From positions 26,253,323 to 26,317,322 of the forward strand of contig NC_041007.1 in the NCBI RefSeq assembly GCF_004193775.1: a stretch of DNA of 64,000 nucleotides, given 5' to 3'. The notes beneath the pieces are model-generated. The model was not told the origin of the DNA. It searched no databases and worked only from the letters and a program-made list of their open reading frames with translations. This document shows positions 1-64,000 of this stretch, piece after piece; within the stretch, counting starts at the first letter, position 1, and every line of letters starts with the position of its first letter. Both the position numbers and the translations under genes were made by a program. The DNA is from Glycine soja. Taxonomy: Eukaryota > Streptophyta > Magnoliopsida > Fabales > Fabaceae.

Positions 1-261
1 CATGGGCGCTTATACCAGCAAAGAATGAAGAGTGCATTCGACAAGAAAGTACGCTTACGCAAGTTCCATGAGGGAGACCTTGTGCTAAAGAAAATGTCCC
101 ATGCTGTCAAGGACCATCGAGGGAAGTGGGCCCCAAACTACGAAGGGCCTTTTGTTGTGAAGAGGGCTTTTTCCGGAGGAGCCCTGGTGCTTACCAACAT
201 GGATGGCGAAGAGCTACCTTCACCTGTGAATTCTGATGTCGTCAAACAATATTATGCTTAG
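1..261 (+). CDS. C-terminal tail of T1 integrase (Tat/Ogre-like Ty3-gypsy pol), partial
   Basis: The frame is open from the first base of the window and ends at TAG 259-261, so this is the last part of a polyprotein whose rest lies outside. The peptide has the hallmark of the plant Ty3-gypsy integrase C-terminal module: a basic stretch, then GDLVLKK, then GKWAPNYEGPFVV, which matches the GPY/F-type domain that follows the catalytic core and helps bind DNA. The ending NSDVVKQYYA is typical of Tat/Ogre pol termini as I remember them. The 3' LTR at 7519-9169 lies on the same strand and fits one element, T1. No break is visible in this short piece. Confidence 0.85.
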   Translation, partial: HGRLYQQRMKSAFDKKVRLRKFHEGDLVLKKMSHAVKDHRGKWAPNYEGPFVVKRAFSGGALVLTNMDGEELPSPVNSDVVKQYYA

Positions 262-2341
262 AAGCTGGGGCAATTAAGGATGTCGCTGCATGTTCTTTAT
301 CTTTATGCGTTTTCTGGATTTTCCCCAGGGATTTCCTGTCTGTTGTATCTCTCGTTACAATCTTTCAAAGAAATGAACGTGGATTCGAGGCTTTAGTCCT
401 CACGTTAGTTTCAAACCTTGCGTTAATCTGTGATCACCTGAGCCCTTCCGCTCAGTTCATGGGATGCCCCAAGCGCTTAATTAGAATTGAACCTGAGCCA
501 ACTTTCCCTAAATTTGCTGCGTTTGAAAACATTCATGCATACGCATACGCATACGCATGCATATTGTTGTGGTAAAACAGGGGTAGGATCATCTTGGGCT
601 ACCTTTTGGGGTAGAGACAAAACATGAATGGCAGAAACCAATCAAGGTAAGGTAATGACGCGGTCAAGATTGGTCATACCTGGTTGTTTATTACTTGCAG
701 GTACTTAAGGACGGATGCAAGTGGGGATGGGGTCACGACCGACCGATCGTTGCCCCTTCTCTGTGCGAAACAAGCAGAGAATGTCGCTGCAAGGCAGCCC
801 CGTATCCTTTGTATTTTGCAGCTTTCTTTTACTATTTGTTTGTTTTAAAAAGTAAAAATAATTAATCAAGTTAGGCAAGATGCTAATCCATGAGAAGGGA
901 GGGGACATGGTTAATGTTCCCCTCAAAAAAAAAAAATGTGCAGGTTAGCTCGCCTAGGCGAGCCACCCCTGCACCAAAATATAAGAATGACGAAAGGGGG
1001 GACATTTTTGCATTCAAAAACTTCCTTTCCCCCCTTTTCAAAAGCCATACCCACGGGATTGACAAGTTTGCAGCCCTAGGGTCATCCTTTTTCGCATTTT
1101 TTGATTCCGTTTTGCGCTTTTGTTCATCACCAACAAGTAAGTGTTCCATCCCTAAGCTTTCTAGCTTTTCATTGGTGTATTTTGATCTCCTTTTGGTGCT
1201 CTAAATTGTGGGAATGTGCTCAAATATATGGGGCAATTTTGGTTTGTTTTCTTGCTTGATTAGGTTGAATTACGGGTTTGTATGGGATGGCCCTAGGCCT
1301 ATAATGCATTTTGGAACGATGGGACATGCCACATTGTCCCCGTTCTCTTGCTATTGACGCCTAAACGCGCGCCCACCAAGTGTTCGGTGAAATGCCTCAA
1401 TGGCATTAGCGCGTGACTTTTGTAAGGAAACAACCCATGGGGCATTTTGGTTTGTACATATTTTCTATTTTTGGAATATGTATTCATTCCCGAAAAAGGC
1501 TAGAGTAATTGCCCCACATATATCCTAGACCTAGGAACTAAAATTTTATGCAAAAAGAACACAAGTGGGGGTGCATATTGGGTAAAGTTACCCTTTTTGG
1601 CCAGCAGTCAGCTATGGGCCACGCTACAATAATTTCCCTACGCCTAGATGTTTAGGAATTTTGCTCGTCATGAATGTGTAGGTTTAGAATAGGTAGCAAA
1701 ATACCTTTGGCAATTTACACTTTGGGTATGATAGCAAAATACTTGGATGTATGTACATATAATTTTTTGGTAGTCAAAATGTCTCACAAAAAATATATAT
1801 AAATATGTTGCATGTTATGTAAAGAAAATACATTACAAAAAAAATATATACCTTTTAATTTGAATACAATTTTAGTCAGCAAAGGAAAATATACTTGAAT
1901 TTGCATGCGGCTTTAGGTAGCAAAAACTTGAAAAGGGCATGAAATGTAGCACCTTATTGTGTAGATAGTCAAGATTCATCATGAAGTTTGTGTATGTATA
2001 GGTATTAGGAATACCAAGATGTGCACATGTGCAATTTTTGGTACCCCAAAATGCTTTGAGTATGCATGTATGTAAATTCAGCCAAGGAGATGTGTGTGAT
2101 GTAAGTAACAAATACACCTTGGAAGTACATGTAAATAATCTAGGTAACGAAGCTGCCTTGATTGTATATGGGTGCATTTTTCTTAGTTAATAGAATGTCT
2201 TGTGCAAGTGAACGTTCGTAAGGAAATATGCGCATAAGCTTGCTCTAAATTTACATTGATGTTTGTATTTATGGGAGGAGGTTGTATGCCATTTTTGTTT
2301 TAAGAGTAGTGTCCCACTGGTAAAACTAACTTTCCAAATGT
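262..2341 (+). other. Post-integrase spacer of T1
   Basis: About 2 kb of noncoding DNA between the integrase stop and the extra ORF. It holds a short ACGCAT run near 540-560, a perfect 16-bp palindrome at 948-963 and a strong GTAAGT donor at 1137. The AT-rich part (1740-2340) could be intronic. Small ORFs on both strands show no recognisable domain and are taken as chance. Confidence 0.6.
948..1142 (+). promoter_or_regulatory. Possible internal promoter and splice donor of T1
   Basis: GCTCGCCTAGGCGAGC (948-963) is a perfect palindrome, followed by TATAAG at 980 and GTAAGT at 1137-1142. The order copies that in the Tat/Ogre LTRs, where GCTCGCCTGGGCGAGC precedes TATAAATA by about 30 bp and GTAAGT follows about 200 bp on. 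Spacings here are 17 bp and about 155 bp. By inference it could start a transcript whose spliced leader feeds the ORF at 2357. A polypyrimidine stretch before 2310 could supply an acceptor. No expression evidence is available. Confidence 0.4.
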
Positions 2342-2356
2342 TTGCCTTCGCGGGAA

Positions 2357-3605
2357 ATGGCCCCGAGGAAGCTTGCCTCAAAGAGGTCCAGGAAGGACAA
2401 GGCAGCCGAAGAAACTAGTTCCGCTCCGGAGTATGACAGTCACCGCTTTAGGAGCGCTGTACACCAGCAGCGCTTCGAGGCCATCAAGGGATGGTCGTTT
2501 CTCCGGGAGCGACGCGTCCAGCTCAGGGACGACGAGTATACTGATTTCCAGGAGGAAATAGGGCGCCGGCGGTGGGCACCACTGGTTACTCCCATGGCCA
2601 AGTTTGATCCAGAAATAGTCCTTGAGTTTTATGCCAATGCTTGGCCAACAGAGGAGGGCGTGCGTGACATGAGATCCTGGGTAAGGGGTCAGTGGATCCC
2701 GTTTGATGCCGACGCTATCGGCCAACTCCTTGGATATCCGTTGGTGTTGGAAGAGGGCCAGGAATGTGAGTATGGCCAGAGGAGGAACCGGTCTGATGGG
2801 TTCGATGAGGAGGCCATCGCCCAGCTGCTATGTATACCGGGGCAGGATTTTGCCCGGACTGCTGCAGGGAGGCGAGTGCGAATCATGCGCACCAACATGA
2901 CCACCCTGACCCAGATATGGATGACGTTGCTCCTCAGCAACATCCTGCCCACCGATCATAATTCCGACCTTCCCATGCCGAAGTGTCAGCTGGTGTACCC
3001 CATCCTGACACGGATGAGCATCCATGTGCCTCAGTTGATCGCTGATGCCATCTATATTTTTGCAGGTATGGCGCCCACTAGGCACCCTTTGGACCCAGAT
3101 GAGTCCAACAGGGCCCTGGGATTTCCCGCACTAATCACAGGACTCTGCCAGTCGTTCGGAGTCCCCGTTGCACCTACTAAAGTGATTCGGCCGCCCATCA
3201 CCCGGGCTTTTATTGAGAAGTACTGTACCCAGAGACAGGCTCAGGGTGATGCTCCACAGGCCGCAGGCGCGCCACCACCACCTCATCAGGCTGGCCAGGT
3301 TGGGGCATTTGACATGGAGCAGTATTTACGGCATTTGGTTCGCCAGCAGGCGGCCAACCACCGAGCACATGTACAGACCCATGATTGTCTGTACCAGATG
3401 AGCCTTAGCATGCAGAGCCAGGGCTTCGCTTCTTTTTCATGCCCTACCCCAGACCAGTTCAGGGCAGAGGTTGCATGGCCCGGGATTGGCCCGAGGCCCA
3501 AGCGGGAGAGGCGCCCCCAGAAGCTCCCGGCGATGGAGAGGAGGCCCACGAGGACGAGGAGATGGCCGATCTGCTTGACTTCTTGGGAGGGAGTGGAGAT
3601 ACGTG
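2357..3605 (+). pseudogene. Extra post-integrase ORF of T1, 'putative plant transposon protein' domain
   Basis: The ATG at 2357 is the first in frame; the frame also extends 15 bases upstream to a TTG. After a basic N-terminus (residues 1-20) comes a roughly 270-residue region with the pattern of the plant putative transposon protein family (Pfam PF20167, from memory): FYANAWP, an RGQWIPFDADAIGQLLGYPL block, then LLLSNILPTDH and a helix ending IADAIYIFAG. A Pro/Ala-rich linker and a Gln/His-rich segment follow. The function is unknown; such ORFs lie after integrase in Tat and Athila elements. A one-base loss in the GGG run near 3481 appears to shift the frame: the alternative frame continues as an acidic Glu/Asp-rich tail ending at TGA 3603-3605, whereas the open frame runs on to 3682 with an unlikely Arg-rich then hydrophobic tail. 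Confidence 0.7.
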
Positions 3606-5315
3606 ACTGGGAGATCCCCAGATTCATGTTTTCTTTCATATTTCTTTTATCATTTTTATGCTATGTTATTATTTTGACTTGAGAGACTAATGTTTGTTTT
3701 TGTTGTTTCGATTGTCATTTGTACAGCGCATACATTTTTGTTTAGATTGTTGCGTTAGTATTTATATATCATTACTATCGATGACATTTGAAATTCTGGA
3801 ACCGTGTAGAGTTCTTCGTTTAGGAACATCGTCCAAAAATATATATGTAAAATAAACAAAAATCATGATAAAAATAAAAATAGAAAAGAAAAAAAATGAA
3901 ATGGAAAAGAGAACAAAAGGGAAAAAAGGAGAGCAAGTAAAGAAAAAGAGAGCAAATAAGGAAAAAAGAAAGCAAGTAAGGAAAAAGGTGGAAAAAGAGA
4001 AAATAAGTTGTCTAGTTAAAAACCGACATGCTTTTGAAAAGAGATGATTTCCAACTTTTCTTTGAAAAAAAATTCATTGATCATAACCGATTTTTGAAGA
4101 GAAAAACGTGTCTACACCTGAAGGGTGAATGCTGTGAAAATTTCCCCAGACGCCCGAAAGGGACTTGGAGGAATGCACAAATTGATAAAAGAACATATTT
4201 TGGAAAATTGGGTTGATTTAAAATAGAGGAAATGAATCCTGAGCCCTAGCATCACATGACCATAAAAATTTGACACTTGAGCGTCCGCATAGGTGCATGC
4301 ATGACCAGTTTTGCATAAAATTTCCAAATCATCATTTTTGCATTTGTGTCATGGAAATAATGTGGGGCATCCCTTTTATCCTTGAACCAAACCAAGCCCT
4401 GACATGTATCGTGTCTAGCCATTCTACAAGCTTTGAGCCAAAATCCTGACTCACCATAAACCTTGACCCAGGGTGAGAATGTCAATCCTTACCCTCGGAA
4501 GCGAAAAGAATAGAAGGAAGGTTTCCAATCAAAGAGAAAGCAAAAAAGAAAAGAAGGAAAATTCCCAATCAAAGAGTGGGAGAAAGCAAAAAGAAAAGAA
4601 AGAAAATTCCCAGATGAGTCCAGATGGGAGAAAGTAAAAAAGGAAGAAGAAGAAGGAAAGAAAGCTCCTGATCAGGGATCAAAAGAAAACAGAAGAAATG
4701 TGCAGAAAGGTCTTTGGACCGGACAATATCTGAACAATACAGAATTGTCACCAAATGAACAAAAAGAAGGAAAGGAAACCACGACCTAAAATGGTCTTCT
4801 CCCTTTGATTACCAACCAAAATCCCGTGCGCTAGCGACTTTTTTCGCCCCGCACTAAACAAAAAAAAACAGAAAAAGAAAAAGCCAGAAAAATCAAAAGC
4901 CAAAAACACACAAAAGCCGAAAAAACCACCAAAAGAACCCATTCCCAAGGGAAGTCCTATTGATCCATGATCACGCATGTAATTTTTGATTTGATAGGAA
5001 ATAATTTGCAAAGTCAAGTCATGACATATCTATGGTTCGGAATTAGGATGAAAACACTTACCTGTGCGAGATTGATACACTTTGAGTGGATTTCTTCTAT
5101 TTTTGTCGAACCCAGTGTTTCCTCTAAATGGTCATTTAGAAACGAAATGCTAGCATCCAAAATCTCATTTATGGTTATGGGGGGATCCCATCAGCAGACT
5201 CTCCTTCCCTGGTAGACGCATTGTTTGTCACTCAAAAAACGCATATGCTGCTCTAAACAGTTGGAATATTTGTCTCTTTGCTAAAGCATGTTTGCATTTT
5301 AGTGGAGAAAACACC
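3606..5315 (+). other. T1 3' untranslated region with purine-rich tracts
   Basis: No supported gene. The + strand is strikingly purine-rich and pyrimidine-poor at about 3862-4015, 4495-4720 and 4855-4930, made of AAAG/GAAA-like words. Such long A/G-rich stretches are known between the last ORF and the polypurine tract of large Tat-type elements. The short lysine-rich ORFs here simply reflect this composition. Confidence 0.6.
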
Positions 5316-5670
5316 GAGACTTTTTCAAGTCTCACAAGTTATCCAGAACTACGTAGGTCTGAGTTCCTCATTGGAGGATACGTAGGAGCAAGAGCCTCGC
5401 TTTTGTCGACCACACCGCCTTTTGTTGCCATGACCCAAGAGCTGGTAGCCCGCGGAGACACCTTACGGTTATTCGCACCTCGTCATTCAGTGACCCCAAG
5501 TGTGATTGACGAGCAGAGGCCAATGTGGTCATCTGCGCCCTTTCCGGAGATGTCAGCATCTTCCGATGGAGACTTTTCAAGTCTCACAAGTTATCTAGAA
5601 CTACGTAGGTCTGAGTTCCTCATTGGAGGATACGTAGGAGCAAGAGCCTTGCTTTTGTCGGCCGCCCCAT
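5316..5670 (+). repeat. Two direct copies (about 253 bp apart) of a hairpin plus TACGTA element
   Basis: Starts at 5316 and 5569. Each copy has a small hairpin (GAGACTT, loop, AAGTCTC), then CTACGTAG (5349; 5601), a TCCTC/GAGGA mini-stem, TACGTAG (5379; 5631) and a GTCG(A/G)CC tail. The CTACGTAG...TACGTAG part is the same element found in the U5 part of all four Tat/Ogre LTRs, but here it lies in the 3' UTR outside the LTR. Confidence 0.8.
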
Positions 5671-5699
5671 AATCTTTGTCATACTGACCCTGAGGTCAT

Positions 5700-6465
5700 G
5701 TGACATGCACCCTTGTGTCATCCAGAGGCGGCGGGCCGATGATACGCGGAGTACCTTACGGTTATCCGCACCCTTTGTCATCCAGAGGCGGCGGGCCGAT
5801 GACAAGCAGAGACAAATTTGGTCATTCTGCACCTTGTATCATCCAGAGGCGGCGGGCCGATGATACGCGGAGATACCTTACGTTATCCGCACCCTTTTGT
5901 CATCCAGAGGCGGCGGGCCCGATGACAAGCAGAGACAAAATTTGGTCATTCTGCACCCTTGTGTCATCCAGAGGCGGCGGGCCCAATGATACGCGGAGAT
6001 ACCTTACAGTTATATGCACCCTTTTGTCATCCAGAGGTGGCGGGCCCGATGACAAGCAGAGACAAAATTTGGTCATTCTGCACCCTTGTATCATCCAGAG
6101 GCGGCAGGCCCGATGATACGCGGAGATACCTTACGGTTATCCGCACCCTTTTGTCATCCAGAGGCGGCGGGCCCGATGACAAGCAGAGACAAAATTTGGT
6201 CATTCTGCACCCTTGTATCATCCAGAGGCGGCGGGCCCGATGATACGCGGAGATACCTTACGGTTATCCGCACCCTTTTGTCATCCAGAGGCGGCGGGCC
6301 CGATGACAAGCAGAGACAAAATTTGGTCATTCTGCACCCTTGTATCATCCAGAGGCGGTGGGCCCGATGATACGCGGAGATACCTTACGGTTATCCGCAC
6401 CCTTGTGTCATCTAGAGGCGGCGGGCCCGATGATACGCGGAAATACCCGAGTGGTTATCCGTATA
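5700..6465 (+). repeat. Tandem array, 127-bp unit, about six copies
   Basis: The marker AAGCAGAGACAAA recurs at 5804, 5927, 6054, 6181 and 6308, giving steps of 123, 127, 127 and 127. Each unit is two diverged halves of about 62-65 bp, both holding CATCCAGAGGCGGCGGGCCC followed by GATGACAAGC or GATGATACGC. This is a higher-order repeat in which the dimer was amplified. ORFs called on both strands across it are by-products of a 127-bp period. It sits in the T1 3' UTR, a region known in Tat/Ogre elements to be hypervariable and able to seed satellites. Confidence 0.92.
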
Positions 6466-6540
6466 AAAATTCTTTTGCTATCTGTAAGACAGAACGCTTG
6501 ATAGCATGCAGAGGCTGACATAGTCTTCTGCACCTTTTGT

Positions 6541-7500
6541 TCCTCCGGGAACAACAAGTCATTTACATGCGGAAATTTCATGGTCGCCCGCGACTCTCGT
6601 CAACCGAGAGGAGCGAAATTAGTGTCATACACTAATTTTCGTCCGGGGACCTTTGCTTGATGACATGCGACCTCTCTTTGGTCCTTGTGAGGTGCTTGGC
6701 ACCCATCATTAGGCGATTTGTGAAATTCCGGGAACGACAAGTCATGGTCACCCGCGACTCTCGTCAACCGAGAGGAGCGAAATTAGTGTCATACCCTAAT
6801 TTTCGTCCGGGGACCTTTGCTTGATGACATGCGACCTTTCTTTGGTCCTTGTGAGGTGCTTGGCATCCATCATTAGGCGATTTGTGAAATTCCGGGAACG
6901 ACAAGTCATGGTCACCCGCGACTCTCGTCAACCGAGAGGAGCGAAATTAGTGTCATACCCTAATTTTCGTACGGGGACCTTTGCTTGATGACATGCGACC
7001 TTTCTTTGGTCCTTGTGAGGTGCTTGGCATCCATCATTAGGCGATTTGTGAAATTCCGGGAACGACAAGTCATGGTCACCCGCGACTCTCGTCAACCGAG
7101 AGGAGCGAAATTAGTGTCATACACTAATTTTCGTCCGGGGACCTTTGCTTGATGACATGCGACCTTTCTTTGGTCCTTGTGAGGTGCTTGGCACCCATCA
7201 TTAGGCGATTTGTGAAATTCCGGGAACGACAAGTCATGGTCACCCGCGACTCTCGTCAACCGAGAGGAGCGAAATTAGTGTCATACCCTAATTTTCGTCC
7301 GGGGACCTTTGCTTGATGACATGCGACCTTTCTTTGGTCCTTGTGAGGTGCTTGGCACCCATCATTAGGCAATTTGTGAAAATCCGGGAACAACAAGTCA
7401 TTTGCATGTGGAGATTTTATGGTCACCCGCGACTCTCGTCAAATCGAGAGGAACGAAATTAGTGTCTTATCTTTACTTTCCTTTTATCTCCAATTAAAGA
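6541..7500 (+). repeat. Tandem array, 164-bp unit, about six copies, spanning the UTR/LTR junction sequence
   Basis: The marker TTCCGGGAACGACAAGTCAT starts at 6726, 6890, 7054 and 7218, with a variant at 7382; all steps are exactly 164. Each unit contains TGTCATACC(A)CTAATTTTCGTCCGG and the next ~110 bp of the LTR start, joined to ~55 bp of UTR (CCCGCGACTCTCGTCAACCG and onward). The array is therefore a multiplied copy of the boundary between the 3' UTR and the LTR, lying directly before the true polypurine tract and LTR at 7501-7519. The first and last units carry extra sequence (ACATGCGGAAATTT-like). Confidence 0.92.
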
Positions 7501-7518
7501 CAAGTAAAGAGGGGCAAC
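7501..7518 (+). other. Polypurine tract of T1
   Basis: CAAGTAAAGAGGGGCAAC abuts the LTR start TGTCATACCC. It would prime plus-strand DNA synthesis. The 164-bp units upstream contain LTR starts without this AAAGAGGGG tract, so this is the functional boundary. Confidence 0.8.
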
Positions 7519-7973
7519 TGTCATACCCTAATTTCGTCCGGGGACCTTTGCTTGATGACATGCGACCTTTCTTTGGTCCTTGTGAGGTGCTTGGCATCCA
7601 TCATTAGGCAATTTGTGAAATTCCAGGACATGCCGAAAAACCAAAAAAATATTGATGCACAATCCGTAAGTTTCCGTGACACACCGGAAATCAAATGGAA
7701 GCATCGTTGCATAATTAAGTGAGGTTCCATAACATTCCGTAAGTCAAAAAGGGGATGATTATGTAATCCGCAAGGTTCCGTAACATTACGGAAAGAAAAC
7801 AAGTATCGTTACGAAATTCGTAAGTTTCCGTAACTTTACGAAAAAAGAATCACCAAAAAAAAAACAGAGGGGGGTGTACTTAGTAAAAATGGGGGTGCAC
7901 ATAGCACCCAGGCCCACTTGGGCCCTCCAGAATATTCCTCCAAAAGGTTGTTGCTTCTGGAGGAAGCAACCTG

Positions 7974-8025
7974 GCTCGCCTGGGCGAGCTGGGCGGCAAC
8001 CACCTCCCCTATTTTGCTATAAATA
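7974..8025 (+). promoter_or_regulatory. Core promoter of T1 LTR
   Basis: GCTCGCC-TG-GGCGAGC (7974-7989) lies 28 bases before TATAAATA (8018-8025), which is followed by GGGGAGGAAG. The same pair occurs at 25595/25639 and 60006/60050, and a decayed form on the minus strand around 20422-20480. Transcription would start about 25-35 bp beyond the TATA box; that is inference from plant promoters. Confidence 0.75.
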
Positions 8026-8234
8026 GGGGAGGAAGTGAAGAAGAAAAGGGTTCAGCCCCTTAGGCACTTCTCTCTCTTTCGAATTGGCTTGGATAAATTG
8101 TTTCCGTGAATAAAATCTAAGCCGAGGCGCTTCCGAAACGTTTCCGTAACGTTTTCCGTGAGGAATTTCGCAAAGGTTTCAACCGTTCTTCGACGTTCTT
8201 CATTCGTTCTTCATCGTTCTTCGATCTTCAACGG

Positions 8235-8240
8235 GTAAGT
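8235..8240 (+). other. Candidate 5' splice site in T1 LTR leader
   Basis: CAACGG|GTAAGTACC. Equivalent donors occur at 25846-25851 (+), 20217-20222 (-) and 60255-60260 (+), always 200-217 bp after the TATA box and just after CGTTCTTC-type repeats. Ogre elements are known to be spliced elsewhere (between protease and RT); a leader intron is my inference. Confidence 0.5.
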
Positions 8241-8711
8241 ACCTCGAACCAAGCTTTTCGATTCATTCTATGTACCCGTAGTGGTCAACATTGTGTTTCA
8301 TGCATTTTTATTCTCGTTTTGTTTACTTTTTATACCCCCTCTAGACGTGCTTAAGCCATTTTACTTAAGTCATTTCTCGCTTAACTTAAAAATAAAATCA
8401 ATTTCCACCAAACGTTTGAATTGTATTATCCGTTAACTTTGGTTAAAATAAATTCCGACCGTTCGGTCGTGCCGTAACCACGTTGGAAATCAAAAAAGAG
8501 GTAAAAAAATAATATAAAAATCAAAAAAACATCTTTTAGCAAAATAAAGCGGAGAATCAATCGGACGTTTTCTCTTTGGGATTTCTCATTCTTAATCGAA
8601 TTGACTAATAACTAAAGTGAAACTAAGGCTAAAATCAACTCGCCTAGTCAAGCTCGTCCACAAAAATAGGTTTTTGGAGTTTGTCATTTCAAATTCTCAT
8701 TAAGTAAAATG

Positions 8712-8827
8712 GATCATTTTCAAGGTCCAACGCCTTAAAATGATCACCTCTTAAGTAAAAAAGAATCACTTGATAAGAAAGAACTACGTAGGTCTGATTT
8801 TCTCATCCCAAATTGAGGAATACGTAG
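8712..8827 (+). promoter_or_regulatory. Conserved RNA hairpin plus TACGTA-bracketed hairpin in T1 LTR
   Basis: Arm GATCATTTT(c)AAGG 8712-8725, loop TCCAACG, arm CCTTAAAATGATC 8733-8745: 13 pairs with one bulged C. Then CTACGTAG (8784) and TACGTAG (8821) flank a short CTCA/TGAG stem. Homologous parts in the other LTRs keep the loop while the stem bases change together, which argues for selection on RNA structure. Confidence 0.55.
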
Positions 8828-9169
8828 GAGCAAAGGGAAACACCCTTGTCGACCACAAAAAGAGAAAAATATAAAAAGGGTATAAAGGATATAAGGACAT
8901 AAAAGGGAACTAAAAATCAAAAGTCATGTTTGCACATTCGATTAAAGGCTGCCGTCCCTTGGGACGGACGTATGGGGTGCTAACACCTTCCCCGTGCGTA
9001 AATACAACTCCCGAACCTTTCACTTAAAAGTTCGTAGATCGCGTCTTTTCCGGTTTTTCTGACGTTTTCCTCAAATAAACGTTGGTGGCGACTCCGCGCG
9101 TATTCCTTTCGTGGAACACGCATCCCACGAGTCACGCGTCGCCCTCCCGCCGAAGGGTAGGTTGCGACA

Positions 9170-9548
9170 GAGACACAATCAATCAAATGTTTTTTTTTCT
9201 TTTATTTTGAAACTTATAATTTTGAACTTTACTCGTCGTTTTACGGCACCACCACCAATGTGCAGGACGAGTAATCTCTGATTGAACGGTATTGGAAGTC
9301 AAAAAACATATGAGCATAGGTCGCTTGAGCAAACAAACCAATGGCTTGCACCCATATTCCAGTGGAAGCAAAGGTGTAATTATGAGAGGATGAGGGACAA
9401 AGATGTCAAATTTATCCATTTTATTTAGCATGGTAACTGTAGTTTACAATAATGGCAAAAACTTAAAAATCCTGATGAGTCATTAGAGACATCTAACAAC
9501 AGCTTTCAAAATTGCCCCATGTGTGGTGTCGCTTGTCAATGTTAGGAT
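9170..9548 (-). other. T2 post-zinc-finger region, unassigned
   Basis: This continues, on the minus strand, from the T2 gag zinc-finger segment and is cut off at the T1 LTR end (9169). I see stops in all frames and no recognisable domain. The abrupt head-to-head junction of a + LTR with a - gag marks an insertion or rearrangement. Confidence 0.45.
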
Positions 9549-9984
9549 TCACAAGCAGTTCTCCTCAAATTTCAGCCAGCCTGCATCAATTAGACTTTGC
9601 ACCTTACGCTTCAAGATCATACAGTGCTCAATGGAATGTCCAGGAACTCCTCCATGATATGCACATATTGCATTCGAGTCGTATCCTCGGAAAAATGGAG
9701 GTTGAGGAACCCTAGCAGGGGTGGCTACCATTGCATTATCAAGTAGATATGGGAGCAAGTTAGCATATGACACCGGAATTTGGGGTGAATCCTACAAGTT
9801 TTTTACTACAAAATTCCTTTTTGGTTTGCGCTATAGGTGGTGTTTGGGCATTGTGCATGTGGTAAGCAGGCATGCCTTGTGGCTAATTTGGGGATGGCTT
9901 TTATGGATGATTGGGTGAGAGGGACTGTTATTGGCTGAGTAATGACATTGTTGGGCTGATGGGAAATTTGACCGTGTAGGAATA
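9549..9984 (-). pseudogene. C-terminal part of T2 gag (Tat/Ogre-like) with zinc-finger-like motif
   Basis: Minus-strand reading gives a stretch with SAQQCHYSANNSPSH (linker) and then CAYHGGVPGHSIEHC, a CxxH...H...C zinc-finger-like segment followed by LKRKVQSLIDAGWLKFEE. This order is typical of the gag C-terminus of Tat/Ogre elements, where the finger binds RNA. The frame changes between the linker and the finger near 9800. The N-terminal side continues at 15072 beyond the inserted N1 element, which proves gag was intact across this point before N1 arrived. Confidence 0.75.
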
Positions 9985-10755
9985 TGATGGAAGCTTGCTT
10001 GTGGGGCTTCTATGGAGGCTGGATCTTTGAGCTTCAATGAGGTCCTTTAATGGAGATTTTTCACCATGGAGATGCAGCGGAAGACAAAGGAGAAGAGGTG
10101 AAAGGAGGCGCCATCCACTAGGGAATAAGCCATGGAGGAAGGAGCTTCACCACCAAGATGAGCCTTGGATAAGAAGCTTGGAGAGGATGCTTCAATGGAG
10201 GAAAAGAAAGAGGGAGAGAAAGAGAGAAGGGGGAGCACGAAATTGAAGGAAGAAAAAGGGAGAAAAGTTGAACTTGGTGTTGTGTCTCACAAGACTTCAT
10301 TCATCAAAGTTACAACAAGTGTTACACATGCTTCTATTTATAGACTAGGTAGTTTCCTTGAGAAGCTTTCTTAAGAAAACTTCCTTGAGAAGCTTCTTTG
10401 AGAAAACTTCCTTAAGAAGCTAGAGCTTAGCTACACACACCCATCTAAAAACTAAGCTCACCTCCTTGACAAAATACATGAAAATATATAAAAAAAAGTC
10501 TCTACTACAAAGACTACTCAAAATGCCTTGAAATACAAGGCTAAAACCCTATACTACTAGAATGGTCAAAATACAAGGCCTAAAAGAAGGAAAAACCTAT
10601 TCTAATATTTACAAAGAAGAGTGGATCCAACCTTGACCCATGGGATTAAAAATCTACCCTAAGGTTCATGAGAATCCTAAGGCCTTCTTTAGTAGCTCTA
10701 GCCCAAGCCTCTTGGAGTCTTCTATCCAATACCCTTGGGGGGTAGGATTGCATCA
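9985..10755 (-). repeat. 3' LTR of N1
   Basis: 771 bp, ending on the + strand with TAGGATTGCATCA. A TATTTATAG signal on the + strand (about 10336) reads TATAAATA on the element strand. Compared with the 5' LTR it has an extra copy of an AGAAGCTTTCTTAAGAAAAC-like stretch and a few small indels. Confidence 0.88.
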
Positions 10756-10768
10756 TCCCCTCCACCTT
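10756..10768 (-). other. Polypurine tract of N1
   Basis: On the minus strand AAGGTGGAGGGGA lies immediately before the LTR start TGATGCAATCC. The same tract occurs in N2 (GGGGAGGGGA before 41769). Confidence 0.75.
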
Positions 10769-12432
10769 GGAAAGGATTTGACCTCAAATCCTGAGGTTCT
10801 TCATACTCTGGGCTCCTTCCCTTGACACCTATAAAAAGAATAAAAACATATGTATTAGTGGTGTTGGGTATGTTAGAGTAGGGTAAGGTCTGAAAACTCC
10901 TTTCATGGACATCTTCCCATGAGGGAACATGGGTCCTCGCCAACTCAATGAGTGGTGCTACAAGTATAGAAAAATATGGGACAAACCTTTTGTAAAAGTT
11001 TGTTAAGTCATGGGAGCCCCAGATTTCCCTTATACTTGGTGGAGTGGGCCAATCAGGAATGATCTTTATTCTCTTAGGGTCCTTGGGAACCCCTTGATCA
11101 CTATTTAAAAAATTAAGGAAAGTAATGCAATAAAGCGTACCTTTTTCTGTATTTTTATGTTGATTATTCCTACAAAAAAATATGACAAACCTAAGGTGTC
11201 CCATATAAGCACCTAAGTTTGTATTGAAACCAAAAATAAGAACAAAACTACCTAATGAGTCCCTATGTACATGAATTATGAAGACGTTGGGTGCATGACT
11301 GATTTTACAAAAGAGGGTTGCAACACTCAATAAATTCATCATATCACTTATTGTAGGGATTTGGTGCCTAATAATACCTATTTTGGGCACCAACAAAGCA
11401 CAAGGATTTAAGTTCTTACGAACCAAACCTTCATCCAACAACTCCTTTACTTGAGGAATAACCTCAAGCCCAAGAGGTGTGGCAATGCTAGCAAGTGTCT
11501 TTTTACAAAAGAGAAAATGTGGAGGTTGTCTAAGAGGGAAAGTTTCTTTAATGTTTGTCTTTATTGTAAAATGAGTTTCCTTCTTAGCTAAACTCTTGGA
11601 GGAGACACTTACCTCCTTACACTTCTCTTTAACCACTAATGGTTGTCCTTCTTCTTGGGGGTAGATTTCTTCACTAGATTTTTCCCCTTTTGCTTCTTCA
11701 CTTTCACTAGAGGAAGGTGAAGTAGTAGCCTCATCTTGGCTACTATAAATGTCTTGGCCCCTCATAATCATGGTTTTTGTGGTGGGGCATTGAGAAGTAA
11801 TGTGTCCTCTTCCAAGACATTTAAAGCACTTTATAGAGCTAGTTTTCTCTTGCATACTAGCCTTAGGGGCTTGCTTTTCTATTGTCTTCCCCTTATCATC
11901 TTTGGGCTTAGAAGGTGTCACCCCTAAGATGCCTTGACCTTGGTCTTTCTTTGGATAAGAGTGAGAGCCATGAGATTTTGAAGTAGACTTCTTTTTAAGT
12001 TGTTGCTCTACCCTTATTTCCCAATCTAAGTTAGCCTCAACATTGTCCTTCCCATGGAAGTATGGGAGGTTAATGTTAGCCCCTTGAGGCTTTCTTTCCT
12101 TTTCTCTCCTATGGGAGTGAGGTCTAAGATGTGACCTATGCCTTCCTTCATAATAGTCGCAAAGTTCTTCACTTAGGCTCTTAAAAGAGTTATGACCACT
12201 ATAGGAGGCATGTTTTTCTCTTTTCATTTCTTTCATTATTTTTCTTCTTTCTTCCTCTCTTATTTTCTTTCTTTCATCTTGACTTATTTCTTCCACTCTT
12301 TTTTTTTTCTTTTTCTTTTCTCTCTTGTTTTTCTTTCCATAACTTGAGGGAACTCAACTCATCTAAGATTCTAGATAAAGGGTCTTTATGACTAGTACCC
12401 TCGCCATTAACACTAGATGAATGATGACTCAT
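10769..12432 (-). pseudogene. N1 rump gag-pol: gag start, zinc knuckle and decayed RT
   Basis: The likely start is the ATG at 12432 (minus), as in N2 (40094). A run of A/T near 12300-12310 shifts the frame, and the long open frame begins at 12296 and runs 524 codons into the LTR (stop at 10722). Order: charged KE-rich helix; SEELCDYYEGRHRSHLRPHS; INLPYFHGKDNVEANLDWEI, the usual start of gag; then a jump to a CCHC knuckle CFKCLGRGHITSQC (C-x2-C-x4-H-x4-C), so the gag core is missing. Next is an acidic stretch, then RT-like pieces (VKELLDEGLVRKNLNPCALLVPK; later WPTPPSIREIWGSHDLTNFYKRF). The protease triad and the Y-x-D-D active site are absent; where the active site should be it reads FVLIFGFNTN. 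It cannot encode a working RT. Confidence 0.82.
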
Positions 12433-14343
12433 GTTGGTTCCTAAGTTGTGGTTCTTTCTTGTTGGAGGCTTGAAAACAAAAGGTAAAAGAAACTATGGTT
12501 GAAACTAGCCAAAAATAAACACTAAAAGAGATGTGAAAGATAAGGTAAAAAACTAATTGGTAAAAGGAAAGCTATCTAGGCGGTTTGACAATAGAAGGTA
12601 AAGGAAATAAGATATGAAAGTAAGCAAGAAATGTAAACTAGGCGAATCCTAAGCAAGAAATGTGTTTGGATGACCACATTCAAGGTTCCCAACAAAACAC
12701 TCACTATCCTAAGGAAAAATTGCCTAAAATTATTACACACAAATGGAAGTTTGGTAACCTATTGGAGGCTCCCAACACACTTCCAATGAAAGGCCTTTTT
12801 GTTACAAAACTTGAAAGCAATGAAGGTAAGTAAATTGCAAATTACAAAATTACAAAACGGTCCTCAATTTTGGTGGTTGTTCTCTCTTTGATGATTCACT
12901 CAATTTGGAGTGCTTCTTAGTCCAATAGCTCTTAAGGTGGTTGGCCCCTTTCTTCTTGACTCAAATTCTTCAAGGGATGGCACCAATCCTCCTTCCAATT
13001 TCCTATATGGCAACCCACAAACAAGGAAACAAAGAGACAAGCAATAACCAAAGACCAAAAAAAATGAAATGAAAGCTAAACCAATGGAGTTTTAACAAGA
13101 CAATTTTTCAAGGATTACTCAACAATTAAAGCAATGAAAAGGACATAGAAGCAAGCTAAGACTCAAAGAGAAACTTAGAATGGCTCTAGAGTAGAGTAAA
13201 AAAACTACAAAAAAAAAGACTCAAAAAACCTCTAGCTTTGGCACTTGTTTTCATAGTAATTTTCAATTTAAATTTCTGAACTAATATTGGTATAACATAG
13301 GCACCAATTATAGAATAAATTTTGAGCCAAAACAACAAGCACACTTCCCTTTCACTTTTTTTTCCTGGATACTTATTTTTCTGCCAAATTGTGTAATTTT
13401 TAGTATTTTTTCCTTTTATGCAAATAACTTTTTTCTTTTTTGCTAAATTTTTTACAGATGTCTAGAAAATTAAGTAAAAATTTCAGCTCAAAATTCGAAG
13501 TAACCAATTCTCACTAATTTTTACATTTTTGTATGTCGAAGCTGCCAGCACCAGCGATTTTTTTTTAAAGCATGGTATATTGATTGCCTTGGGCTTACTT
13601 TCAACCTTCCTATGTATGTTGAACTCACTAGGATTGTTTACCACAGTTTTAGGAGTTCAATATTCACTTAGGATCAACATTTCAGCCAGCAATTCAATCA
13701 CCAAAACTCAAATTCACAATAGACACAATCTTAAGGAAACCTAAAAGTTCAAGAAAAGGTTCACAATCAAAGACTCTCTGAGAATTTTGCATGAACATGT
13801 TAAGGACTAATTAACATGAAAGATTTGACTCAAATAAAGTAATAGGCTAAAAGAATTTCATACACTCATGAACAAATGAGTTAGAGAAAGAAACAAGAAA
13901 ATAAAATTCAGCACAACATAAAAAATCTTATGTGACAAGTTTCATGACTAGACATGACTTCTATGACAAAACTACGATAGGTGAACAAGTCACTCTAGAT
14001 TTTTGAGGTTTTCTTCTACTTTAATATTTTTGCAATAATTTTATGGTTTAGGTTTCAGCCATAAAATATAACATGACAAAAATCAAAGGAACCTAAACTC
14101 AACACAATTCATGGTTCAAGAACAAGAACAAGAAATTTGAACCATAGAAAATCAAATCTAGCTTTTATAGCAAGTTTAATCGGTGGAAACTCTAAAGAAT
14201 CATGTTAAAAACATTTAGCACAAGACATGTGAGGAGGTACGTGAAGAAAAATGAAGAAACAACAATGGAAGAGAAGGTAAAGCAAAAAATTAATGGAGGT
14301 TTAAGAAGCACCTACTTGAAGCCCTTGTGCTCTAATTACCACT
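12433..14343 (-). other. Long 5' leader of N1 with decayed tRNA primer site
   Basis: About 1.9 kb between the 5' LTR and gag with no coding signal on either strand. Two bases inside the LTR end, the minus strand reads TGGTAATTAGAGC (14329-14341), one insertion and one change away from the initiator-Met PBS TGGTATCAGAGC. The region is A/T-rich with poly-T tracts near 13360-13440. Confidence 0.6.
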
Positions 14344-15071
14344 TGATGGAAGCTTGCTTGTGGGGCTTCTATGGAGGCTGGATCTTTGAGCTTCAATGAG
14401 GTCCTTTAATGGTGATTTTCCACCATGGAGATGCAGCGGAAGACAAAGGAGAAGAGGTGAGAGGAGGCGCCATCCACTAGGGAATAAGCCATGGAAGAAG
14501 GAGCTTCACCACCAAGATGAGCCTTGGATAAGAAGCTTGGAGAGGATGCTTCAATGGAGGAAAAGAAAGAGGGAGGGAAAGAGAGAAAATTGAAGGAAGA
14601 AAAAGGGAGAGAAGTTGAACTTTGAGTTATGTCTCACAAGACTCCATTCATCAAAGTTACAACAAGTGTTACACATGCTTCTATTTATAGACTAGGTAGC
14701 TTCCTTGAGAAGCTTCTTTGAGAAAACTTCCTTGAGAAGCTAGAGCTTAGCTACACACACCCATCTAAATTCTAAGCTCACCTCCTTGACAAAATACATG
14801 AAAATACAAAAAAAAGTCCCTACTACAAAGACTACTCAAAATGCCCTGAAATACAAGGCTAACCCTATACTACTAGAATGGTCAAAATACAAGGCCTAAA
14901 AAAAGGAAAAACCTATTCTAATATTTACAAAGAAGAGTAGATCCAACCTTGACCCATGGGCTCAAAAACCTACCCTAAGGTTCATGAGAACCCTAGGGCC
15001 TTCTTTAGTAGCTCTAGCCCAAGCCTCTTAGAGTCTTCTATCCAATACCCTTGGGGGGTAGGATTGCATCA
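14344..15071 (-). repeat. 5' LTR of N1
   Basis: 728 bp, closely matching 9985-10755. TATTTATAG at about 14690 reads TATAAATA on the element strand. Most differences from the partner are small indels in the AAGCTTCTTGAGAA-type repeats. Confidence 0.88.
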
Positions 15072-15294
15072 AAATGATAGTCATAGCAAGGGTTTCTCCC
15101 TCATTCTCATCCTCTTTATTTGCCCCGGTTGTTGCATTCATCAAAGAAGGATGATCAGATTTTCCTCTTTTCAGACCCACTTCGATCTTTTCATCGGCGA
15201 AGACCATATCCGCAAAGCTTAAAGGTGTGTAACCCACCATTTTTCATAGTAGAACACTATTAATGTGTCTATTATCATTGTTATCATTTTTTTC
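15072..15294 (-). pseudogene. T2 gag segment between N1 and the solo A1-type LTR
   Basis: Minus-strand reading includes GYTPLSFADMVFADEKIEVGLKRGK, a block typical of the region between the gag core and zinc finger in Tat/Ogre gag. A frameshift lies just before it. It links the gag core at 16423-17515 with the C-terminus at 9549-9984, so all three pieces were once one gene. Confidence 0.75.
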
Positions 15295-16422
15295 TGATCG
15301 AGGTCGTACCCGAATCAAATAAACATTAAAATGCAGTAACTAGGAAGTGATCCTAGGTCGTTTCCCAACGAGCAATGATAAACCAAATGTTCATAATATA
15401 CTTGCAGTAACAGTAACAATTGGGGGGGGGGGGTTGTTTGTTTTATGAATTAAAGAACAAGCGAACTGGAATACGAAATTAATAGTATTAAAAACGTGTT
15501 GTTTCCTCTGATTCAGAAGCCATTCTCTTGTCCTAGGTTATGAAGAATTCGTCCCTAACAGTTAACCACTTAATCCAACCCTATGTTAATTGACTAAGCG
15601 AAAATCAACTTAGGGTTGTCAATACGTGATTAGGCAACACATACACCAATTAACCCTTCATTCATTAAGCATGAACGTAAGTTAAGCTCAGAGGCAATTA
15701 ATCGAACACAAAGCGTGCATCGATTAACATTAACGAATGTGGGTTAATTGGTGAAGGGAAAACTGCTTGGAAGCTACATTATAAACAGAACCTCGAAGAG
15801 AGTTAAGCTTCATCCTCAGAAGGAAACAACATAAAAAATTTAGCCTTCCATAATTTCAACAAAAGCAGAAAACGTAAATGAAACTAGAAGCAGAAACGTA
15901 AATGAAGCTAAAGGCATAAAACATAAATGAAAGCAAAAGGCAGAAGAAGGAATAAAAATGAAATTGAAATTAGAAGCAGAGAATGGAAAATTGCATTCAC
16001 ATGAACAGTAATATCAAGCTCAAAAAGTAAAACCCTAAAACTCCTGAATAATAGAATAACATAATAGCCCCTTTTCACGAATCCCAAGGCTACTATTTAT
16101 AAGGGTCACTCAAAGTCACTGGGCCCTATTACATTATTCTGGCGGAAAACAAAATAAACACTGAACAACATAAAATAAAATTGCAATCTCCTAATTAGAA
16201 ATTAACTAAGGTAAACGTTGCTTTATTTGCCCTCTTTAAGTCCATAACCAAAATCTGATTAAACTCAATGCTTCATTAATTCCTGAAATTAGATTAAAAA
16301 CATCAAATTAGCTGAATGAGCCCAAATAATAAAATTGCCTAATTAACTTAACAAATAAGACTAATCAATAATTACAATGGTGCAAAAAGGTTTAAGAAAT
16401 AGGAGAAAATAATGGCACATCA
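15295..16422 (-). mobile_element. Solo LTR of the A1 (Athila-like) family, in T2 gag
   Basis: Matches the LTR at 54038-55170 end to end: on the + strand both start TGATCGAGGTCGTACCCG and end with GACACATCA or GGCACATCA. Both carry a run of exactly 12 G (15422-15433; 54168-54179). The flanks on the minus strand are GAAAG and GAAAA, a 5-bp target duplication with one change, and gag reads through on both sides. Only one LTR is present with no interior, so it is the product of LTR-LTR recombination. Confidence 0.85.
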
Positions 16423-17515
16423 CTTTCTCCGTCATTGAGGGAACCACTTGGGCTGCTAGATCCCTCCACCTTTGGGCGTATTCTTTGAAAGATTCGTGCC
16501 CCCTCTTGCATATGCTTTGTAGTTGCATCCTATCCGGAGCCATATCAGAATTGTATCGATATTGCCTAACGAATGCAACCATTAGGTCCTTCCAAGAATG
16601 GACTCGGGAAGGTTCCAAGTTAGTATACCAGGTGACAGTTGCCCCAGTAAGACTTTCTTGGGAGAAATGTATCAACATTTTCTCATCTTTTGCGTATGCC
16701 CCCCATCTTCCGACAATACATCTTTAGATGGTTCTTGGGGCAAGTAGTCCCCTTGTACTTGTCAAAGTCCACCACCTTGAACTTGGGAATGACCACGTTT
16801 GGGTACTAGGAACAACTCTTCTATGTCAGTAAAGACATAATCTCTGCCTCCTTCAATGGCCCTGAGCCTTTCCTCTAGATGATCCAACTTTTCCCATTTC
16901 TTCCATAAAAGGAGGGATTTTACCTGCTGTGGAATGCAAGGGTTGTGGTTGGGGGCAAAATTGAGGGCCCTCCAAAGTGTTTTGTAGGGGTATACCACCA
17001 ACTGCTTGCCCTTCAATGGCATATCCAAGGAAAGGCTCGAAGTCGGCTAGATTGAGGTGGGGAATTTCATGTGTCTCCCCCATGGGATGAGAGACATGTA
17101 CATGATGAGGTTGTCGGCTCTCAATGAGTATGGGAGTGGAGTTATTGACATCCTCATTGGGAGTGTATGCCACATTGGGTGGTGTATAGTTGGGAGGCAA
17201 GCCATATGGCGGGAAGGCGTGCTCGTTTTGAATTTGCACATCATGGGGCCATTCGTACTTCCCAAATCTTTGCCTACCATATCTGAGGTTGGATGATTCA
17301 TTTGGTTGAGGTCAGATGGGGGCATCGGGTTCACCTTAGCAATAGCGCTGGTAGCGGCAACAACAACCGCACTGGCTTCCATTATCTTCTTCATGCTCAT
17401 CATGGCCTCCATCATTGTGGCCATTTACTCTTTCATGGCCTCCATGTCGGCCTTCATATGCTCTTGCACCTCCTCTACTTCACCTATTACTCTAGCTTTA
17501 GCACAAGTTCAGTAA
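16423..17515 (-). pseudogene. T2 gag: N-terminus and core
   Basis: Read on the minus strand. The N-terminal part has a Met-rich helix (MATMMEAMMSMKKIMEAS) and a Pro/Asn-rich linker with PPYGLPPNYTPPNVAY. A LEERLRAIEGG motif follows, then the retrotransposon gag core (Pfam Retrotrans_gag): SLTGATVTWYTNLEPSRVHSWKDL and YAQRWRDLAAQVVPSMTEK. There is a stop (GAG TAA) just before MATMM and a frame change after TNGPMM (about 17240). Both are shared with T3 (30750-30960). More frame changes occur around 16690-16860. It is broken beyond function. Confidence 0.82.
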
Positions 17516-19153
17516 GGGCACCGTGAAGCGTGTTCTTTTCTTTTTGATAACAATGATTAAGTTCTTTTTTTTTCAAGGAAAGAATGCTATGAGCAATGCA
17601 ACAAATGAAAAGCATGGATGTATGCCTATGATGCATAGTTGAAGTATTGCAAATTTTTACGCAGGACATGGGGTTGAATCAATTTAGATTTTCAACATGG
17701 TCCATGACATCTTTGTCAAGGTGAAACTGGAAGTAACAAGGACATCAACAATCCTAAATGTGTTTGGCAGTAGACCAAGCAACGATGTAACTCGATCCAT
17801 CTTTTGCCCTAATTTTTGCAAGATGGTTACTTCTATGCTTAAACTTGACTTGATGAACCTTTTCGTAAAAGCATGAGCTTGGTTCAACCCCATAACCCAA
17901 GGAATGGAAATTTTGATCGCCAATACTTGACAACATTTCATAAAGATGAAAGACTCGGGAATACGTATGCTATGCATGGAAAATGTAATTATGAGATTGA
18001 GATGCCCAAAGAAACATCATTTCCTAGTCAACCACACATTAGGTACCATGCTCAATCATTCTGTTTTGTTGTTTTTTTTTAGAAATGGGTTTATGATCCC
18101 AACATGGTTGGCTCATGGTACCTAACACATGCAACTAAGAATGTAGTGTGAATTTTCACGCTTCCTTTTTTTGTTTTTGTTTTGTAGAGGAAAACGCAAG
18201 GATCATGCATGAGCAAACATGAAAACAAAAGGTATGCAGTTTGTAGAACAAAAAGTATGTTGAATGCATATGCATGATGATGCAATGACTCATGCAAAAT
18301 GTGATGCTAGAATATGATAACGGACAAATGCAAGAATGATATGTTCATTATGATGCCATGAAGAGATGCTTATGTGATGCATGATATGAATGCATTTACG
18401 GACACGAGAGCCTGGAAAATTATCTCTTCTTACTTGCACATTCGGGGATGCAGTGCCCCATGTGTGCAGTTAAGAAGGTGATATGGACCTTCCGGCTTCC
18501 CGTGACAAAAGACGAGACCAACATACAACGCATGTGTGATGACATGATGCAGATGTGCAAAAGCGCAATAAGGGGATGTAAAAAGCATGGCAATATCCTC
18601 AAATAATCATACAACAAAGGCGAACATGACATTTAGGTTATATGCATGGCAGTGTTTAAAAGGCACGCAGCATGTTCACTTCGTGCCCTTATTTTAGGGA
18701 CTTAAACTGGAGGAACTAAAAGGCTTTTAGTGATAATTCCCAAGGTGGTCATATCTCTCTTGATGGTTTCTAGAGGTATCATCCCCTTTGAAAAAACATA
18801 TTGTGGTAGTTGGGACTACCAGCAACAACATGCTATCAAAGAGAAAAACTCTAGATCAGGGTTCACTATTATCAAGCAAGTCGGAGACCCAGCATGACCA
18901 CAGATTCACCTCCACTCCTTATGTTCCCATGGACCCAGGTATAGGGCCCCTTTTCAACTCATTGTGTGTACAAATAGTGTAGGTGTTTGTGTGCATCAAA
19001 TGAATAAATATCTATTTCATGTATACATTTCAAAAAACACACTAAAAGCATCAAAGAGTTATATACAAGAATGTAAGAGAAATAAAAGGAAACCGACAAA
19101 AGAGGAAGTCATGATATTGCACGAGATTAGACGGCCTAACTCTCTAAAAACAA
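17516..19153 (-). other. T2 5' leader, with ORF1 deleted
   Basis: Colinear with T3 in two blocks: 18420-19153 matches T3 leader 26951-27780, and 17516-18400 matches T3 spacer 29800-30690. The ORF1 gene present in T3 (27800-29674) is missing at about 18400-18420. The rest is noncoding, with the repeated GATGCATGATATGAATGC-type words also seen in T3. Confidence 0.75.
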
Positions 19154-19171
19154 TCCCCAGTGGAGTCGCCA
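19154..19171 (-). other. Primer binding site of T2
   Basis: On the minus strand TGGCGACTCCACTGGGGA, two bases inside the LTR end GCGACA. The complement fits the 3' end of a plant tRNA-Arg, the primer reported for Ogre elements (from memory). Confidence 0.8.
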
Positions 19172-19173
19172 AC

Positions 19174-21141
19174 TGTCGCAACGCACAGGGAAGGTATTAG
19201 CACCCCACGCGTCCGTCACAAGGGACGACAACCTTCAATTAAGTGCGCAAATATGACTTCAAAATTATGTATTTTTCCCTTTTTTTATGTTTTTATGTCT
19301 TTTTATGTCTTTTTGTATTTTTATCTTTTTGTGGTCGACAAGGGTGTTTCCCTCGCTCCTACGTATTCCTCAATTGCGATGAGGAAATCAGACCTACGTA
19401 GTTCTTTGAGAACTAAACGTTGGTTAAGTTGTTCTTATCTTTTTTTGCAAGATATATTTTAACCGAACAAAAGTCATTTAAGGCGTTGGACCATTAAACG
19501 ATCTTTTGATTTTTGGAAAGGAGAGAAACGTTAAGGCATTGGACCATTAACGATCTCTTGGGGTGGTCGACAAAAGCAGGGCTTTTGCTCCTACGTATCC
19601 TCAATTGCAATGAGGAAATCAGACCTACGTAGTTCTTGCAAAAGCGGTAAAGTTATGTATTGATTTTATGCTTTTGAATGGTCCATGTGAACCGATAAAA
19701 GCAAAGAGGACCGTTTAAGGTGTTGGACCTTAAAACGGTTTTCAGTGATTTTTGCGGACAAAGCTTGATTTGTGAGTTGATTTTAGCCTTAGTTTCACTT
19801 TGGTTATTAGTCAATTCATTCAAGGAAACTTCCAAAGAAAAACGTCTGATTGATTTTTTTGATTTATTTTATTCAAAGATATTTTGATTATTTTATTATT
19901 ATTTTTTCAAGATATTTTGATTATTTTATTATTACTTTTTCAAGATATTTTGATTATTTTATTATTATTTTGCCTTTTTTTGGTTTAACCGTGGTTATAG
20001 TGTGAACGATCGGTTAGATTTTGCTTTAACAGTGATTAAACGAAATTACAACGCAAATGATCAGTTGAAATTCATTTTATCATTTATTAGGCGAGATAAC
20101 GGCTTAAACGATCGGTGAAAGCTCGTTAAAAACGGAAGAAAATAAAACCGAAAGTGAACGAAATAAAGATGAAAGCCAACAAAACAAGAAATGAATTGAA
20201 AGTCTGGGATTCAAAAACTTACCAATTGAAGAACAAAGAACGGATGAAGAACGGTGAAGAACGATGGAAAATCTTCACGGAATTGCTCACGGAAACGTCT
20301 CGAAAGCGTTACAGAATCACCTCGGCTTGGATTTCCTTCACGGAAACACGTTTTTTCACCCAAAACAACTGAAATGCATAGCCAAGGGGGTTAGAGACTT
20401 TTTGGAACAATCCCCTTCGCTTATTTATAGGAAAAGGGGGAGGAGGTTGCCGCCTAGTACTCCCAGGCAAGCTAGGTTGCTTCCTCCTTAAGAACCCAGC
20501 TCCAAAAATGTTATGGAAGGGCCTAGATTCGAAAGTTTGAAAACTGCTATTTGCACCCCCATCATGATAAGTTCACCCTCTTTTTCGTAATTTATGGAAA
20601 AGTTACGGAAACCTTACAGAAGCATATATGACTTTATTTTCCTCTTTTTTCTCTTCCCTTTCACCAATATTAAGGGATATATGCTTACCCAAGGTTTTCG
20701 AAAATTTTACGGAAGCATTATTGAAGTCCTTGAAGCCCCAGAAACCATTTTTCGACAAAACGTGGAAGAGCTTGCCGCCCAGTTGCTTCCTCCTTAAGCA
20801 ACCCAACTTCCAAAATGTTCGGGAAGGGCCTAGATTAAAATTTCTATTTACACCCCTATCTTGATAAGTTCACCCTTTGTTTTTGTGTTTTTGGTTGTTT
20901 TCTTTTTGAAACCTCACGGAACTTTACGGATTCCACCGTGATGAGTGTTAAGCCTTCCAAAGCGATCAACAATGGTACTCGGATGAAATTAAAGTGTAAC
21001 AGTTTATTTACACACTCCCCACTTTGCTAAATACACTCCCATTTACGGATTCCACAATGATGGATGCTAAACATTTTGAGGTGGTCAAGCGAAGGTCGTA
21101 TGCCAACATAAAATGGTCTCCGGATGAAATTAGGTATGACA
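19174..21141 (-). mobile_element. 5' LTR of T2 (Tat/Ogre-like), 1968 bp
   Basis: On the minus strand it starts TGTCATACCTAATTTCATCCGG (ending at +21141) and ends GCGACA (+19174). TATAAATA lies at 20422-20429, the GTAAGT donor at 20217-20222, covarying hairpins at 19710-19739, 19529-19552 and 19477-19498, and TACGTA elements at 19590-19632 and 19359-19401. Compared with T1 and T3 it has lost about 150 bp of U5 just before GTTGCGACA. It has also duplicated part of U3 (20450-20590 against 20770-20890) and expanded a TTTTGATTATTTTATTATTA unit to three copies (about 19870-19975). Confidence 0.85.
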
Positions 21142-21260
21142 TTGACACCGAGCATGGATCTCAAGGAACTTGTTTTACTTGGTAAAAGTTGTCGTTTGGC
21201 GAGCAGGTGTTGGATTTCCCCTGCAGTTACTTTTTGGTCCACTTTTTCTTTATACAAATA
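21142..21260. other. Short unassigned stretch
   Basis: About 120 bp between the T2 LTR start and the K3 LTR-like sequence. It may be old flanking DNA or a decayed LTR edge. Nothing recognisable. Confidence 0.3.
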
Positions 21261-22741
21261 TGTTGAAGGGAAATCCAATTTGCTGGAAAGTGCACCGGAT
21301 CGTCAAGTATTTAAAATTAAAGCGGATGAATCCGAGTATCGAACTCAGGGAACTAGTCTTAGATAGGGTTAAATTCAGAAATAAGGCATTGTTGAAAGAA
21401 ACATTGATAGTTGATGATTTAGAATAGAATTAAACTAAGTCTAGGCTAAAAACAGTAAAAATGCAAGTAAGTAAAATTGACAACAATAGGTAAAGATGTT
21501 GGGTCTTTCTAACAGACCAGCTGATGTATATAAAGATGTTTCTCTAATCAATTGTGCTTTTGTGTTCTATGCTATAGCTTAAATTACTAAACCTCGATCC
21601 CTAGTTAGACTAAATCAATCCAAGCTTTGTCCTCATATCCCTCTTATTGGACTAGGCTTAATTTAGACAGCCCTCCTAGGTTTAGACTAACTTAAACTAA
21701 GCTTCATCCTCAGATCCCTCTTGTTGGACTAGACTTAGCTTAAATAGCTTATGAAAGTTTAGACTAATTTAGCCTAAGCTTTATCCTCAGATCCCTCTTG
21801 TTGGACTAGACTTAGACCAAACAACATTATTGTAACATCATATTTAAAACCAAAACTTAATCCGCAGATCCCTCATTTAAGACAAAGTTTCAATTCTGCT
21901 TCATTCAAGTTCTAAGGGAATAATACATTTCCCAATGCTAAAGTCACCTAACCAGGCACACAAATGGTTGATCAGACCAAGAGCATATAGAATTTAAGCA
22001 TTGAAAGAAGCATTGAACACAAGAAACACAATCAATTAGATATTAAAGTAATTACATCAACTGTTCTTTAGAAATCCCCAACAAGGGTGTTTAGCCAGCC
22101 ATTACAGAAAAAACCCTAACAATAATGAGATTACAAAACCTAGGTATCTCTGCAAAAGCTTCTCCTCTTGCTGCCTTCATAGTTCTTTTCCCGAAATAGG
22201 CATTGTGGTGTGCTCTGGAATTTTGTGCAAATCTTCTCTATAAAATCCGTACCTTAATTCTGCACAAGACAGACTTTAAATAGGCTATGAATCTGTGATG
22301 TTGCGCTTAGCGCCACCCTCGCGCTTAGCGCGAGTAACTGGATTTGAGCTTAGCGCCAGTCTTTCGCTGAGCCTGGCTGAAGACAACTACTGCGCTTAGT
22401 GCACTGATCTCGCGCTTAGTGCGCAGCCTTGAAATTGATGTTCTGCCAGATTCCTCTATTGCGCTAAGTGTGCTGAAGCTACACTTGGCGGTGGATGCGC
22501 GCTTAGCCCACTGATGAGCTAAGCTCAACTGCCACTTTTAGCACTTCATGACTTAGCCTTTTTTTCACCTAAAATTGCACATATTTCATCATTAAATCCA
22601 ATAAAAATATTCTAGAGACAACATTCACAATAAAACAAGATTTATTTACAAACTCCTACAAAAATAACCATAAATTGGGGAACTGTACAAGTTTTGGAAA
22701 ATGTTTTCTATACAAAAGTTAGTCGTATAAGATGACTAACA
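21261..22741 (-). mobile_element. K3: LTR of the TGTTAGTC family
   Basis: On the minus strand it starts TGTTAGTCATCTTATACGACTAAC (+22741) and holds a CGCTTAGCG-type cluster (22295-22520). It continues through the conserved block with GGGATCTGAGGATGAAGC-like words to a tail containing GTGCACTTTCCAGC. The left end is placed at TGTTGAAGGG (21261) by analogy with the TG...CA rule; no target duplication is visible, so that edge is uncertain. Only one LTR and no interior: solo LTR or fragment. Confidence 0.65.
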
Positions 22742-23147
22742 GTAGGCGTTGGTGATACTATTAATGGTTGAAAAGAGAATTAAAAGTATGATCTAGTCTA
22801 AATGAAAGCGAGTAAAGTGAGTAATGGTGTGTGAAAACAAATATGTGAACGTGTTGGTTCCTCCTACAGGGTATTTTGATGTAATTTAAGGATATTTCTC
22901 TACTTAACAGTGCTCCTGTATTCAATGTTGAGGTCCTAACTACTAAACCCCGATGTCTCATGAGTTTAGCCTAATCTTAACTAGACTTCGTTCTCAGATG
23001 TCTCTTGTTGAACTTAGCCTAACTGGACAGCATTACGGTTACAACATATCGAAAAACCAAGTTACCACACTCCATGTCCAGATATATGATAAATTAGCCC
23101 TATCCTATCAAGTTCTAAGGATCAAACCATTTCTCAATAAGAATGAT
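22742..23147 (-). mobile_element. K2 LTR, left part
   Basis: This is the 3' part of a K-family LTR whose other part is at 39254-40084; K1 split them. The last five bases, ATGAT (23143-23147), are repeated at 39254-39258. Its left edge at 22742 is cut by K3, and it lacks the normal LTR 3' tail. Confidence 0.7.
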
Positions 23148-24565
23148 TGATTGTTCACCCCTGAGAATACTACTTATTTCCATGGGTGCAAAATCTACCG
23201 GCAAATGCACTGGATCGTCAAGCAAATAATTAAAACGGAATGAACTGAGTATCGAACACAGGGAACTTGTTCATTTAGAAAAGTTTTGTTAAGTAAGCAA
23301 GCATTTGCAAACAGAAATTAATGATTGTGAATTAAAGCAAAAGTATGTTTTATCCTAAGTAAAAGCAATAAACGAGAACAAGTAAGTGTGAAAACAGATA
23401 TCTAAAGGCGTTGGGTCCTCCTACAGAGTATGGACTATTAAAGATGTTTTTCTAATTAAAGATGTTCATGTGTTCTATGCTGAGGACAAAAATACCAAAC
23501 ATCGATTCCTCCAGAGTATGGACTATTTAAATCAAACTTCATTCGTAGATCCCTCTTGTTGAACTTAGCCTAATTTAAATAGCATTATACTCACAGCATA
23601 ATAAAGAAAACTAAAACCCTGCACACTATCCCTAGCAATGCAGTTATTCAGTCCCTGCTCTATCAAGTTATAAGGAAACAGTACATTTCCCAATGCTAAA
23701 GTCCCTAACAGCACTTACAAATGGGTGATCAAGCCACAAGCATGGATACAATAAGCATAGATAGAAGTAGTGAACACATAAAACAACCTTAATTAGATAT
23801 GAAAAAGAGTTTACATCAACTACTCAATAAGAATCCCCAATTGAGGGTTTTAGCCTTTCATGGCAAGGAATCTCCTTTTACACTGAAAAGGAGGAATCAA
23901 GAGAAATTGCTTACTTACAAAGGAGTGGGGATGTCTCCTCCACCTCTTGGAATCTCACAATCTCTCAAAAACTCACTAATCTCCCTAAAAGATGAAAACT
24001 TGGTACCTTGCTCTGCTTTGTGCTCTTTGAAATTCACACTTTTCAGGCCTCCAACGACTTTTCAGCTCCTCCCCTTTAATTTTATGCAAATCAAGCTTAA
24101 AATGGGCTTTCTAATCTCGACGTCGCACTTAGCGCCATTCTCGCGCTTAGTGGGAGTAAGTGAATTTAAGCTTAGTGCCAATCTCACACTAAGCCTGGAA
24201 AGCGATAGACGACTCACTTAGCGAGCTGATAACGCGCTAAGCGTGTGCTTGCGGAGCATATGCCTCTCCAGATTCCCCTTTACTCGTTAAGCACGCTGGT
24301 GCTGGGCTTAGCCGTTGATGCGCACTAAGCGCATTGAGCTCGCTTAGCGTGATGACTCCTTTGTCACAACTTCAAAATAGCTCTTTTTTTCCTGAATTTA
24401 AATAAAATTTAACATTAATTCCATGTAAAGAGGCTTCTACTGAGTAGAGATCAAAACAAGGAAATTTTATTTACGATCCTACCAAAAAGAACCATAAATT
24501 GGGAGATTTATATACATTTTGGAAAAAATTTCTATACAAAAGTTAGTCGTAAACGATGACTAACA
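23148..24565 (-). repeat. 3' LTR of K1
   Basis: 1418 bp; on the minus strand TGTTAGTCATCGTTTACGACTAAC...GGTGAACAATCA. U3 carries CGCTTAGCG-type words (24125-24350). An open frame of 140 codons at 23799-24221 on the opposite strand recurs at 38529 only because the LTRs are copies; I do not call it a gene. Confidence 0.88.
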
Positions 24566-25144
24566 AACTCCCCTAAATTTATAGTTTTGCTTGTCCTCAA
24601 GCAAAGAAAGAACAATTCACTTGTCCTCAAGTGACAAAAAAAAATTCACTGTGGTTCTTTACAAATGTGTTTATTCCAAAGAATTCAATCACATGACATG
24701 AATGGCATTCAATGTTTCCATCAACAACTTCTCACAAGACATGCAGCTTTTCAACGATGTGAACATGATTATTAAGAAACACAACTGAGATGAATTAGTT
24801 GAAATGACAGATATCAAGGAAGGATCATCAACCAAAGCCTCACGGTCACTGTTTCACTCAAGCACAAGTGTTTAGGCTATCCATCAGTCAACAACCAACA
24901 TAAGTCTCAATCTTTGCACTTCATCTCATAGCATATAGTCAAGAACACACAAACTTGAATCCGAAGGGCTTTTACTAGGCTTGTAATGAGGCTAGGCTGC
25001 AAAAAATCATGGTTTTTCTAGGATGCAAAACTTAAGTTCTAGGAGAGCATTCATCCATAGGTTAACCTCTTTCTTTTTATTCCAGCTCTATTACTTGCCT
25101 TTCCGCACTTAGCTTTTCTTTTTCTTGAATAACAACATACATTT
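24566..25144 (-). other. K1 polypurine tract and 3' untranslated region
   Basis: On the minus strand AAATTTAGGGGAGTT (24566-24580) directly precedes the LTR. Upstream on the element strand are two copies of CTTGAGGACAAG, a word often found just before the polypurine tract of Athila-like elements. No gene. Cut at 25145 by the T3 LTR. Confidence 0.75.
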
Positions 25145-26930
25145 TGTCATCCCCTAATTTCGTCCAAGGACCATCCGTTGTTGGGATGCGACCCTCGTTT
25201 GACCACTTTGAGGTACTTGGCACCCATCGTTAGGCAATTCGTGAAGTTCCGTGACGTGTCGGAATTCAAAAGAAAATATTGTTGCACAACCCGTGAAGTT
25301 CCGTGACATGCCGGAAGTCAAAAGGAAGTGTTAGTGCGCAATCCGTGAAGTTCCATAACATCCCGGAAGCCAAAAGAGGGGATGATTAAGTGATCCGTAA
25401 GGTTTCGTAACATTACGGAAAGAAAACAAGTATCGTTATGTAATTCGTAAGTTTCCGTAACGTTACGGAAAAAGAATCAGCAAAAAAAGGCAAGGGGTGT
25501 ATTTAGTAAACAGGGGGTGCAAATAGCAACCAGGCCCACTTGGGCCTTCCAGGAAGTTCTCCAGAAGGCGGTGCCTTCTAGAGGAACCAACCTAGCTCGC
25601 CTGGGCGTGTTGGGTGGTAAGCTCCTCCATCATTTTCCTATAAATAGGGGGAGGAGGGAAGAACAAAAATGTTCAACCCTCCTAGTATCTGAGAATTACT
25701 TAAAATTAGTGAGAAAAATTGTTTCCATGAAGAAAATCCAAGCCGAGGCGCTTCCGTAACGCTTCCGTGACGTTTTCGTGGGTGATTTCGCAAAGATTTT
25801 CAACCGTTCTTCGTCCGTTCTTCGTCGTTCTTCGGTCTTCAACCGGTAAGTTCCCGAAATCGAACTTTTCATTTCATTCTATGTACCCTTAGTGGTCCTC
25901 ATTTGTTTCGCGTGCTTTTATTTTCATTTCATTTACTTTCCGTACCCCCTTTTGACGTGCTTTAGTCATTTATTTAAGTCATTTTCTCGCCTAATCAAAA
26001 ATAAAATAAATTTCCACCGATCATTCGTATTATAACATCCCTTAATTTCAGTTAGAATGAATTCTGACCGTTCGGTCATGCCATAACCACGTTTAAAACC
26101 AAAAAGAGGCAAAATAATAATATAATAATCAAAAATATCTTTTAGTAAAATAAATCAAAAAAATCAATCGGACGTTTTTCTTTGTGATTTTTCTTTCTTA
26201 CTCAAATTGACTAATAACTAAAGTGAAACTAAGGCTAAAATGAATTCATAAATCAAATTTTTGTCATTACCTAAAAAAGCCATTTTTAAGGTCCAACGCC
26301 TTAAAATGGTATTTTCCGCCTTTATTGGTTAAACGTAGATTTCTAAAAAGCCTAAAATCAACACGTAGTTTTGTTACCTCTTGCAAAAAATAATAAGAGA
26401 TCATTAATGGTCCAATTCCTTAATGTTTTCTCTCCTTTTAAAAGAATCGAACGATTATTTAATGGTCCAATGACTTAAATGACCTTTCATTCAATAAAAA
26501 CATATCTTGCAAAAAAGGATAAAAAATAACTTAACCAAGCGCTTTGTTCTCAAAGAACTACGTAGGTCTGATTTCCTTATCACAATTGAGGAATACGTAG
26601 GAGCAAAGGGAAACACCCTTGTCGACCACAAAAAGATAAAAATATAAAAAGGCACAAAAAGACATAAGAACGTAAAAAGGGAAAATAACATAAAGTAATA
26701 TTTGCACATTTGATTAAAGGCTGCCGTCTCTTGTGATGGATGTGTGGGGTGCTAATACCTTCCCCGTGCATAAATACAACTCTTGAACCTTTCGCTTAAA
26801 GTTCGAAGACCACCTCTTTTCTGACGTTTTCCTCAAATAAACGTTGGTGGCGACTCCGCGCGTATTCCTTTCTTGGAAGACGCACCCGCGAGTCATGCGT
26901 CGCCCTCCCGCCGAAGGGTAGGTTGCGACA
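25145..26930 (+). mobile_element. 5' LTR of T3 (Tat/Ogre-like), 1786 bp
   Basis: TGTCATCCCCTAATTTCG...GGTTGCGACA. The U3 palindrome TTTCCGTAACGTTACGGAAA (about 25452) is perfect. GCTCGCCTGGGCG lies at 25595, TATAAATA at 25639, the GTAAGT donor at 25846, hairpins at 26280-26309, 26402-26425 and 26457-26480, and the TACGTA element at 26558-26600. A perfect PBS follows at the right edge. Confidence 0.9.
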
Positions 26931-26932
26931 GT

Positions 26933-26950
26933 TGGCGACTCCACTGGGGA
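26933..26950 (+). other. Primer binding site of T3
   Basis: TGGCGACTCCACTGGGGA, two bases inside the LTR end. Same sequence as in T2 on the other strand. Fits a tRNA-Arg primer. Confidence 0.85.
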
Positions 26951-27799
26951 CTCTTTTTAGAGAGTTAGGCCATTTGATCTTGTGCAATGTTTTATCATGA
27001 CTTTCTCCTTTGTTGGTTTCCCTTTATTTTTCTTATGTTCTTGTATATATAACTCTTTGATGCTTTTAGTGAGTTTTAAAATGTATGCATGAGGTAAATA
27101 TTTATTCATTTGATGCACACAAACACCAACACTATTTGCACACACGGTGAGTTGAAAAAAGGGCCTTATACCCGGGTTCGTGGGAACATAAGGAGTGGAG
27201 GTGAATCTGTGATCATGCTAGGTCTCCGACTTGCTTGATTACAATGAACCCTCATCTAGAGTTTTTCTCTTTGATAAAATATTGTTGCTAGTAGTCCCTA
27301 CTGCTGCAATATGTTCTTCGAAGGGGATGATACCTTTAGAGACCATCAAGAGAGATATGACCACCTTGGGAATTATCACTAAAAGCCCTTTTAGCTCCCT
27401 CCCATGTAGGTCCCTAAAATAGGGGCACGGAGCAAACACGCTGCGTGCCATTTTTTACACTACCATGCATAAGTGTCATGTACCCTTTTGCTTATATTTG
27501 TTTGTGAATATTGTCGTACTATGTACATCCATGTAATGTGCCTTTTGCATATGCATCATGCACGGGTTCTGTCTTGATCCCCTCTTTTTGGCAAACCAAC
27601 GGAGGGTCCGCGTCACCTTCTTAAATACATACGTTAGGCACTGTGCCACCTCAAGACGTTGGATCTAAGAAGGAGACAATTTCCTGGGCACCCGTATTCA
27701 TAAATTGCATCTGTATCATATGCATTTCTTCATGCATTCCACCCATGATAGATGTCGGAGTTTTGATTCGCAGTAGATTTTGTTTCACTTTAGTAAAAC
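26951..27799 (+). other. T3 5' leader
   Basis: About 850 bp before ORF1, noncoding, colinear with T2 18420-19153. It contains a conserved block near 27200-27430. A leader intron from the donor at 25846 would have its acceptor in this region, but I cannot choose one. Confidence 0.6.
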
Positions 27800-29674
27800 A
27801 TGGGATCAAGTCAAACGCCTTCGCTTAAAAAGAGGTTCTATCAAGTCAAGGTCAAGAGCCTAGGGATCACCAGTCTAAAAGAGTTAGGGCAGTTGATGGG
27901 TCAGCTCTAGCGGCAAGCATTTCGCAAAGCTTACGGTAAAATCTGGGACCTAGCCATGGTAGAAGTCTCCACAGAGTCCATTGCCTCCCTCGCTCAATAT
28001 TATGATCAGCCGTTGAGGTGCTTTACCTTTGGGGACTTCCAGCTATCACCCATGGTGGAAGAATTTGAAGAGATCATAGGATGTCCTCTAGGGGGAAGGA
28101 GACCATACCTCTTCTCAGGGTTCTATCCCTCATTAGCTAGAATTTCTAAGATAGTCCAAATCTCGACGCAGGAATTAGACCACAGAAAGCAAGTCAAAAA
28201 TGGGGTGGTTGGAATACCGAGAAAATGTTTGGAGGCAAAAGCAAGAATCTTGGCAGGTAAAGGCGAATGGGCCCTGTTCATAGACATTCTCGCACTGTTG
28301 ATCTTTGGAGGAGTCCTCTTTCCAAATGTGGATGGGTTGGTGGACTTAGCAGTGATCGACGCTTTTCTCGCCTATCATGACCACAAGGAAAGCCCTATTG
28401 TCGCTATGCTAGCCGACCTATATGACACCTTTGACCAAAGATGTAAGAAGAGAAGTACGAGGATTGTTTGTTATACTCCGGCTCTTTATGTATGGTTGGT
28501 TTCGCACCTTATTCGCCAAGAGGTGAGGCATGCTTGCCAGCTAGAAAGCCACCGTTCATGCACAGAGAAAGGAGGGGCAAATTGGGACCAAATCTTAGTA
28601 AACAAAGAAGAAGCGTCTGTCAATTGGTTCCCTCGATGGAAAGAAGGAAGAATCGGGATTCTTATTTCGTGTCGAGGATTTCCAAATGTTCCCTTGATGG
28701 GGACAAGGGGTTGCATCAGTTACAATCTCGTTCTTGCTATAAGGCAACTTGGCTACCCTATGAGAGGGGCACCACTAGAGAAAGAACTCGCGCCTGTCAT
28801 TTCATGAGGTTTCAATAAGACCAATGTGGAGACACTTCAGAAGGTTCACAAGGCATGGGAGGTGGTGCAAAAGAAGGACAAAGAACTCAAGGGCAGTAAC
28901 AATGGGCCCATCGGTGGCTACCGTAAGTGGTTGAAAGCCCACCTGCAAGGTTTGGATTGGCTCCCGAGTTTGAGAATCGCTAAAAGGGAGGAAGTTGAGG
29001 CACTAGAGGAAGACGAAGAGGTACAGACCCTTAGGACAAAACTCGAGCAAACCCAAATAGTCAAAGAAAGGTTCAAATCAGCAACTCTTAAAATCCGAAA
29101 GGAGAATGCCGAACTGAGAGATATAAATATAGCTACCACCAAGGCCTTGGAACAAGAGACCAAGAGGGCTCGTAGGGAAGAGCACGACCGGAACAAGTTC
29201 CGAGGGGCTCCGTGGGGCAGCAACAGCGAGCTTAAGCTCCGGGGAGAGGAAAGAGACCAATCACGAGTAGACAATTTGATCTTGAAAGATGAGTTGAAGG
29301 TTTGCTCGAGGTCCAAAAAAAACCTGTCTCAGTGGTTATGCGAGACAGAGACCAACATGTTAGCCATCATCAGCAAGTACCAAGAAGAACTAAATCTAGC
29401 CATGGCCCATGAGCATAGAGTGGCGGACGAGTATGCCCAAGTGTACGCAGAAAAGGAGGCTAGAGGAAGGGTGATCGACTTGTTACATCAAGAGGCAACA
29501 GTGTGGATGGACCGATTTGCTCTTACCTTGAACGGGAGTCAAGAACTTCCCCGATTGCTAGCCAAGGCAAAAGCAATGGCGGACACCTACTCCGCCCCTG
29601 AGGAGATCCACAGACTTCTCAGCTATTGTCAGCATATGACAGACTTAATGGCCCATATAATTAGAAACCGCTAG
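27800..29674 (+). pseudogene. T3 ORF1: plant-mobile-domain-like protein with coiled coil
   Basis: ORF1 lies upstream of gag, the arrangement that defines Ogre-type elements. The ATG at 27800 opens a frame of about 624 codons broken by TAG at 27908 and TGA at 28805, both in frame. Residues ~50-340 resemble the aminotransferase-like plant mobile domain (DUF7745-type): YYDQPLRCFTFGDFQLSPMVEEFE, IIGCPLGGRRPYLFSGFYPS, ALFIDILALLIFGGVLFPN and GRIGILISCRGFPNVPLMGT. Residues ~400-520 are Lys/Glu-rich and predicted coiled coil (EEVEALEEDEEVQTLRTKLE; LRDINIATTKALEQETKRAR). The C-terminus is helical. The function in Ogre is unknown. The only other Tat copy with this region in the window, T2, has lost it. 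Confidence 0.8.
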
Positions 29675-30689
29675 GAAGTTTGTATTGTCACTCAGATCTT
29701 GACTAGTTATAAACTTTCTGAATAAAATGAGTTTATCCCGCGTTTTTACTCCAAAGATCAGTGCAAATCAAATCACTCCCGCATTTTATCTCTAGCATGC
29801 ATTCATATCATGCATCGCATAAGCATCTGTTCATGGCATCATAATGAACATATCGTTCCTGCATTTGTCCGTTATCATATTCCAGCATCACATTTTGCAT
29901 GAGTCATTGCATCATCATGCATATGCATTCAACATACTTTTTGTTCTACAAACTGCATACCTTTTGTTTTCATGTTCGCTCATGCATGATCCTTGCATTT
30001 TCCTCTGCAAAAAAATAAAAGAAGCGTGAAAATTCACTCTACATTCTTAGTTGCATGTGTTAGGTACCATGAGCCAACCATGTTGGGATCATAAACCCAT
30101 TTCTAAAAAACAAAAAAAAAACAACAAAACAAAATGATTGAGCATGGTACCTAATGTGTGGTTAACTAGGAAATGATGTTTCTTTGGGCATCTCAATCTC
30201 ATAATTACATTTTCCATGCATAGCATGTGTATTCCCGAGTCTTTCATCCCTATGAAATGTTGTCAAAGTATTGGCAATCGAAATTGCCATTCCTTGGATT
30301 TTGGGGTTGAACCAAGCTCATGCTTTTACGAAAAGGTTCATCAAATCAAGTTGAAGCATGGAAGTAACCATCTTGCAAAAATTGGGGCAAAAGATGGATC
30401 GAGTTACATCGCTGCTTCATCTGCTGCCAAACACATTTAGGACTGTTGATGTCCTTGTTACTTCCAGTTTCACCTTGACAAAGATGTCATGGACCATGTT
30501 GAAAATCTAAATTGATTCAACCCCATGTTCTGCGTAAAAATTCGCAATACTTCAACTATGCATCATTCGCATACATCCATGCTTTTCATTTGTTGCATTG
30601 CTCATAGCATTCTTTCCTTGAAAAAAAAAATAACTTAATCATTGTTATCAAAAAGAAAAGAACACGCTTTACGGTGCCCTTACTGAACT
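29675..30689 (+). other. T3 spacer between ORF1 and gag
   Basis: No supported gene over 1 kb; colinear with T2 17516-18400 (minus). Rich in ATGCATC-like words, with a poly-A tract near 30105-30130. The 74-codon frame at 30216 has a partly conserved counterpart in T2 but no domain I recognise. Confidence 0.55.
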
Positions 30690-31246
30690 TGTGCTAAAGC
30701 TAGAGTAATAGGTGAAGTAGAGGAGGTGCAAGAGCATATGAAGGCCGACATGGAGGCCATGAAAGAGTAAATGGCCACAATGATGGAGGCCATGATGAGC
30801 ATGAAAAAGATAATGGAAGCCAGTGTGGTTGCTGTTGCCACTACCAGCGCTATTGCTAAGGTGAACCCGATGCCCCCATCTGACCTCAACCAAATGAATC
30901 ATCCAACCTCAGATATGGTAGGCAAAGATTTGGGAAGTACGAATGGCCCCATGATGTGAAAATTCAAAACGAGCACGCCTTCCCGCCATATGGCTTGCCT
31001 CCCAACTATACACCACCCAATGTGGCATACACTCCCAATGAGGATGTCAATAACTCCACTCCCATACTCGTTGAGAGCCGACAACCTCATCATGTACATG
31101 TCTCTCAACCCATGGGGGAGACACATGAAATTCCCCACCTCAATCTAGCCGACTTTGAGCCTTTCCTTGGATATGCCATTGAAGGGCAAGCAGTTGGTGG
31201 TATACCCCTACAAAACACTTTGGAGGGCCCTCAATTTTGCCCCCAA
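30690..31246 (+). pseudogene. T3 gag, N-terminal fragment
   Basis: Reads VEEVQEHMKADMEAMKE, stop, then MATMMEAMMSMKKIMEAS, a linker with NPMPPSDLNQMNHP, another stop after GPMM and, in a shifted frame, IQNEHAFPPYGLPPNY...PHLNLADFEPFLGYAIEGQAVGG. It ends where Copia sequence begins near 31250. The gag core, protease, RT and integrase are gone. The first stop and the frame change are shared with T2 gag. Confidence 0.8.
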
Positions 31247-34059
31247 CCACAAGTGCTCTTCCTATCTTTTTTTGATCCAGCAAAATCTGAATCTGAGTAT
31301 CCTACTAAGTTGCATAAAGAATTCTTAGGATACCATAATCTTAAACTAACTGTTCCTAATAAATATCTTATAATTCTTTTTACTGCCATTAAATGTGAAA
31401 ACTTTGGATCTGATTGAAATCTTGCACACATGCATACACTAAACATAATGTCTGGCCTACTTGCAGATAAGTAAAGTAGAGATCCAATCATACCTCTGTA
31501 TTGCTTTGGATCAACAGGTTGACCAGATTCAACTTTGTCAAGATAACAACTTGTATTCATAGGGGTAGCCAAGTGTTCTGAGTTTTCCATTCCAAATCTC
31601 TTAATGAGTTCTTTGCAATATTTTGCTTGATTGACGAAGATCCCATCATTTGTTTGTTTGATTTGTAGTCCAAGAAAGTAATTTAACTCACCCATCATGG
31701 ACATCTCAAACTCACTTTGCATATCAATAGAAAACTCCTTGCACAAAGATTCATTAGTAGATCCAAAAATTATATCATCAACATAAATTTGTACTAACAA
31801 GATATCATTATCCTTCCTTTTTATGAATAATGTAGTATCTACTTTCCCTCTAGTAAAATTCTTTTCTAATAGGAATTTACTTAATCTTTCATACCAAGCC
31901 CTAGGTGCTTGTTTTAGGCCATAAAGTGCCTTCTTTAATCTATAGACATGGTCTAGTTTTTGTGAATCTTCAAACCCAAGAGGTTGTTCCACATATACCT
32001 CTTCCTGAATTAGACCATTTAAGAAAGCACTTTTGACATCCATTTGATATAGTTTAAAATTCATAATAGATGCATATGCTAATAACATCATAATGGCTTC
32101 TAATCTAGCTACAGGTGCAAAAGTTTCTTCATAGTCTATACCTTCTTCTTGGTTATATCATTTTGCTACAAGTCTAGCTTTATTCCTAATTACTATACCA
32201 TTTTCATCCAATTTATTTCTAAATACCCATTTAGTTCCTATGATTGGATAATCTGAAGGTTTTTCTACTAATACCCATCCATCATTTCTTTCAAATTGAT
32301 TTAATTCTTCTTGCATAGCTACTATCCAATGGTCATCTATAATAGCTTCTTTAAAGTTTTTAGGTTCTATTAATGAAACAAATGCCATATTATTGCATAA
32401 ATCTTTAAGAGAGTGTCTAGTTGTTACCCCTTTTGAGATATCACCGATGGTGTTATCAAGAGGATGATTTCTTGAAGTTTTCCATTCTTTAGGAAGATTA
32501 TCATTTTCTTGTCCTGTGTCATCTTGATCATCCTTGTCTTCATCATCTCTCTTTCTTTTTAGATTTCTTTCTTCATTTTGAGTATCTTCCAAAGTATCTG
32601 CAATATCATCAACAGACTCCTTTCTCGGGGAGGTAATGTTAGTTTCATCAAAAGTAACATGTATTGATTCCTCAATTTTCATAGTTCTTTTGTTGTATAT
32701 TCTAAATGCTTTACTATGTAAGGAATACCCAAGGAAGATACCCTCATCTGCCTTGGTATCAAACTTTCCTAGACACTCTTTACCATTGTTTAGAACAAAA
32801 CATTTACATCCAAAAACATGTAAATGTGCAATATTTGGTTTTCTATTGTTAAAAAGTTCATATGGGGTTTTCTGAAGAATAGGTCTAATTAAGGCTCTGT
32901 TCATAATATAACAAGCGGTGTTAACTGCTTCTACCCAAAAGTATTTTGGAAGAGGTGTGTCATTTAAAAGAGTTCTAACAATTTCTTCTAGGGCTCTATT
33001 TTTCCTTTCTTCTACTCCATTTTGTTGGGGTGTCCTTGGTGCAGAAAAGTTGTGTTCTATGCCATACTCATCACAAAACATTTCAAAATCATTATTTTCA
33101 AATTCACCTCCGTGATCACTTCTGATGGAGATGATTTTGAGATTCTTTTTGTTTTGAATGACTTTGGCAAGTCTTCTAAATGCATGAAATGCATCATTCT
33201 TATGAGTAAGAAATAAAGTCCAAGTATATCTAGAATAATCATCAACAATTACTAATGCATAGTAACTTCCACCAAAACTCATGACTCTAGATGGTCCAAA
33301 CAAATCCATGTGTAATAATTGCAATGGCTTAGTGGTAGAAACAATATTTTTAGATTTGAAGGATACTTTTGTTTGTTTACCTTTTTGGCACGCATCACAT
33401 AAATTATCTTTTTCAAATTTTAATTTAGGCAATCCAATAACTAGATCTTTTGAAATTAACCTATTTAGATGATCCATGTTAATATGAGCAATTCTCTTAT
33501 GCCGTAACCATGGATCACAATCTTTACTTAAAAAGCATCTATCATTTACAGATTTTTGTTTTAGATCAATCATGTAAACATTATTTTCTCTAAAACCAAT
33601 ATGTTCAATATCTTTGTCATGCTCATGCTTAATAACGCATTTTTCAGAATCAAAAGATACTTTATATCCTTTATCACATAATTGACTAACACTTAATAAG
33701 TTGTGCTTCAAACCTTCTACAAGCAACACATTTTCAATGGGAGTAGAAGAATTCGTACCTATTTTGCCGACTCCAATAATTTTACCCTTGTTGTTCTCGC
33801 CGTATGTAACATGTCCACTTTTCTTGGGGGAAATAGTTGTGAATTTGGATACATCACCAGTCATGTGCTTGGAACATCCACTGTCTATATACCATTTCTT
33901 CCTTATAGAATCTTCTTTGTTATTCTCATTAGATTTTGTCATGAGACACAAGTTGACTTGGTCTTCATCATCGTCTTTGAGTGACCTGTTCCTGAAAATT
34001 CTTTTGAAAGACAAAGAATCTAAAGAGGCCATTTTACAAGAAACCTGCTCTGATACCAC
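31247..34059 (-). pseudogene. C1 Copia polyprotein (protease, integrase, RT), gag missing and 3' truncated
   Basis: One frame of about 937 codons with a single in-frame TGA near 32158. Order: protease WYIDSGCSKHMTG (D-S-G active site); the His/Cys pre-integrase zinc region ending CDACQKGKQ; integrase core with LLHMDLFGP, SIRSDHGGEF and PQQNGVEERKNR carrying the D, D and E residues; a charged Glu/Asp-rich linker; RT with [10 protein letters not shown] and YVDDIIFGS; and the start of RNase H (SDSDFAGS). The reading frame begins almost inside the primer site, so gag has been deleted. RNase H breaks off at KSTCG and runs into T3 gag sequence, so the 3' end and 3' LTR are lost. The type resembles soybean Ty1-copia, perhaps Sirevirus-related. 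Confidence 0.88.
34047..34058 (-). other. Primer binding site of C1
   Basis: On the minus strand TGGTATCAGAGC, two bases inside the LTR end CCAACA: a perfect match to the standard initiator-Met tRNA primer site of plant Copia elements. Confidence 0.88.
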
Positions 34060-34060
34060 T

Positions 34061-35693
34061 TGTTGGATCGAGTGGCCTTAGAATAATTATGAAGGGGGGT
34101 TGAATTAATTATTCCTAAACCTTTACTAATTAAAAATTACTCTTTTAAGGCTTTTACTAAATTTTTAAGAGAATGAGGAGTAGAAGAGAAACTTAACAGA
34201 AAGTAAAAGCGGAAATTAAATGCACAGTGGAAAGCAAAAGAGTAGGGAAGAAGGAAACAAACACACAAGAGTTTTTATACTGGTTCGGCAACAACCCGTG
34301 CCTACATCCAGTCCCCAAGCGACCTGCGGTCCTTGAGATTTCTTTCAACCTTGTAAAAATCCTTTTACAAGCAAAGATCCACAAGGGATGTACCCTCCCT
34401 TGTTCTCTTTGAACCTAGTGGATGTATCCTCCACTAGAACTGATCCACATGAGATGTACCATCTCTTGTTCTCAATCAAACCCAAGTAGATGTACCCTCT
34501 TCTTGTACCAAAAAGGATGTACCCTCCAATGTGTTAAGACAAAGATCTCAGGCTGTTAAACCTTTGATTCTTTGTGAATGGGGATACAAAAGAATTCTCA
34601 TGCGGTTAGTCCTTTGAACACTTTTGTATAAGGGAATGGGAAGAATCAAAAGAATTCTCAGACTGTGTCCTTTTGAATTCTTTGACAAGAGAGAAGGGAG
34701 ACACAAAAGAATTCAGGCGGTTAGTCCTTTGTTCTTTTGGAAAAGGGAGAAGAGAGACACAAAAAGAATTCAGGCGGTTAGTCCTTGGCGAATTATTTTT
34801 GGCAAAGGGAGAAGGGAATGAAAAGATGAATAGCACAAGTTTTCAAGGTTTGGAAAACTAGAAAACTTCAGAAAGCTTTTGGTACAAAGAAGAAGAAGTT
34901 CAAAGAGATTCAAGGCTTGTAAAGGATTGTATGAATAAGTGTTCAAGATTATTGAAATGCAAAACAAAGCCTTGCTTTTATAGACTCTTCATGTCTGGTC
35001 AAGAAGACCATTTAGAAGAGTTATAACTTTTAGAAAAACTTAAAACCAATTTGAAAAAGTCAAAAACCTTTTTGAAGAGTTACATCTTTTGATTTATCAG
35101 AAACAGTCACTGGTAATCAATTACCAAATTAGTGTAATCGATTACACAAGGCTTTTAAGTGAAAGGATGTGACTCTTCACATTTGAATTTGAATTTCAAC
35201 GTTCAAGGGCACTGGTAATCGATTACCAAAACATTGTAATCAATTACAGCCTTTTGAAAATAATTGGAACGTTGTAAATTCAGTTTGAAAACTTTTTCAA
35301 ACTCAATTTGCTACTGGTAATTGATTACAACAATATGGTAATCGATTACCAGAGAGTAAAAACTCTTTGGTAAAAGGTTTTGTCAAAAACTCATGTGCTA
35401 TTCAAAGTTTTGAAAAAACTTTTTAATACTTATCTTGATTGAGTCTTCTCTTCATTCTTGAATCTTGAGCCTTGAATCTTGATCTTGATTCTTGAGATCT
35501 TGAACCTTGAATCTTGATTCTTGTCTCCAGACTTTCTTCTTGAGTCTTGAATTCTTCTTGATTCTTATCTAGAACTCTTGAATTGTTCTTGATTGATCTT
35601 TGAGCTTTTTGTCATCACCTTTGTCATCATCTTTTGTTATCATCAAAACACCTTTGAATCACCTTTGAGTCACCATGAAGCTTTGCTTCTACA
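34061..35693 (-). mobile_element. 5' LTR of C1 (Copia), about 1633 bp
   Basis: On the minus strand TGTAGAAGCAAAGC...GATCCAACA. It contains palindromic words of the GGTAATCGATTACC type (35110-35360, six or more variants), TTGAATC-type short repeats (35440-35600), an imperfect tandem of about 60 bp with AAAGAATTC and GGCGGTTAGTCC (34590-34800), and TATAGA at about 34980. Only this LTR remains. It lies inside K4. Confidence 0.8.
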
Positions 35694-36958
35694 CTTATTA
35701 GATAGAGTTTTATTCAGAAGTAAGGCATTGTTGAAGCAACATTGATAAAAAAAATGGTTAAAATCATAAATAAACTACTTCTATGGTAAAAACAGTAAAT
35801 GCAAGTAAGTATAAGTTAACAAAAATAGGTAAAAAGCGTTGGGTCTTTCTAACAAACAAGCTAATGCATATGAAGATATTTCTCTAATCAGTCATACTTT
35901 TGTGTTCTATGTTGTAGCCTAAAATACTAAACCTCGATCCCTCGTAAGTTTAGACTAATTTAACCTAAGCTTCGTCCATAGATCCCTCTTGTAAGACTAG
36001 GCTTAACTTAAACAACATTATCATCACAGTATATTCAGAAAACCAAAACCCCAACAATCTATCCCTGGTAATGTGGTTATTCAGTTCTGCTTCTATCAAG
36101 TTCTAAGGCAACAGTATATTTCCCAATGCTAAAGTCACCTAACAGTACACACAAATGGGTGATCAGACCAAAAGCATGTAGAAATTAAGCATTGAAAGAA
36201 GTATTGAACACATAAAACACAATTAATTAGATATTAAAGTAATTACATAAGTTGTTCCTTAGAAATCCCCAACAAGGGTGTTTAGCTAGCCATTACAGCA
36301 AAACCCTAACACAGATGAGATTGAGAGTATAGAATAATTTTTCCTTACACAAGAAGGGGGATCCCTCCTCCTCTTCTCAGCATCTCACAATCACTCTATA
36401 GCTCACTAATCTCTCTCTAATTGAATAACCCTAGGCTTCTCTGCAAAGCTGCTCCTCTTGCTACCTCCAGGGCACTATTCTCGAAGTCTGTGCCAAAATA
36501 TGCAACTCTGGTCTCTAAAAAATTGTACCCTAATTCTAAAAATTCAGGCTTTAATAGGCTCTGAAATTGCGACGTCGTGTTTAGCGCCACCCTCGCGCTT
36601 AGCGCAAGTAAGTGGATTTGGGCTTGGTGCCAGTCATGCGCTGAGCTTGGCAAGAGACAAACATCTCGCTTAGCGAGCTGATCTCGCACTTAGCGCGCGG
36701 CCTTGATCCTTGTGCTCTTCCAGATTCCCTTGTCACGCTAAGAGCGCTGAAGCTGCGCTTAGTGGTGGATGCACGCTGAGCCCACTGGGTCCGCTTAACG
36801 TGACTGCTCCTTTTAGCACTTCAAGATTTTAGCCTCTTTTGACCTGAAATTGAACAGATTTTATCATTAAATCAAATGGAAAATATTCTAGACACAACTA
36901 TAACAATAAAACAAGATTTATTTACAAATCCCTACAAAATAACTTTAAACGACTAACA
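35694..36958 (-). mobile_element. K4: K-family LTR inserted in K1 gag, cut by C1
   Basis: On the minus strand it starts TGTTAGTCG (+36958) and has the CGCTTAGCG-type cluster (36570-36800). It matches K3 closely through AGATAGAGTTTTATTCAGAAG-like sequence, where C1 interrupts it about 100-200 bp short of the expected 3' end. K1 gag stops exactly at its right edge. Confidence 0.72.
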
Positions 36959-37721
36959 AGAACCATCGAGTAACTGCTTTGACTGCGACCGTAACCCATC
37001 AATGAAGATGTTAAGCTGTATAGGCTCTGAAAAACCATGAGTGGGAATTTTCCCCAGCAAGCTACGAAATCTTTCTAATGCCTCACTCAAAGATTCATCG
37101 GGAAACTGATGGAATGAAGAAATTACAGCTTTTCCCTCTGCAGTTTTAGACTCTGGGAAATATTTTTTTAGAAACTTCTCAGCAACTTCATCCCATGTCT
37201 TTAAACTGTCGCCCTTGAATGAATGCAACCATCTCTTGGCCTCCCCAGATAAAGAAAATGAAAACAGGCTGAGCCTAATAGCATCTTCAGGTGCACCGCC
37301 AAGCTTGATAGTATTACAAATCTCAATATATGTTGCCAAGTGTGAGTATGGATCTTCATTTAGTAAACCATGAAACAAATTTCTATGTATTAGCTATATC
37401 AATGAAGGTGGGAATGTTAAGTTTTGTGCCTGAACCTCTGGCCGTGCATCACTTGAGAAATATTGCGGCACTAAAGTACTTAAGTAATCTTCCAAGGTCA
37501 CTCGTCTAGGATGACTCAGAAAAGTGAGCCTCTTCAAGGACTGATGCTACTGTTCTGTCGTGCAAAAGCTTTCTTTTTCTCTCTGCATTGTTTCTTCTAA
37601 AGGTGACTTCAATTTCTAAATCCAATGGAACGAATTCACCTGCAAAAGATCTACGCATACAAACACTAACAGGAACAACAGTTAACCAATTCAAGAAGAA
37701 AATAAATTTTGAACTAAACAA
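36959..37721 (-). pseudogene. K1 gag, N-terminal part (Athila-type)
   Basis: The start region reads FVPLDLEIEVTFRRNNAERK, then, after a frame change near 37380-37500, the gag core LNEDPYSHLATYIEICNTI, SLSGEAKRWLHSFKGDSLKTW, FLKKYFPESKT and ESLSEALERFRSLLGKIPTH. This is the Retrotrans_gag fold as found in Athila elements, which forms the particle. It ends at the K4 insertion after QLLDG. Confidence 0.82.
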
Positions 37722-37806
37722 ATATTAACAAAAACAAAAATTAATAAATCAAAGAATAATGAATTAATGCCTTCAAACTAAACTAAACTTTCCAAATGGA
37801 AAAAGT

Positions 37807-37824
37807 TTCCCGGAAACGACGTCA
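37807..37824 (-). other. Decayed primer binding site of K1
   Basis: On the minus strand TGACGTCGTTTCCGGGAA, close to the Athila-type tRNA-Asp site TGGCGCCGTTGCCGGGGA seen nearly intact in A1 (54016-54033). Most changes are of the G-to-A and C-to-T kind expected from methylated-cytosine decay. Confidence 0.65.
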
Positions 37825-37831
37825 AAATACT

Positions 37832-39253
37832 TGATTGTTCGCCCCTAAGAATACTACTTATTTGCGTAGGTGCGAAATCTACCGGCAAGTGCACTAGATC
37901 ATCAAGTAAATAATTAAAACAGAATGAACCAAGTATCGAACACAGGGAACTTGTTCATTTTGCAAAGTTTTGTTAAGTATGCAGGCATTTGCAAACAAAA
38001 ATTAATGATTGTGAATTAAATCAAAAGTATGTGTTATCCTAAGTAAAAGCAATAAACGAGAACAAGTAAGTGTGAAAACAGATATCTAAAGGCGTTGGGT
38101 CCTCCTACTAAGTAAGTTGATTCAATTAAAGATGTTTTCTAATTAAAGATGTTCTTGTGTTCTATGCTAAGGACAAAAATACCAAACATCGATTCCTCCA
38201 GAGTTTGGACTAATTTAAATCAAACTTCATTCGCAGATCCCTCTTATTGAACTTAGCCTAATTTAAATAGCATTATACTCACAACATAATAAAGAAAACT
38301 AAAACCTTTCACACTATCCCTAGCAATGCAGTTATTTAGTCCCTGCTCTATCAAGTTCTAAGGCAACAGTACATTTCCCAATGCTAAAGTCCCTAACAGC
38401 ACTCACAAATGGGTGATCAAGCCACAAGCATGCATACAATAAGCATAGATAGAAGCAGCGAACACATAAAACAACCTTAATTAGATATGAAAAAGAGTTT
38501 ACATCAACTACTCAATAAGAATCCCTAATTGAGGGTTTTAGCCTTTCATGGCAAGGAATCTCCTTTTACACTGAAAAGGAGGAATCAAGAGAAATTGCTT
38601 ACTTACAAAGGAGTGGGGATGTCTCCTCCACCTCTTGGAATCTCACAATCTCTCAAAAACTCACTAATCTCCCTAAAAGATGAAAACTTGGTCCCTTGCT
38701 CTGCTTTGTGCTCTTTGAAATTCACACTCTTCAGGCCTCTAACGGCTTTTCAGCTCCTCCCCTTTAATTTTGTGTAAATCGAGCTTAAAAAGGGCTTCTT
38801 AATCTCGACGTCACGCTTAGCGCCATTCTTGCGCTTAGCGTGAGTAAGTGAATTTGAGCTCAGCGCCAATCTCACGCTAAGCCTGGAAAGCGATAGACAA
38901 CTCGCTTAGCAAGCTGATAACGCGCTAAGCACGTGCTTGCGGAGCAGATGCCTTTCCAGATTCCCCTTTACTCACTAAGTGTGCTGGTGTTGGGCTTAGC
39001 CGTTGATGCGCGCTAAGCGCATTGAGCTCGCTTAGCGTGATGAATCCTTTGGCACAACTTCAAAATAGCTCATTTTTGCCTGAATTTAAAGAAAATTGAT
39101 CATTAATTCCATGTAAAGAGGATTCTACTGAGCAGAGATCAAAACAAGGAAATTTTATTTACAATCCTACCAAAAAGAACCATAAATTGGGAGATTTATA
39201 TACATTTTGGAAAACTTTTCTATACAAAAGTTAGTTGTAAACGATGACTAACA
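37832..39253 (-). repeat. 5' LTR of K1
   Basis: 1422 bp, partner of 23148-24565. It has the CGCTTAGCG-type cluster at 38810-39045. It reaches TGTTAGTC at its element-strand start, then the target duplication ATGAT. Confidence 0.88.
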
Positions 39254-40084
39254 ATGATCCTAACTACACATGCGTTTGTGTGATCAAGACAAAAACATGC
39301 GAGAATTAAAGGCCGATAGGAACAAAGAACGCATGGAAACACTATTAAATAGATATGAAAGATTTTACATCATTTACTCTGTAGAAGTCATCAACTGAGG
39401 ATTTAGCCTTCCATTGCAAGGAAGCTCCTTTTTACAAGTTTAAAGAAGAGAAGAAGAGAAATTGAAAAAGTACAAAATGGTGGGGATGTCTCCTCCACCT
39501 CCAAAAACCTCACAATCTCTCAAAAACTCCTTCAAAGCTCTTCAAGATGCCTCCTTTGGTATGCTCAGTCGCCTCTGGGTCCACACACTCAAAACTCCCC
39601 TCCAATTCTGTGTTTTCAGGTTTTATATAGAAATCCTGTCGGTGGCCTCTCACTGAGCGCTAATCTCACGCTTAGCGCGCATTAGTGAACTGTGGCTTAG
39701 TGCCAATCTCGCGCTTAGCCTAGAAGATGACGGATGACTCGCTTAGCGAGCGACAACACGTTGAGCGCATGCTTGCAAGGCAGATTCTCTTCTAGATTCG
39801 TTTGTCTCGCTGAGTGCGCTGGTGCCTCGCTTAGCGGGACATACTCACTAAGCGCACAAACCAGGCTTAGTGCGACACCAGATTCAGCACTTCACAAAAT
39901 CTCCTTTTTCACCTGAAATAGAATCTATATTTACATTAATTACAAGCGGAAGATTATAATGAGTAATGATCAATTTATTAACCAAAAGTATTTACAATCC
40001 TACAAAAAGAACTATAACTTGGAGGAATTCTATATAATTATCAAAAGTTTTTATACCAAAGTTAGTCGTATAAAATGACTAACA
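39254..40084 (-). mobile_element. K2 LTR, right part
   Basis: The 5' part of the LTR interrupted by K1. On the minus strand it starts TGTTAGTCATTTTATACGACTAAC (+40084) and carries a CGCTTAGCG-type cluster at 39650-39870. It inserted into N2, whose sequence begins at 40085. Confidence 0.75.
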
Positions 40085-40093
40085 GGAACCAAC

Positions 40094-41617
40094 ATGAGTC
40101 ATCATTCATCTAGTGTTAATGGTGAGGGTACTAGTCATAAGGACCCTCTATCTAGAATCTTTGATGAGCTGAGTTCCCTCAAGTTATGGAAAGAAAAACT
40201 AGAAAGAAAAGAAAAAGGAAAAGAGAGGGTAGAAATAAATCAAGATGAGAGGGAACGAATAAGGGAAGAAGAAAGAAGGAAAATACTAAAAGAGTTCAGA
40301 AAAGAAAAACATGCCTTCAATACTAGTAATGACTCTTGCAAGAGCCTAAGTGAAGAACTTTGTGACTATTATGAAGGAAGGCATAGGTCACATCTTAGAC
40401 CTCACTCCCATAGGAGAGAAAAGGAAAGAAAGCCTCAAGAGGCTAACATTAACCTCCCAAACTTCCATGGGAAGGACAATGTAGAGGCTTACTTAGATTG
40501 GGAAATAAGGGTAGAACAAAAACTTAAAAAGAAGTCTCCTTCAAAATCTTATGGTTCTCACTCTTATTCAAAGAAAGACCAAGGTCAAGGCATCTTAAGG
40601 GTGGCACCTTCTAAGCCCAAAGATGATAAGGGGAAGACAATAGAAAAGCAACCCCCTAAGGCTAGTATGCAAGAGAAGACTAGCTCTATAAAGTGCTTTA
40701 AATGTCTTGGAAGAGGACACATTACTTCTCAATGCCCCACCAAGAAACCACGATTATGAGGGGCCAAGACATTTATAGTAGCCAAGATGAGACTACTACT
40801 TCACCTTCCTCTAGTGAAAGTGAAGAAGAAAAAAGGGAAGAATCTAGTGAAGAAATCTAGCCCCAAGAAGAAAGACAACCTTTAATGGTTAAGGAGGAGT
40901 GTAAGGAGGTAAGTGTCTCCTCCAAGAGGTTAGCTAAGAAGGAAGGTCATTTTGCAATAAAGAGAAACTTTAAAGAAACTTCCCCTCTTAGACAACCTCA
41001 ACATCTTTTTCTTTGTAAAATGACACCTGTTAGCACTACCACATCTCTTGGGCTTGAGGTTATTCCTCAAGTAAAGGAGTTGTTGGATGAGGGTTTAGTT
41101 CGTAAGAGCTTAAATCCTTGTGCTTTGTTGGTGCCTGAAATAGGTATTATTAGGCACCAAATCCCTAAAATAGGTGATATGATGAATATGGTGAGTGGTG
41201 TAACCCTCTTTTGTAAAATCACTCATGCACCCAACATCTTAATGATTCGTGTACATAGGGACTCATTAGGTAGGTTTGTTCTTATTTTTGGTTTCAATAC
41301 AAACCTAGGTGCTCATATGGGACACTTTAGGTTTGTCATACTTTTTTTATAGGAATAATCAACATGAAAATATAGAAAAAGTATGTTTTATTGCATTACT
41401 TTCCTTAATTTTTTTAAATAGTAATCAAGGGGTTCCCACGGACCCTAAGAGAATAAAGGTCAATCCTGAGTGGCCCACTCCACCAAGTATAAGGAAAATT
41501 TGGGGCTCCCATGACTTAAGAAACTTTTACAAAAGGTTTGTCCCATATTTTTCTATACTTATAGCACCACTCATTAAATTGGTGAGGAACCATGTTCCCT
41601 TATGGGAAGATGCCTAG
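40094..41617 (+). pseudogene. N2 rump gag-pol with decayed RT
   Basis: The ATG at 40094 matches the inferred N1 start. Order as in N1: charged helix, DNINLP-like gag start (INLPNFHGKDNVEAYLDWEI), CCHC knuckle CFKCLGRGHITSQC, then a frameshift and TAG near 40755-40860. RT-like pieces follow (VKELLDEGLVRKSLNPCALLV; FVLIFGFNTNLGAHMGHFRF), with another frame change near 41340, then WPTPPSIRKIWGSHDLRNFY. The gag core, protease and RT active site are missing at the same places as in N1. Confidence 0.8.
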
Positions 41618-41768
41618 GAAAGGGGTTTTCAGACCTTACCCTACTTTAACATACCCAACACCACTCATATATATATGTTTTTATTCATTTTACAAGTGTT
41701 GAGGGAAGAAGCCCAGAGTATCAGGAACCACGGGATTTGAGGTCAAATCTTTTCTAATGGGGAGGGGA

Positions 41769-42631
41769 TGATGTAATCCTACCCCTAAGGGTATTGGATA
41801 AAAGACTCCAAGAGGATTGGGTTAGAGCGGCTAAAGAAGGCCTTAGGGTTCTCATGAACCTCAGGGTAGATTTCTGAACCCATGGGCAAAGGTTGAATCC
41901 ACTCTTTGTAAATATTAGAATATGCTTTCCTTCTTTTGGGCCTTGTATTTTTGCAATTCAAGTAGTATAGGGTTTTAGCCTTGTGTGTCAAGGCGTTTTT
42001 AGTAGTCTTTGTAGTAGGGACTTTTTTGTAATTTCGTGTATTTTGGCATTAGGGTGAGCTTAACTATTAGAGGGGTGTGTGTAACTAAGCTCTAGCTTCT
42101 CATCTCAAGGAGGTGAGCTTAGCTATTAGAGGGGTGTGTGTAGTTAAGCTCTAGCTTCTCAAGGAGATGAGCTTAGCTATTAGAAGGGTGTGTAGCTAAG
42201 CTCCAGCTTCTCAAGGAAGCTTCTCAAGGAGGTGAGCTTAGCTATTAGAGGGGTGTGTGTAGCTAAGCTCTAGCTTCTCAAGGAAGCTTTCATTTAGTTA
42301 GTGACCTAGGCTATAAATAGAAACATGTGTAACACTTGTTGTAACTTTGATGAATGTGAAACTTGTGAGACACACTTCAAAATTCAACTTCTCTCCCTTT
42401 TTTCTCCTTCAATTTCATTCCCCCCACCCTTCCTCCCCTCTTTATATCATTCTTTTCCTCCATTGAAGCTTCCTTTCTAAGTTTCTTATCCAAGGCACTC
42501 TCTTGGTGGTGAAGCTCCTCCTTCCATGGCTTATTCCCTAATGTATGGCTCCTCCTCTCACCTCTTCTCCTTTATCTTTCGTTGCATCTCCATGGTTGAA
42601 AATCACCATTGAAGGACGTCATTGAAGCTCA
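41769..42631 (+). repeat. 3' LTR of N2, truncated
   Basis: Starts TGATGTAATCCTACCCC after the tract TAATGGGGAGGGGA. TATAAATA is at about 42311. It is longer than the N1 LTRs in the middle because of the tandem block at 42050-42295 and lacks the CTTCCATCA end. Confidence 0.8.
42050..42295 (+). repeat. Imperfect tandem repeat in N2 LTR, four units of 54-65 bp
   Basis: GAGCTTAGCTATTAGAGGGG starts at about 42056, 42115, 42169 and 42234; each unit also holds TAAGCTCTAGCTTCTCAAGG. N1 LTRs have one such unit, so N2 has a private expansion just upstream of the TATA box. Confidence 0.85.
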
Positions 42632-42731
42632 AAGTTCCAGTCACCTGGAATATTTGATATCACGAGATCTAGAAGATGAATTAATTTCCATTTTACCTTT
42701 AGGTGCAACAAATAAATTTTTGGACATAGCT

Positions 42732-43314
42732 TCAACTTTTTGACTTTGTCACAGATTTGTTGTTTTGCCAATTTGACTTCCTTGAAGAAATGAAAGCAAA
42801 TTTGAAAGTACTCTTAGCTGTCAATTGCCTCTCCGCGTGAATACATTTGTGCAACAAGTCCTCCATCTCCACATAATGTTGCAATTCTACCACATCGGCT
42901 ATCTCCTTCTTTAAACCTCCAATGAATATGGTCATAATTACCTCACGGTCTTCTTCAACATTGGTTCTAGTCATGGCTATTTCGATCGCTTTGTAGTAGT
43001 CCTCCATACTCATGCAATTTTCTGTCCAAATCCCTATAGTAGTGGCTAGGTAAAAATCTCCTTCTCATGATAGTCTTCATCTCCTCCCCTCTATTGATAG
43101 GCCTTTCATCATTCTTGTGCCTAATAGTCACAAGTTGATCCCACCAAATACTAGCATAATCGATGAATTCAACAACAACTAGTTTAACCTTTTTCTTTTC
43201 CTCAAAATAATTATGGCAATCAAACATATGTTCAACCTTTCTCTCCCACTCCAAATACAACTTAGGATCATTTTTACCTTGAAACATAGGTATTGTCATC
43301 TTAATGCTCCCCAA
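42732..43314 (-). pseudogene. D1: gypsy gag fragment
   Basis: Two overlapping frames on the minus strand. The first reads IKMTIPMFQGKNDPKLYLEWERKVE, SIWWDQLVTIRHKNDERPIN and RRRFLPSHYYRDL; the second EDYYKAIEIAMTR, FIGGLKKEIADVVELQHYVEMEDLLH. Together they cover the Retrotrans_gag core of a Ty3-gypsy element (the type with chromodomain integrases, by memory). There is a frameshift at ~43000. No zinc knuckle or pol follows to the left; N2 LTR sequence lies beyond about 42632, with about 100 bp of unassigned DNA between. Confidence 0.78.
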
Positions 43315-44229
43315 TTTATTATCTCTTTTTGGTTCACCTCTTCACCTTGTTCCATGACTTCTTGCATCTAAATACTCATCCTCCTCTTCTTTTTTTGAAG
43401 TTGATTATCTATGACTTCTAGATCTATATGGAGATTGTAAACTATCCAATCTCAAGTTTAAAGCTTGAAATTATTCATTAACAACCTGCAACAATTGTAT
43501 TAGAAGTGATCGTAAATGGACAAATAAATATCCTCACACAAACACTCTCTCACGTGTTTATACTCAATATTTTTTTTCACCTGTGTTTCACTCTTTTTGG
43601 CTCTTTCCCTCTAATAGTCTCACGACTCTTGCCTTTTACCACTCAACTTATACTTATGAGTTCTTAAGTAAGAACCTTTGGGGTTGATTATACACGATAA
43701 GACACAACAAGGGATCAATGAGAACTTTAGTGAATAAGAACAAATAGAGGACAAGGAACAAGGAATTTAAGAAAAGTATTTTTTTAAGGAGAATAAAACC
43801 AAAAGAAAGATTGATAGAAAAATAAGAAAATTAGATCAATAATCACACTTTGTTTTTTTTGGAATTTTTTTCAAATTGTAAACAAATGTAAAACTGCCCA
43901 GATTCGTTTTCTTCATTTTTTTCTACTTTTTTTTTCCTCACGTTTTTTTTGCACAATTTTTTTATAATATATATAAAAAGAGAAGACAAAAGATAGTGAT
44001 ACTAGATAGAATTCAGAAAAGAAAGATAGAATTAAAGAAATATAACAAAGGAAGATGAAATAATAATATAGAGTTAAACAAAAGGGAAAGAAAAAACAAA
44101 GGAGGAAACACACAAAAATAAAGTCCAATTGAAGATGTGAGGCTGATGGGGTTCGAAATCAAAAGAGAAGGATGAGGGCTCAAGGTCGAGGGTGAGGGTC
44201 TTGAGAGAGAGGGCTTGAGAGAAGAGATT
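43315..44229. other. Unassigned A/T-rich stretch
   Basis: Probably the D1 5' leader (43315-43700 resembles the D2 upstream region at 45850-46020: GTGTTTATACTCAA and TTTCACTCTTT words). It then passes into low-complexity poly-T/poly-A tracts (43850-44110). No gene on either strand. Confidence 0.4.
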
Positions 44230-44486
44230 CAAGAGAATGAGAAATGAGATTCAATTCAATAGGCCATGAGGGTCTGGTCTGGCTTGCATGCGTTTGGGCC
44301 ATTTGGAGTGTGAGAGTGCGTTTAGGCCATTTCAGAGTCCATAATCTATTTTTTTTTAAAAAAAGAACTAGCCTGTGGGCTGGCCCGCCAGGCTTGCGGG
44401 CCTAAACGGTTTATGGGTCTCAAATTCCAGCCTAACCTAGCTTTTTTGGAGAATAGGCCTGGCCCGGTTTGACACCCTTACATGTA
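44230..44486 (-). mobile_element. hAT-like transposon end fragment
   Basis: The minus strand from 44486 reads TAAGGGTGTCAAACCGGGCC, followed by AGGCC, GGCCCGCAAGCC and GGCGGGCCAGCC words. A GGGTGTCAAA terminal motif with GGCCC-rich subterminal repeats is typical of plant hAT (Ac-like) elements. No second end or transposase gene is visible, so this is a relic. Confidence 0.45.
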
Positions 44487-44489
44487 TAA

Positions 44490-44640
44490 AAAAAGAAACT
44501 TGATCTTAACCATGACCTACCGATAGAACCAAAGTTATCAAAAGAAGCATGACCCTAACCGCAACCTGTCTGTAGAACCAAAGTTATAAAAAAGAACGTG
44601 ACCCTAATCGCGACCTGCCGGTAGAACCAACACTATCAAG
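44490..44640 (+). repeat. Tandem repeat, about 49-bp unit, three copies
   Basis: GTAGAACCAAAGTTAT(C) recurs at about 44523, 44572 and 44621 with AACATGACC/CGTGACCCTAA words between. It lies between the hAT-like end and the D2 LTR-like sequence. Confidence 0.75.
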
Positions 44641-45075
44641 TTCTTAACCAAGAACAAAGGAAATACTCTCACAATAGAGAAACTCTCAAATTTCATTAAT
44701 CTTCAAATTCTGCCTTTGGAGAGTGTAAGAGTTCCCTATTTATAGGCTAATCTTGAAATGTTATAATAAATTTCCACTAATATTCATGTACCAAATGCAT
44801 TGATAATTGCATGTCACTAAATGAAAATAAATGACAATAAACATAAAAATCAATTCCCACTAGCCATTAAATGACCTGTAGTATTCTAGAAAGCATTTAG
44901 TAAGGCTAAAAGAATATGAAAAGTCACCAAAAAATTCAGCCAAAAAATAATACAAAAATTACAAATAAAATGACATAAATTGGACTTAGTTATTATCTAA
45001 TAAACCCAATATTAATAGTCCACCAAAATTGATCAACTCTACCCATGGATGCTTCTCGTCTCGTAAATTGGGCTT
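44641..45075 (-). mobile_element. Probable 3' LTR or LTR remnant of D2
   Basis: Lies just after the D2 ORF on the minus strand and has TATAAATAGGG there (about 44736-44746), as expected for an LTR promoter. I cannot find a second copy or exact ends, so the call is tentative. Confidence 0.4.
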
Positions 45076-45089
45076 CCCAAAGTGATTCT

Positions 45090-45836
45090 TCAAGTTGGCC
45101 TCAAAGCATCTTCATCAATTTGTAGGAAAGTTACCCAATTAGGTGCAACCCTTAATTCACATTGGTGTTCTTTTTCTTTGACATTTAGAGTCAAGCCTTG
45201 CAATGCTTGCTTCATCCTCTTAGTCTTAAACCTTGTCATAGGACCTCTAATCCTATGTAAAGGATCATTAGACGGGCTGGTTGCACCTCTATCACTCCAT
45301 CTACGATTAATACTCATCAACATTTCTACTACCTTGTATGAGTCATTTGACTTGCTATGAAGGTCTCTTTGATAATTATAAGGAACAAATATTCTCATCA
45401 ACCTCTTCATTTATTCCCAACTATCCACCAAGGGTCCTTTGTAATTGGTTCCACCAGATGAAAGCATAGTCAGTGAATTTCATGGCTTCCACCTTCACCG
45501 TTTTATCCTCAATGTAATTGTGGCATGCAAATAGTTGCTTAATTTTCATTTCGCACTCCAAATATGCTTCTAGATTACTTTTTCCTTGAAAAGGGGGTAG
45601 TTCAACTCTACTCCTTCAAGTATGTCCTCTCTAGCATCACCCCCATTATTTCTCCATCTCATCCTTCTACCTCCACCAACATCACCATTTCCTTGATTTT
45701 CTAGTTGTTCAATTCTCCTATACAGCTCCTACATATGTTATGTCAACATTCTTTGCATTTGGGTTGTAATGACGTAAATCAATAATCTATTGTCTCCCCT
45801 TAGAGGAGGGATACCATCACCACCTGTACCTGCCAT
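45090..45836 (-). pseudogene. D2: gag joined to the polyprotein C-terminus, pol deleted
   Basis: The minus strand starts at ATG 45836 (MAGTGGDGIPPLRGD), passes stops near 45745 and continues with the gag piece YRRIEQLENQGNGDVGGGRR and RFVPYNYQRDLHSK. It then jumps within about 60 codons to GPMTRFKTKRMKQALQGLTL, which resembles the extreme C-terminus of gypsy polyproteins (GPxTRxxxKxxxxAL), and ends RVAPNWVTFLQIDEDALRPT. Everything between (rest of gag, protease, RT, RNase H, integrase) is absent. The last 106 codons are open across the join. Confidence 0.6.
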
Positions 45837-45840
45837 ATTT

Positions 45841-47480
45841 CAAGTAAAGGACCAAAAAAAGTGAATAGGACCTCACCACTCTTCTCATGTGTTTATACTC
45901 AAGGATGTAGCACTCGTGTATAGTGCTCTCTTTTATGGTTTTTTCTCTAATGTTTCACTCTTTGCCTTATAGCACTCTTTTCTTCACTTAAAGTTCTTAC
46001 TTGAACCAAACAATCTATAATCAAGAAGCACTTTTAAAAGTAGCAATAGCAGAGCTTAAACAAAATTCTACCAACCAATGCAAAGTAGTAAAGAACAATT
46101 TCACTACCAACAAACAAGCAAGACAAATATTAATTTTATGGAAAAACAATGATTAGAGAAGACATTTGACACTTAAATTTTATCAAACAAGTGAGGTGCA
46201 ATGATTTTAATGAACACCGCTAATGTACTCTTTTTTTAACTGAGAATGATATTGGACTAAAATTCCCAACAAAACAAGCAAATATGTAACACTCAACAAC
46301 AACTTAGCCCAAACCACATGGATTGAAAGGATTAATGTTTATGAACAATAATGAACATGGGGTGAAAGGAATTACAAAATTAACAATGTCAAAATTAAAC
46401 AAGGAAACAAAAAATGTGAAAGGAAGAACAAGATAGGCACCACAAACAATGATGTTTGATAAGCCTTGAGGATTGCCACAAGAACTGAACAATGCTTGAT
46501 AAGATCAAATGGTTCAAGGAAGAATCCTAGTATAGACAATTGTCATGCTTCAATGATAAAACCCAACAAAAGTCCCTTGTCTACTCACTTCAAAATAGAG
46601 GAGCAATGCAGAATAAATGCATATTAAGAAAAAATAAGAAAACCTAAAGATAAAATTTAAACGCAAAGAGTAGAGCCAAGAGTCTCATCATTCTTTTTCC
46701 ATTTAAGATCTTATTCACTCAACTTTATTGCTTTTCTTTTTCTTTTTTTTCGAATTGATTCAACTATTTTTTTTTTTTTGCACTGTAGCATTTGAGAAAT
46801 AGCATATCATTCAGCATGTCCAACATTTAACCAGTATACAATGTACATCAAGTATGGCCCAAAATACATCATGAAGCATAACCAACGAAATATGTTATCC
46901 AACAAAACCCCCCACACTTATTCCCAAAACAATTCCAAAGCTCCAAAATTCCTTAAGGTTAAGGTGAGATCATGGTTTTTCACTTAAGGCTTGTAATGAG
47001 CTTCAAAACAAAGAAAGGGAAACATAGGCTCAAAGGGCTATCAAAGGGATTAATTCAAGGTAAGTCCATTTGGCTAGAGGCTTATAAGAACAAAATTGCC
47101 TAAATCATTTCCAAATATGCATGTGAATTAGGAAGCATCCATAAGAATCAAGCCAAGGCTATTGTGCAAGCAATCAATGGGGCAAAACACACCAAATGAT
47201 TTTGATGATGGCTTAAATTCTCACAAAGGTAAACTTATCACTTCCAAATTGAGCTTTCAAAACTATCATGACATGTAGAGGAAAAACAAGGACTTCAAAT
47301 CACAAAATGTCAAGCGACTTTTATTTTCAAAACAATTACTCATTACTTGAACATATCCTATAATTCAAAGAAAAATATGCAAAGTTGTACCTACAAACAG
47401 AATTGACCTAAAATATTAAATTAGAAACCCAACAAAACTAACAAAATTAACAAAACTAACAAAACTAGCAAAACCAAAGA
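45841..47480. other. Unassigned stretch between D2 and A1
   Basis: Upstream leader of D2 (45841-46020) grading into DNA I cannot place. Poly-T runs occur near 46750-46785. CCCCCCACACTTATTCCC at 46908 would be a G-rich tract on the minus strand and might be the A1 polypurine tract, but no A1 3' LTR (TGATCGAGG... on +) is present to its left, so A1 seems to have lost its 3' end here. No genes seen. Confidence 0.4.
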
Positions 47481-47618
47481 ACACTCCCCCTATACTTAAA
47501 CAACACATTGTCCTCAATGTAGCACAAGTAAAAGATTAAAAGCAATTAAATCATCAAATAGAATTGGACAAATGTAATAAAAGTAAATAAGGAGATAGGA
47601 AAAGAAAAACTCCCTAAG

Positions 47619-49090
47619 TCATGGTGGAGGAAGAGTAGGGTGGAGTAAGGAAGTCTCTTCCACCACTACATCCACTAAAGAAGGGTTTGTGAGGAATGGC
47701 TTCAGTCGGTGTCCATTGACCTTGAAGCTCTTTTTTGTGGAGTCGCTTTTGATCTCAACTGTAACATAAGGAAAAACATTAGTAACAAGAAAAGGACCAA
47801 TCCACTTAGACCTCAACTTACCACTCATGAGTCCAAGCCTAGAATTATACAATAACACTTTTTGCCCAACCATGAAGTCCTTCTTAATTATCATGCTATC
47901 ATGGAACTTCTTGGTCTTTTCTTTGTAGAACTTGGCATTCTCATACGCTTCTAGGCGGATCTCATCTAACTCACTCAGTTGCAACTTTCTTTCCTCACCA
48001 ACTTGATCCATAGAGAAGTTGCAGGTCTTCACTGCCCAATATGATTTATGCTCAATCTCCACTGGAAGATGACATGCCTTTCCAAAGACAACCCGATAAG
48101 GAGACATTCCTATGCGTGCTTTGTAGGTAGTCCGATGTGTCCAAACATCAAGCCTGGTTTCCTGCTTGGCTGCACAATCTTCTCTAAAATTCTCTTGATC
48201 TCCCTGTTAGAAATTCCTACCTGTCCATTAGTTTCAGGGTGGTATGGTTTGGATACCCTGTGTACAACCCCGTACTTTTTAAGCAAGGCATGCATTGATT
48301 TGTTGCAAAAATGGGTTCCTTGATCAATAACGATTGCTTTAGGTACTCCAAACCTGCAAAACAGATTAGATCTGACAAAATCTGCAACAACCTTAGCATC
48401 ATTAGTTCTAGTGGGCTTGGCCTCCACCCATTTTGAAACATAATCAACTGCAAGGAGAATGTGAACATAACCAAAAGAGATAGGAAAAGGGCCCATGAAA
48501 TCTATGCCCCAAACATCAAACACCTCACAGAATAGCATAGGTTGCTGAGGCATTTGTTGTCGCCATGTAAGTGCACTTCCTGCTCTCTGACACTGCTCAC
48601 AAGTGCTATAAATCTTCCACGCATCTTTAAAGATGGTGGGCCAATAAAAGCCACAGTCAAGCACTTTGCGAGCTGTCCTTTGAACACCAAGATGACCTCC
48701 CTGTGCGGAAGAATGACAGAACTGCAGGATTGAGTCAGTCTCATGCTTTGGAATGCATCATCTAATGACTTGATCACTGCACAATTTCCACAAGTAGGGG
48801 TCATCCCAAATAAAATGCTTAGCATCACTTTTAATTTTATCTTTTTGAGCCATAGATGCTAAGGGAGGAAAAACATAAGCAACTAAATAATTGACAATGT
48901 TAGCAAACCAGGGAGTAGAAAGAGAATCAGAAATACTATATAATATATACAAATGATCATCCGGGAAATCATCCTGAATGGGTGAATCCTCATCAGACAC
49001 ACGTTTGATCCGACTCAAATGATCAGCAACTAAATTTTGTGCTCCGCTCCTATCACGGATCTCCAAGTCAAACTCTTGGAGCCAGAGCAT
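47619..49090 (-). pseudogene. A1 integrase region
   Basis: Minus strand. RNase H tail ([28 protein letters not shown]), a His/Cys zinc region partly in another frame, core YSTCEQCQRAG, VWGIDFMGPFPISFG, RFGVPKAIVIDQGTHFCN and PYHPETNGQVGISNREIK, then the C-terminal GPF-type module (GKLRSKWIGPFLVTNVFPYV). The first two catalytic Asp residues are present, but the expected Glu of the D,D-35-E triad is Gly (GQVGISN where the family has GQxEVSN). A frameshift lies near 48110 between core and C-terminal module. Inactive. Confidence 0.82.
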
Positions 49091-49093
49091 CCA

Positions 49094-50524
49094 TCAGATC
49101 AATCTAGGCTTTGAATCAGCCTTCTTCAACAAGTACTTTAGAGCTGCATGGTTAGTATAAATAATAATGCGAGTACCAAGCAAATAAGAATGAAATTTTT
49201 CAAGAGCAAAAATTATGGCTAGTAGCTCTTTCTCAGTAGTAGTATAATTCGCTTGGGCAACATCTAAAGTCCTAGAAGCATAATATATCACCCTAGGCAA
49301 TTTATCAATTTCCTGAGCAAGGACAGCCCCCAATGCATAATTTGATGCATCACACATAAGCTCAAAAGGGGCTGTCCAGTCGGGTGCCTTGATGATGGGT
49401 GGTAGGCAGTGTTCTTTTGAGGCAATCAAAAGCCTCTTTGCATTTATCATTAAAGTCAAACTCCACCTCCTTTTGCAACAAGTTGGATAGTGGAAGGGCT
49501 ACCTTGCTAAAATCTCTTATAAAGCGCCTGTAGAATCCTGCATGACCAAGAAAAGATCGCACTCTCGCATGCAAGAGCGGTGAGGCAATTGTGAAATAAC
49601 ATAAATTTTTGCAGGATCCCCTTCAATGCCCTTATTGGAAATAATGTGGCCTAAAACTATACCTTGCTCAACCATAAAATGACATTTTTCAAAATTTAAA
49701 ACAAGATTAGTTCCAATGCATCTATTCAAAACCTTTTCCAGACTATCCAAACAAATATCAAAAAAGGATCCATATACAGTGAAATCATCCATAAACACCT
49801 CTATGCAATTTTCTAAAAAATCACTGAAAAAAATGATCATGCACCGCTGGAAGGTACCAGGGGCATTGCACAGGCCGAAAGGCATCCTCCTATAGGCAAA
49901 AGTGTCGAAGGGGCAGGTGAATGTGGTCTTTTCCTGATCCTCAAGAGCAATAGCGATTTGGATATAACCAGAAAAGCTATCAAGGAAACAGTAGTGAGAT
50001 TTACCTGCCAGGCGTTCAAGCATCTGGTCAACGAATGGCAGGGGAAAATGGTCCTTTTTGGTAACCTGGTTCAGCCTCCTATAGTCAATGCAAACTCTCC
50101 AACTGTTATGCACCTGAGTAGGAATCAGCTCCTCCTTCTCATTTTTTATCACGGTGAGGCCGGTTTTCTTCGGGACTACCTGGACAGGACTCACCCATTG
50201 GCTGTCGGAGATAGGATAAATGATTCCAACTTGCAAAAGCTTGGTTACCTCCTTCTTCACTACATCAAGAATCACCGGGTTGAGTCTTCTCTGTGGCTGT
50301 CTTACTGGTTTAGTCCCATCCTCTAAATTTATCCGATGCATACATGTGGATGGGCTAATACTAGGAATGTCCGCCAGGGTCCAGCCTATAGCCTTCTTAT
50401 GCTTCTTGAAAACTGATAACAACTTCTTCTCTTGCTCATCAGCAAGGGAGATAGATATAATTACTAGAAAACTTTTGCTATCATCCAAGTAAGCATATTT
50501 TAAATTTGATGGCAGAGGCTTCAA
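49094..50524 (-). pseudogene. A1 reverse transcriptase and RNase H
   Basis: Minus strand. RT opens with ILDVVKKEVTKLLQVGIIYP, VCIDYRRLNQVTKKDHFPLP, FLDSFSGYIQIAIALEDQEK and RMPFGLCNAPGTFQR; the catalytic block is EVFMDDFTVYG (FMDD). A frame change near 49560 links to the thumb (RSFLGHAGFYRRFI), and another near 49400 to RNase H with APFELMCDASNYALGAVL, TTEKELLAIIFALEKF and the IYTNHAALKYLL block. The usual D-E-D residues of RNase H are partly altered (TNHAA where TDHAA is expected). Confidence 0.85.
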
Positions 50525-50572
50525 TTCTGGTGTGGGCAGCTGGATAATGGTAGAAAGAAATGGTTTCTCAGC

Positions 50573-51484
50573 CTATACCTCATAAAGAAAGTCAGAGGTA
50601 TGTGTACTTCCTAAAACATGGTTAGTTCTATTTGACTCTAGAAAATCAATCTCAAGAGGTAAAACATCACCAGACATGTAATCAATATCAATTTCAGATT
50701 CACTCTCAGCATCAAATTCAGCCATATGATCAAGTACAAATTCAGATTCAATGCATGAAGAGTGACAGGCATGCAGATTAGAATGAAGATCAGTCATGTA
50801 TTCATCAACAATATGGTCAATTATTTCAGCGCGAAATACAGAAAGACCTTCAGATGGGTGTTTCATAGCATCAAGAATATTAAAATGAACAGTTATATCA
50901 CCAAACTCCATAGATAGTGTGCCTGCATATACATCTATCTTAGTTCTAGCAGTTTTCATAAAAGGTCTGCCTAGAATGATGGGAACTGATCCTTGAGAAA
51001 ATCCCTCCTCCATATTCAAAATATAAAAATCAACAGGGAAAATTAGTTCACCAACTCTAACTAAGACATCCTCTATGAAACCAGCAGGATAGGCAACACT
51101 TCTATTAGCTAAATGAATTACCACATTAGTTGACTGCAAAGGACCAAGAGATAGAGAATTAAAAATAGACAAAGGCATAACACTAATAGAAGCTCCTAAA
51201 TCTAGCATGGCATTGTTAAACTTATTGTTCCCTATAATACAAGGTATGCTGAATGTACCTAGATCTTTACATTTTTCAGGGATTTGGGGAACAGATTTAC
51301 CAATCAATGTCGAGACATTTCTGCACATACTAATTCTTTCACTTCCTTTAAGCTTCCGCTTATTAGTGCACAACTCCTTCAAGAATTTAGCATATCTTGG
51401 AATTTGCTTTATTGCATCCAGCAGAGGTATGTTTACCTCTACTTTTCTAAATGTTTCCAAGATCTCCTTCTCTGCTTCTTCCAT
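50573..51484 (-). pseudogene. A1 retropepsin-like protease
   Basis: Minus strand, 303 codons. The active-site motif AMLDLGASISVMPLS (D-x-G-A) is followed by the flap-like region and VPIILGRPFMKTARTKID, then an acidic linker toward RT. This is the Athila-type aspartic protease that cuts the gag-pol precursor. This piece is itself open. It ends with a stop just before the RT frame. Confidence 0.85.
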
Positions 51485-51499
51485 TTTTTTGTTGGAAAT

Positions 51500-53264
51500 T
51501 GCTCTTGGAGGGAATGGAAGAGGGATATGCTGCTTCTGTAAATCAGAATTACCAGTGGAAGATTCACCTGCATAGAAATTGTTAGGTAACTTACTCTTTA
51601 AATTTTTGTCATCATCTTTTTCTAGAGTAGAGTGAAGTTGGGCAGGTTCATTTGCGGATGAGGAAGATGTTGCTGATTGAGGTCCTTGACACTACTTTCC
51701 CGACCTCAATGTAATGGAACTCACATTTTTGGGATTCTGGACAGATTGAGAAGGTAATCTATCAGAATTTTGGGACTGTTGTTGATTTAACTGTGTAGCC
51801 AATTTTCCCATCTGATTAGTTAAGCTCTGAATGGAGGCTCCGGTCTCTTGTTGAAACTGCATGTGTTTGCATAGTCCTTTGCCTCACAAGTTCTTCAAGG
51901 GAAGGTTGCGGAGGAGCCTCAACTGTTTGTTGTTTCTGGGGATGTTGCTATTGTTGTTGTTGTTGTTGGATTGGTGGAGGAACGTATGGTCTACTTGGGC
52001 CAGCAGCATTCTAGAAATAAGGCTGTTGTTGTTTTTACTGTTGTTGTGAAGGATTCGACCATTTAAGGTTGGGATGATTCCTCCACCCGGGATTGTACCT
52101 GTTGCTGGAGAGGTCATAATTGTTCTGTTGTGGCTGATTTTGCTGCTGAGGTTGAGGAGGTCTATTGTAGATGTTTGCAGCATAAGCTTCAGGCTATTCA
52201 ATTGCTTCAAATTGTTGCACAGAAGGGCAAAGGTCTATGTGGTGGTCGGCAGAGGAGCATAAACCACAGAGTCTGGCGACTGGTGCAGATTTCTTATTCA
52301 TGGCCAGTTGGGTTACTAGGTTAACCAAGGCATCTAGTTTACCTTCAAGCTTCTTAGTCTCAGCTGATGAAGATGAATTCGTGGCTACTTCATGCACTCC
52401 TCTAATGACAATAGCATCATTTTTGGCACTAAATTGCTGGGAGTTGGAAGCCATCTTCTCAATTAAATTTCTGGCTTCAACAGGGGTCATGTCTCCAAGG
52501 GCTCCACCACTGGCAGCATCTATCATACTTCTCTCCATGTTATTGAGTCCTTCATAAAAATATTGGAGAAGAAGATGCTAATAAATCTAGTGGTGAGGGC
52601 AACTGGCATATAGTTTTTTAAATCTCTCCCAGTATTCATATAGGCTATCTCCACTGAGTTGCCTAATGCCTGAAATATCCTTTCTGATGGCCATGGTCCT
52701 GGAAGCAGGGAAAATTTTTTCTAAGAATACTCTCTTGAGGTCATCCCAGCTCGTGATGGACCTTGGAGCAAGGTAATATAGCCAATCCTTTGCCACTTCC
52801 TCTAAAGAATGAGGAAAAGCCTTCAGAAATATGTGATCCTCCTGAACATCTGGGGGTTTCATGGTGGAGCAGACAATATGGAATTCTTTGAGATGTTTGA
52901 GTGGGTCTTCACCTGCAAGGCCATGAAACTTTGGAAGCAAATGGATCAGTCCAGGTTTAAGAACATATGGGACATCCTCATCAGGGTATTGGATGCACAA
53001 GCTTTCATAACTGAAATCAGGTGCAACCATTTCCGTTAGATTCCTCTCACGAGGTGGAGGTTGTGCCATGTTCTCAGAATGTTCAAAATTATAATGCTCA
53101 AAATCAGGATGTTCAAAATCACCAATAATAGAATGCACAGACTCACCAGTAACAAAATGCTCAGGATGCTCAAAAGGTACAAAATGATGCCTAACTAATC
53201 TATGAAATGTCCTATCTATCTCAGGATCAAAGGGTTGTAATTCAGATGGATTGCCTCTAGTCAT
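51500..53264 (-). pseudogene. A1 gag
   Basis: Minus strand. Starts MTRGNPSELQPFDPEID; the gag core includes KFHGLAGEDPLKHLKEFHIV, SLEEVAKDWLYYLAPRSITS, WDDLKRVFLEKIFPASRT and SLYEYWERFKKLYASCPHH, then stops near 52570-52590. A second frame covers ERSMIDAASGGALGDMTPVE and a zinc knuckle CGLCSSADHHIDLC (C-x2-C-x4-H-x4-C). The C-terminus is Gln/Asn-rich (GTTGTT repeats at 51950-52060). Forms the particle and packages RNA in intact relatives. Confidence 0.85.
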
Positions 53265-54015
53265 ACACTACATTCAGCATGCACAACTAGTTGCCTTCTT
53301 ATGCAAGTAACAGTGTAGGTTTGAACTACAACTACCATCAAATGATATCCAAATGACTTGAAATTTTTTGAGCAACACCCTAAAATCATGAAAAGATGGC
53401 ACAAAAATTTTCTGGCAAAAATTCAAAGTCTAACTATGGAAACTACCTAAGGAAAGTTTAGAAAAATAAAACAATAAAACTTGAAAAAAGAAAAAAACTA
53501 GTAGAAAGGCGATTTTGTTTAGCTAGAGACTTCAGCCGGCCTTTGGTGGCTACCACGATATGGGAAATTGTTTTCTACCCCAAATACATATATAATTATA
53601 GTCATTCTGATACCTGGAGCAAAAGTTATGGCCGTTTGAAGTTTTGGTAAACACAAGTTCTCAAATTTTTTTGAATCTCTCAAATCTGGCCACAACAAGT
53701 GTTCCTGGTATTTTGCACACAAAATATGAGTCAAAAGAACCTACCACACCAAAATTCAGCCAAAAATAACAACCCTAACTATCAAAACAAAAATTGCCAA
53801 TTAAATTCCCAGGTCAGCAAAAGTGGTCGCTAAATCCGTCACAAAACATTATTCCCAGCAAAACACAAAAACTGAAACAGGGGACGCGCTGAACAAAAAA
53901 AACTAAAACAAAACACCACACTTAAAAAATAACAAGACACTAACACAACACGAAAGCATAAAACAACTAAACATAAAACACGAATTACAAGCTATTATGA
54001 ACCTTTGGACACTGC
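53265..54015 (-). other. A1 5' untranslated region
   Basis: About 750 bp between the primer site and gag ATG. No gene. Confidence 0.65.
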
Positions 54016-54033
54016 TCCCCCGCAACGGCGCCA
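54016..54033 (-). other. Primer binding site of A1
   Basis: On the minus strand TGGCGCCGTTGCGGGGGA, four bases inside the LTR end; one base from the classic tRNA-Asp site of Athila elements. Confidence 0.85.
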
Positions 54034-54037
54034 AATT

Positions 54038-55170
54038 TGATCGAGGTCGTACCCGAATCAAATAAACATTAAAAATGCAGTATCTAGGAAGTGATCCTAG
54101 GTCGTCTCCCAACGAGCAATGGTCAACCAAACGTTCATAACAGATAGTAAGAAAATAGTAACGAATTGGGGGGGGGGGGTTGTTTGCTTTTGTAAATTAA
54201 ATAGCAAATAGATGTGAATTAGAAAATATCAGAATTAAAACACGTTGCTCCCCCTTGATTCACAAGCAAGTGTCTTATCCTAGGTTATGAGAGTTTATCC
54301 TTTATCAGTTCAACAACTTAATCCAACCCTAAATTAAATTACTAAGCGAAATTTAACATAAGGCATTCATTATGTGATTAAGCAACACATACACCAATTA
54401 ATCATGAATGATCATTACGCATGAACATAAATTAAGCGCAGAGACAATTAATCAAGCACTAAGCATGCATGAATTAATAGCAACAACTACAGAGTAATTG
54501 GTGAAGAGGAAAAACTGATCAGAATTTAATAGTAATAATAGAACCTCAAAGAGAGTTGTGCTTGATCCTCAAGAGAAAACAACGCTGGAGACTTAGCCTT
54601 CCATTAATCAATAGAAAATGAAATTGTAGTAGAAACGAAGAAAACTAGAATTATTCTCCAAAATGAAAAAGAAACTCAAACGAATTGAGAGTAGCACTCT
54701 AAAACTAAAACGAAAAAGAGAGAGAGAGGAGAGGACAGAGAGAAAAGAGCCTAAACTAGAACCTTGGTGTTGTTATATAGTTTTCAGCCCCAAAGCTTAC
54801 AAATCTGTTTTAAATCCAAGCCCATAAATAAAATAAAATCTAGATAAGATAAGATAAGATAAGATCTAGATAAGATAAGATAATATCTAGATGAGATCAA
54901 ATCTAAATAATATCTAGATAAGATAAAATTTGGTAGAATAAAATAGTCTGCTCTCTTCAAGTCCAAGCCCAATTCTGGATTCAAGCCCAAGCCCAATTCT
55001 GGATTCAAGCCCAATTGCTTATAATTCTCCAAAAATTAAATTAAAAACACAAAATTAATCCAGTAGGCCCAAATGATAAAACTGCATAATTAATTTGACA
55101 ATTAAGGTTAACCAGTAATTAAAATGGTAACAAAAAGGGTTAAGAAATTTGAGAAAATGATGACACATCA
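54038..55170 (-). repeat. 5' LTR of A1
   Basis: 1133 bp; minus strand TGATGTGTCATCATTTTC...CGACCTCGATCA. TATATAAC is on the element strand near 54770. It holds a 12-G run (54168-54179) and GATAA-type short repeats (54841-54925) that the solo LTR at 15295 lacks. Confidence 0.88.
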
Positions 55171-55813
55171 CTCCATCACCAGACTTTGTGGAGTGATTGA
55201 GGATGTTCTAGTTCGGGTCAAACATATTACTTTCCCTGCAGATTTTGTGGTTATGGATATAGAGGAGGATCTTGAAATTCCCATAATTTTGGGACGCCCT
55301 TTCATGTCCATTGCCAGTTGTGTAGTAGATATGGGGAAAGGTAAATTAGAACTGAGTGTGGATGATCAGAAGATTTCATTTGACTTATTCGAAGCAATGA
55401 AACACTCAAGTGATCAGATGGCCTGTTTTGATGTGGATAAGGTAGTTCGGGAGATAGAATTAGCAGCTACAACCATGGTACTACAGTCTCCTTTGGAAAA
55501 AGCACTGAATAATCATGCAGAATGTCTGACTAAAGAGGAGGAAGATGAAGTGAAGGCTTGTATTGAGGAGTTAGATGGTGCAGGAGAAAATTCTGTTAGA
55601 AATATTGAGTTTGAAGAATTGAAAAACAAAAACCCAGTAGGAAAGCCTAAAGTGGAATTGAAGACTTTACCAGCACACTTGAAGTATGTATATTTGGAGG
55701 ATAATGAAGTCAAACCAGTCATAATTAGCAGCTCCTTGAAGAAGGCAGAAGAGGATCAGCTGGTGAAGATTTTGAAGAAACACAAAGCAGCAATTGGATG
55801 ACACATCTCTGAT
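55171..55813 (+). pseudogene. A2 protease, C-terminal part, and linker
   Basis: Begins where A1 inserted: GVIEDVLVRVKHITFPADFV, then IPIILGRPFMSIASCVVDMG, the second half of the Athila-type protease. The active-site half would lie beyond A1 and is not seen. An acidic linker leads to LPAHLKYVYLEDNEVKPV, the N-terminal edge of RT. A W-to-stop change (TGG to TGA) ends the frame at 55799-55801. Confidence 0.82.
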
Positions 55814-57207
55814 TTGAAAGGGATCAGTCTGTCTTACTGCATGCACAAAATTAATATAGAAGCTTTTTACAAGCCAGTGAGGCAGCCCCAAAGACGACTG
55901 AATCCAGTGATGAAAGAAGAATTGCACAAGGAAGTACTCAAATTGCTAGAAGCAAGACTAATTTATCCTATCTCAGATAGTGAGTGGGTTTTTCCCAAAA
56001 AAAGAGGTATGACAGTGATTAAAAATGAGAAAGATGAACTAATCTCCACAAGGACTGTCATCGGGTGGAGGATGCGCATAGATTACAGGACATTGAATGA
56101 TGCCACTCGGAAAGACCATTATCCACTTCCCTTCATGGACCAGATGCTTTAAAGACTTGCAGGGCAATCATATTACTGTTTGCTGGATGGATACTCTAGC
56201 TATAATCAGATCGCAATGGATCCCAAAGATCAGGAGAAAACAACTTTCACTTGCTCGTTTGGTGTGTTCGCTTATAGGTATATGCCTTTTGGTCTTTGTT
56301 ATGCTCTGGCTACGTTTCAGAGGTGCATGATGGTAATTTTTTGTGATATGGTGGAGAAATGTATCGAATTTTTCATGGATGATTTCTCTGTTTTTGGCTC
56401 ATCTTTTGATTGTTGTCTATCTAATTTAGAAAGAGTATTACAGAGATGTGAAGAGTCTAATCTGGTGCTTAATTGGGAAAAATGTCACTTTATGGTCCAA
56501 GAAGGCATAGTGTTGGGACATAAAATTTCAGTGAGGGGGATTGAGGTGGATAAGGCTAAGATTGATGTTATTGAGAAAATTCCTCCTCCAATAAATGAAA
56601 AGGGAGTGAGAAGCTTTTTAGGACACGTTGGGTTTACAAGCGATTCATCAAAGATTTCTCAAAAGTCATCAAACCACTCAGCAATCTGTTGAACAAGGAT
56701 GTTGCATTTGTGTTTAATGAAGAATGTGTGGAAGCATTTAATGATCTCAAGATCAGACTAGTATCTGCTCCAGTGCTTACAACACCAGAATAGGGGCAAA
56801 AGTTTGAATTAATGTGTGATGTGAGTGACTATGCCGTAGGTGTTGTGCTTGGTCAGAGAAAAGGAAAAATCTTTCATGTTATCTATTATGCTAGCAAAGT
56901 TTTGAATGATGCACAGGTTAACTATGCTACCACTGAAAAAGAAATGCTAGCAATTGTCTATGCACTTGAAATGTTCAGATCTTACTTGGTGGGATCAAAA
57001 GTCATCGTCTATTATGACCATGCAGCAATTAAATATTTGCTCAACAAGGCTGATTCTAAACCTCGATTGATAAGATGGGTTTTGTTGCTTCAAGAATTTG
57101 ATTTGGTAATTTGGGATAAGAAGGGATCTAAAAATGTTGTAGCAGACCATTTGTCAAAATTAGCTAATGAGGAAGTCACTTCAAAAGAAGTAGAGATTAG
57201 AGATTAA
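55814..57207 (+). pseudogene. A2 reverse transcriptase and RNase H
   Basis: RT pieces: KPVRQPQRRLNPVMKEELHK, MRIDYRTLNDATRKDHYPLP, stop (TAA at 56150), LDGYSSYNQIAMDPKDQEKT, MPFGLCYALATFQRCM and the active site EFFMDDFSVFG (FMDD). The thumb VRSFLGHVGF is followed by a frameshift near 56640 and a TAG near 56791. RNase [53 protein letters not shown] and [10 protein letters not shown]. At least four independent breaks. Translation must start upstream; the M at 55814 is only an open-frame start. Confidence 0.85.
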
Positions 57208-58346
57208 TTTCCTGATGAATCCTTGTTCATGGTTAATGAAAGACCTTGGTTTGCTGATATGGCCAACTTCAAAGCACCTGGAATCATCCCTAAGGACTTA
57301 ACTTGGCAGCAAAGGAAGAAATTCCTACATGATGCTCGATTTTACATTTGGGATGACCCTCACTTGTTCAAGATAGGAGTTGATAACCTTCTCTGAAGAT
57401 GTGTGACAAAAGAGAAGGCCAAGAACATATTATGGCATTGTCATAACTCACCCTGTGGTGGCCATTATGGTGGAGATAAGATAGCAACTAAAGTTTTGCA
57501 ATCTAGGTTCTTTTGGCCAACATTATTCAAAGATGCACATCAGCATGTGTTGTATTGTAATCAATGTCAGACGATGGGGAACATCTCAAAAAGGAATGAA
57601 ATGCCTCTACAGAATATTATGGAGGTTGAGGTCTTTGTCTGCTGGGGGATTGATTTTGTAGGCCCTTTCCCTTCGTCCTTTGGAAATGAATATATTCTAG
57701 TAGCTCTAGACTATGTGTCTAAATGGGTTGAAGCAGTGGCTACCCCACATAATGATGCCAAGACTATAGTGAAGTTTCTAAAGAAAAACATCTTTTCACG
57801 ATTTGGGGTACCCAGAATTTTAATTAGTGATGGAGGCATACATTTCTGCAATAATCAGCTACAGAAGGTGTTGAAGCAATATAATGTAACACACAAGATA
57901 GAATCACCCTCAGACCAATGGCCAAGCGGAAGTATCAAATAGGGAATTGAAGAAGATTTTAGAAAAGACTATGGCCTCTAATAGGAAGGATTGGTCCCTC
58001 AAATTGGATGATGCTTTATGGGCATATAGAACTGCATTTAAGACTCCGATAGGCTTATTGTCGTTTCAAATGGTTTATGGCATGTCTTGTCACTTACCTA
58101 TGGAGATGGAACATAAAGCTTATTGGGCCTTAAAATTTTTGAACTTTGATGAAGCCGCATCTAGAGAGCAAAGGAGGCTACAACTATTGGAGTTGGAAGA
58201 AATGAGATTGACTGCATATGAATCTTCAAGGCTGTATAAAGAGAGGGTTAAAACTTACCATGATAAAAAGCTGCTAAAGAAGAATTTTCAACCAGGACAA
58301 CAGGTGCTACTATTCAATTCAAGGCTGAAATTGCTCCCTGGGAAGC
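57208..58346 (+). pseudogene. A2 integrase, N-terminal and core parts
   Basis: After a stop at 57205 and another near 57394: HCHNSPCGGHYGGDKIATKV and YCNQCQTMGNISKRNEMPLQ (His2Cys2 zinc region), then core VCWGIDFVGPFPSSFGNEY, RFGVPRILISDGGIHFCNNQ; a frameshift near 57905 separates it from [12 protein letters not shown] onward. The C-terminal half reads [40 protein letters not shown], ending LLPGKL where K5 inserted. The gene resumes at 62799. Confidence 0.85.
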
Positions 58347-59531
58347 TTGTTAGTCAGTGAATACGACTAACTTTTGTGTATAAAACCTGTGTAAATAGTA
58401 TCAAACTCCTCCAATTTACTGTTATTTTGTAGTATTATAAGTACTTTTTGTTAAGTATAGGTAATAAATACTTAGTACTTCCATTTTGTGTGTTTTATAA
58501 TCATTTTCTCTCAATTTTAGGTTAATTACGCGACTCTGAAAAATGCTACTTTTCACCTTCTCGCTAAGCCAATCTGTAGGCTTAGCGAGCGTCCGCTAAG
58601 CGCAACACTCATTAGCTAAGTGCAAGGAAGAATCTAGAAGATGAGTTGAACAGGTTCGCCGAGCGCACCGCTTCATCTCGCTAAGTGCACCACTTCAGTT
58701 CATCCGCTGAGCGAAAAGAGCATGTGCTAAGACGAAATTCACTAATGTGCGCTAAGCAGATCAAAGTTGCGCTAAGCGCACGAGCACGAACAAGGCCACC
58801 TATTTAAGCCTGAAATCAGATTTAGAGAGGGGAGTTTGGGCTGAGATCTGAAGCTTTGCATATCTAGTGATTCTAGAGAGAGAAAGGTCCAAGTTCCAAA
58901 GAGTTTTGAGAGATTTTGCTGTGTGAAGATCTGCAGAGACCAGAGCTTGAAGAGGAAGCCGTTCTGAGAGCTTGAGATGAGTTTATGAGTGGTTGTGAGA
59001 TCCTAGAGGTGAAGGAGACATCCTCACCACTTGTATTTTTGAAATCTTTCATCTTGTTCTTCTCTTTGTTCTAAAGGAGACTTGTTATGGAAAGCTAAAA
59101 TCCTCTGTTGGATCTTCCTTGTAGGTACCTGATGTAAATATCTTTCTATCTATTTAATGATGTTTTGTGTGTTCTCTGTGCTATCAACTTTTCATTTTAG
59201 TATGTCTTTACTGTGATCACGTAGATGCATGCTTTGTTAAGGTCATTCAACAGTGGAAAGTGGTCTGATTCTGTTGACCTTGATAGGACAGGGCTAAGTT
59301 GTCATACTATCACGAGGAATTGGGGTGTCATAATTTAGTTGTAGTATATTTGTCTTAATCCAGTCCTAGTTAAGTTTATTCCAACAAGAGGAATCTGAGG
59401 ATGATGCTTGATCAGGATTAGGCTAAACTATCATGAGGAATCAGGGTTTAGCATCTCAGGAGACACCATGGGAACACATAAGCATTGTTAGATAGAAAAT
59501 ATCATTTTAGCATTAGGCACCTATTAGGAAG

Positions 59532-61156
59532 TGTCATACCCTAATTTCGTCCGGGGATTATAATTTGATGATATACAACCATTGATTGGCCACTTCGAGA
59601 TATTTGGCACCCTTTGTTTCACAATATGTGAAGTCCCGAGACGTGCCGAAAATCAAAAGGAAGCAGGCTTACGCGATCCGTGAAAATTCCGTGATGTGAC
59701 AGAAATCGAAAGGAGGTATTTTTCGCAATCCGTGAGTTTTCGTAACTTCTTCGAAAGCTAAAAAAGAGTAAATACATAATCCGTAAGGACTCGTAACCTT
59801 GCGGAAGGAAAATAAGTATCGTTACGAAATTCGTAAATTTTCGTAACGTTACGGAAAAAGAATTACCAAAAAAGGGTAGAGGGGGTGCATTTAGTAAAAA
59901 AAGGGGGGTACAAATAGAAATCAGGCACACTTGGGCCTTCCAGATTCTTCCTCCAGAAGGCTATTGCTTCTGGAGGAAGCAACCTTGCTTGCCTGGGCGA
60001 ACAGAGCTCGCCTGGGCGAGTTGGGTGGCAAGCTCCTCCCCTATTTTGCTATAAATAGGGGGAGGAGTGAAGGGAGAAGGGGTTGAGCCTTCTTGGCACT
60101 TCTTATTCTCTCGAAATTGCTGAGGAAAATTATTTTCGTGAAGAAAATGCAAGCCGAGGCGCTTCCATAACGTTTCCGTAAGTAATTACGCGAAGATTCT
60201 CGATCGTTCTTCAACATTCATCGTTCGTTCTTCGTTTTCTTCAGTCTTCAACGGGTAAGTACTTCAAACCGAGCTTTTCAATTCATTCTATGTACCTGTG
60301 GTGGTCCACATTTTGTTTCATGTATTTTTATTCTCGTTTTCATTCGCTTTCTATACCCCCTTTTGACGTGCTTAAGTCATTTATTTAAGTCATTTCTCGC
60401 CTAATCTAAAAATAAAATAAATTTCCAACGATCATTTGAATTGTAGTATTCGTTAATTTCTGTTAAAATGAATTCCGACCGTTCAGTCGTGCCGTAACCA
60501 CGTTGGAAATCAAAATAGAGGTAAAATAATGAATATAATAATCAAAAAATACCTTTTAGTAAAATAAAATGAAAAATCAATCGGACGTTTTCTCTTTGGG
60601 ATTTCTCATTCTTAATTGAATTGACTAATAACTAAAGCGAAACTAAGGCTAAAATCAATTCACCAAGTCAAGCTCGTCCACAAAAAATAGGGTTTTGAAA
60701 GTTTATCATTTCAGTTTCTTATCAAGTAAAATGGATCATTTTTAAGGTCCAACGCCTTAAAATGATCACCTTTCAAGTAAAAAGAATCGGTTGATTCAGG
60801 TTTAAGAAAGAACTACATAGGTCTGATTTCCTCTTCGATAGAGGGTACGTAGGAGCAAGAGCCCCGCTTTTGTCGACCTCAAAAAAATAAAAAAGAACTA
60901 AAGTTAAGATAACACAATTTCCACAATTCTAAAAAATAGGTTGTTGTCCTTCGAGACAAACGTAAGAGGTGCTAATACCTTCCTCAAGCGTAAATACAAC
61001 TCCTGAACTTAGAATTTTCATTTTGACCGGTTTCCTTCGGTTTTCCCGATGTTTTCCACAAATAAACGTTGGTGGTGACTCCGTGCATCTTTCCTCCTTT
61101 GGAAAGCGCACCCGTGAGCCTCGCCTTCGCTCGCCCGCGAAGGGCACATTGCGACA
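59532..61156 (+). mobile_element. T4: solo Tat/Ogre LTR nested in K5
   Basis: TGTCATACCCTAATTTCGTC...CACATTGCGACA, 1625 bp. Flanks GGAAG (59527-59531) and AGAAG (61157-61161): target duplication with one change. TATAAATA 60050, GTAAGT 60255, hairpin 60734-60767, CTACATAG/TACGTAG 60813/60846. The first TACGTA copy has a CG-to-CA change. Confidence 0.88.
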
Positions 61157-62340
61157 AGAAGACCGTTAGTCGATAAATACGTCTAACTTTTGTGTATAAA
61201 ACCTGTGTATATTGTATCAAACTTTCCTAATTTATAGCTGTTTTGTAATATTATAAGTACTTTTTGTTAAATATAGGTAATAGATAATTTACACTTTTGT
61301 TTTATGTGCTTAATAATCAATTTCTCTCAATTTTAGGTTAAATAGGAAACTTTGGCAAAGTGCTATTTTTCACTCTTTCGCTAAGCTAAGCTGGTGGCTT
61401 AGCGAGAATTCACTAAGTGCAACCTTCAGTGGCTAAGCGCGAGGAAGAATCCAGAAGAAGATGAGCTGTCAAGTTTGCTAAGTGCACCGCTCCAGGTCAT
61501 CAAGCGCACCACTTCAGCTCATCCGCCAAGCGAAACAAGCGCGCTAAGCCAAAATCCACTTATGCGCGCTAAGTGATCTAGATCTGCGCCAAGCGCACAA
61601 GCACGAACAAGGCCACCTATTTAAGCCTGAAATAAGATTTGTAAGTGGACTTTGGCATTTTTCTTGAAGAAGCCTCTGCATGCACGAGAGTCTGGCCTTG
61701 GCTTGAAGCTTTTGCATGTTTAGGAAGTTCTAGAGAGAGAAAGGTCCAAGTTCCAGAGAGTTCTGAGAGATTTTGCTTTGTGAAGATCTGTAGAGATGCG
61801 AGTTCGAAGCGGAAGCCGTTCTGAGAGCTTGAGATGAGTTTGTGAGTGATTGTGAGATCCTAGAGGTGAAGACATCCTCACCACTTGTGTTTTTGCAATC
61901 TTTCATCTTGTTCTTCTCTTTGTTGTAAAGGAGGTTTCCGGACTATGGAAAGCTAAATCCTCTATTGGATCTTCCCTGTAGGTACCTGATGTAAATATAT
62001 TTTTATCTATGTAATGATGTTTTGTGTGTTCTCGGTGCTACCTGCTTTTCATTACAGCGTGTTTTTACCTTGATCATGTAGATGCATGCTTTGTTAGGGT
62101 CATTCAACAGTGGGAACTGGTCTGATTCTAAAGTCCTTGATAGTACGGGACTAAGTTGTTGTGCTATCACGAGGGATCGGGGTACAAGAACTTAGTTTTG
62201 TATGTGTCTTAAAGCGGTCTTGGTTGAGTTTAGTTTTGCAAGAGGAATCTACGAACGAGGCTTGATCAAGACTAGGCTAGGCTATCATGAGCACTGTTAG
62301 ATAGAGAACATCCTTTTTAGCATCATGAACCTATGAGGAA

Positions 62341-62790
62341 GACCAACGCTTTCTCTACTTGTTTTTACACAGTATTTCTCTTGCATGATTTTCTTTCTTT
62401 TTTCCTAAATAGTTTAAATTTCTGTTCATAACCATAGTCATATTTTCATACCAGACGCCTATTTATTGAAATAGCTTGCGAGATAATACAAGTTCCCCGA
62501 GAGTTCGATACTTGGTTCTTACCATTTTATACTACTTGTGCGATCCGGTACACTTGTCGGCCGCGAACAAAGACCAATGCGTTTTCTACTTGTTTTTACA
62601 CATCATTTCTCTCACGTGATTTTCCTTTTTGCATAGATAGTTTACATACCTGTTTATATTCACACTTAGATTTTCACACCAGACACCTATTCACTGAAAT
62701 AGCTTACCAAGTAACACAAGTTCCCCGAGAGTTCGATACTTGGTTCTTACCATTTTATACTACTTGTGTGATCCGGTGCACTTGCCGGAA
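62341..62790 (+). repeat. 231-bp direct duplication at the 3' end of K5 LTR b
   Basis: GACCAACGCTTTCTCTACTT (62341) recurs as GACCAATGCGTTTTCTACTT (62572). Both copies end with GATCCGGT(A/G)CACTTG(T/C)CGG. The duplication includes the conserved AGTTCCCCGAGAGTTCGATACTTGG block. Confidence 0.85.
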
Positions 62791-62798
62791 GCCAAACA

Positions 62799-62984
62799 AA
62801 GCTCAAATCTAAATGGTCCGGACCATTTACCATCAACAAAGTCAGACCATATGGAGAAGTAGAGCTTTGTGATCCTCAATCCAAGGATCCAGACAGAACA
62901 TGGGTAGTGAATGGGCAAAGGTTAAAGTTGTACCATGGTGGAACTATTGAAAGATTAGCCACTATTCTATCCTTCCAAGAATAA
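62799..62984 (+). pseudogene. A2 integrase C-terminal end
   Basis: Continues the reading frame cut at 58346: KSKWSGPFTINKVRPYGEVE, then WVVNGQRLKLYHGG and stop TAA 62982-62984. This GPF/Y-type module and the VNGxRLK motif match A1 (47700-47830). Shows K5 is an insertion in a formerly continuous gene. Confidence 0.85.
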
Positions 62985-64000
62985 CAAAGAACTATGCATC
63001 AAACTAATGACGTTAAACGAGCGCTTATTGGGAGGCAACCCAGTCCTTTTTAATTTTGTTTTTCTTGCATTCTAGTTCAGTTAGATTGCTTGTGATTGCG
63101 TGTTTTTAGCATGTTTAGTATTGAAAAAGGGGGTTTAATAAGTTTTGTGATGAGATGGACAGAAAAATAACTTAGAAATTTTTTTGTGGTCCACGCACTA
63201 AGCGCAACCCTTGCGCTAAGTGCCATTTCCTTCACGCGCTAAGCGAGCTGTTGTTCGTGCTAGGCGCCTTGACCCCTGATCATTGGCTGGATGGTGCCGC
63301 TAAGCGAGTGCTTAGCGCTAAGCTCAAAAACCTCTCTAGATTTTAATTATTTCGAATTGGGCTTAGCGCAAATGCTCGCTAAGCGCAATTCCTCCTTTGG
63401 AATTGCTATTATTAGAATTGCGCTAAGCGTGAGCGACATGCTAAGCGCGGGCCACTGCTACATTTAATGAGCATTCATTCGCTAAGTGCAGCCTTTGGCG
63501 GCTAAGCGCAAGTTGCAGGACCAATCAAAGCTGCAGTTCCCGCTAAGCGCGACCTTGCGTGCTAAGCCCAAAAGCTTCTCTGGAATTTTAACATTTTGAA
63601 TTGGGCTTAGCGAGCATATGCACTAAGCGCAGGGCTTTTAAAACTCAAACATCATATGGACACGCTAAGCGCAGCTGTGCGCTAAGCGTACTATACGAAA
63701 CTGCCAAAAATTATAAGGTACTGCCTTAGGCAATTACCATTTCACTCTTGTGCATTAAGGCCTCACTGCATCTACTCTCACCTTGCTTCATCTCCCTGCA
63801 TTCCTGCACCTTTGCTCTTCTTTGAATTCATCTACACAATCCAAGTAAGTTTCTTTACTTTACTTCATTTTCGTTCTAAGTTTTCAACCTTAGGATAGAT
63901 AACTTAGTGATTGTAAGGTAGAATTTCTGTTTATGCTTAGTCTTAGGTTAGTTGTAACTTAGAATAGCTTTAGGTTTGTACTATAGTTACAATATGCTTG
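62985..64000 (+). other. A2 region downstream of pol
   Basis: Starts with ACGAGCGCTTATTGGGAGGCAACCC, usual directly after Athila-like pol. In autonomous relatives an env-like ORF may follow; none is visible here. 63190-63690 is a cluster of CGCTAAGCG words. 63690-64000 shows nothing recognisable. Confidence 0.6.
63190..63690 (+). repeat. Cluster of CGCTAAGCG / CGCTTAGCG words
   Basis: At least fifteen exact or near copies of GCGCTAAGCGC or its reverse complement (CTTAGCGC), spaced 15-50 bp, in both orientations. It lies inside A2, outside any K LTR boundary I can place, although the same words mark the U3 of all K LTRs. Confidence 0.75.

What the first reader, a model, noticed from the sequence alone, without database searches (positions are those of the whole stretch)
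19477..60767. Hairpin family with a near-invariant 7-base loop and covarying stems in the Tat/Ogre LTRs
Eight hairpins share loop TCCAAYN closed by GG/CC (one by GG/AC), read in element orientation. T1 8712-8745 (stem GATCATTTTAAGG); T4 60734-60767 (same stem); T3 26280-26309 (CCATTTTAAGG), 26402-26425 (CATTAA/TTAATG), 26457-26480 (ATTTAA/TTAAAT); T2 on minus 19710-19739 (ACCGTTTTAAGG), 19529-19552 (CGTTAA/TTAACG), 19477-19498 (TTTAA/TTAAA). Stem bases change on both sides together (CATTTT/AAAATG against CGTTTT/AAAACG; CATTAA/TTAATG against CGTTAA/TTAACG) while the loop stays. That is the signature of selected RNA structure. I know of no described element like this in Ogre/Tat LTRs. Being in R-U5, it would lie in the RNA leader and could act in packaging, dimerisation or translation.
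Basis: seen in the sequence. Interest (0 to 1): 0.75.

Follow-up and report, generated by a model that had tools for sequence, protein, structure and literature searches.

The report
Repeated RNA hairpins in soybean-like Ogre LTRs
A very abundant jumping element in this soybean-like genome carries, in the leader part of its transcript, one to five copies of a short hairpin whose loop hardly ever changes while its stem changes mostly in a matched way, which suggests a docking site for a protein or RNA that the element needs.

Summary
An anchor outside the hairpins matches 11,739 times in the window's own 1.01-Gb genome, control 0. I took 70 LTRs by that anchor plus the window's four: 73 of 74 carry the hairpin, 145 copies, one to five each. 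Loop bases are 93-100% conserved except one C/T position. Stems differ between lineages and mostly stay paired. Covariation beats a tree-based null (total p = 0.0005), but rests on three or four pairs and few independent changes; the inner pairs hardly vary. Genome-wide, one pair is G-C 4557, A-U 1307, G.U 306, A.C 226. Selected RNA structure is likely. Strand evidence is mixed (G.U 71, A.C 60; antisense folds slightly better). Function is inferred: I favour repeated Gag-binding (packaging) hairpins. Rfam at gathering level has no match in these LTRs, and my paper searches showed no description. Other species could not be tested.

The parts
7519..9169 (+). LTR T1 (no PBS match after its end, so probably a 3' LTR)
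   Evidence: LTR-start, TATA, donor-like, anchor and LTR-end motifs
59532..61156 (+). LTR T4 (no PBS match after its end, so probably a 3' LTR)
25145..26930 (+). LTR T3, followed by PBS 26932-26950, so a 5' LTR
19174..20228 (-). LTR T2, donor-like site to LTR end; PBS 19154-19172, so a 5' LTR; its outer start was not found
8712..8745 (+). hairpin of T1, unpaired C in 5' arm
60734..60767 (+). hairpin of T4, one unpaired T in 5' arm
26276..26315 (+). hairpin HA of T3 (reader: 26280-26309) with outer AAAA/TTTT pairs
26396..26433 (+). hairpin HB of T3 (reader: 26402-26425), unpaired T beside GG
26449..26488 (+). hairpin HC of T3 (reader: 26457-26480), G/A at the loop-closing pair
19710..19739 (-). 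hairpin HA of T2
19522..19558 (-). hairpin HB of T2 (reader: 19529-19552)
19468..19508 (-). hairpin HC of T2 (reader: 19477-19498), outer CAAAAG/CTTTTG
8784..8848 (+). module M1 (CTACGTA...TACGTAG around an inner TCTC/GAGG hairpin) and M2 hairpin, T1
60813..60872 (+). module M1-M2, T4
26558..26621 (+). module M1-M2, T3
19571..19632 (-). module M1-M2 (first copy), T2
19359..19401 (-). module M1 (second copy), T2; its M2 follows
25638..25650 (+). TATA box, T3 (also 8017-8029 and 60049-60061)
   Evidence: 25 of 30 sampled loci with up to 1 mismatch
25840..25851 (+). splice-donor-like CAACCGGTAAGT, T3 (also 8229-8240, 60249-60260, minus 20217-20228)
   Evidence: exact GGTAAGT 314-398 bases upstream of the anchor in 26 of 30 loci

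Best explanation
A family of cis-acting RNA hairpins in the R-U5 leader of a Tat/Ogre (probably Gmr9/GmOgre) element. SHOWN: a hairpin with a 5-7-base loop (UCCAAYG) on a GG/CC, AA/TT core; an unpaired base on the 5' side 2-9 pairs below the loop; outer stem that differs among lineages and mostly stays paired; 1-5 tandem or dispersed copies per LTR. INFERRED: conserved loop plus one-sided unpaired base plus several copies marks a protein-binding RNA hairpin read in the sense RNA. Most likely reader: the element's own Gag, with the copies acting together as a packaging signal. As the copies lie downstream of a conserved donor-like site, only unspliced RNA would keep them, so they could mark unspliced RNA for packaging. 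The loop fits the T-loop signature (U1-A5), a possible three-dimensional form.
For: Copy number and control; 73 of 74 LTRs, loop letters U 145, C 142, C 138, A 143, A 143, C or U 144, G 135 of 145; first unpaired base on the 5' side in 132, on the 3' side in 0, none within 10 pairs in 13. Tree null p = 0.0005. 2x2 genome counts for HB: G-C 4557, A-U 1307, G.U 306, A.C 226, odds ratio 86 (copies are related, so no P value is meaningful). Own arms fold better than swapped arms: -10.88 against -7.63 kcal/mol between classes and -5.06 with shuffled outer arms; within classes HA -11.11/-10.35, HB -10.70/-9.71, HC -9.92/-8.28. HA_pf shows T-A, T.G and C-G within the T3 clade, a stepwise path. Position after TATA and donor-like site. 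U1-A5 T-loop description: PMC4810234, passages.
Against: Few independent changes. HA_x2 has C.A in 10 of 68 against U.G in 1; HC_06 has C.A in 4 of 18. G.U is hardly commoner than A.C overall (71 against 60; 43 against 54 in the incomplete set), and the antisense strand folds slightly better on average (-11.63 against -10.88; sense lower in 35, higher in 57 of 95), so sense RNA is not proved. One lineage type has a C.A mismatch instead of the bulge. No RNA data, no Gag-binding data, transcription start and poly(A) site unknown, no acceptor looked for, no other species.
Confidence: 0.38

Rival explanations
1. The hairpins are sense-RNA structures read by host proteins for nuclear export or splicing control of intron-containing element RNA (like a constitutive transport element), not by Gag.
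For: Ogre is reported to splice between ORFs (PMC3735527 and PMC12786077, passages); a donor-like site is conserved upstream of the hairpins; PMC12786077 says whether plant LTR elements have export motifs is unclear (passage).
Against: No direct evidence; no known export element was matched (Rfam).
Confidence: 0.22
2. The conserved thing is double-stranded DNA: an inverted repeat with a fixed spacer, bound by a transcription or chromatin factor.
For: G.U not in clear excess over A.C; the 15-base core itself is nearly invariant; inner pairs do not covary.
Against: The spacer is as conserved as the arms, the odd base is always on one side (132 to 0), outer arms change together while the loop stays; HC_08 genome counts G.U 532 against A.C 28, though these may be one inherited change.
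Confidence: 0.2
3. The matched stem changes are mutational: copying of one arm from the other (quasipalindrome correction) or template switching during reverse transcription, with little selection.
For: Few events; the element replicates by reverse transcription; two LTRs (L043, L044) join the 5' arm of HB to the 3' arm of HC, so exchange at the core does happen.
Against: Correction should erase the unpaired 5' base, which is nearly universal; T.G intermediates exist; loop conservation is not explained.
Confidence: 0.12
4. The loop acts by pairing with CGTTGG about 90 bases before the LTR end, next to a PBS-like TGGCGACTCC (kissing or long-range pairing; a loop C or U would both pair with G).
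For: A CRTTGG lies 89-91 bases before the LTR end in 25 of 30 LTRs read.
Against: 25 of 400 permutations of the same letters score as high or higher (4 clades or more); 5 of 30 LTRs lack it there; no covariation shown.
Confidence: 0.06

Closest known systems
Gmr9/GmOgre (Tat/Ogre lineage, Ty3-gypsy) of soybean
   Same: Minisatellite-like arrays just before a 3' LTR, ORF1 upstream of gag, abundance of the right order (PMC3305785, part 1 of 3 read)
   Different: The part of the paper that I read does not mention leader hairpins; identity to the named family was not tested by sequence
Retroviral packaging hairpins with conserved loops (such as the GACG-loop hairpins of gammaretroviruses; recalled, no call)
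   Same: Several short hairpins with one loop in the leader
   Different: Loop sequence, unpaired 5' base, copy number varying from 1 to 5; no packaging data here
tRNA T-loop motif
   Same: Seven-base loop, U1 and A5, G-C closing pair; a relic in four LTRs reads GGTTCGATACC
   Different: Residue 2 is C, position 7 is mostly G; no tertiary partner known; three-dimensional form not tested
Hairpins with a conserved loop and one-sided bulge bound by a protein (iron-responsive element, MS2 operator; recalled)
   Same: Loop plus 5' bulge layout
   Different: Different sequences; no binding data
Stem-loop conservation in long R regions of retroviral LTRs (PMC3601003, passages)
   Same: Conservation of LTR R regions linked to stem-loops
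   Different: That paper links it to certain retroviruses in the passages seen; no Ogre hairpin there

Membership tests
Tat/Ogre, Gmr9/GmOgre | Tandem-repeat array between coding region and 3' LTR | tested here: met
   127- and 164-base repeats at about 5755-7533, next to LTR T1 from 7519; the five published repeat units (26, 38, 37, 105, 43 bp) were not compared
Tat/Ogre, Gmr9/GmOgre | ORF1 of unknown function upstream of gag | tested here: met
   DUF7745 ORF at 27911-28807 downstream of the T3 PBS, E 3.7e-88; gag of this copy not seen
Tat/Ogre, Gmr9/GmOgre | Ty3-gypsy reverse transcriptase of the Tat clade | not tested
   A gag, protease, RVT_1 and integrase set lies at 48113-53267 minus, not assigned to these LTRs; no RT tree made
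Tat/Ogre, Gmr9/GmOgre | TG...CA LTR with a PBS right after | tested here: met
   Seven LTR pairs aligned; ends GTTGCGACA then TTGGCGACTCC
T-loop motif | U at 1 and A at 5 of the pentaloop | tested here: met
   U 145 of 145, A 143 of 145
T-loop motif | Reverse Hoogsteen U-A pair and intercalated partner | not testable with these tools
   Needs chemical probing or a structure
Retroelement packaging signal | In the leader of the genomic RNA | tested here: inconclusive
   Downstream of TATA, upstream of LTR end; no transcript ends known
Retroelement packaging signal | Bound by Gag and needed for packaging | not testable with these tools
   No binding or particle data
Any Rfam family | Match at gathering score | tested here: not met
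   One match in the window, snoR71 at 52585-52691, outside these LTRs; T3 and T2 leaders at E up to 5 give only sub-threshold hits, best IRE_I at 20014-20048 on the antisense strand, 27.4 bits against 34
Selected RNA helix | Covariation above a phylogenetic null | tested here: met
   p = 0.0005 in total; three both-side pairs singly below 0.05
Selected RNA helix | G.U in excess of A.C on the sense strand | tested here: inconclusive
   71 against 60 overall; HC 532 against 28, HB 306 against 226 genome-wide

The most novel reading that the evidence does not exclude
The largest plant retrotransposon lineage uses a repeated, T-loop-like RNA hairpin (UCCAAYG on a bulged stem), kept only in unspliced RNA, as a multivalent Gag docking array for packaging, with the neighbouring M1-M2 module (palindromic CTACGTAG, twice) as a dimer-linkage or pseudoknot partner: a first defined packaging domain for a Tat/Ogre element.
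Probability: 0.15. Interest if true: 0.75.

Novelty: new variant of a known kind. Interest (0 to 1): 0.5.

Why it matters
Packaging and leader signals of plant LTR retrotransposons are hardly defined: for Ty1 and Ty3 a review says packaging sequences are not precisely defined (PMC4974528, passage), and a 2025 review of plant elements has no hit for 'packaging signal', 'hairpin' or 'dimeriz' in its main text (PMC12786077). A hairpin present in thousands of copies, with natural stem and loop variants already made by evolution, makes the question testable with simple binding and probing assays.

Tried and rejected
Plant relatives in public collections: the 17-base core matched 3 stretches in viral contigs and M1 matched 0 in viral contigs and 2 in genome contigs; the 3 core contexts lack the outer stem and M1, the 2 M1 contexts lack the hairpin, and such numbers are what chance would give (my estimate). 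No plant genome besides the window's own could be searched.

Literature: seven searches ran (four more were rejected for a character in a term). Nothing in their listings describes such a hairpin in Ogre/Tat LTRs; that is a claim about those listings and the passages read only. Steinbauerova 2008 is not held.

tRNA: ARAGORN finds none in the window. Loop-target pairing with CGTTGG: not better than 25 of 400 permutations. Strand test by G.U against A.C and by folding: inconclusive. In one search 29 of 145 copies did not fit the three class patterns and were left out of the covariation count (among them all 6 HD copies); only the first HB and HC copy per LTR counts. The 2x2 table for HC lacks the A-U cell: the search did not complete; G.U 532, G-C 213, A.C 28.
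Full report
What was checked. The eight hairpins are at the stated coordinates. They lie in four LTRs of one family: T1 7519-9169 and T4 59532-61156 (no PBS match after the end), T3 25145-26930 and T2 on the minus strand ending at 19174 (both with a PBS). The window's own assembly is held as an unnamed 1.01-Gb genome, soybean-like in size and element content (recalled, not tested).

Copy number and sample. The 21-base half-hairpin matches 11,581 times with up to 2 mismatches (reversed control 1). A 33-base anchor upstream of the hairpins matches 11,739 times with up to 3 mismatches (control 0). All 100 listed places are exact matches on contig C1; I used the first 30 and 40 of the next 41, plus T1-T4: 74 LTRs chosen without regard to the hairpin.

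Hairpins. 73 of 74 LTRs carry 1 (39), 2 (6), 3 (21), 4 (4) or 5 (3) copies, 145 in all; L069 has none. Core letters: GG 144 and 144, loop U 145, C 142, C 138, A 143, A 143, C/U 144, G 135, then C 141, C 142, U 145, U 143 of 145. Outside the core single positions fall to 34-60%. The first unpaired base is on the 5' side in 132 copies, on the 3' side in none, absent within ten pairs in 13. In HB and HC it is mostly a T beside GG (57 of 60); in HA it sits after AA (C or A) or in the T run.

Covariation. With a tree from the masked leader (532 columns), 68 HA, 24 HB and 18 HC rows, the summed score is 2.42 against -0.29 +- 0.81 for arms evolving independently from a paired root (highest of 2000: 1.90; p = 0.0005). 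Pairs: HB_07 A-U 16, G-C 6, A.C 2 (p 0.003); HA_e A-U 45, G-C 16, G.U 1, A/G 6 (0.0225); HA_pf U-A 54, U.G 6, C-G 8 (0.024); HC_09 C-G 12, U.G 6 (0.025, one side); HA_x2 U-A 32, C-G 23, C.A 10 and three others (0.06); HA_x1, HA_x3, HC_05, HC_06, HC_08 not significant; the other tested HB and HC pairs invariant. Earlier runs on the incomplete set agree, and sliding one arm by -2 to +3 columns drops the score from 3.02 to between -10 and -17 (this control favours the chosen register). The independent-pairs test gives about 4 same-way and 0 opposite changes with about 7 unchanged partners: direction is consistent, numbers are small.

Genome-wide tables. HB pair: G-C 4557, A-U 1307, G.U 306, A.C 226. 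HC pair: G.U 532, G-C 213, A.C 28, A-U not answered. The tool calls such counts lower bounds, and copies are related.

RNA or DNA. For RNA: a conserved spacer, the one-sided unpaired base, T.G intermediates, HC asymmetry. Against or neutral: overall G.U 71 against A.C 60, and the antisense folds slightly better. I put selected RNA structure at about 0.7.

Anatomy. Relative to the anchor, a TATA box lies 532-596 bases upstream in 25 of 30 loci (up to 1 mismatch) and an exact GGTAAGT 314-398 bases upstream in 26 of 30. In L007 the hairpin is about 690 bases after the TATA box and about 405 before the LTR end. Whether it is in R or U5 is open because the poly(A) site is unknown.

Neighbouring module. 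M1 (CTACGTA, GGTCTGATT, an inner hairpin, TACGTAG) occurs 85 times in 70 of 74 LTRs, followed by M2, either CAAAAGC/GCTTTTG or CAAGGG/CCCTTG with different loops. In M2 class I 20 copies are CAAAAGC/GCTTTTG and 13 CAAGAGC/GCTTTTG (A-U to G.U). GGTC of M1 and GACC after M2 could pair as a pseudoknot. Order differs by lineage: HA-[M1M2]-HB(n)-HC-[M1M2] in T2, HA-HB-HC-[M1M2] in T3, hairpin-[M1M2] in T1 and T4.

T-loop reading. U1 and A5 of the loop fit the T-loop description in PMC4810234 (passages); the tRNA consensus TTCRANN is recalled. At the first position, four LTRs of one clade (L047, L053, L054, L071) read GGTTCGATACC with a poor stem, and L026 and L064 read near variants: either a decaying copy or a second loop of the same signature.

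Mechanism. Multiple copies, fixed loop, bulged stem and leader position argue for a protein-binding array. Gag is the first candidate because the element must select its own unspliced RNA; this step is inference. Export or splicing control by host proteins is the main rival.

Novelty. No Rfam family matches in these LTRs at gathering level. Structured leaders are a known kind; this family, its loop and its variable copy number appear undescribed in the listings that I searched.

Noticed in passing
window 8784-8848, 26558-26621, 60813-60872, minus 19571-19632 and 19359-19401: Module M1-M2: palindromic CTACGTAG twice, about 40 bases apart, around an inner hairpin, then a covarying hairpin with two loop classes; GGTC and GACC could form a pseudoknot.
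   Followed up: partly
window 25840-25851, 8229-8240, 60249-60260, minus 20217-20228: Conserved splice-donor-like CAACNGGTAAGT in the leader, upstream of the hairpins; 26 of 30 sampled loci have exact GGTAAGT. No acceptor was looked for.
   Followed up: partly
window 26842-26857 (T3): A PBS-like TGGCGACTCC inside the LTR about 80 bases before its end, matching the first bases of the real PBS.
   Followed up: no
window 6578-7533: The 164-base tandem repeats before LTR T1 contain a sequence close to the LTR start (TGTCATACMCTAATTTTC), as if the array grew from the LTR edge.
   Followed up: no
window 5349-5364 and 5601-5616: Two M1-like CTACGTAGGTCTGAGT copies outside the LTR, ahead of the tandem repeats, without a TCCAAYN hairpin.
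   Followed up: no
L047 83, L053 84, L054 84, L071 83 (positions from the anchor): First-position relic GGTTCGATACC, letter for letter like a tRNA T arm.
   Followed up: partly
L043, L044: 5' arm of HB joined to 3' arm of HC across the shared core, a natural chimera by deletion.
   Followed up: no
window 52585-52691 +: snoR71 plant snoRNA match, 40.2 bits against gathering 40, opposite a gag-like ORF (52590-53267 minus).
   Followed up: no
window 31234-34077 minus: Copia-type element (RVT_2, integrase) nested downstream of the T3 leader and ORF1.
   Followed up: no
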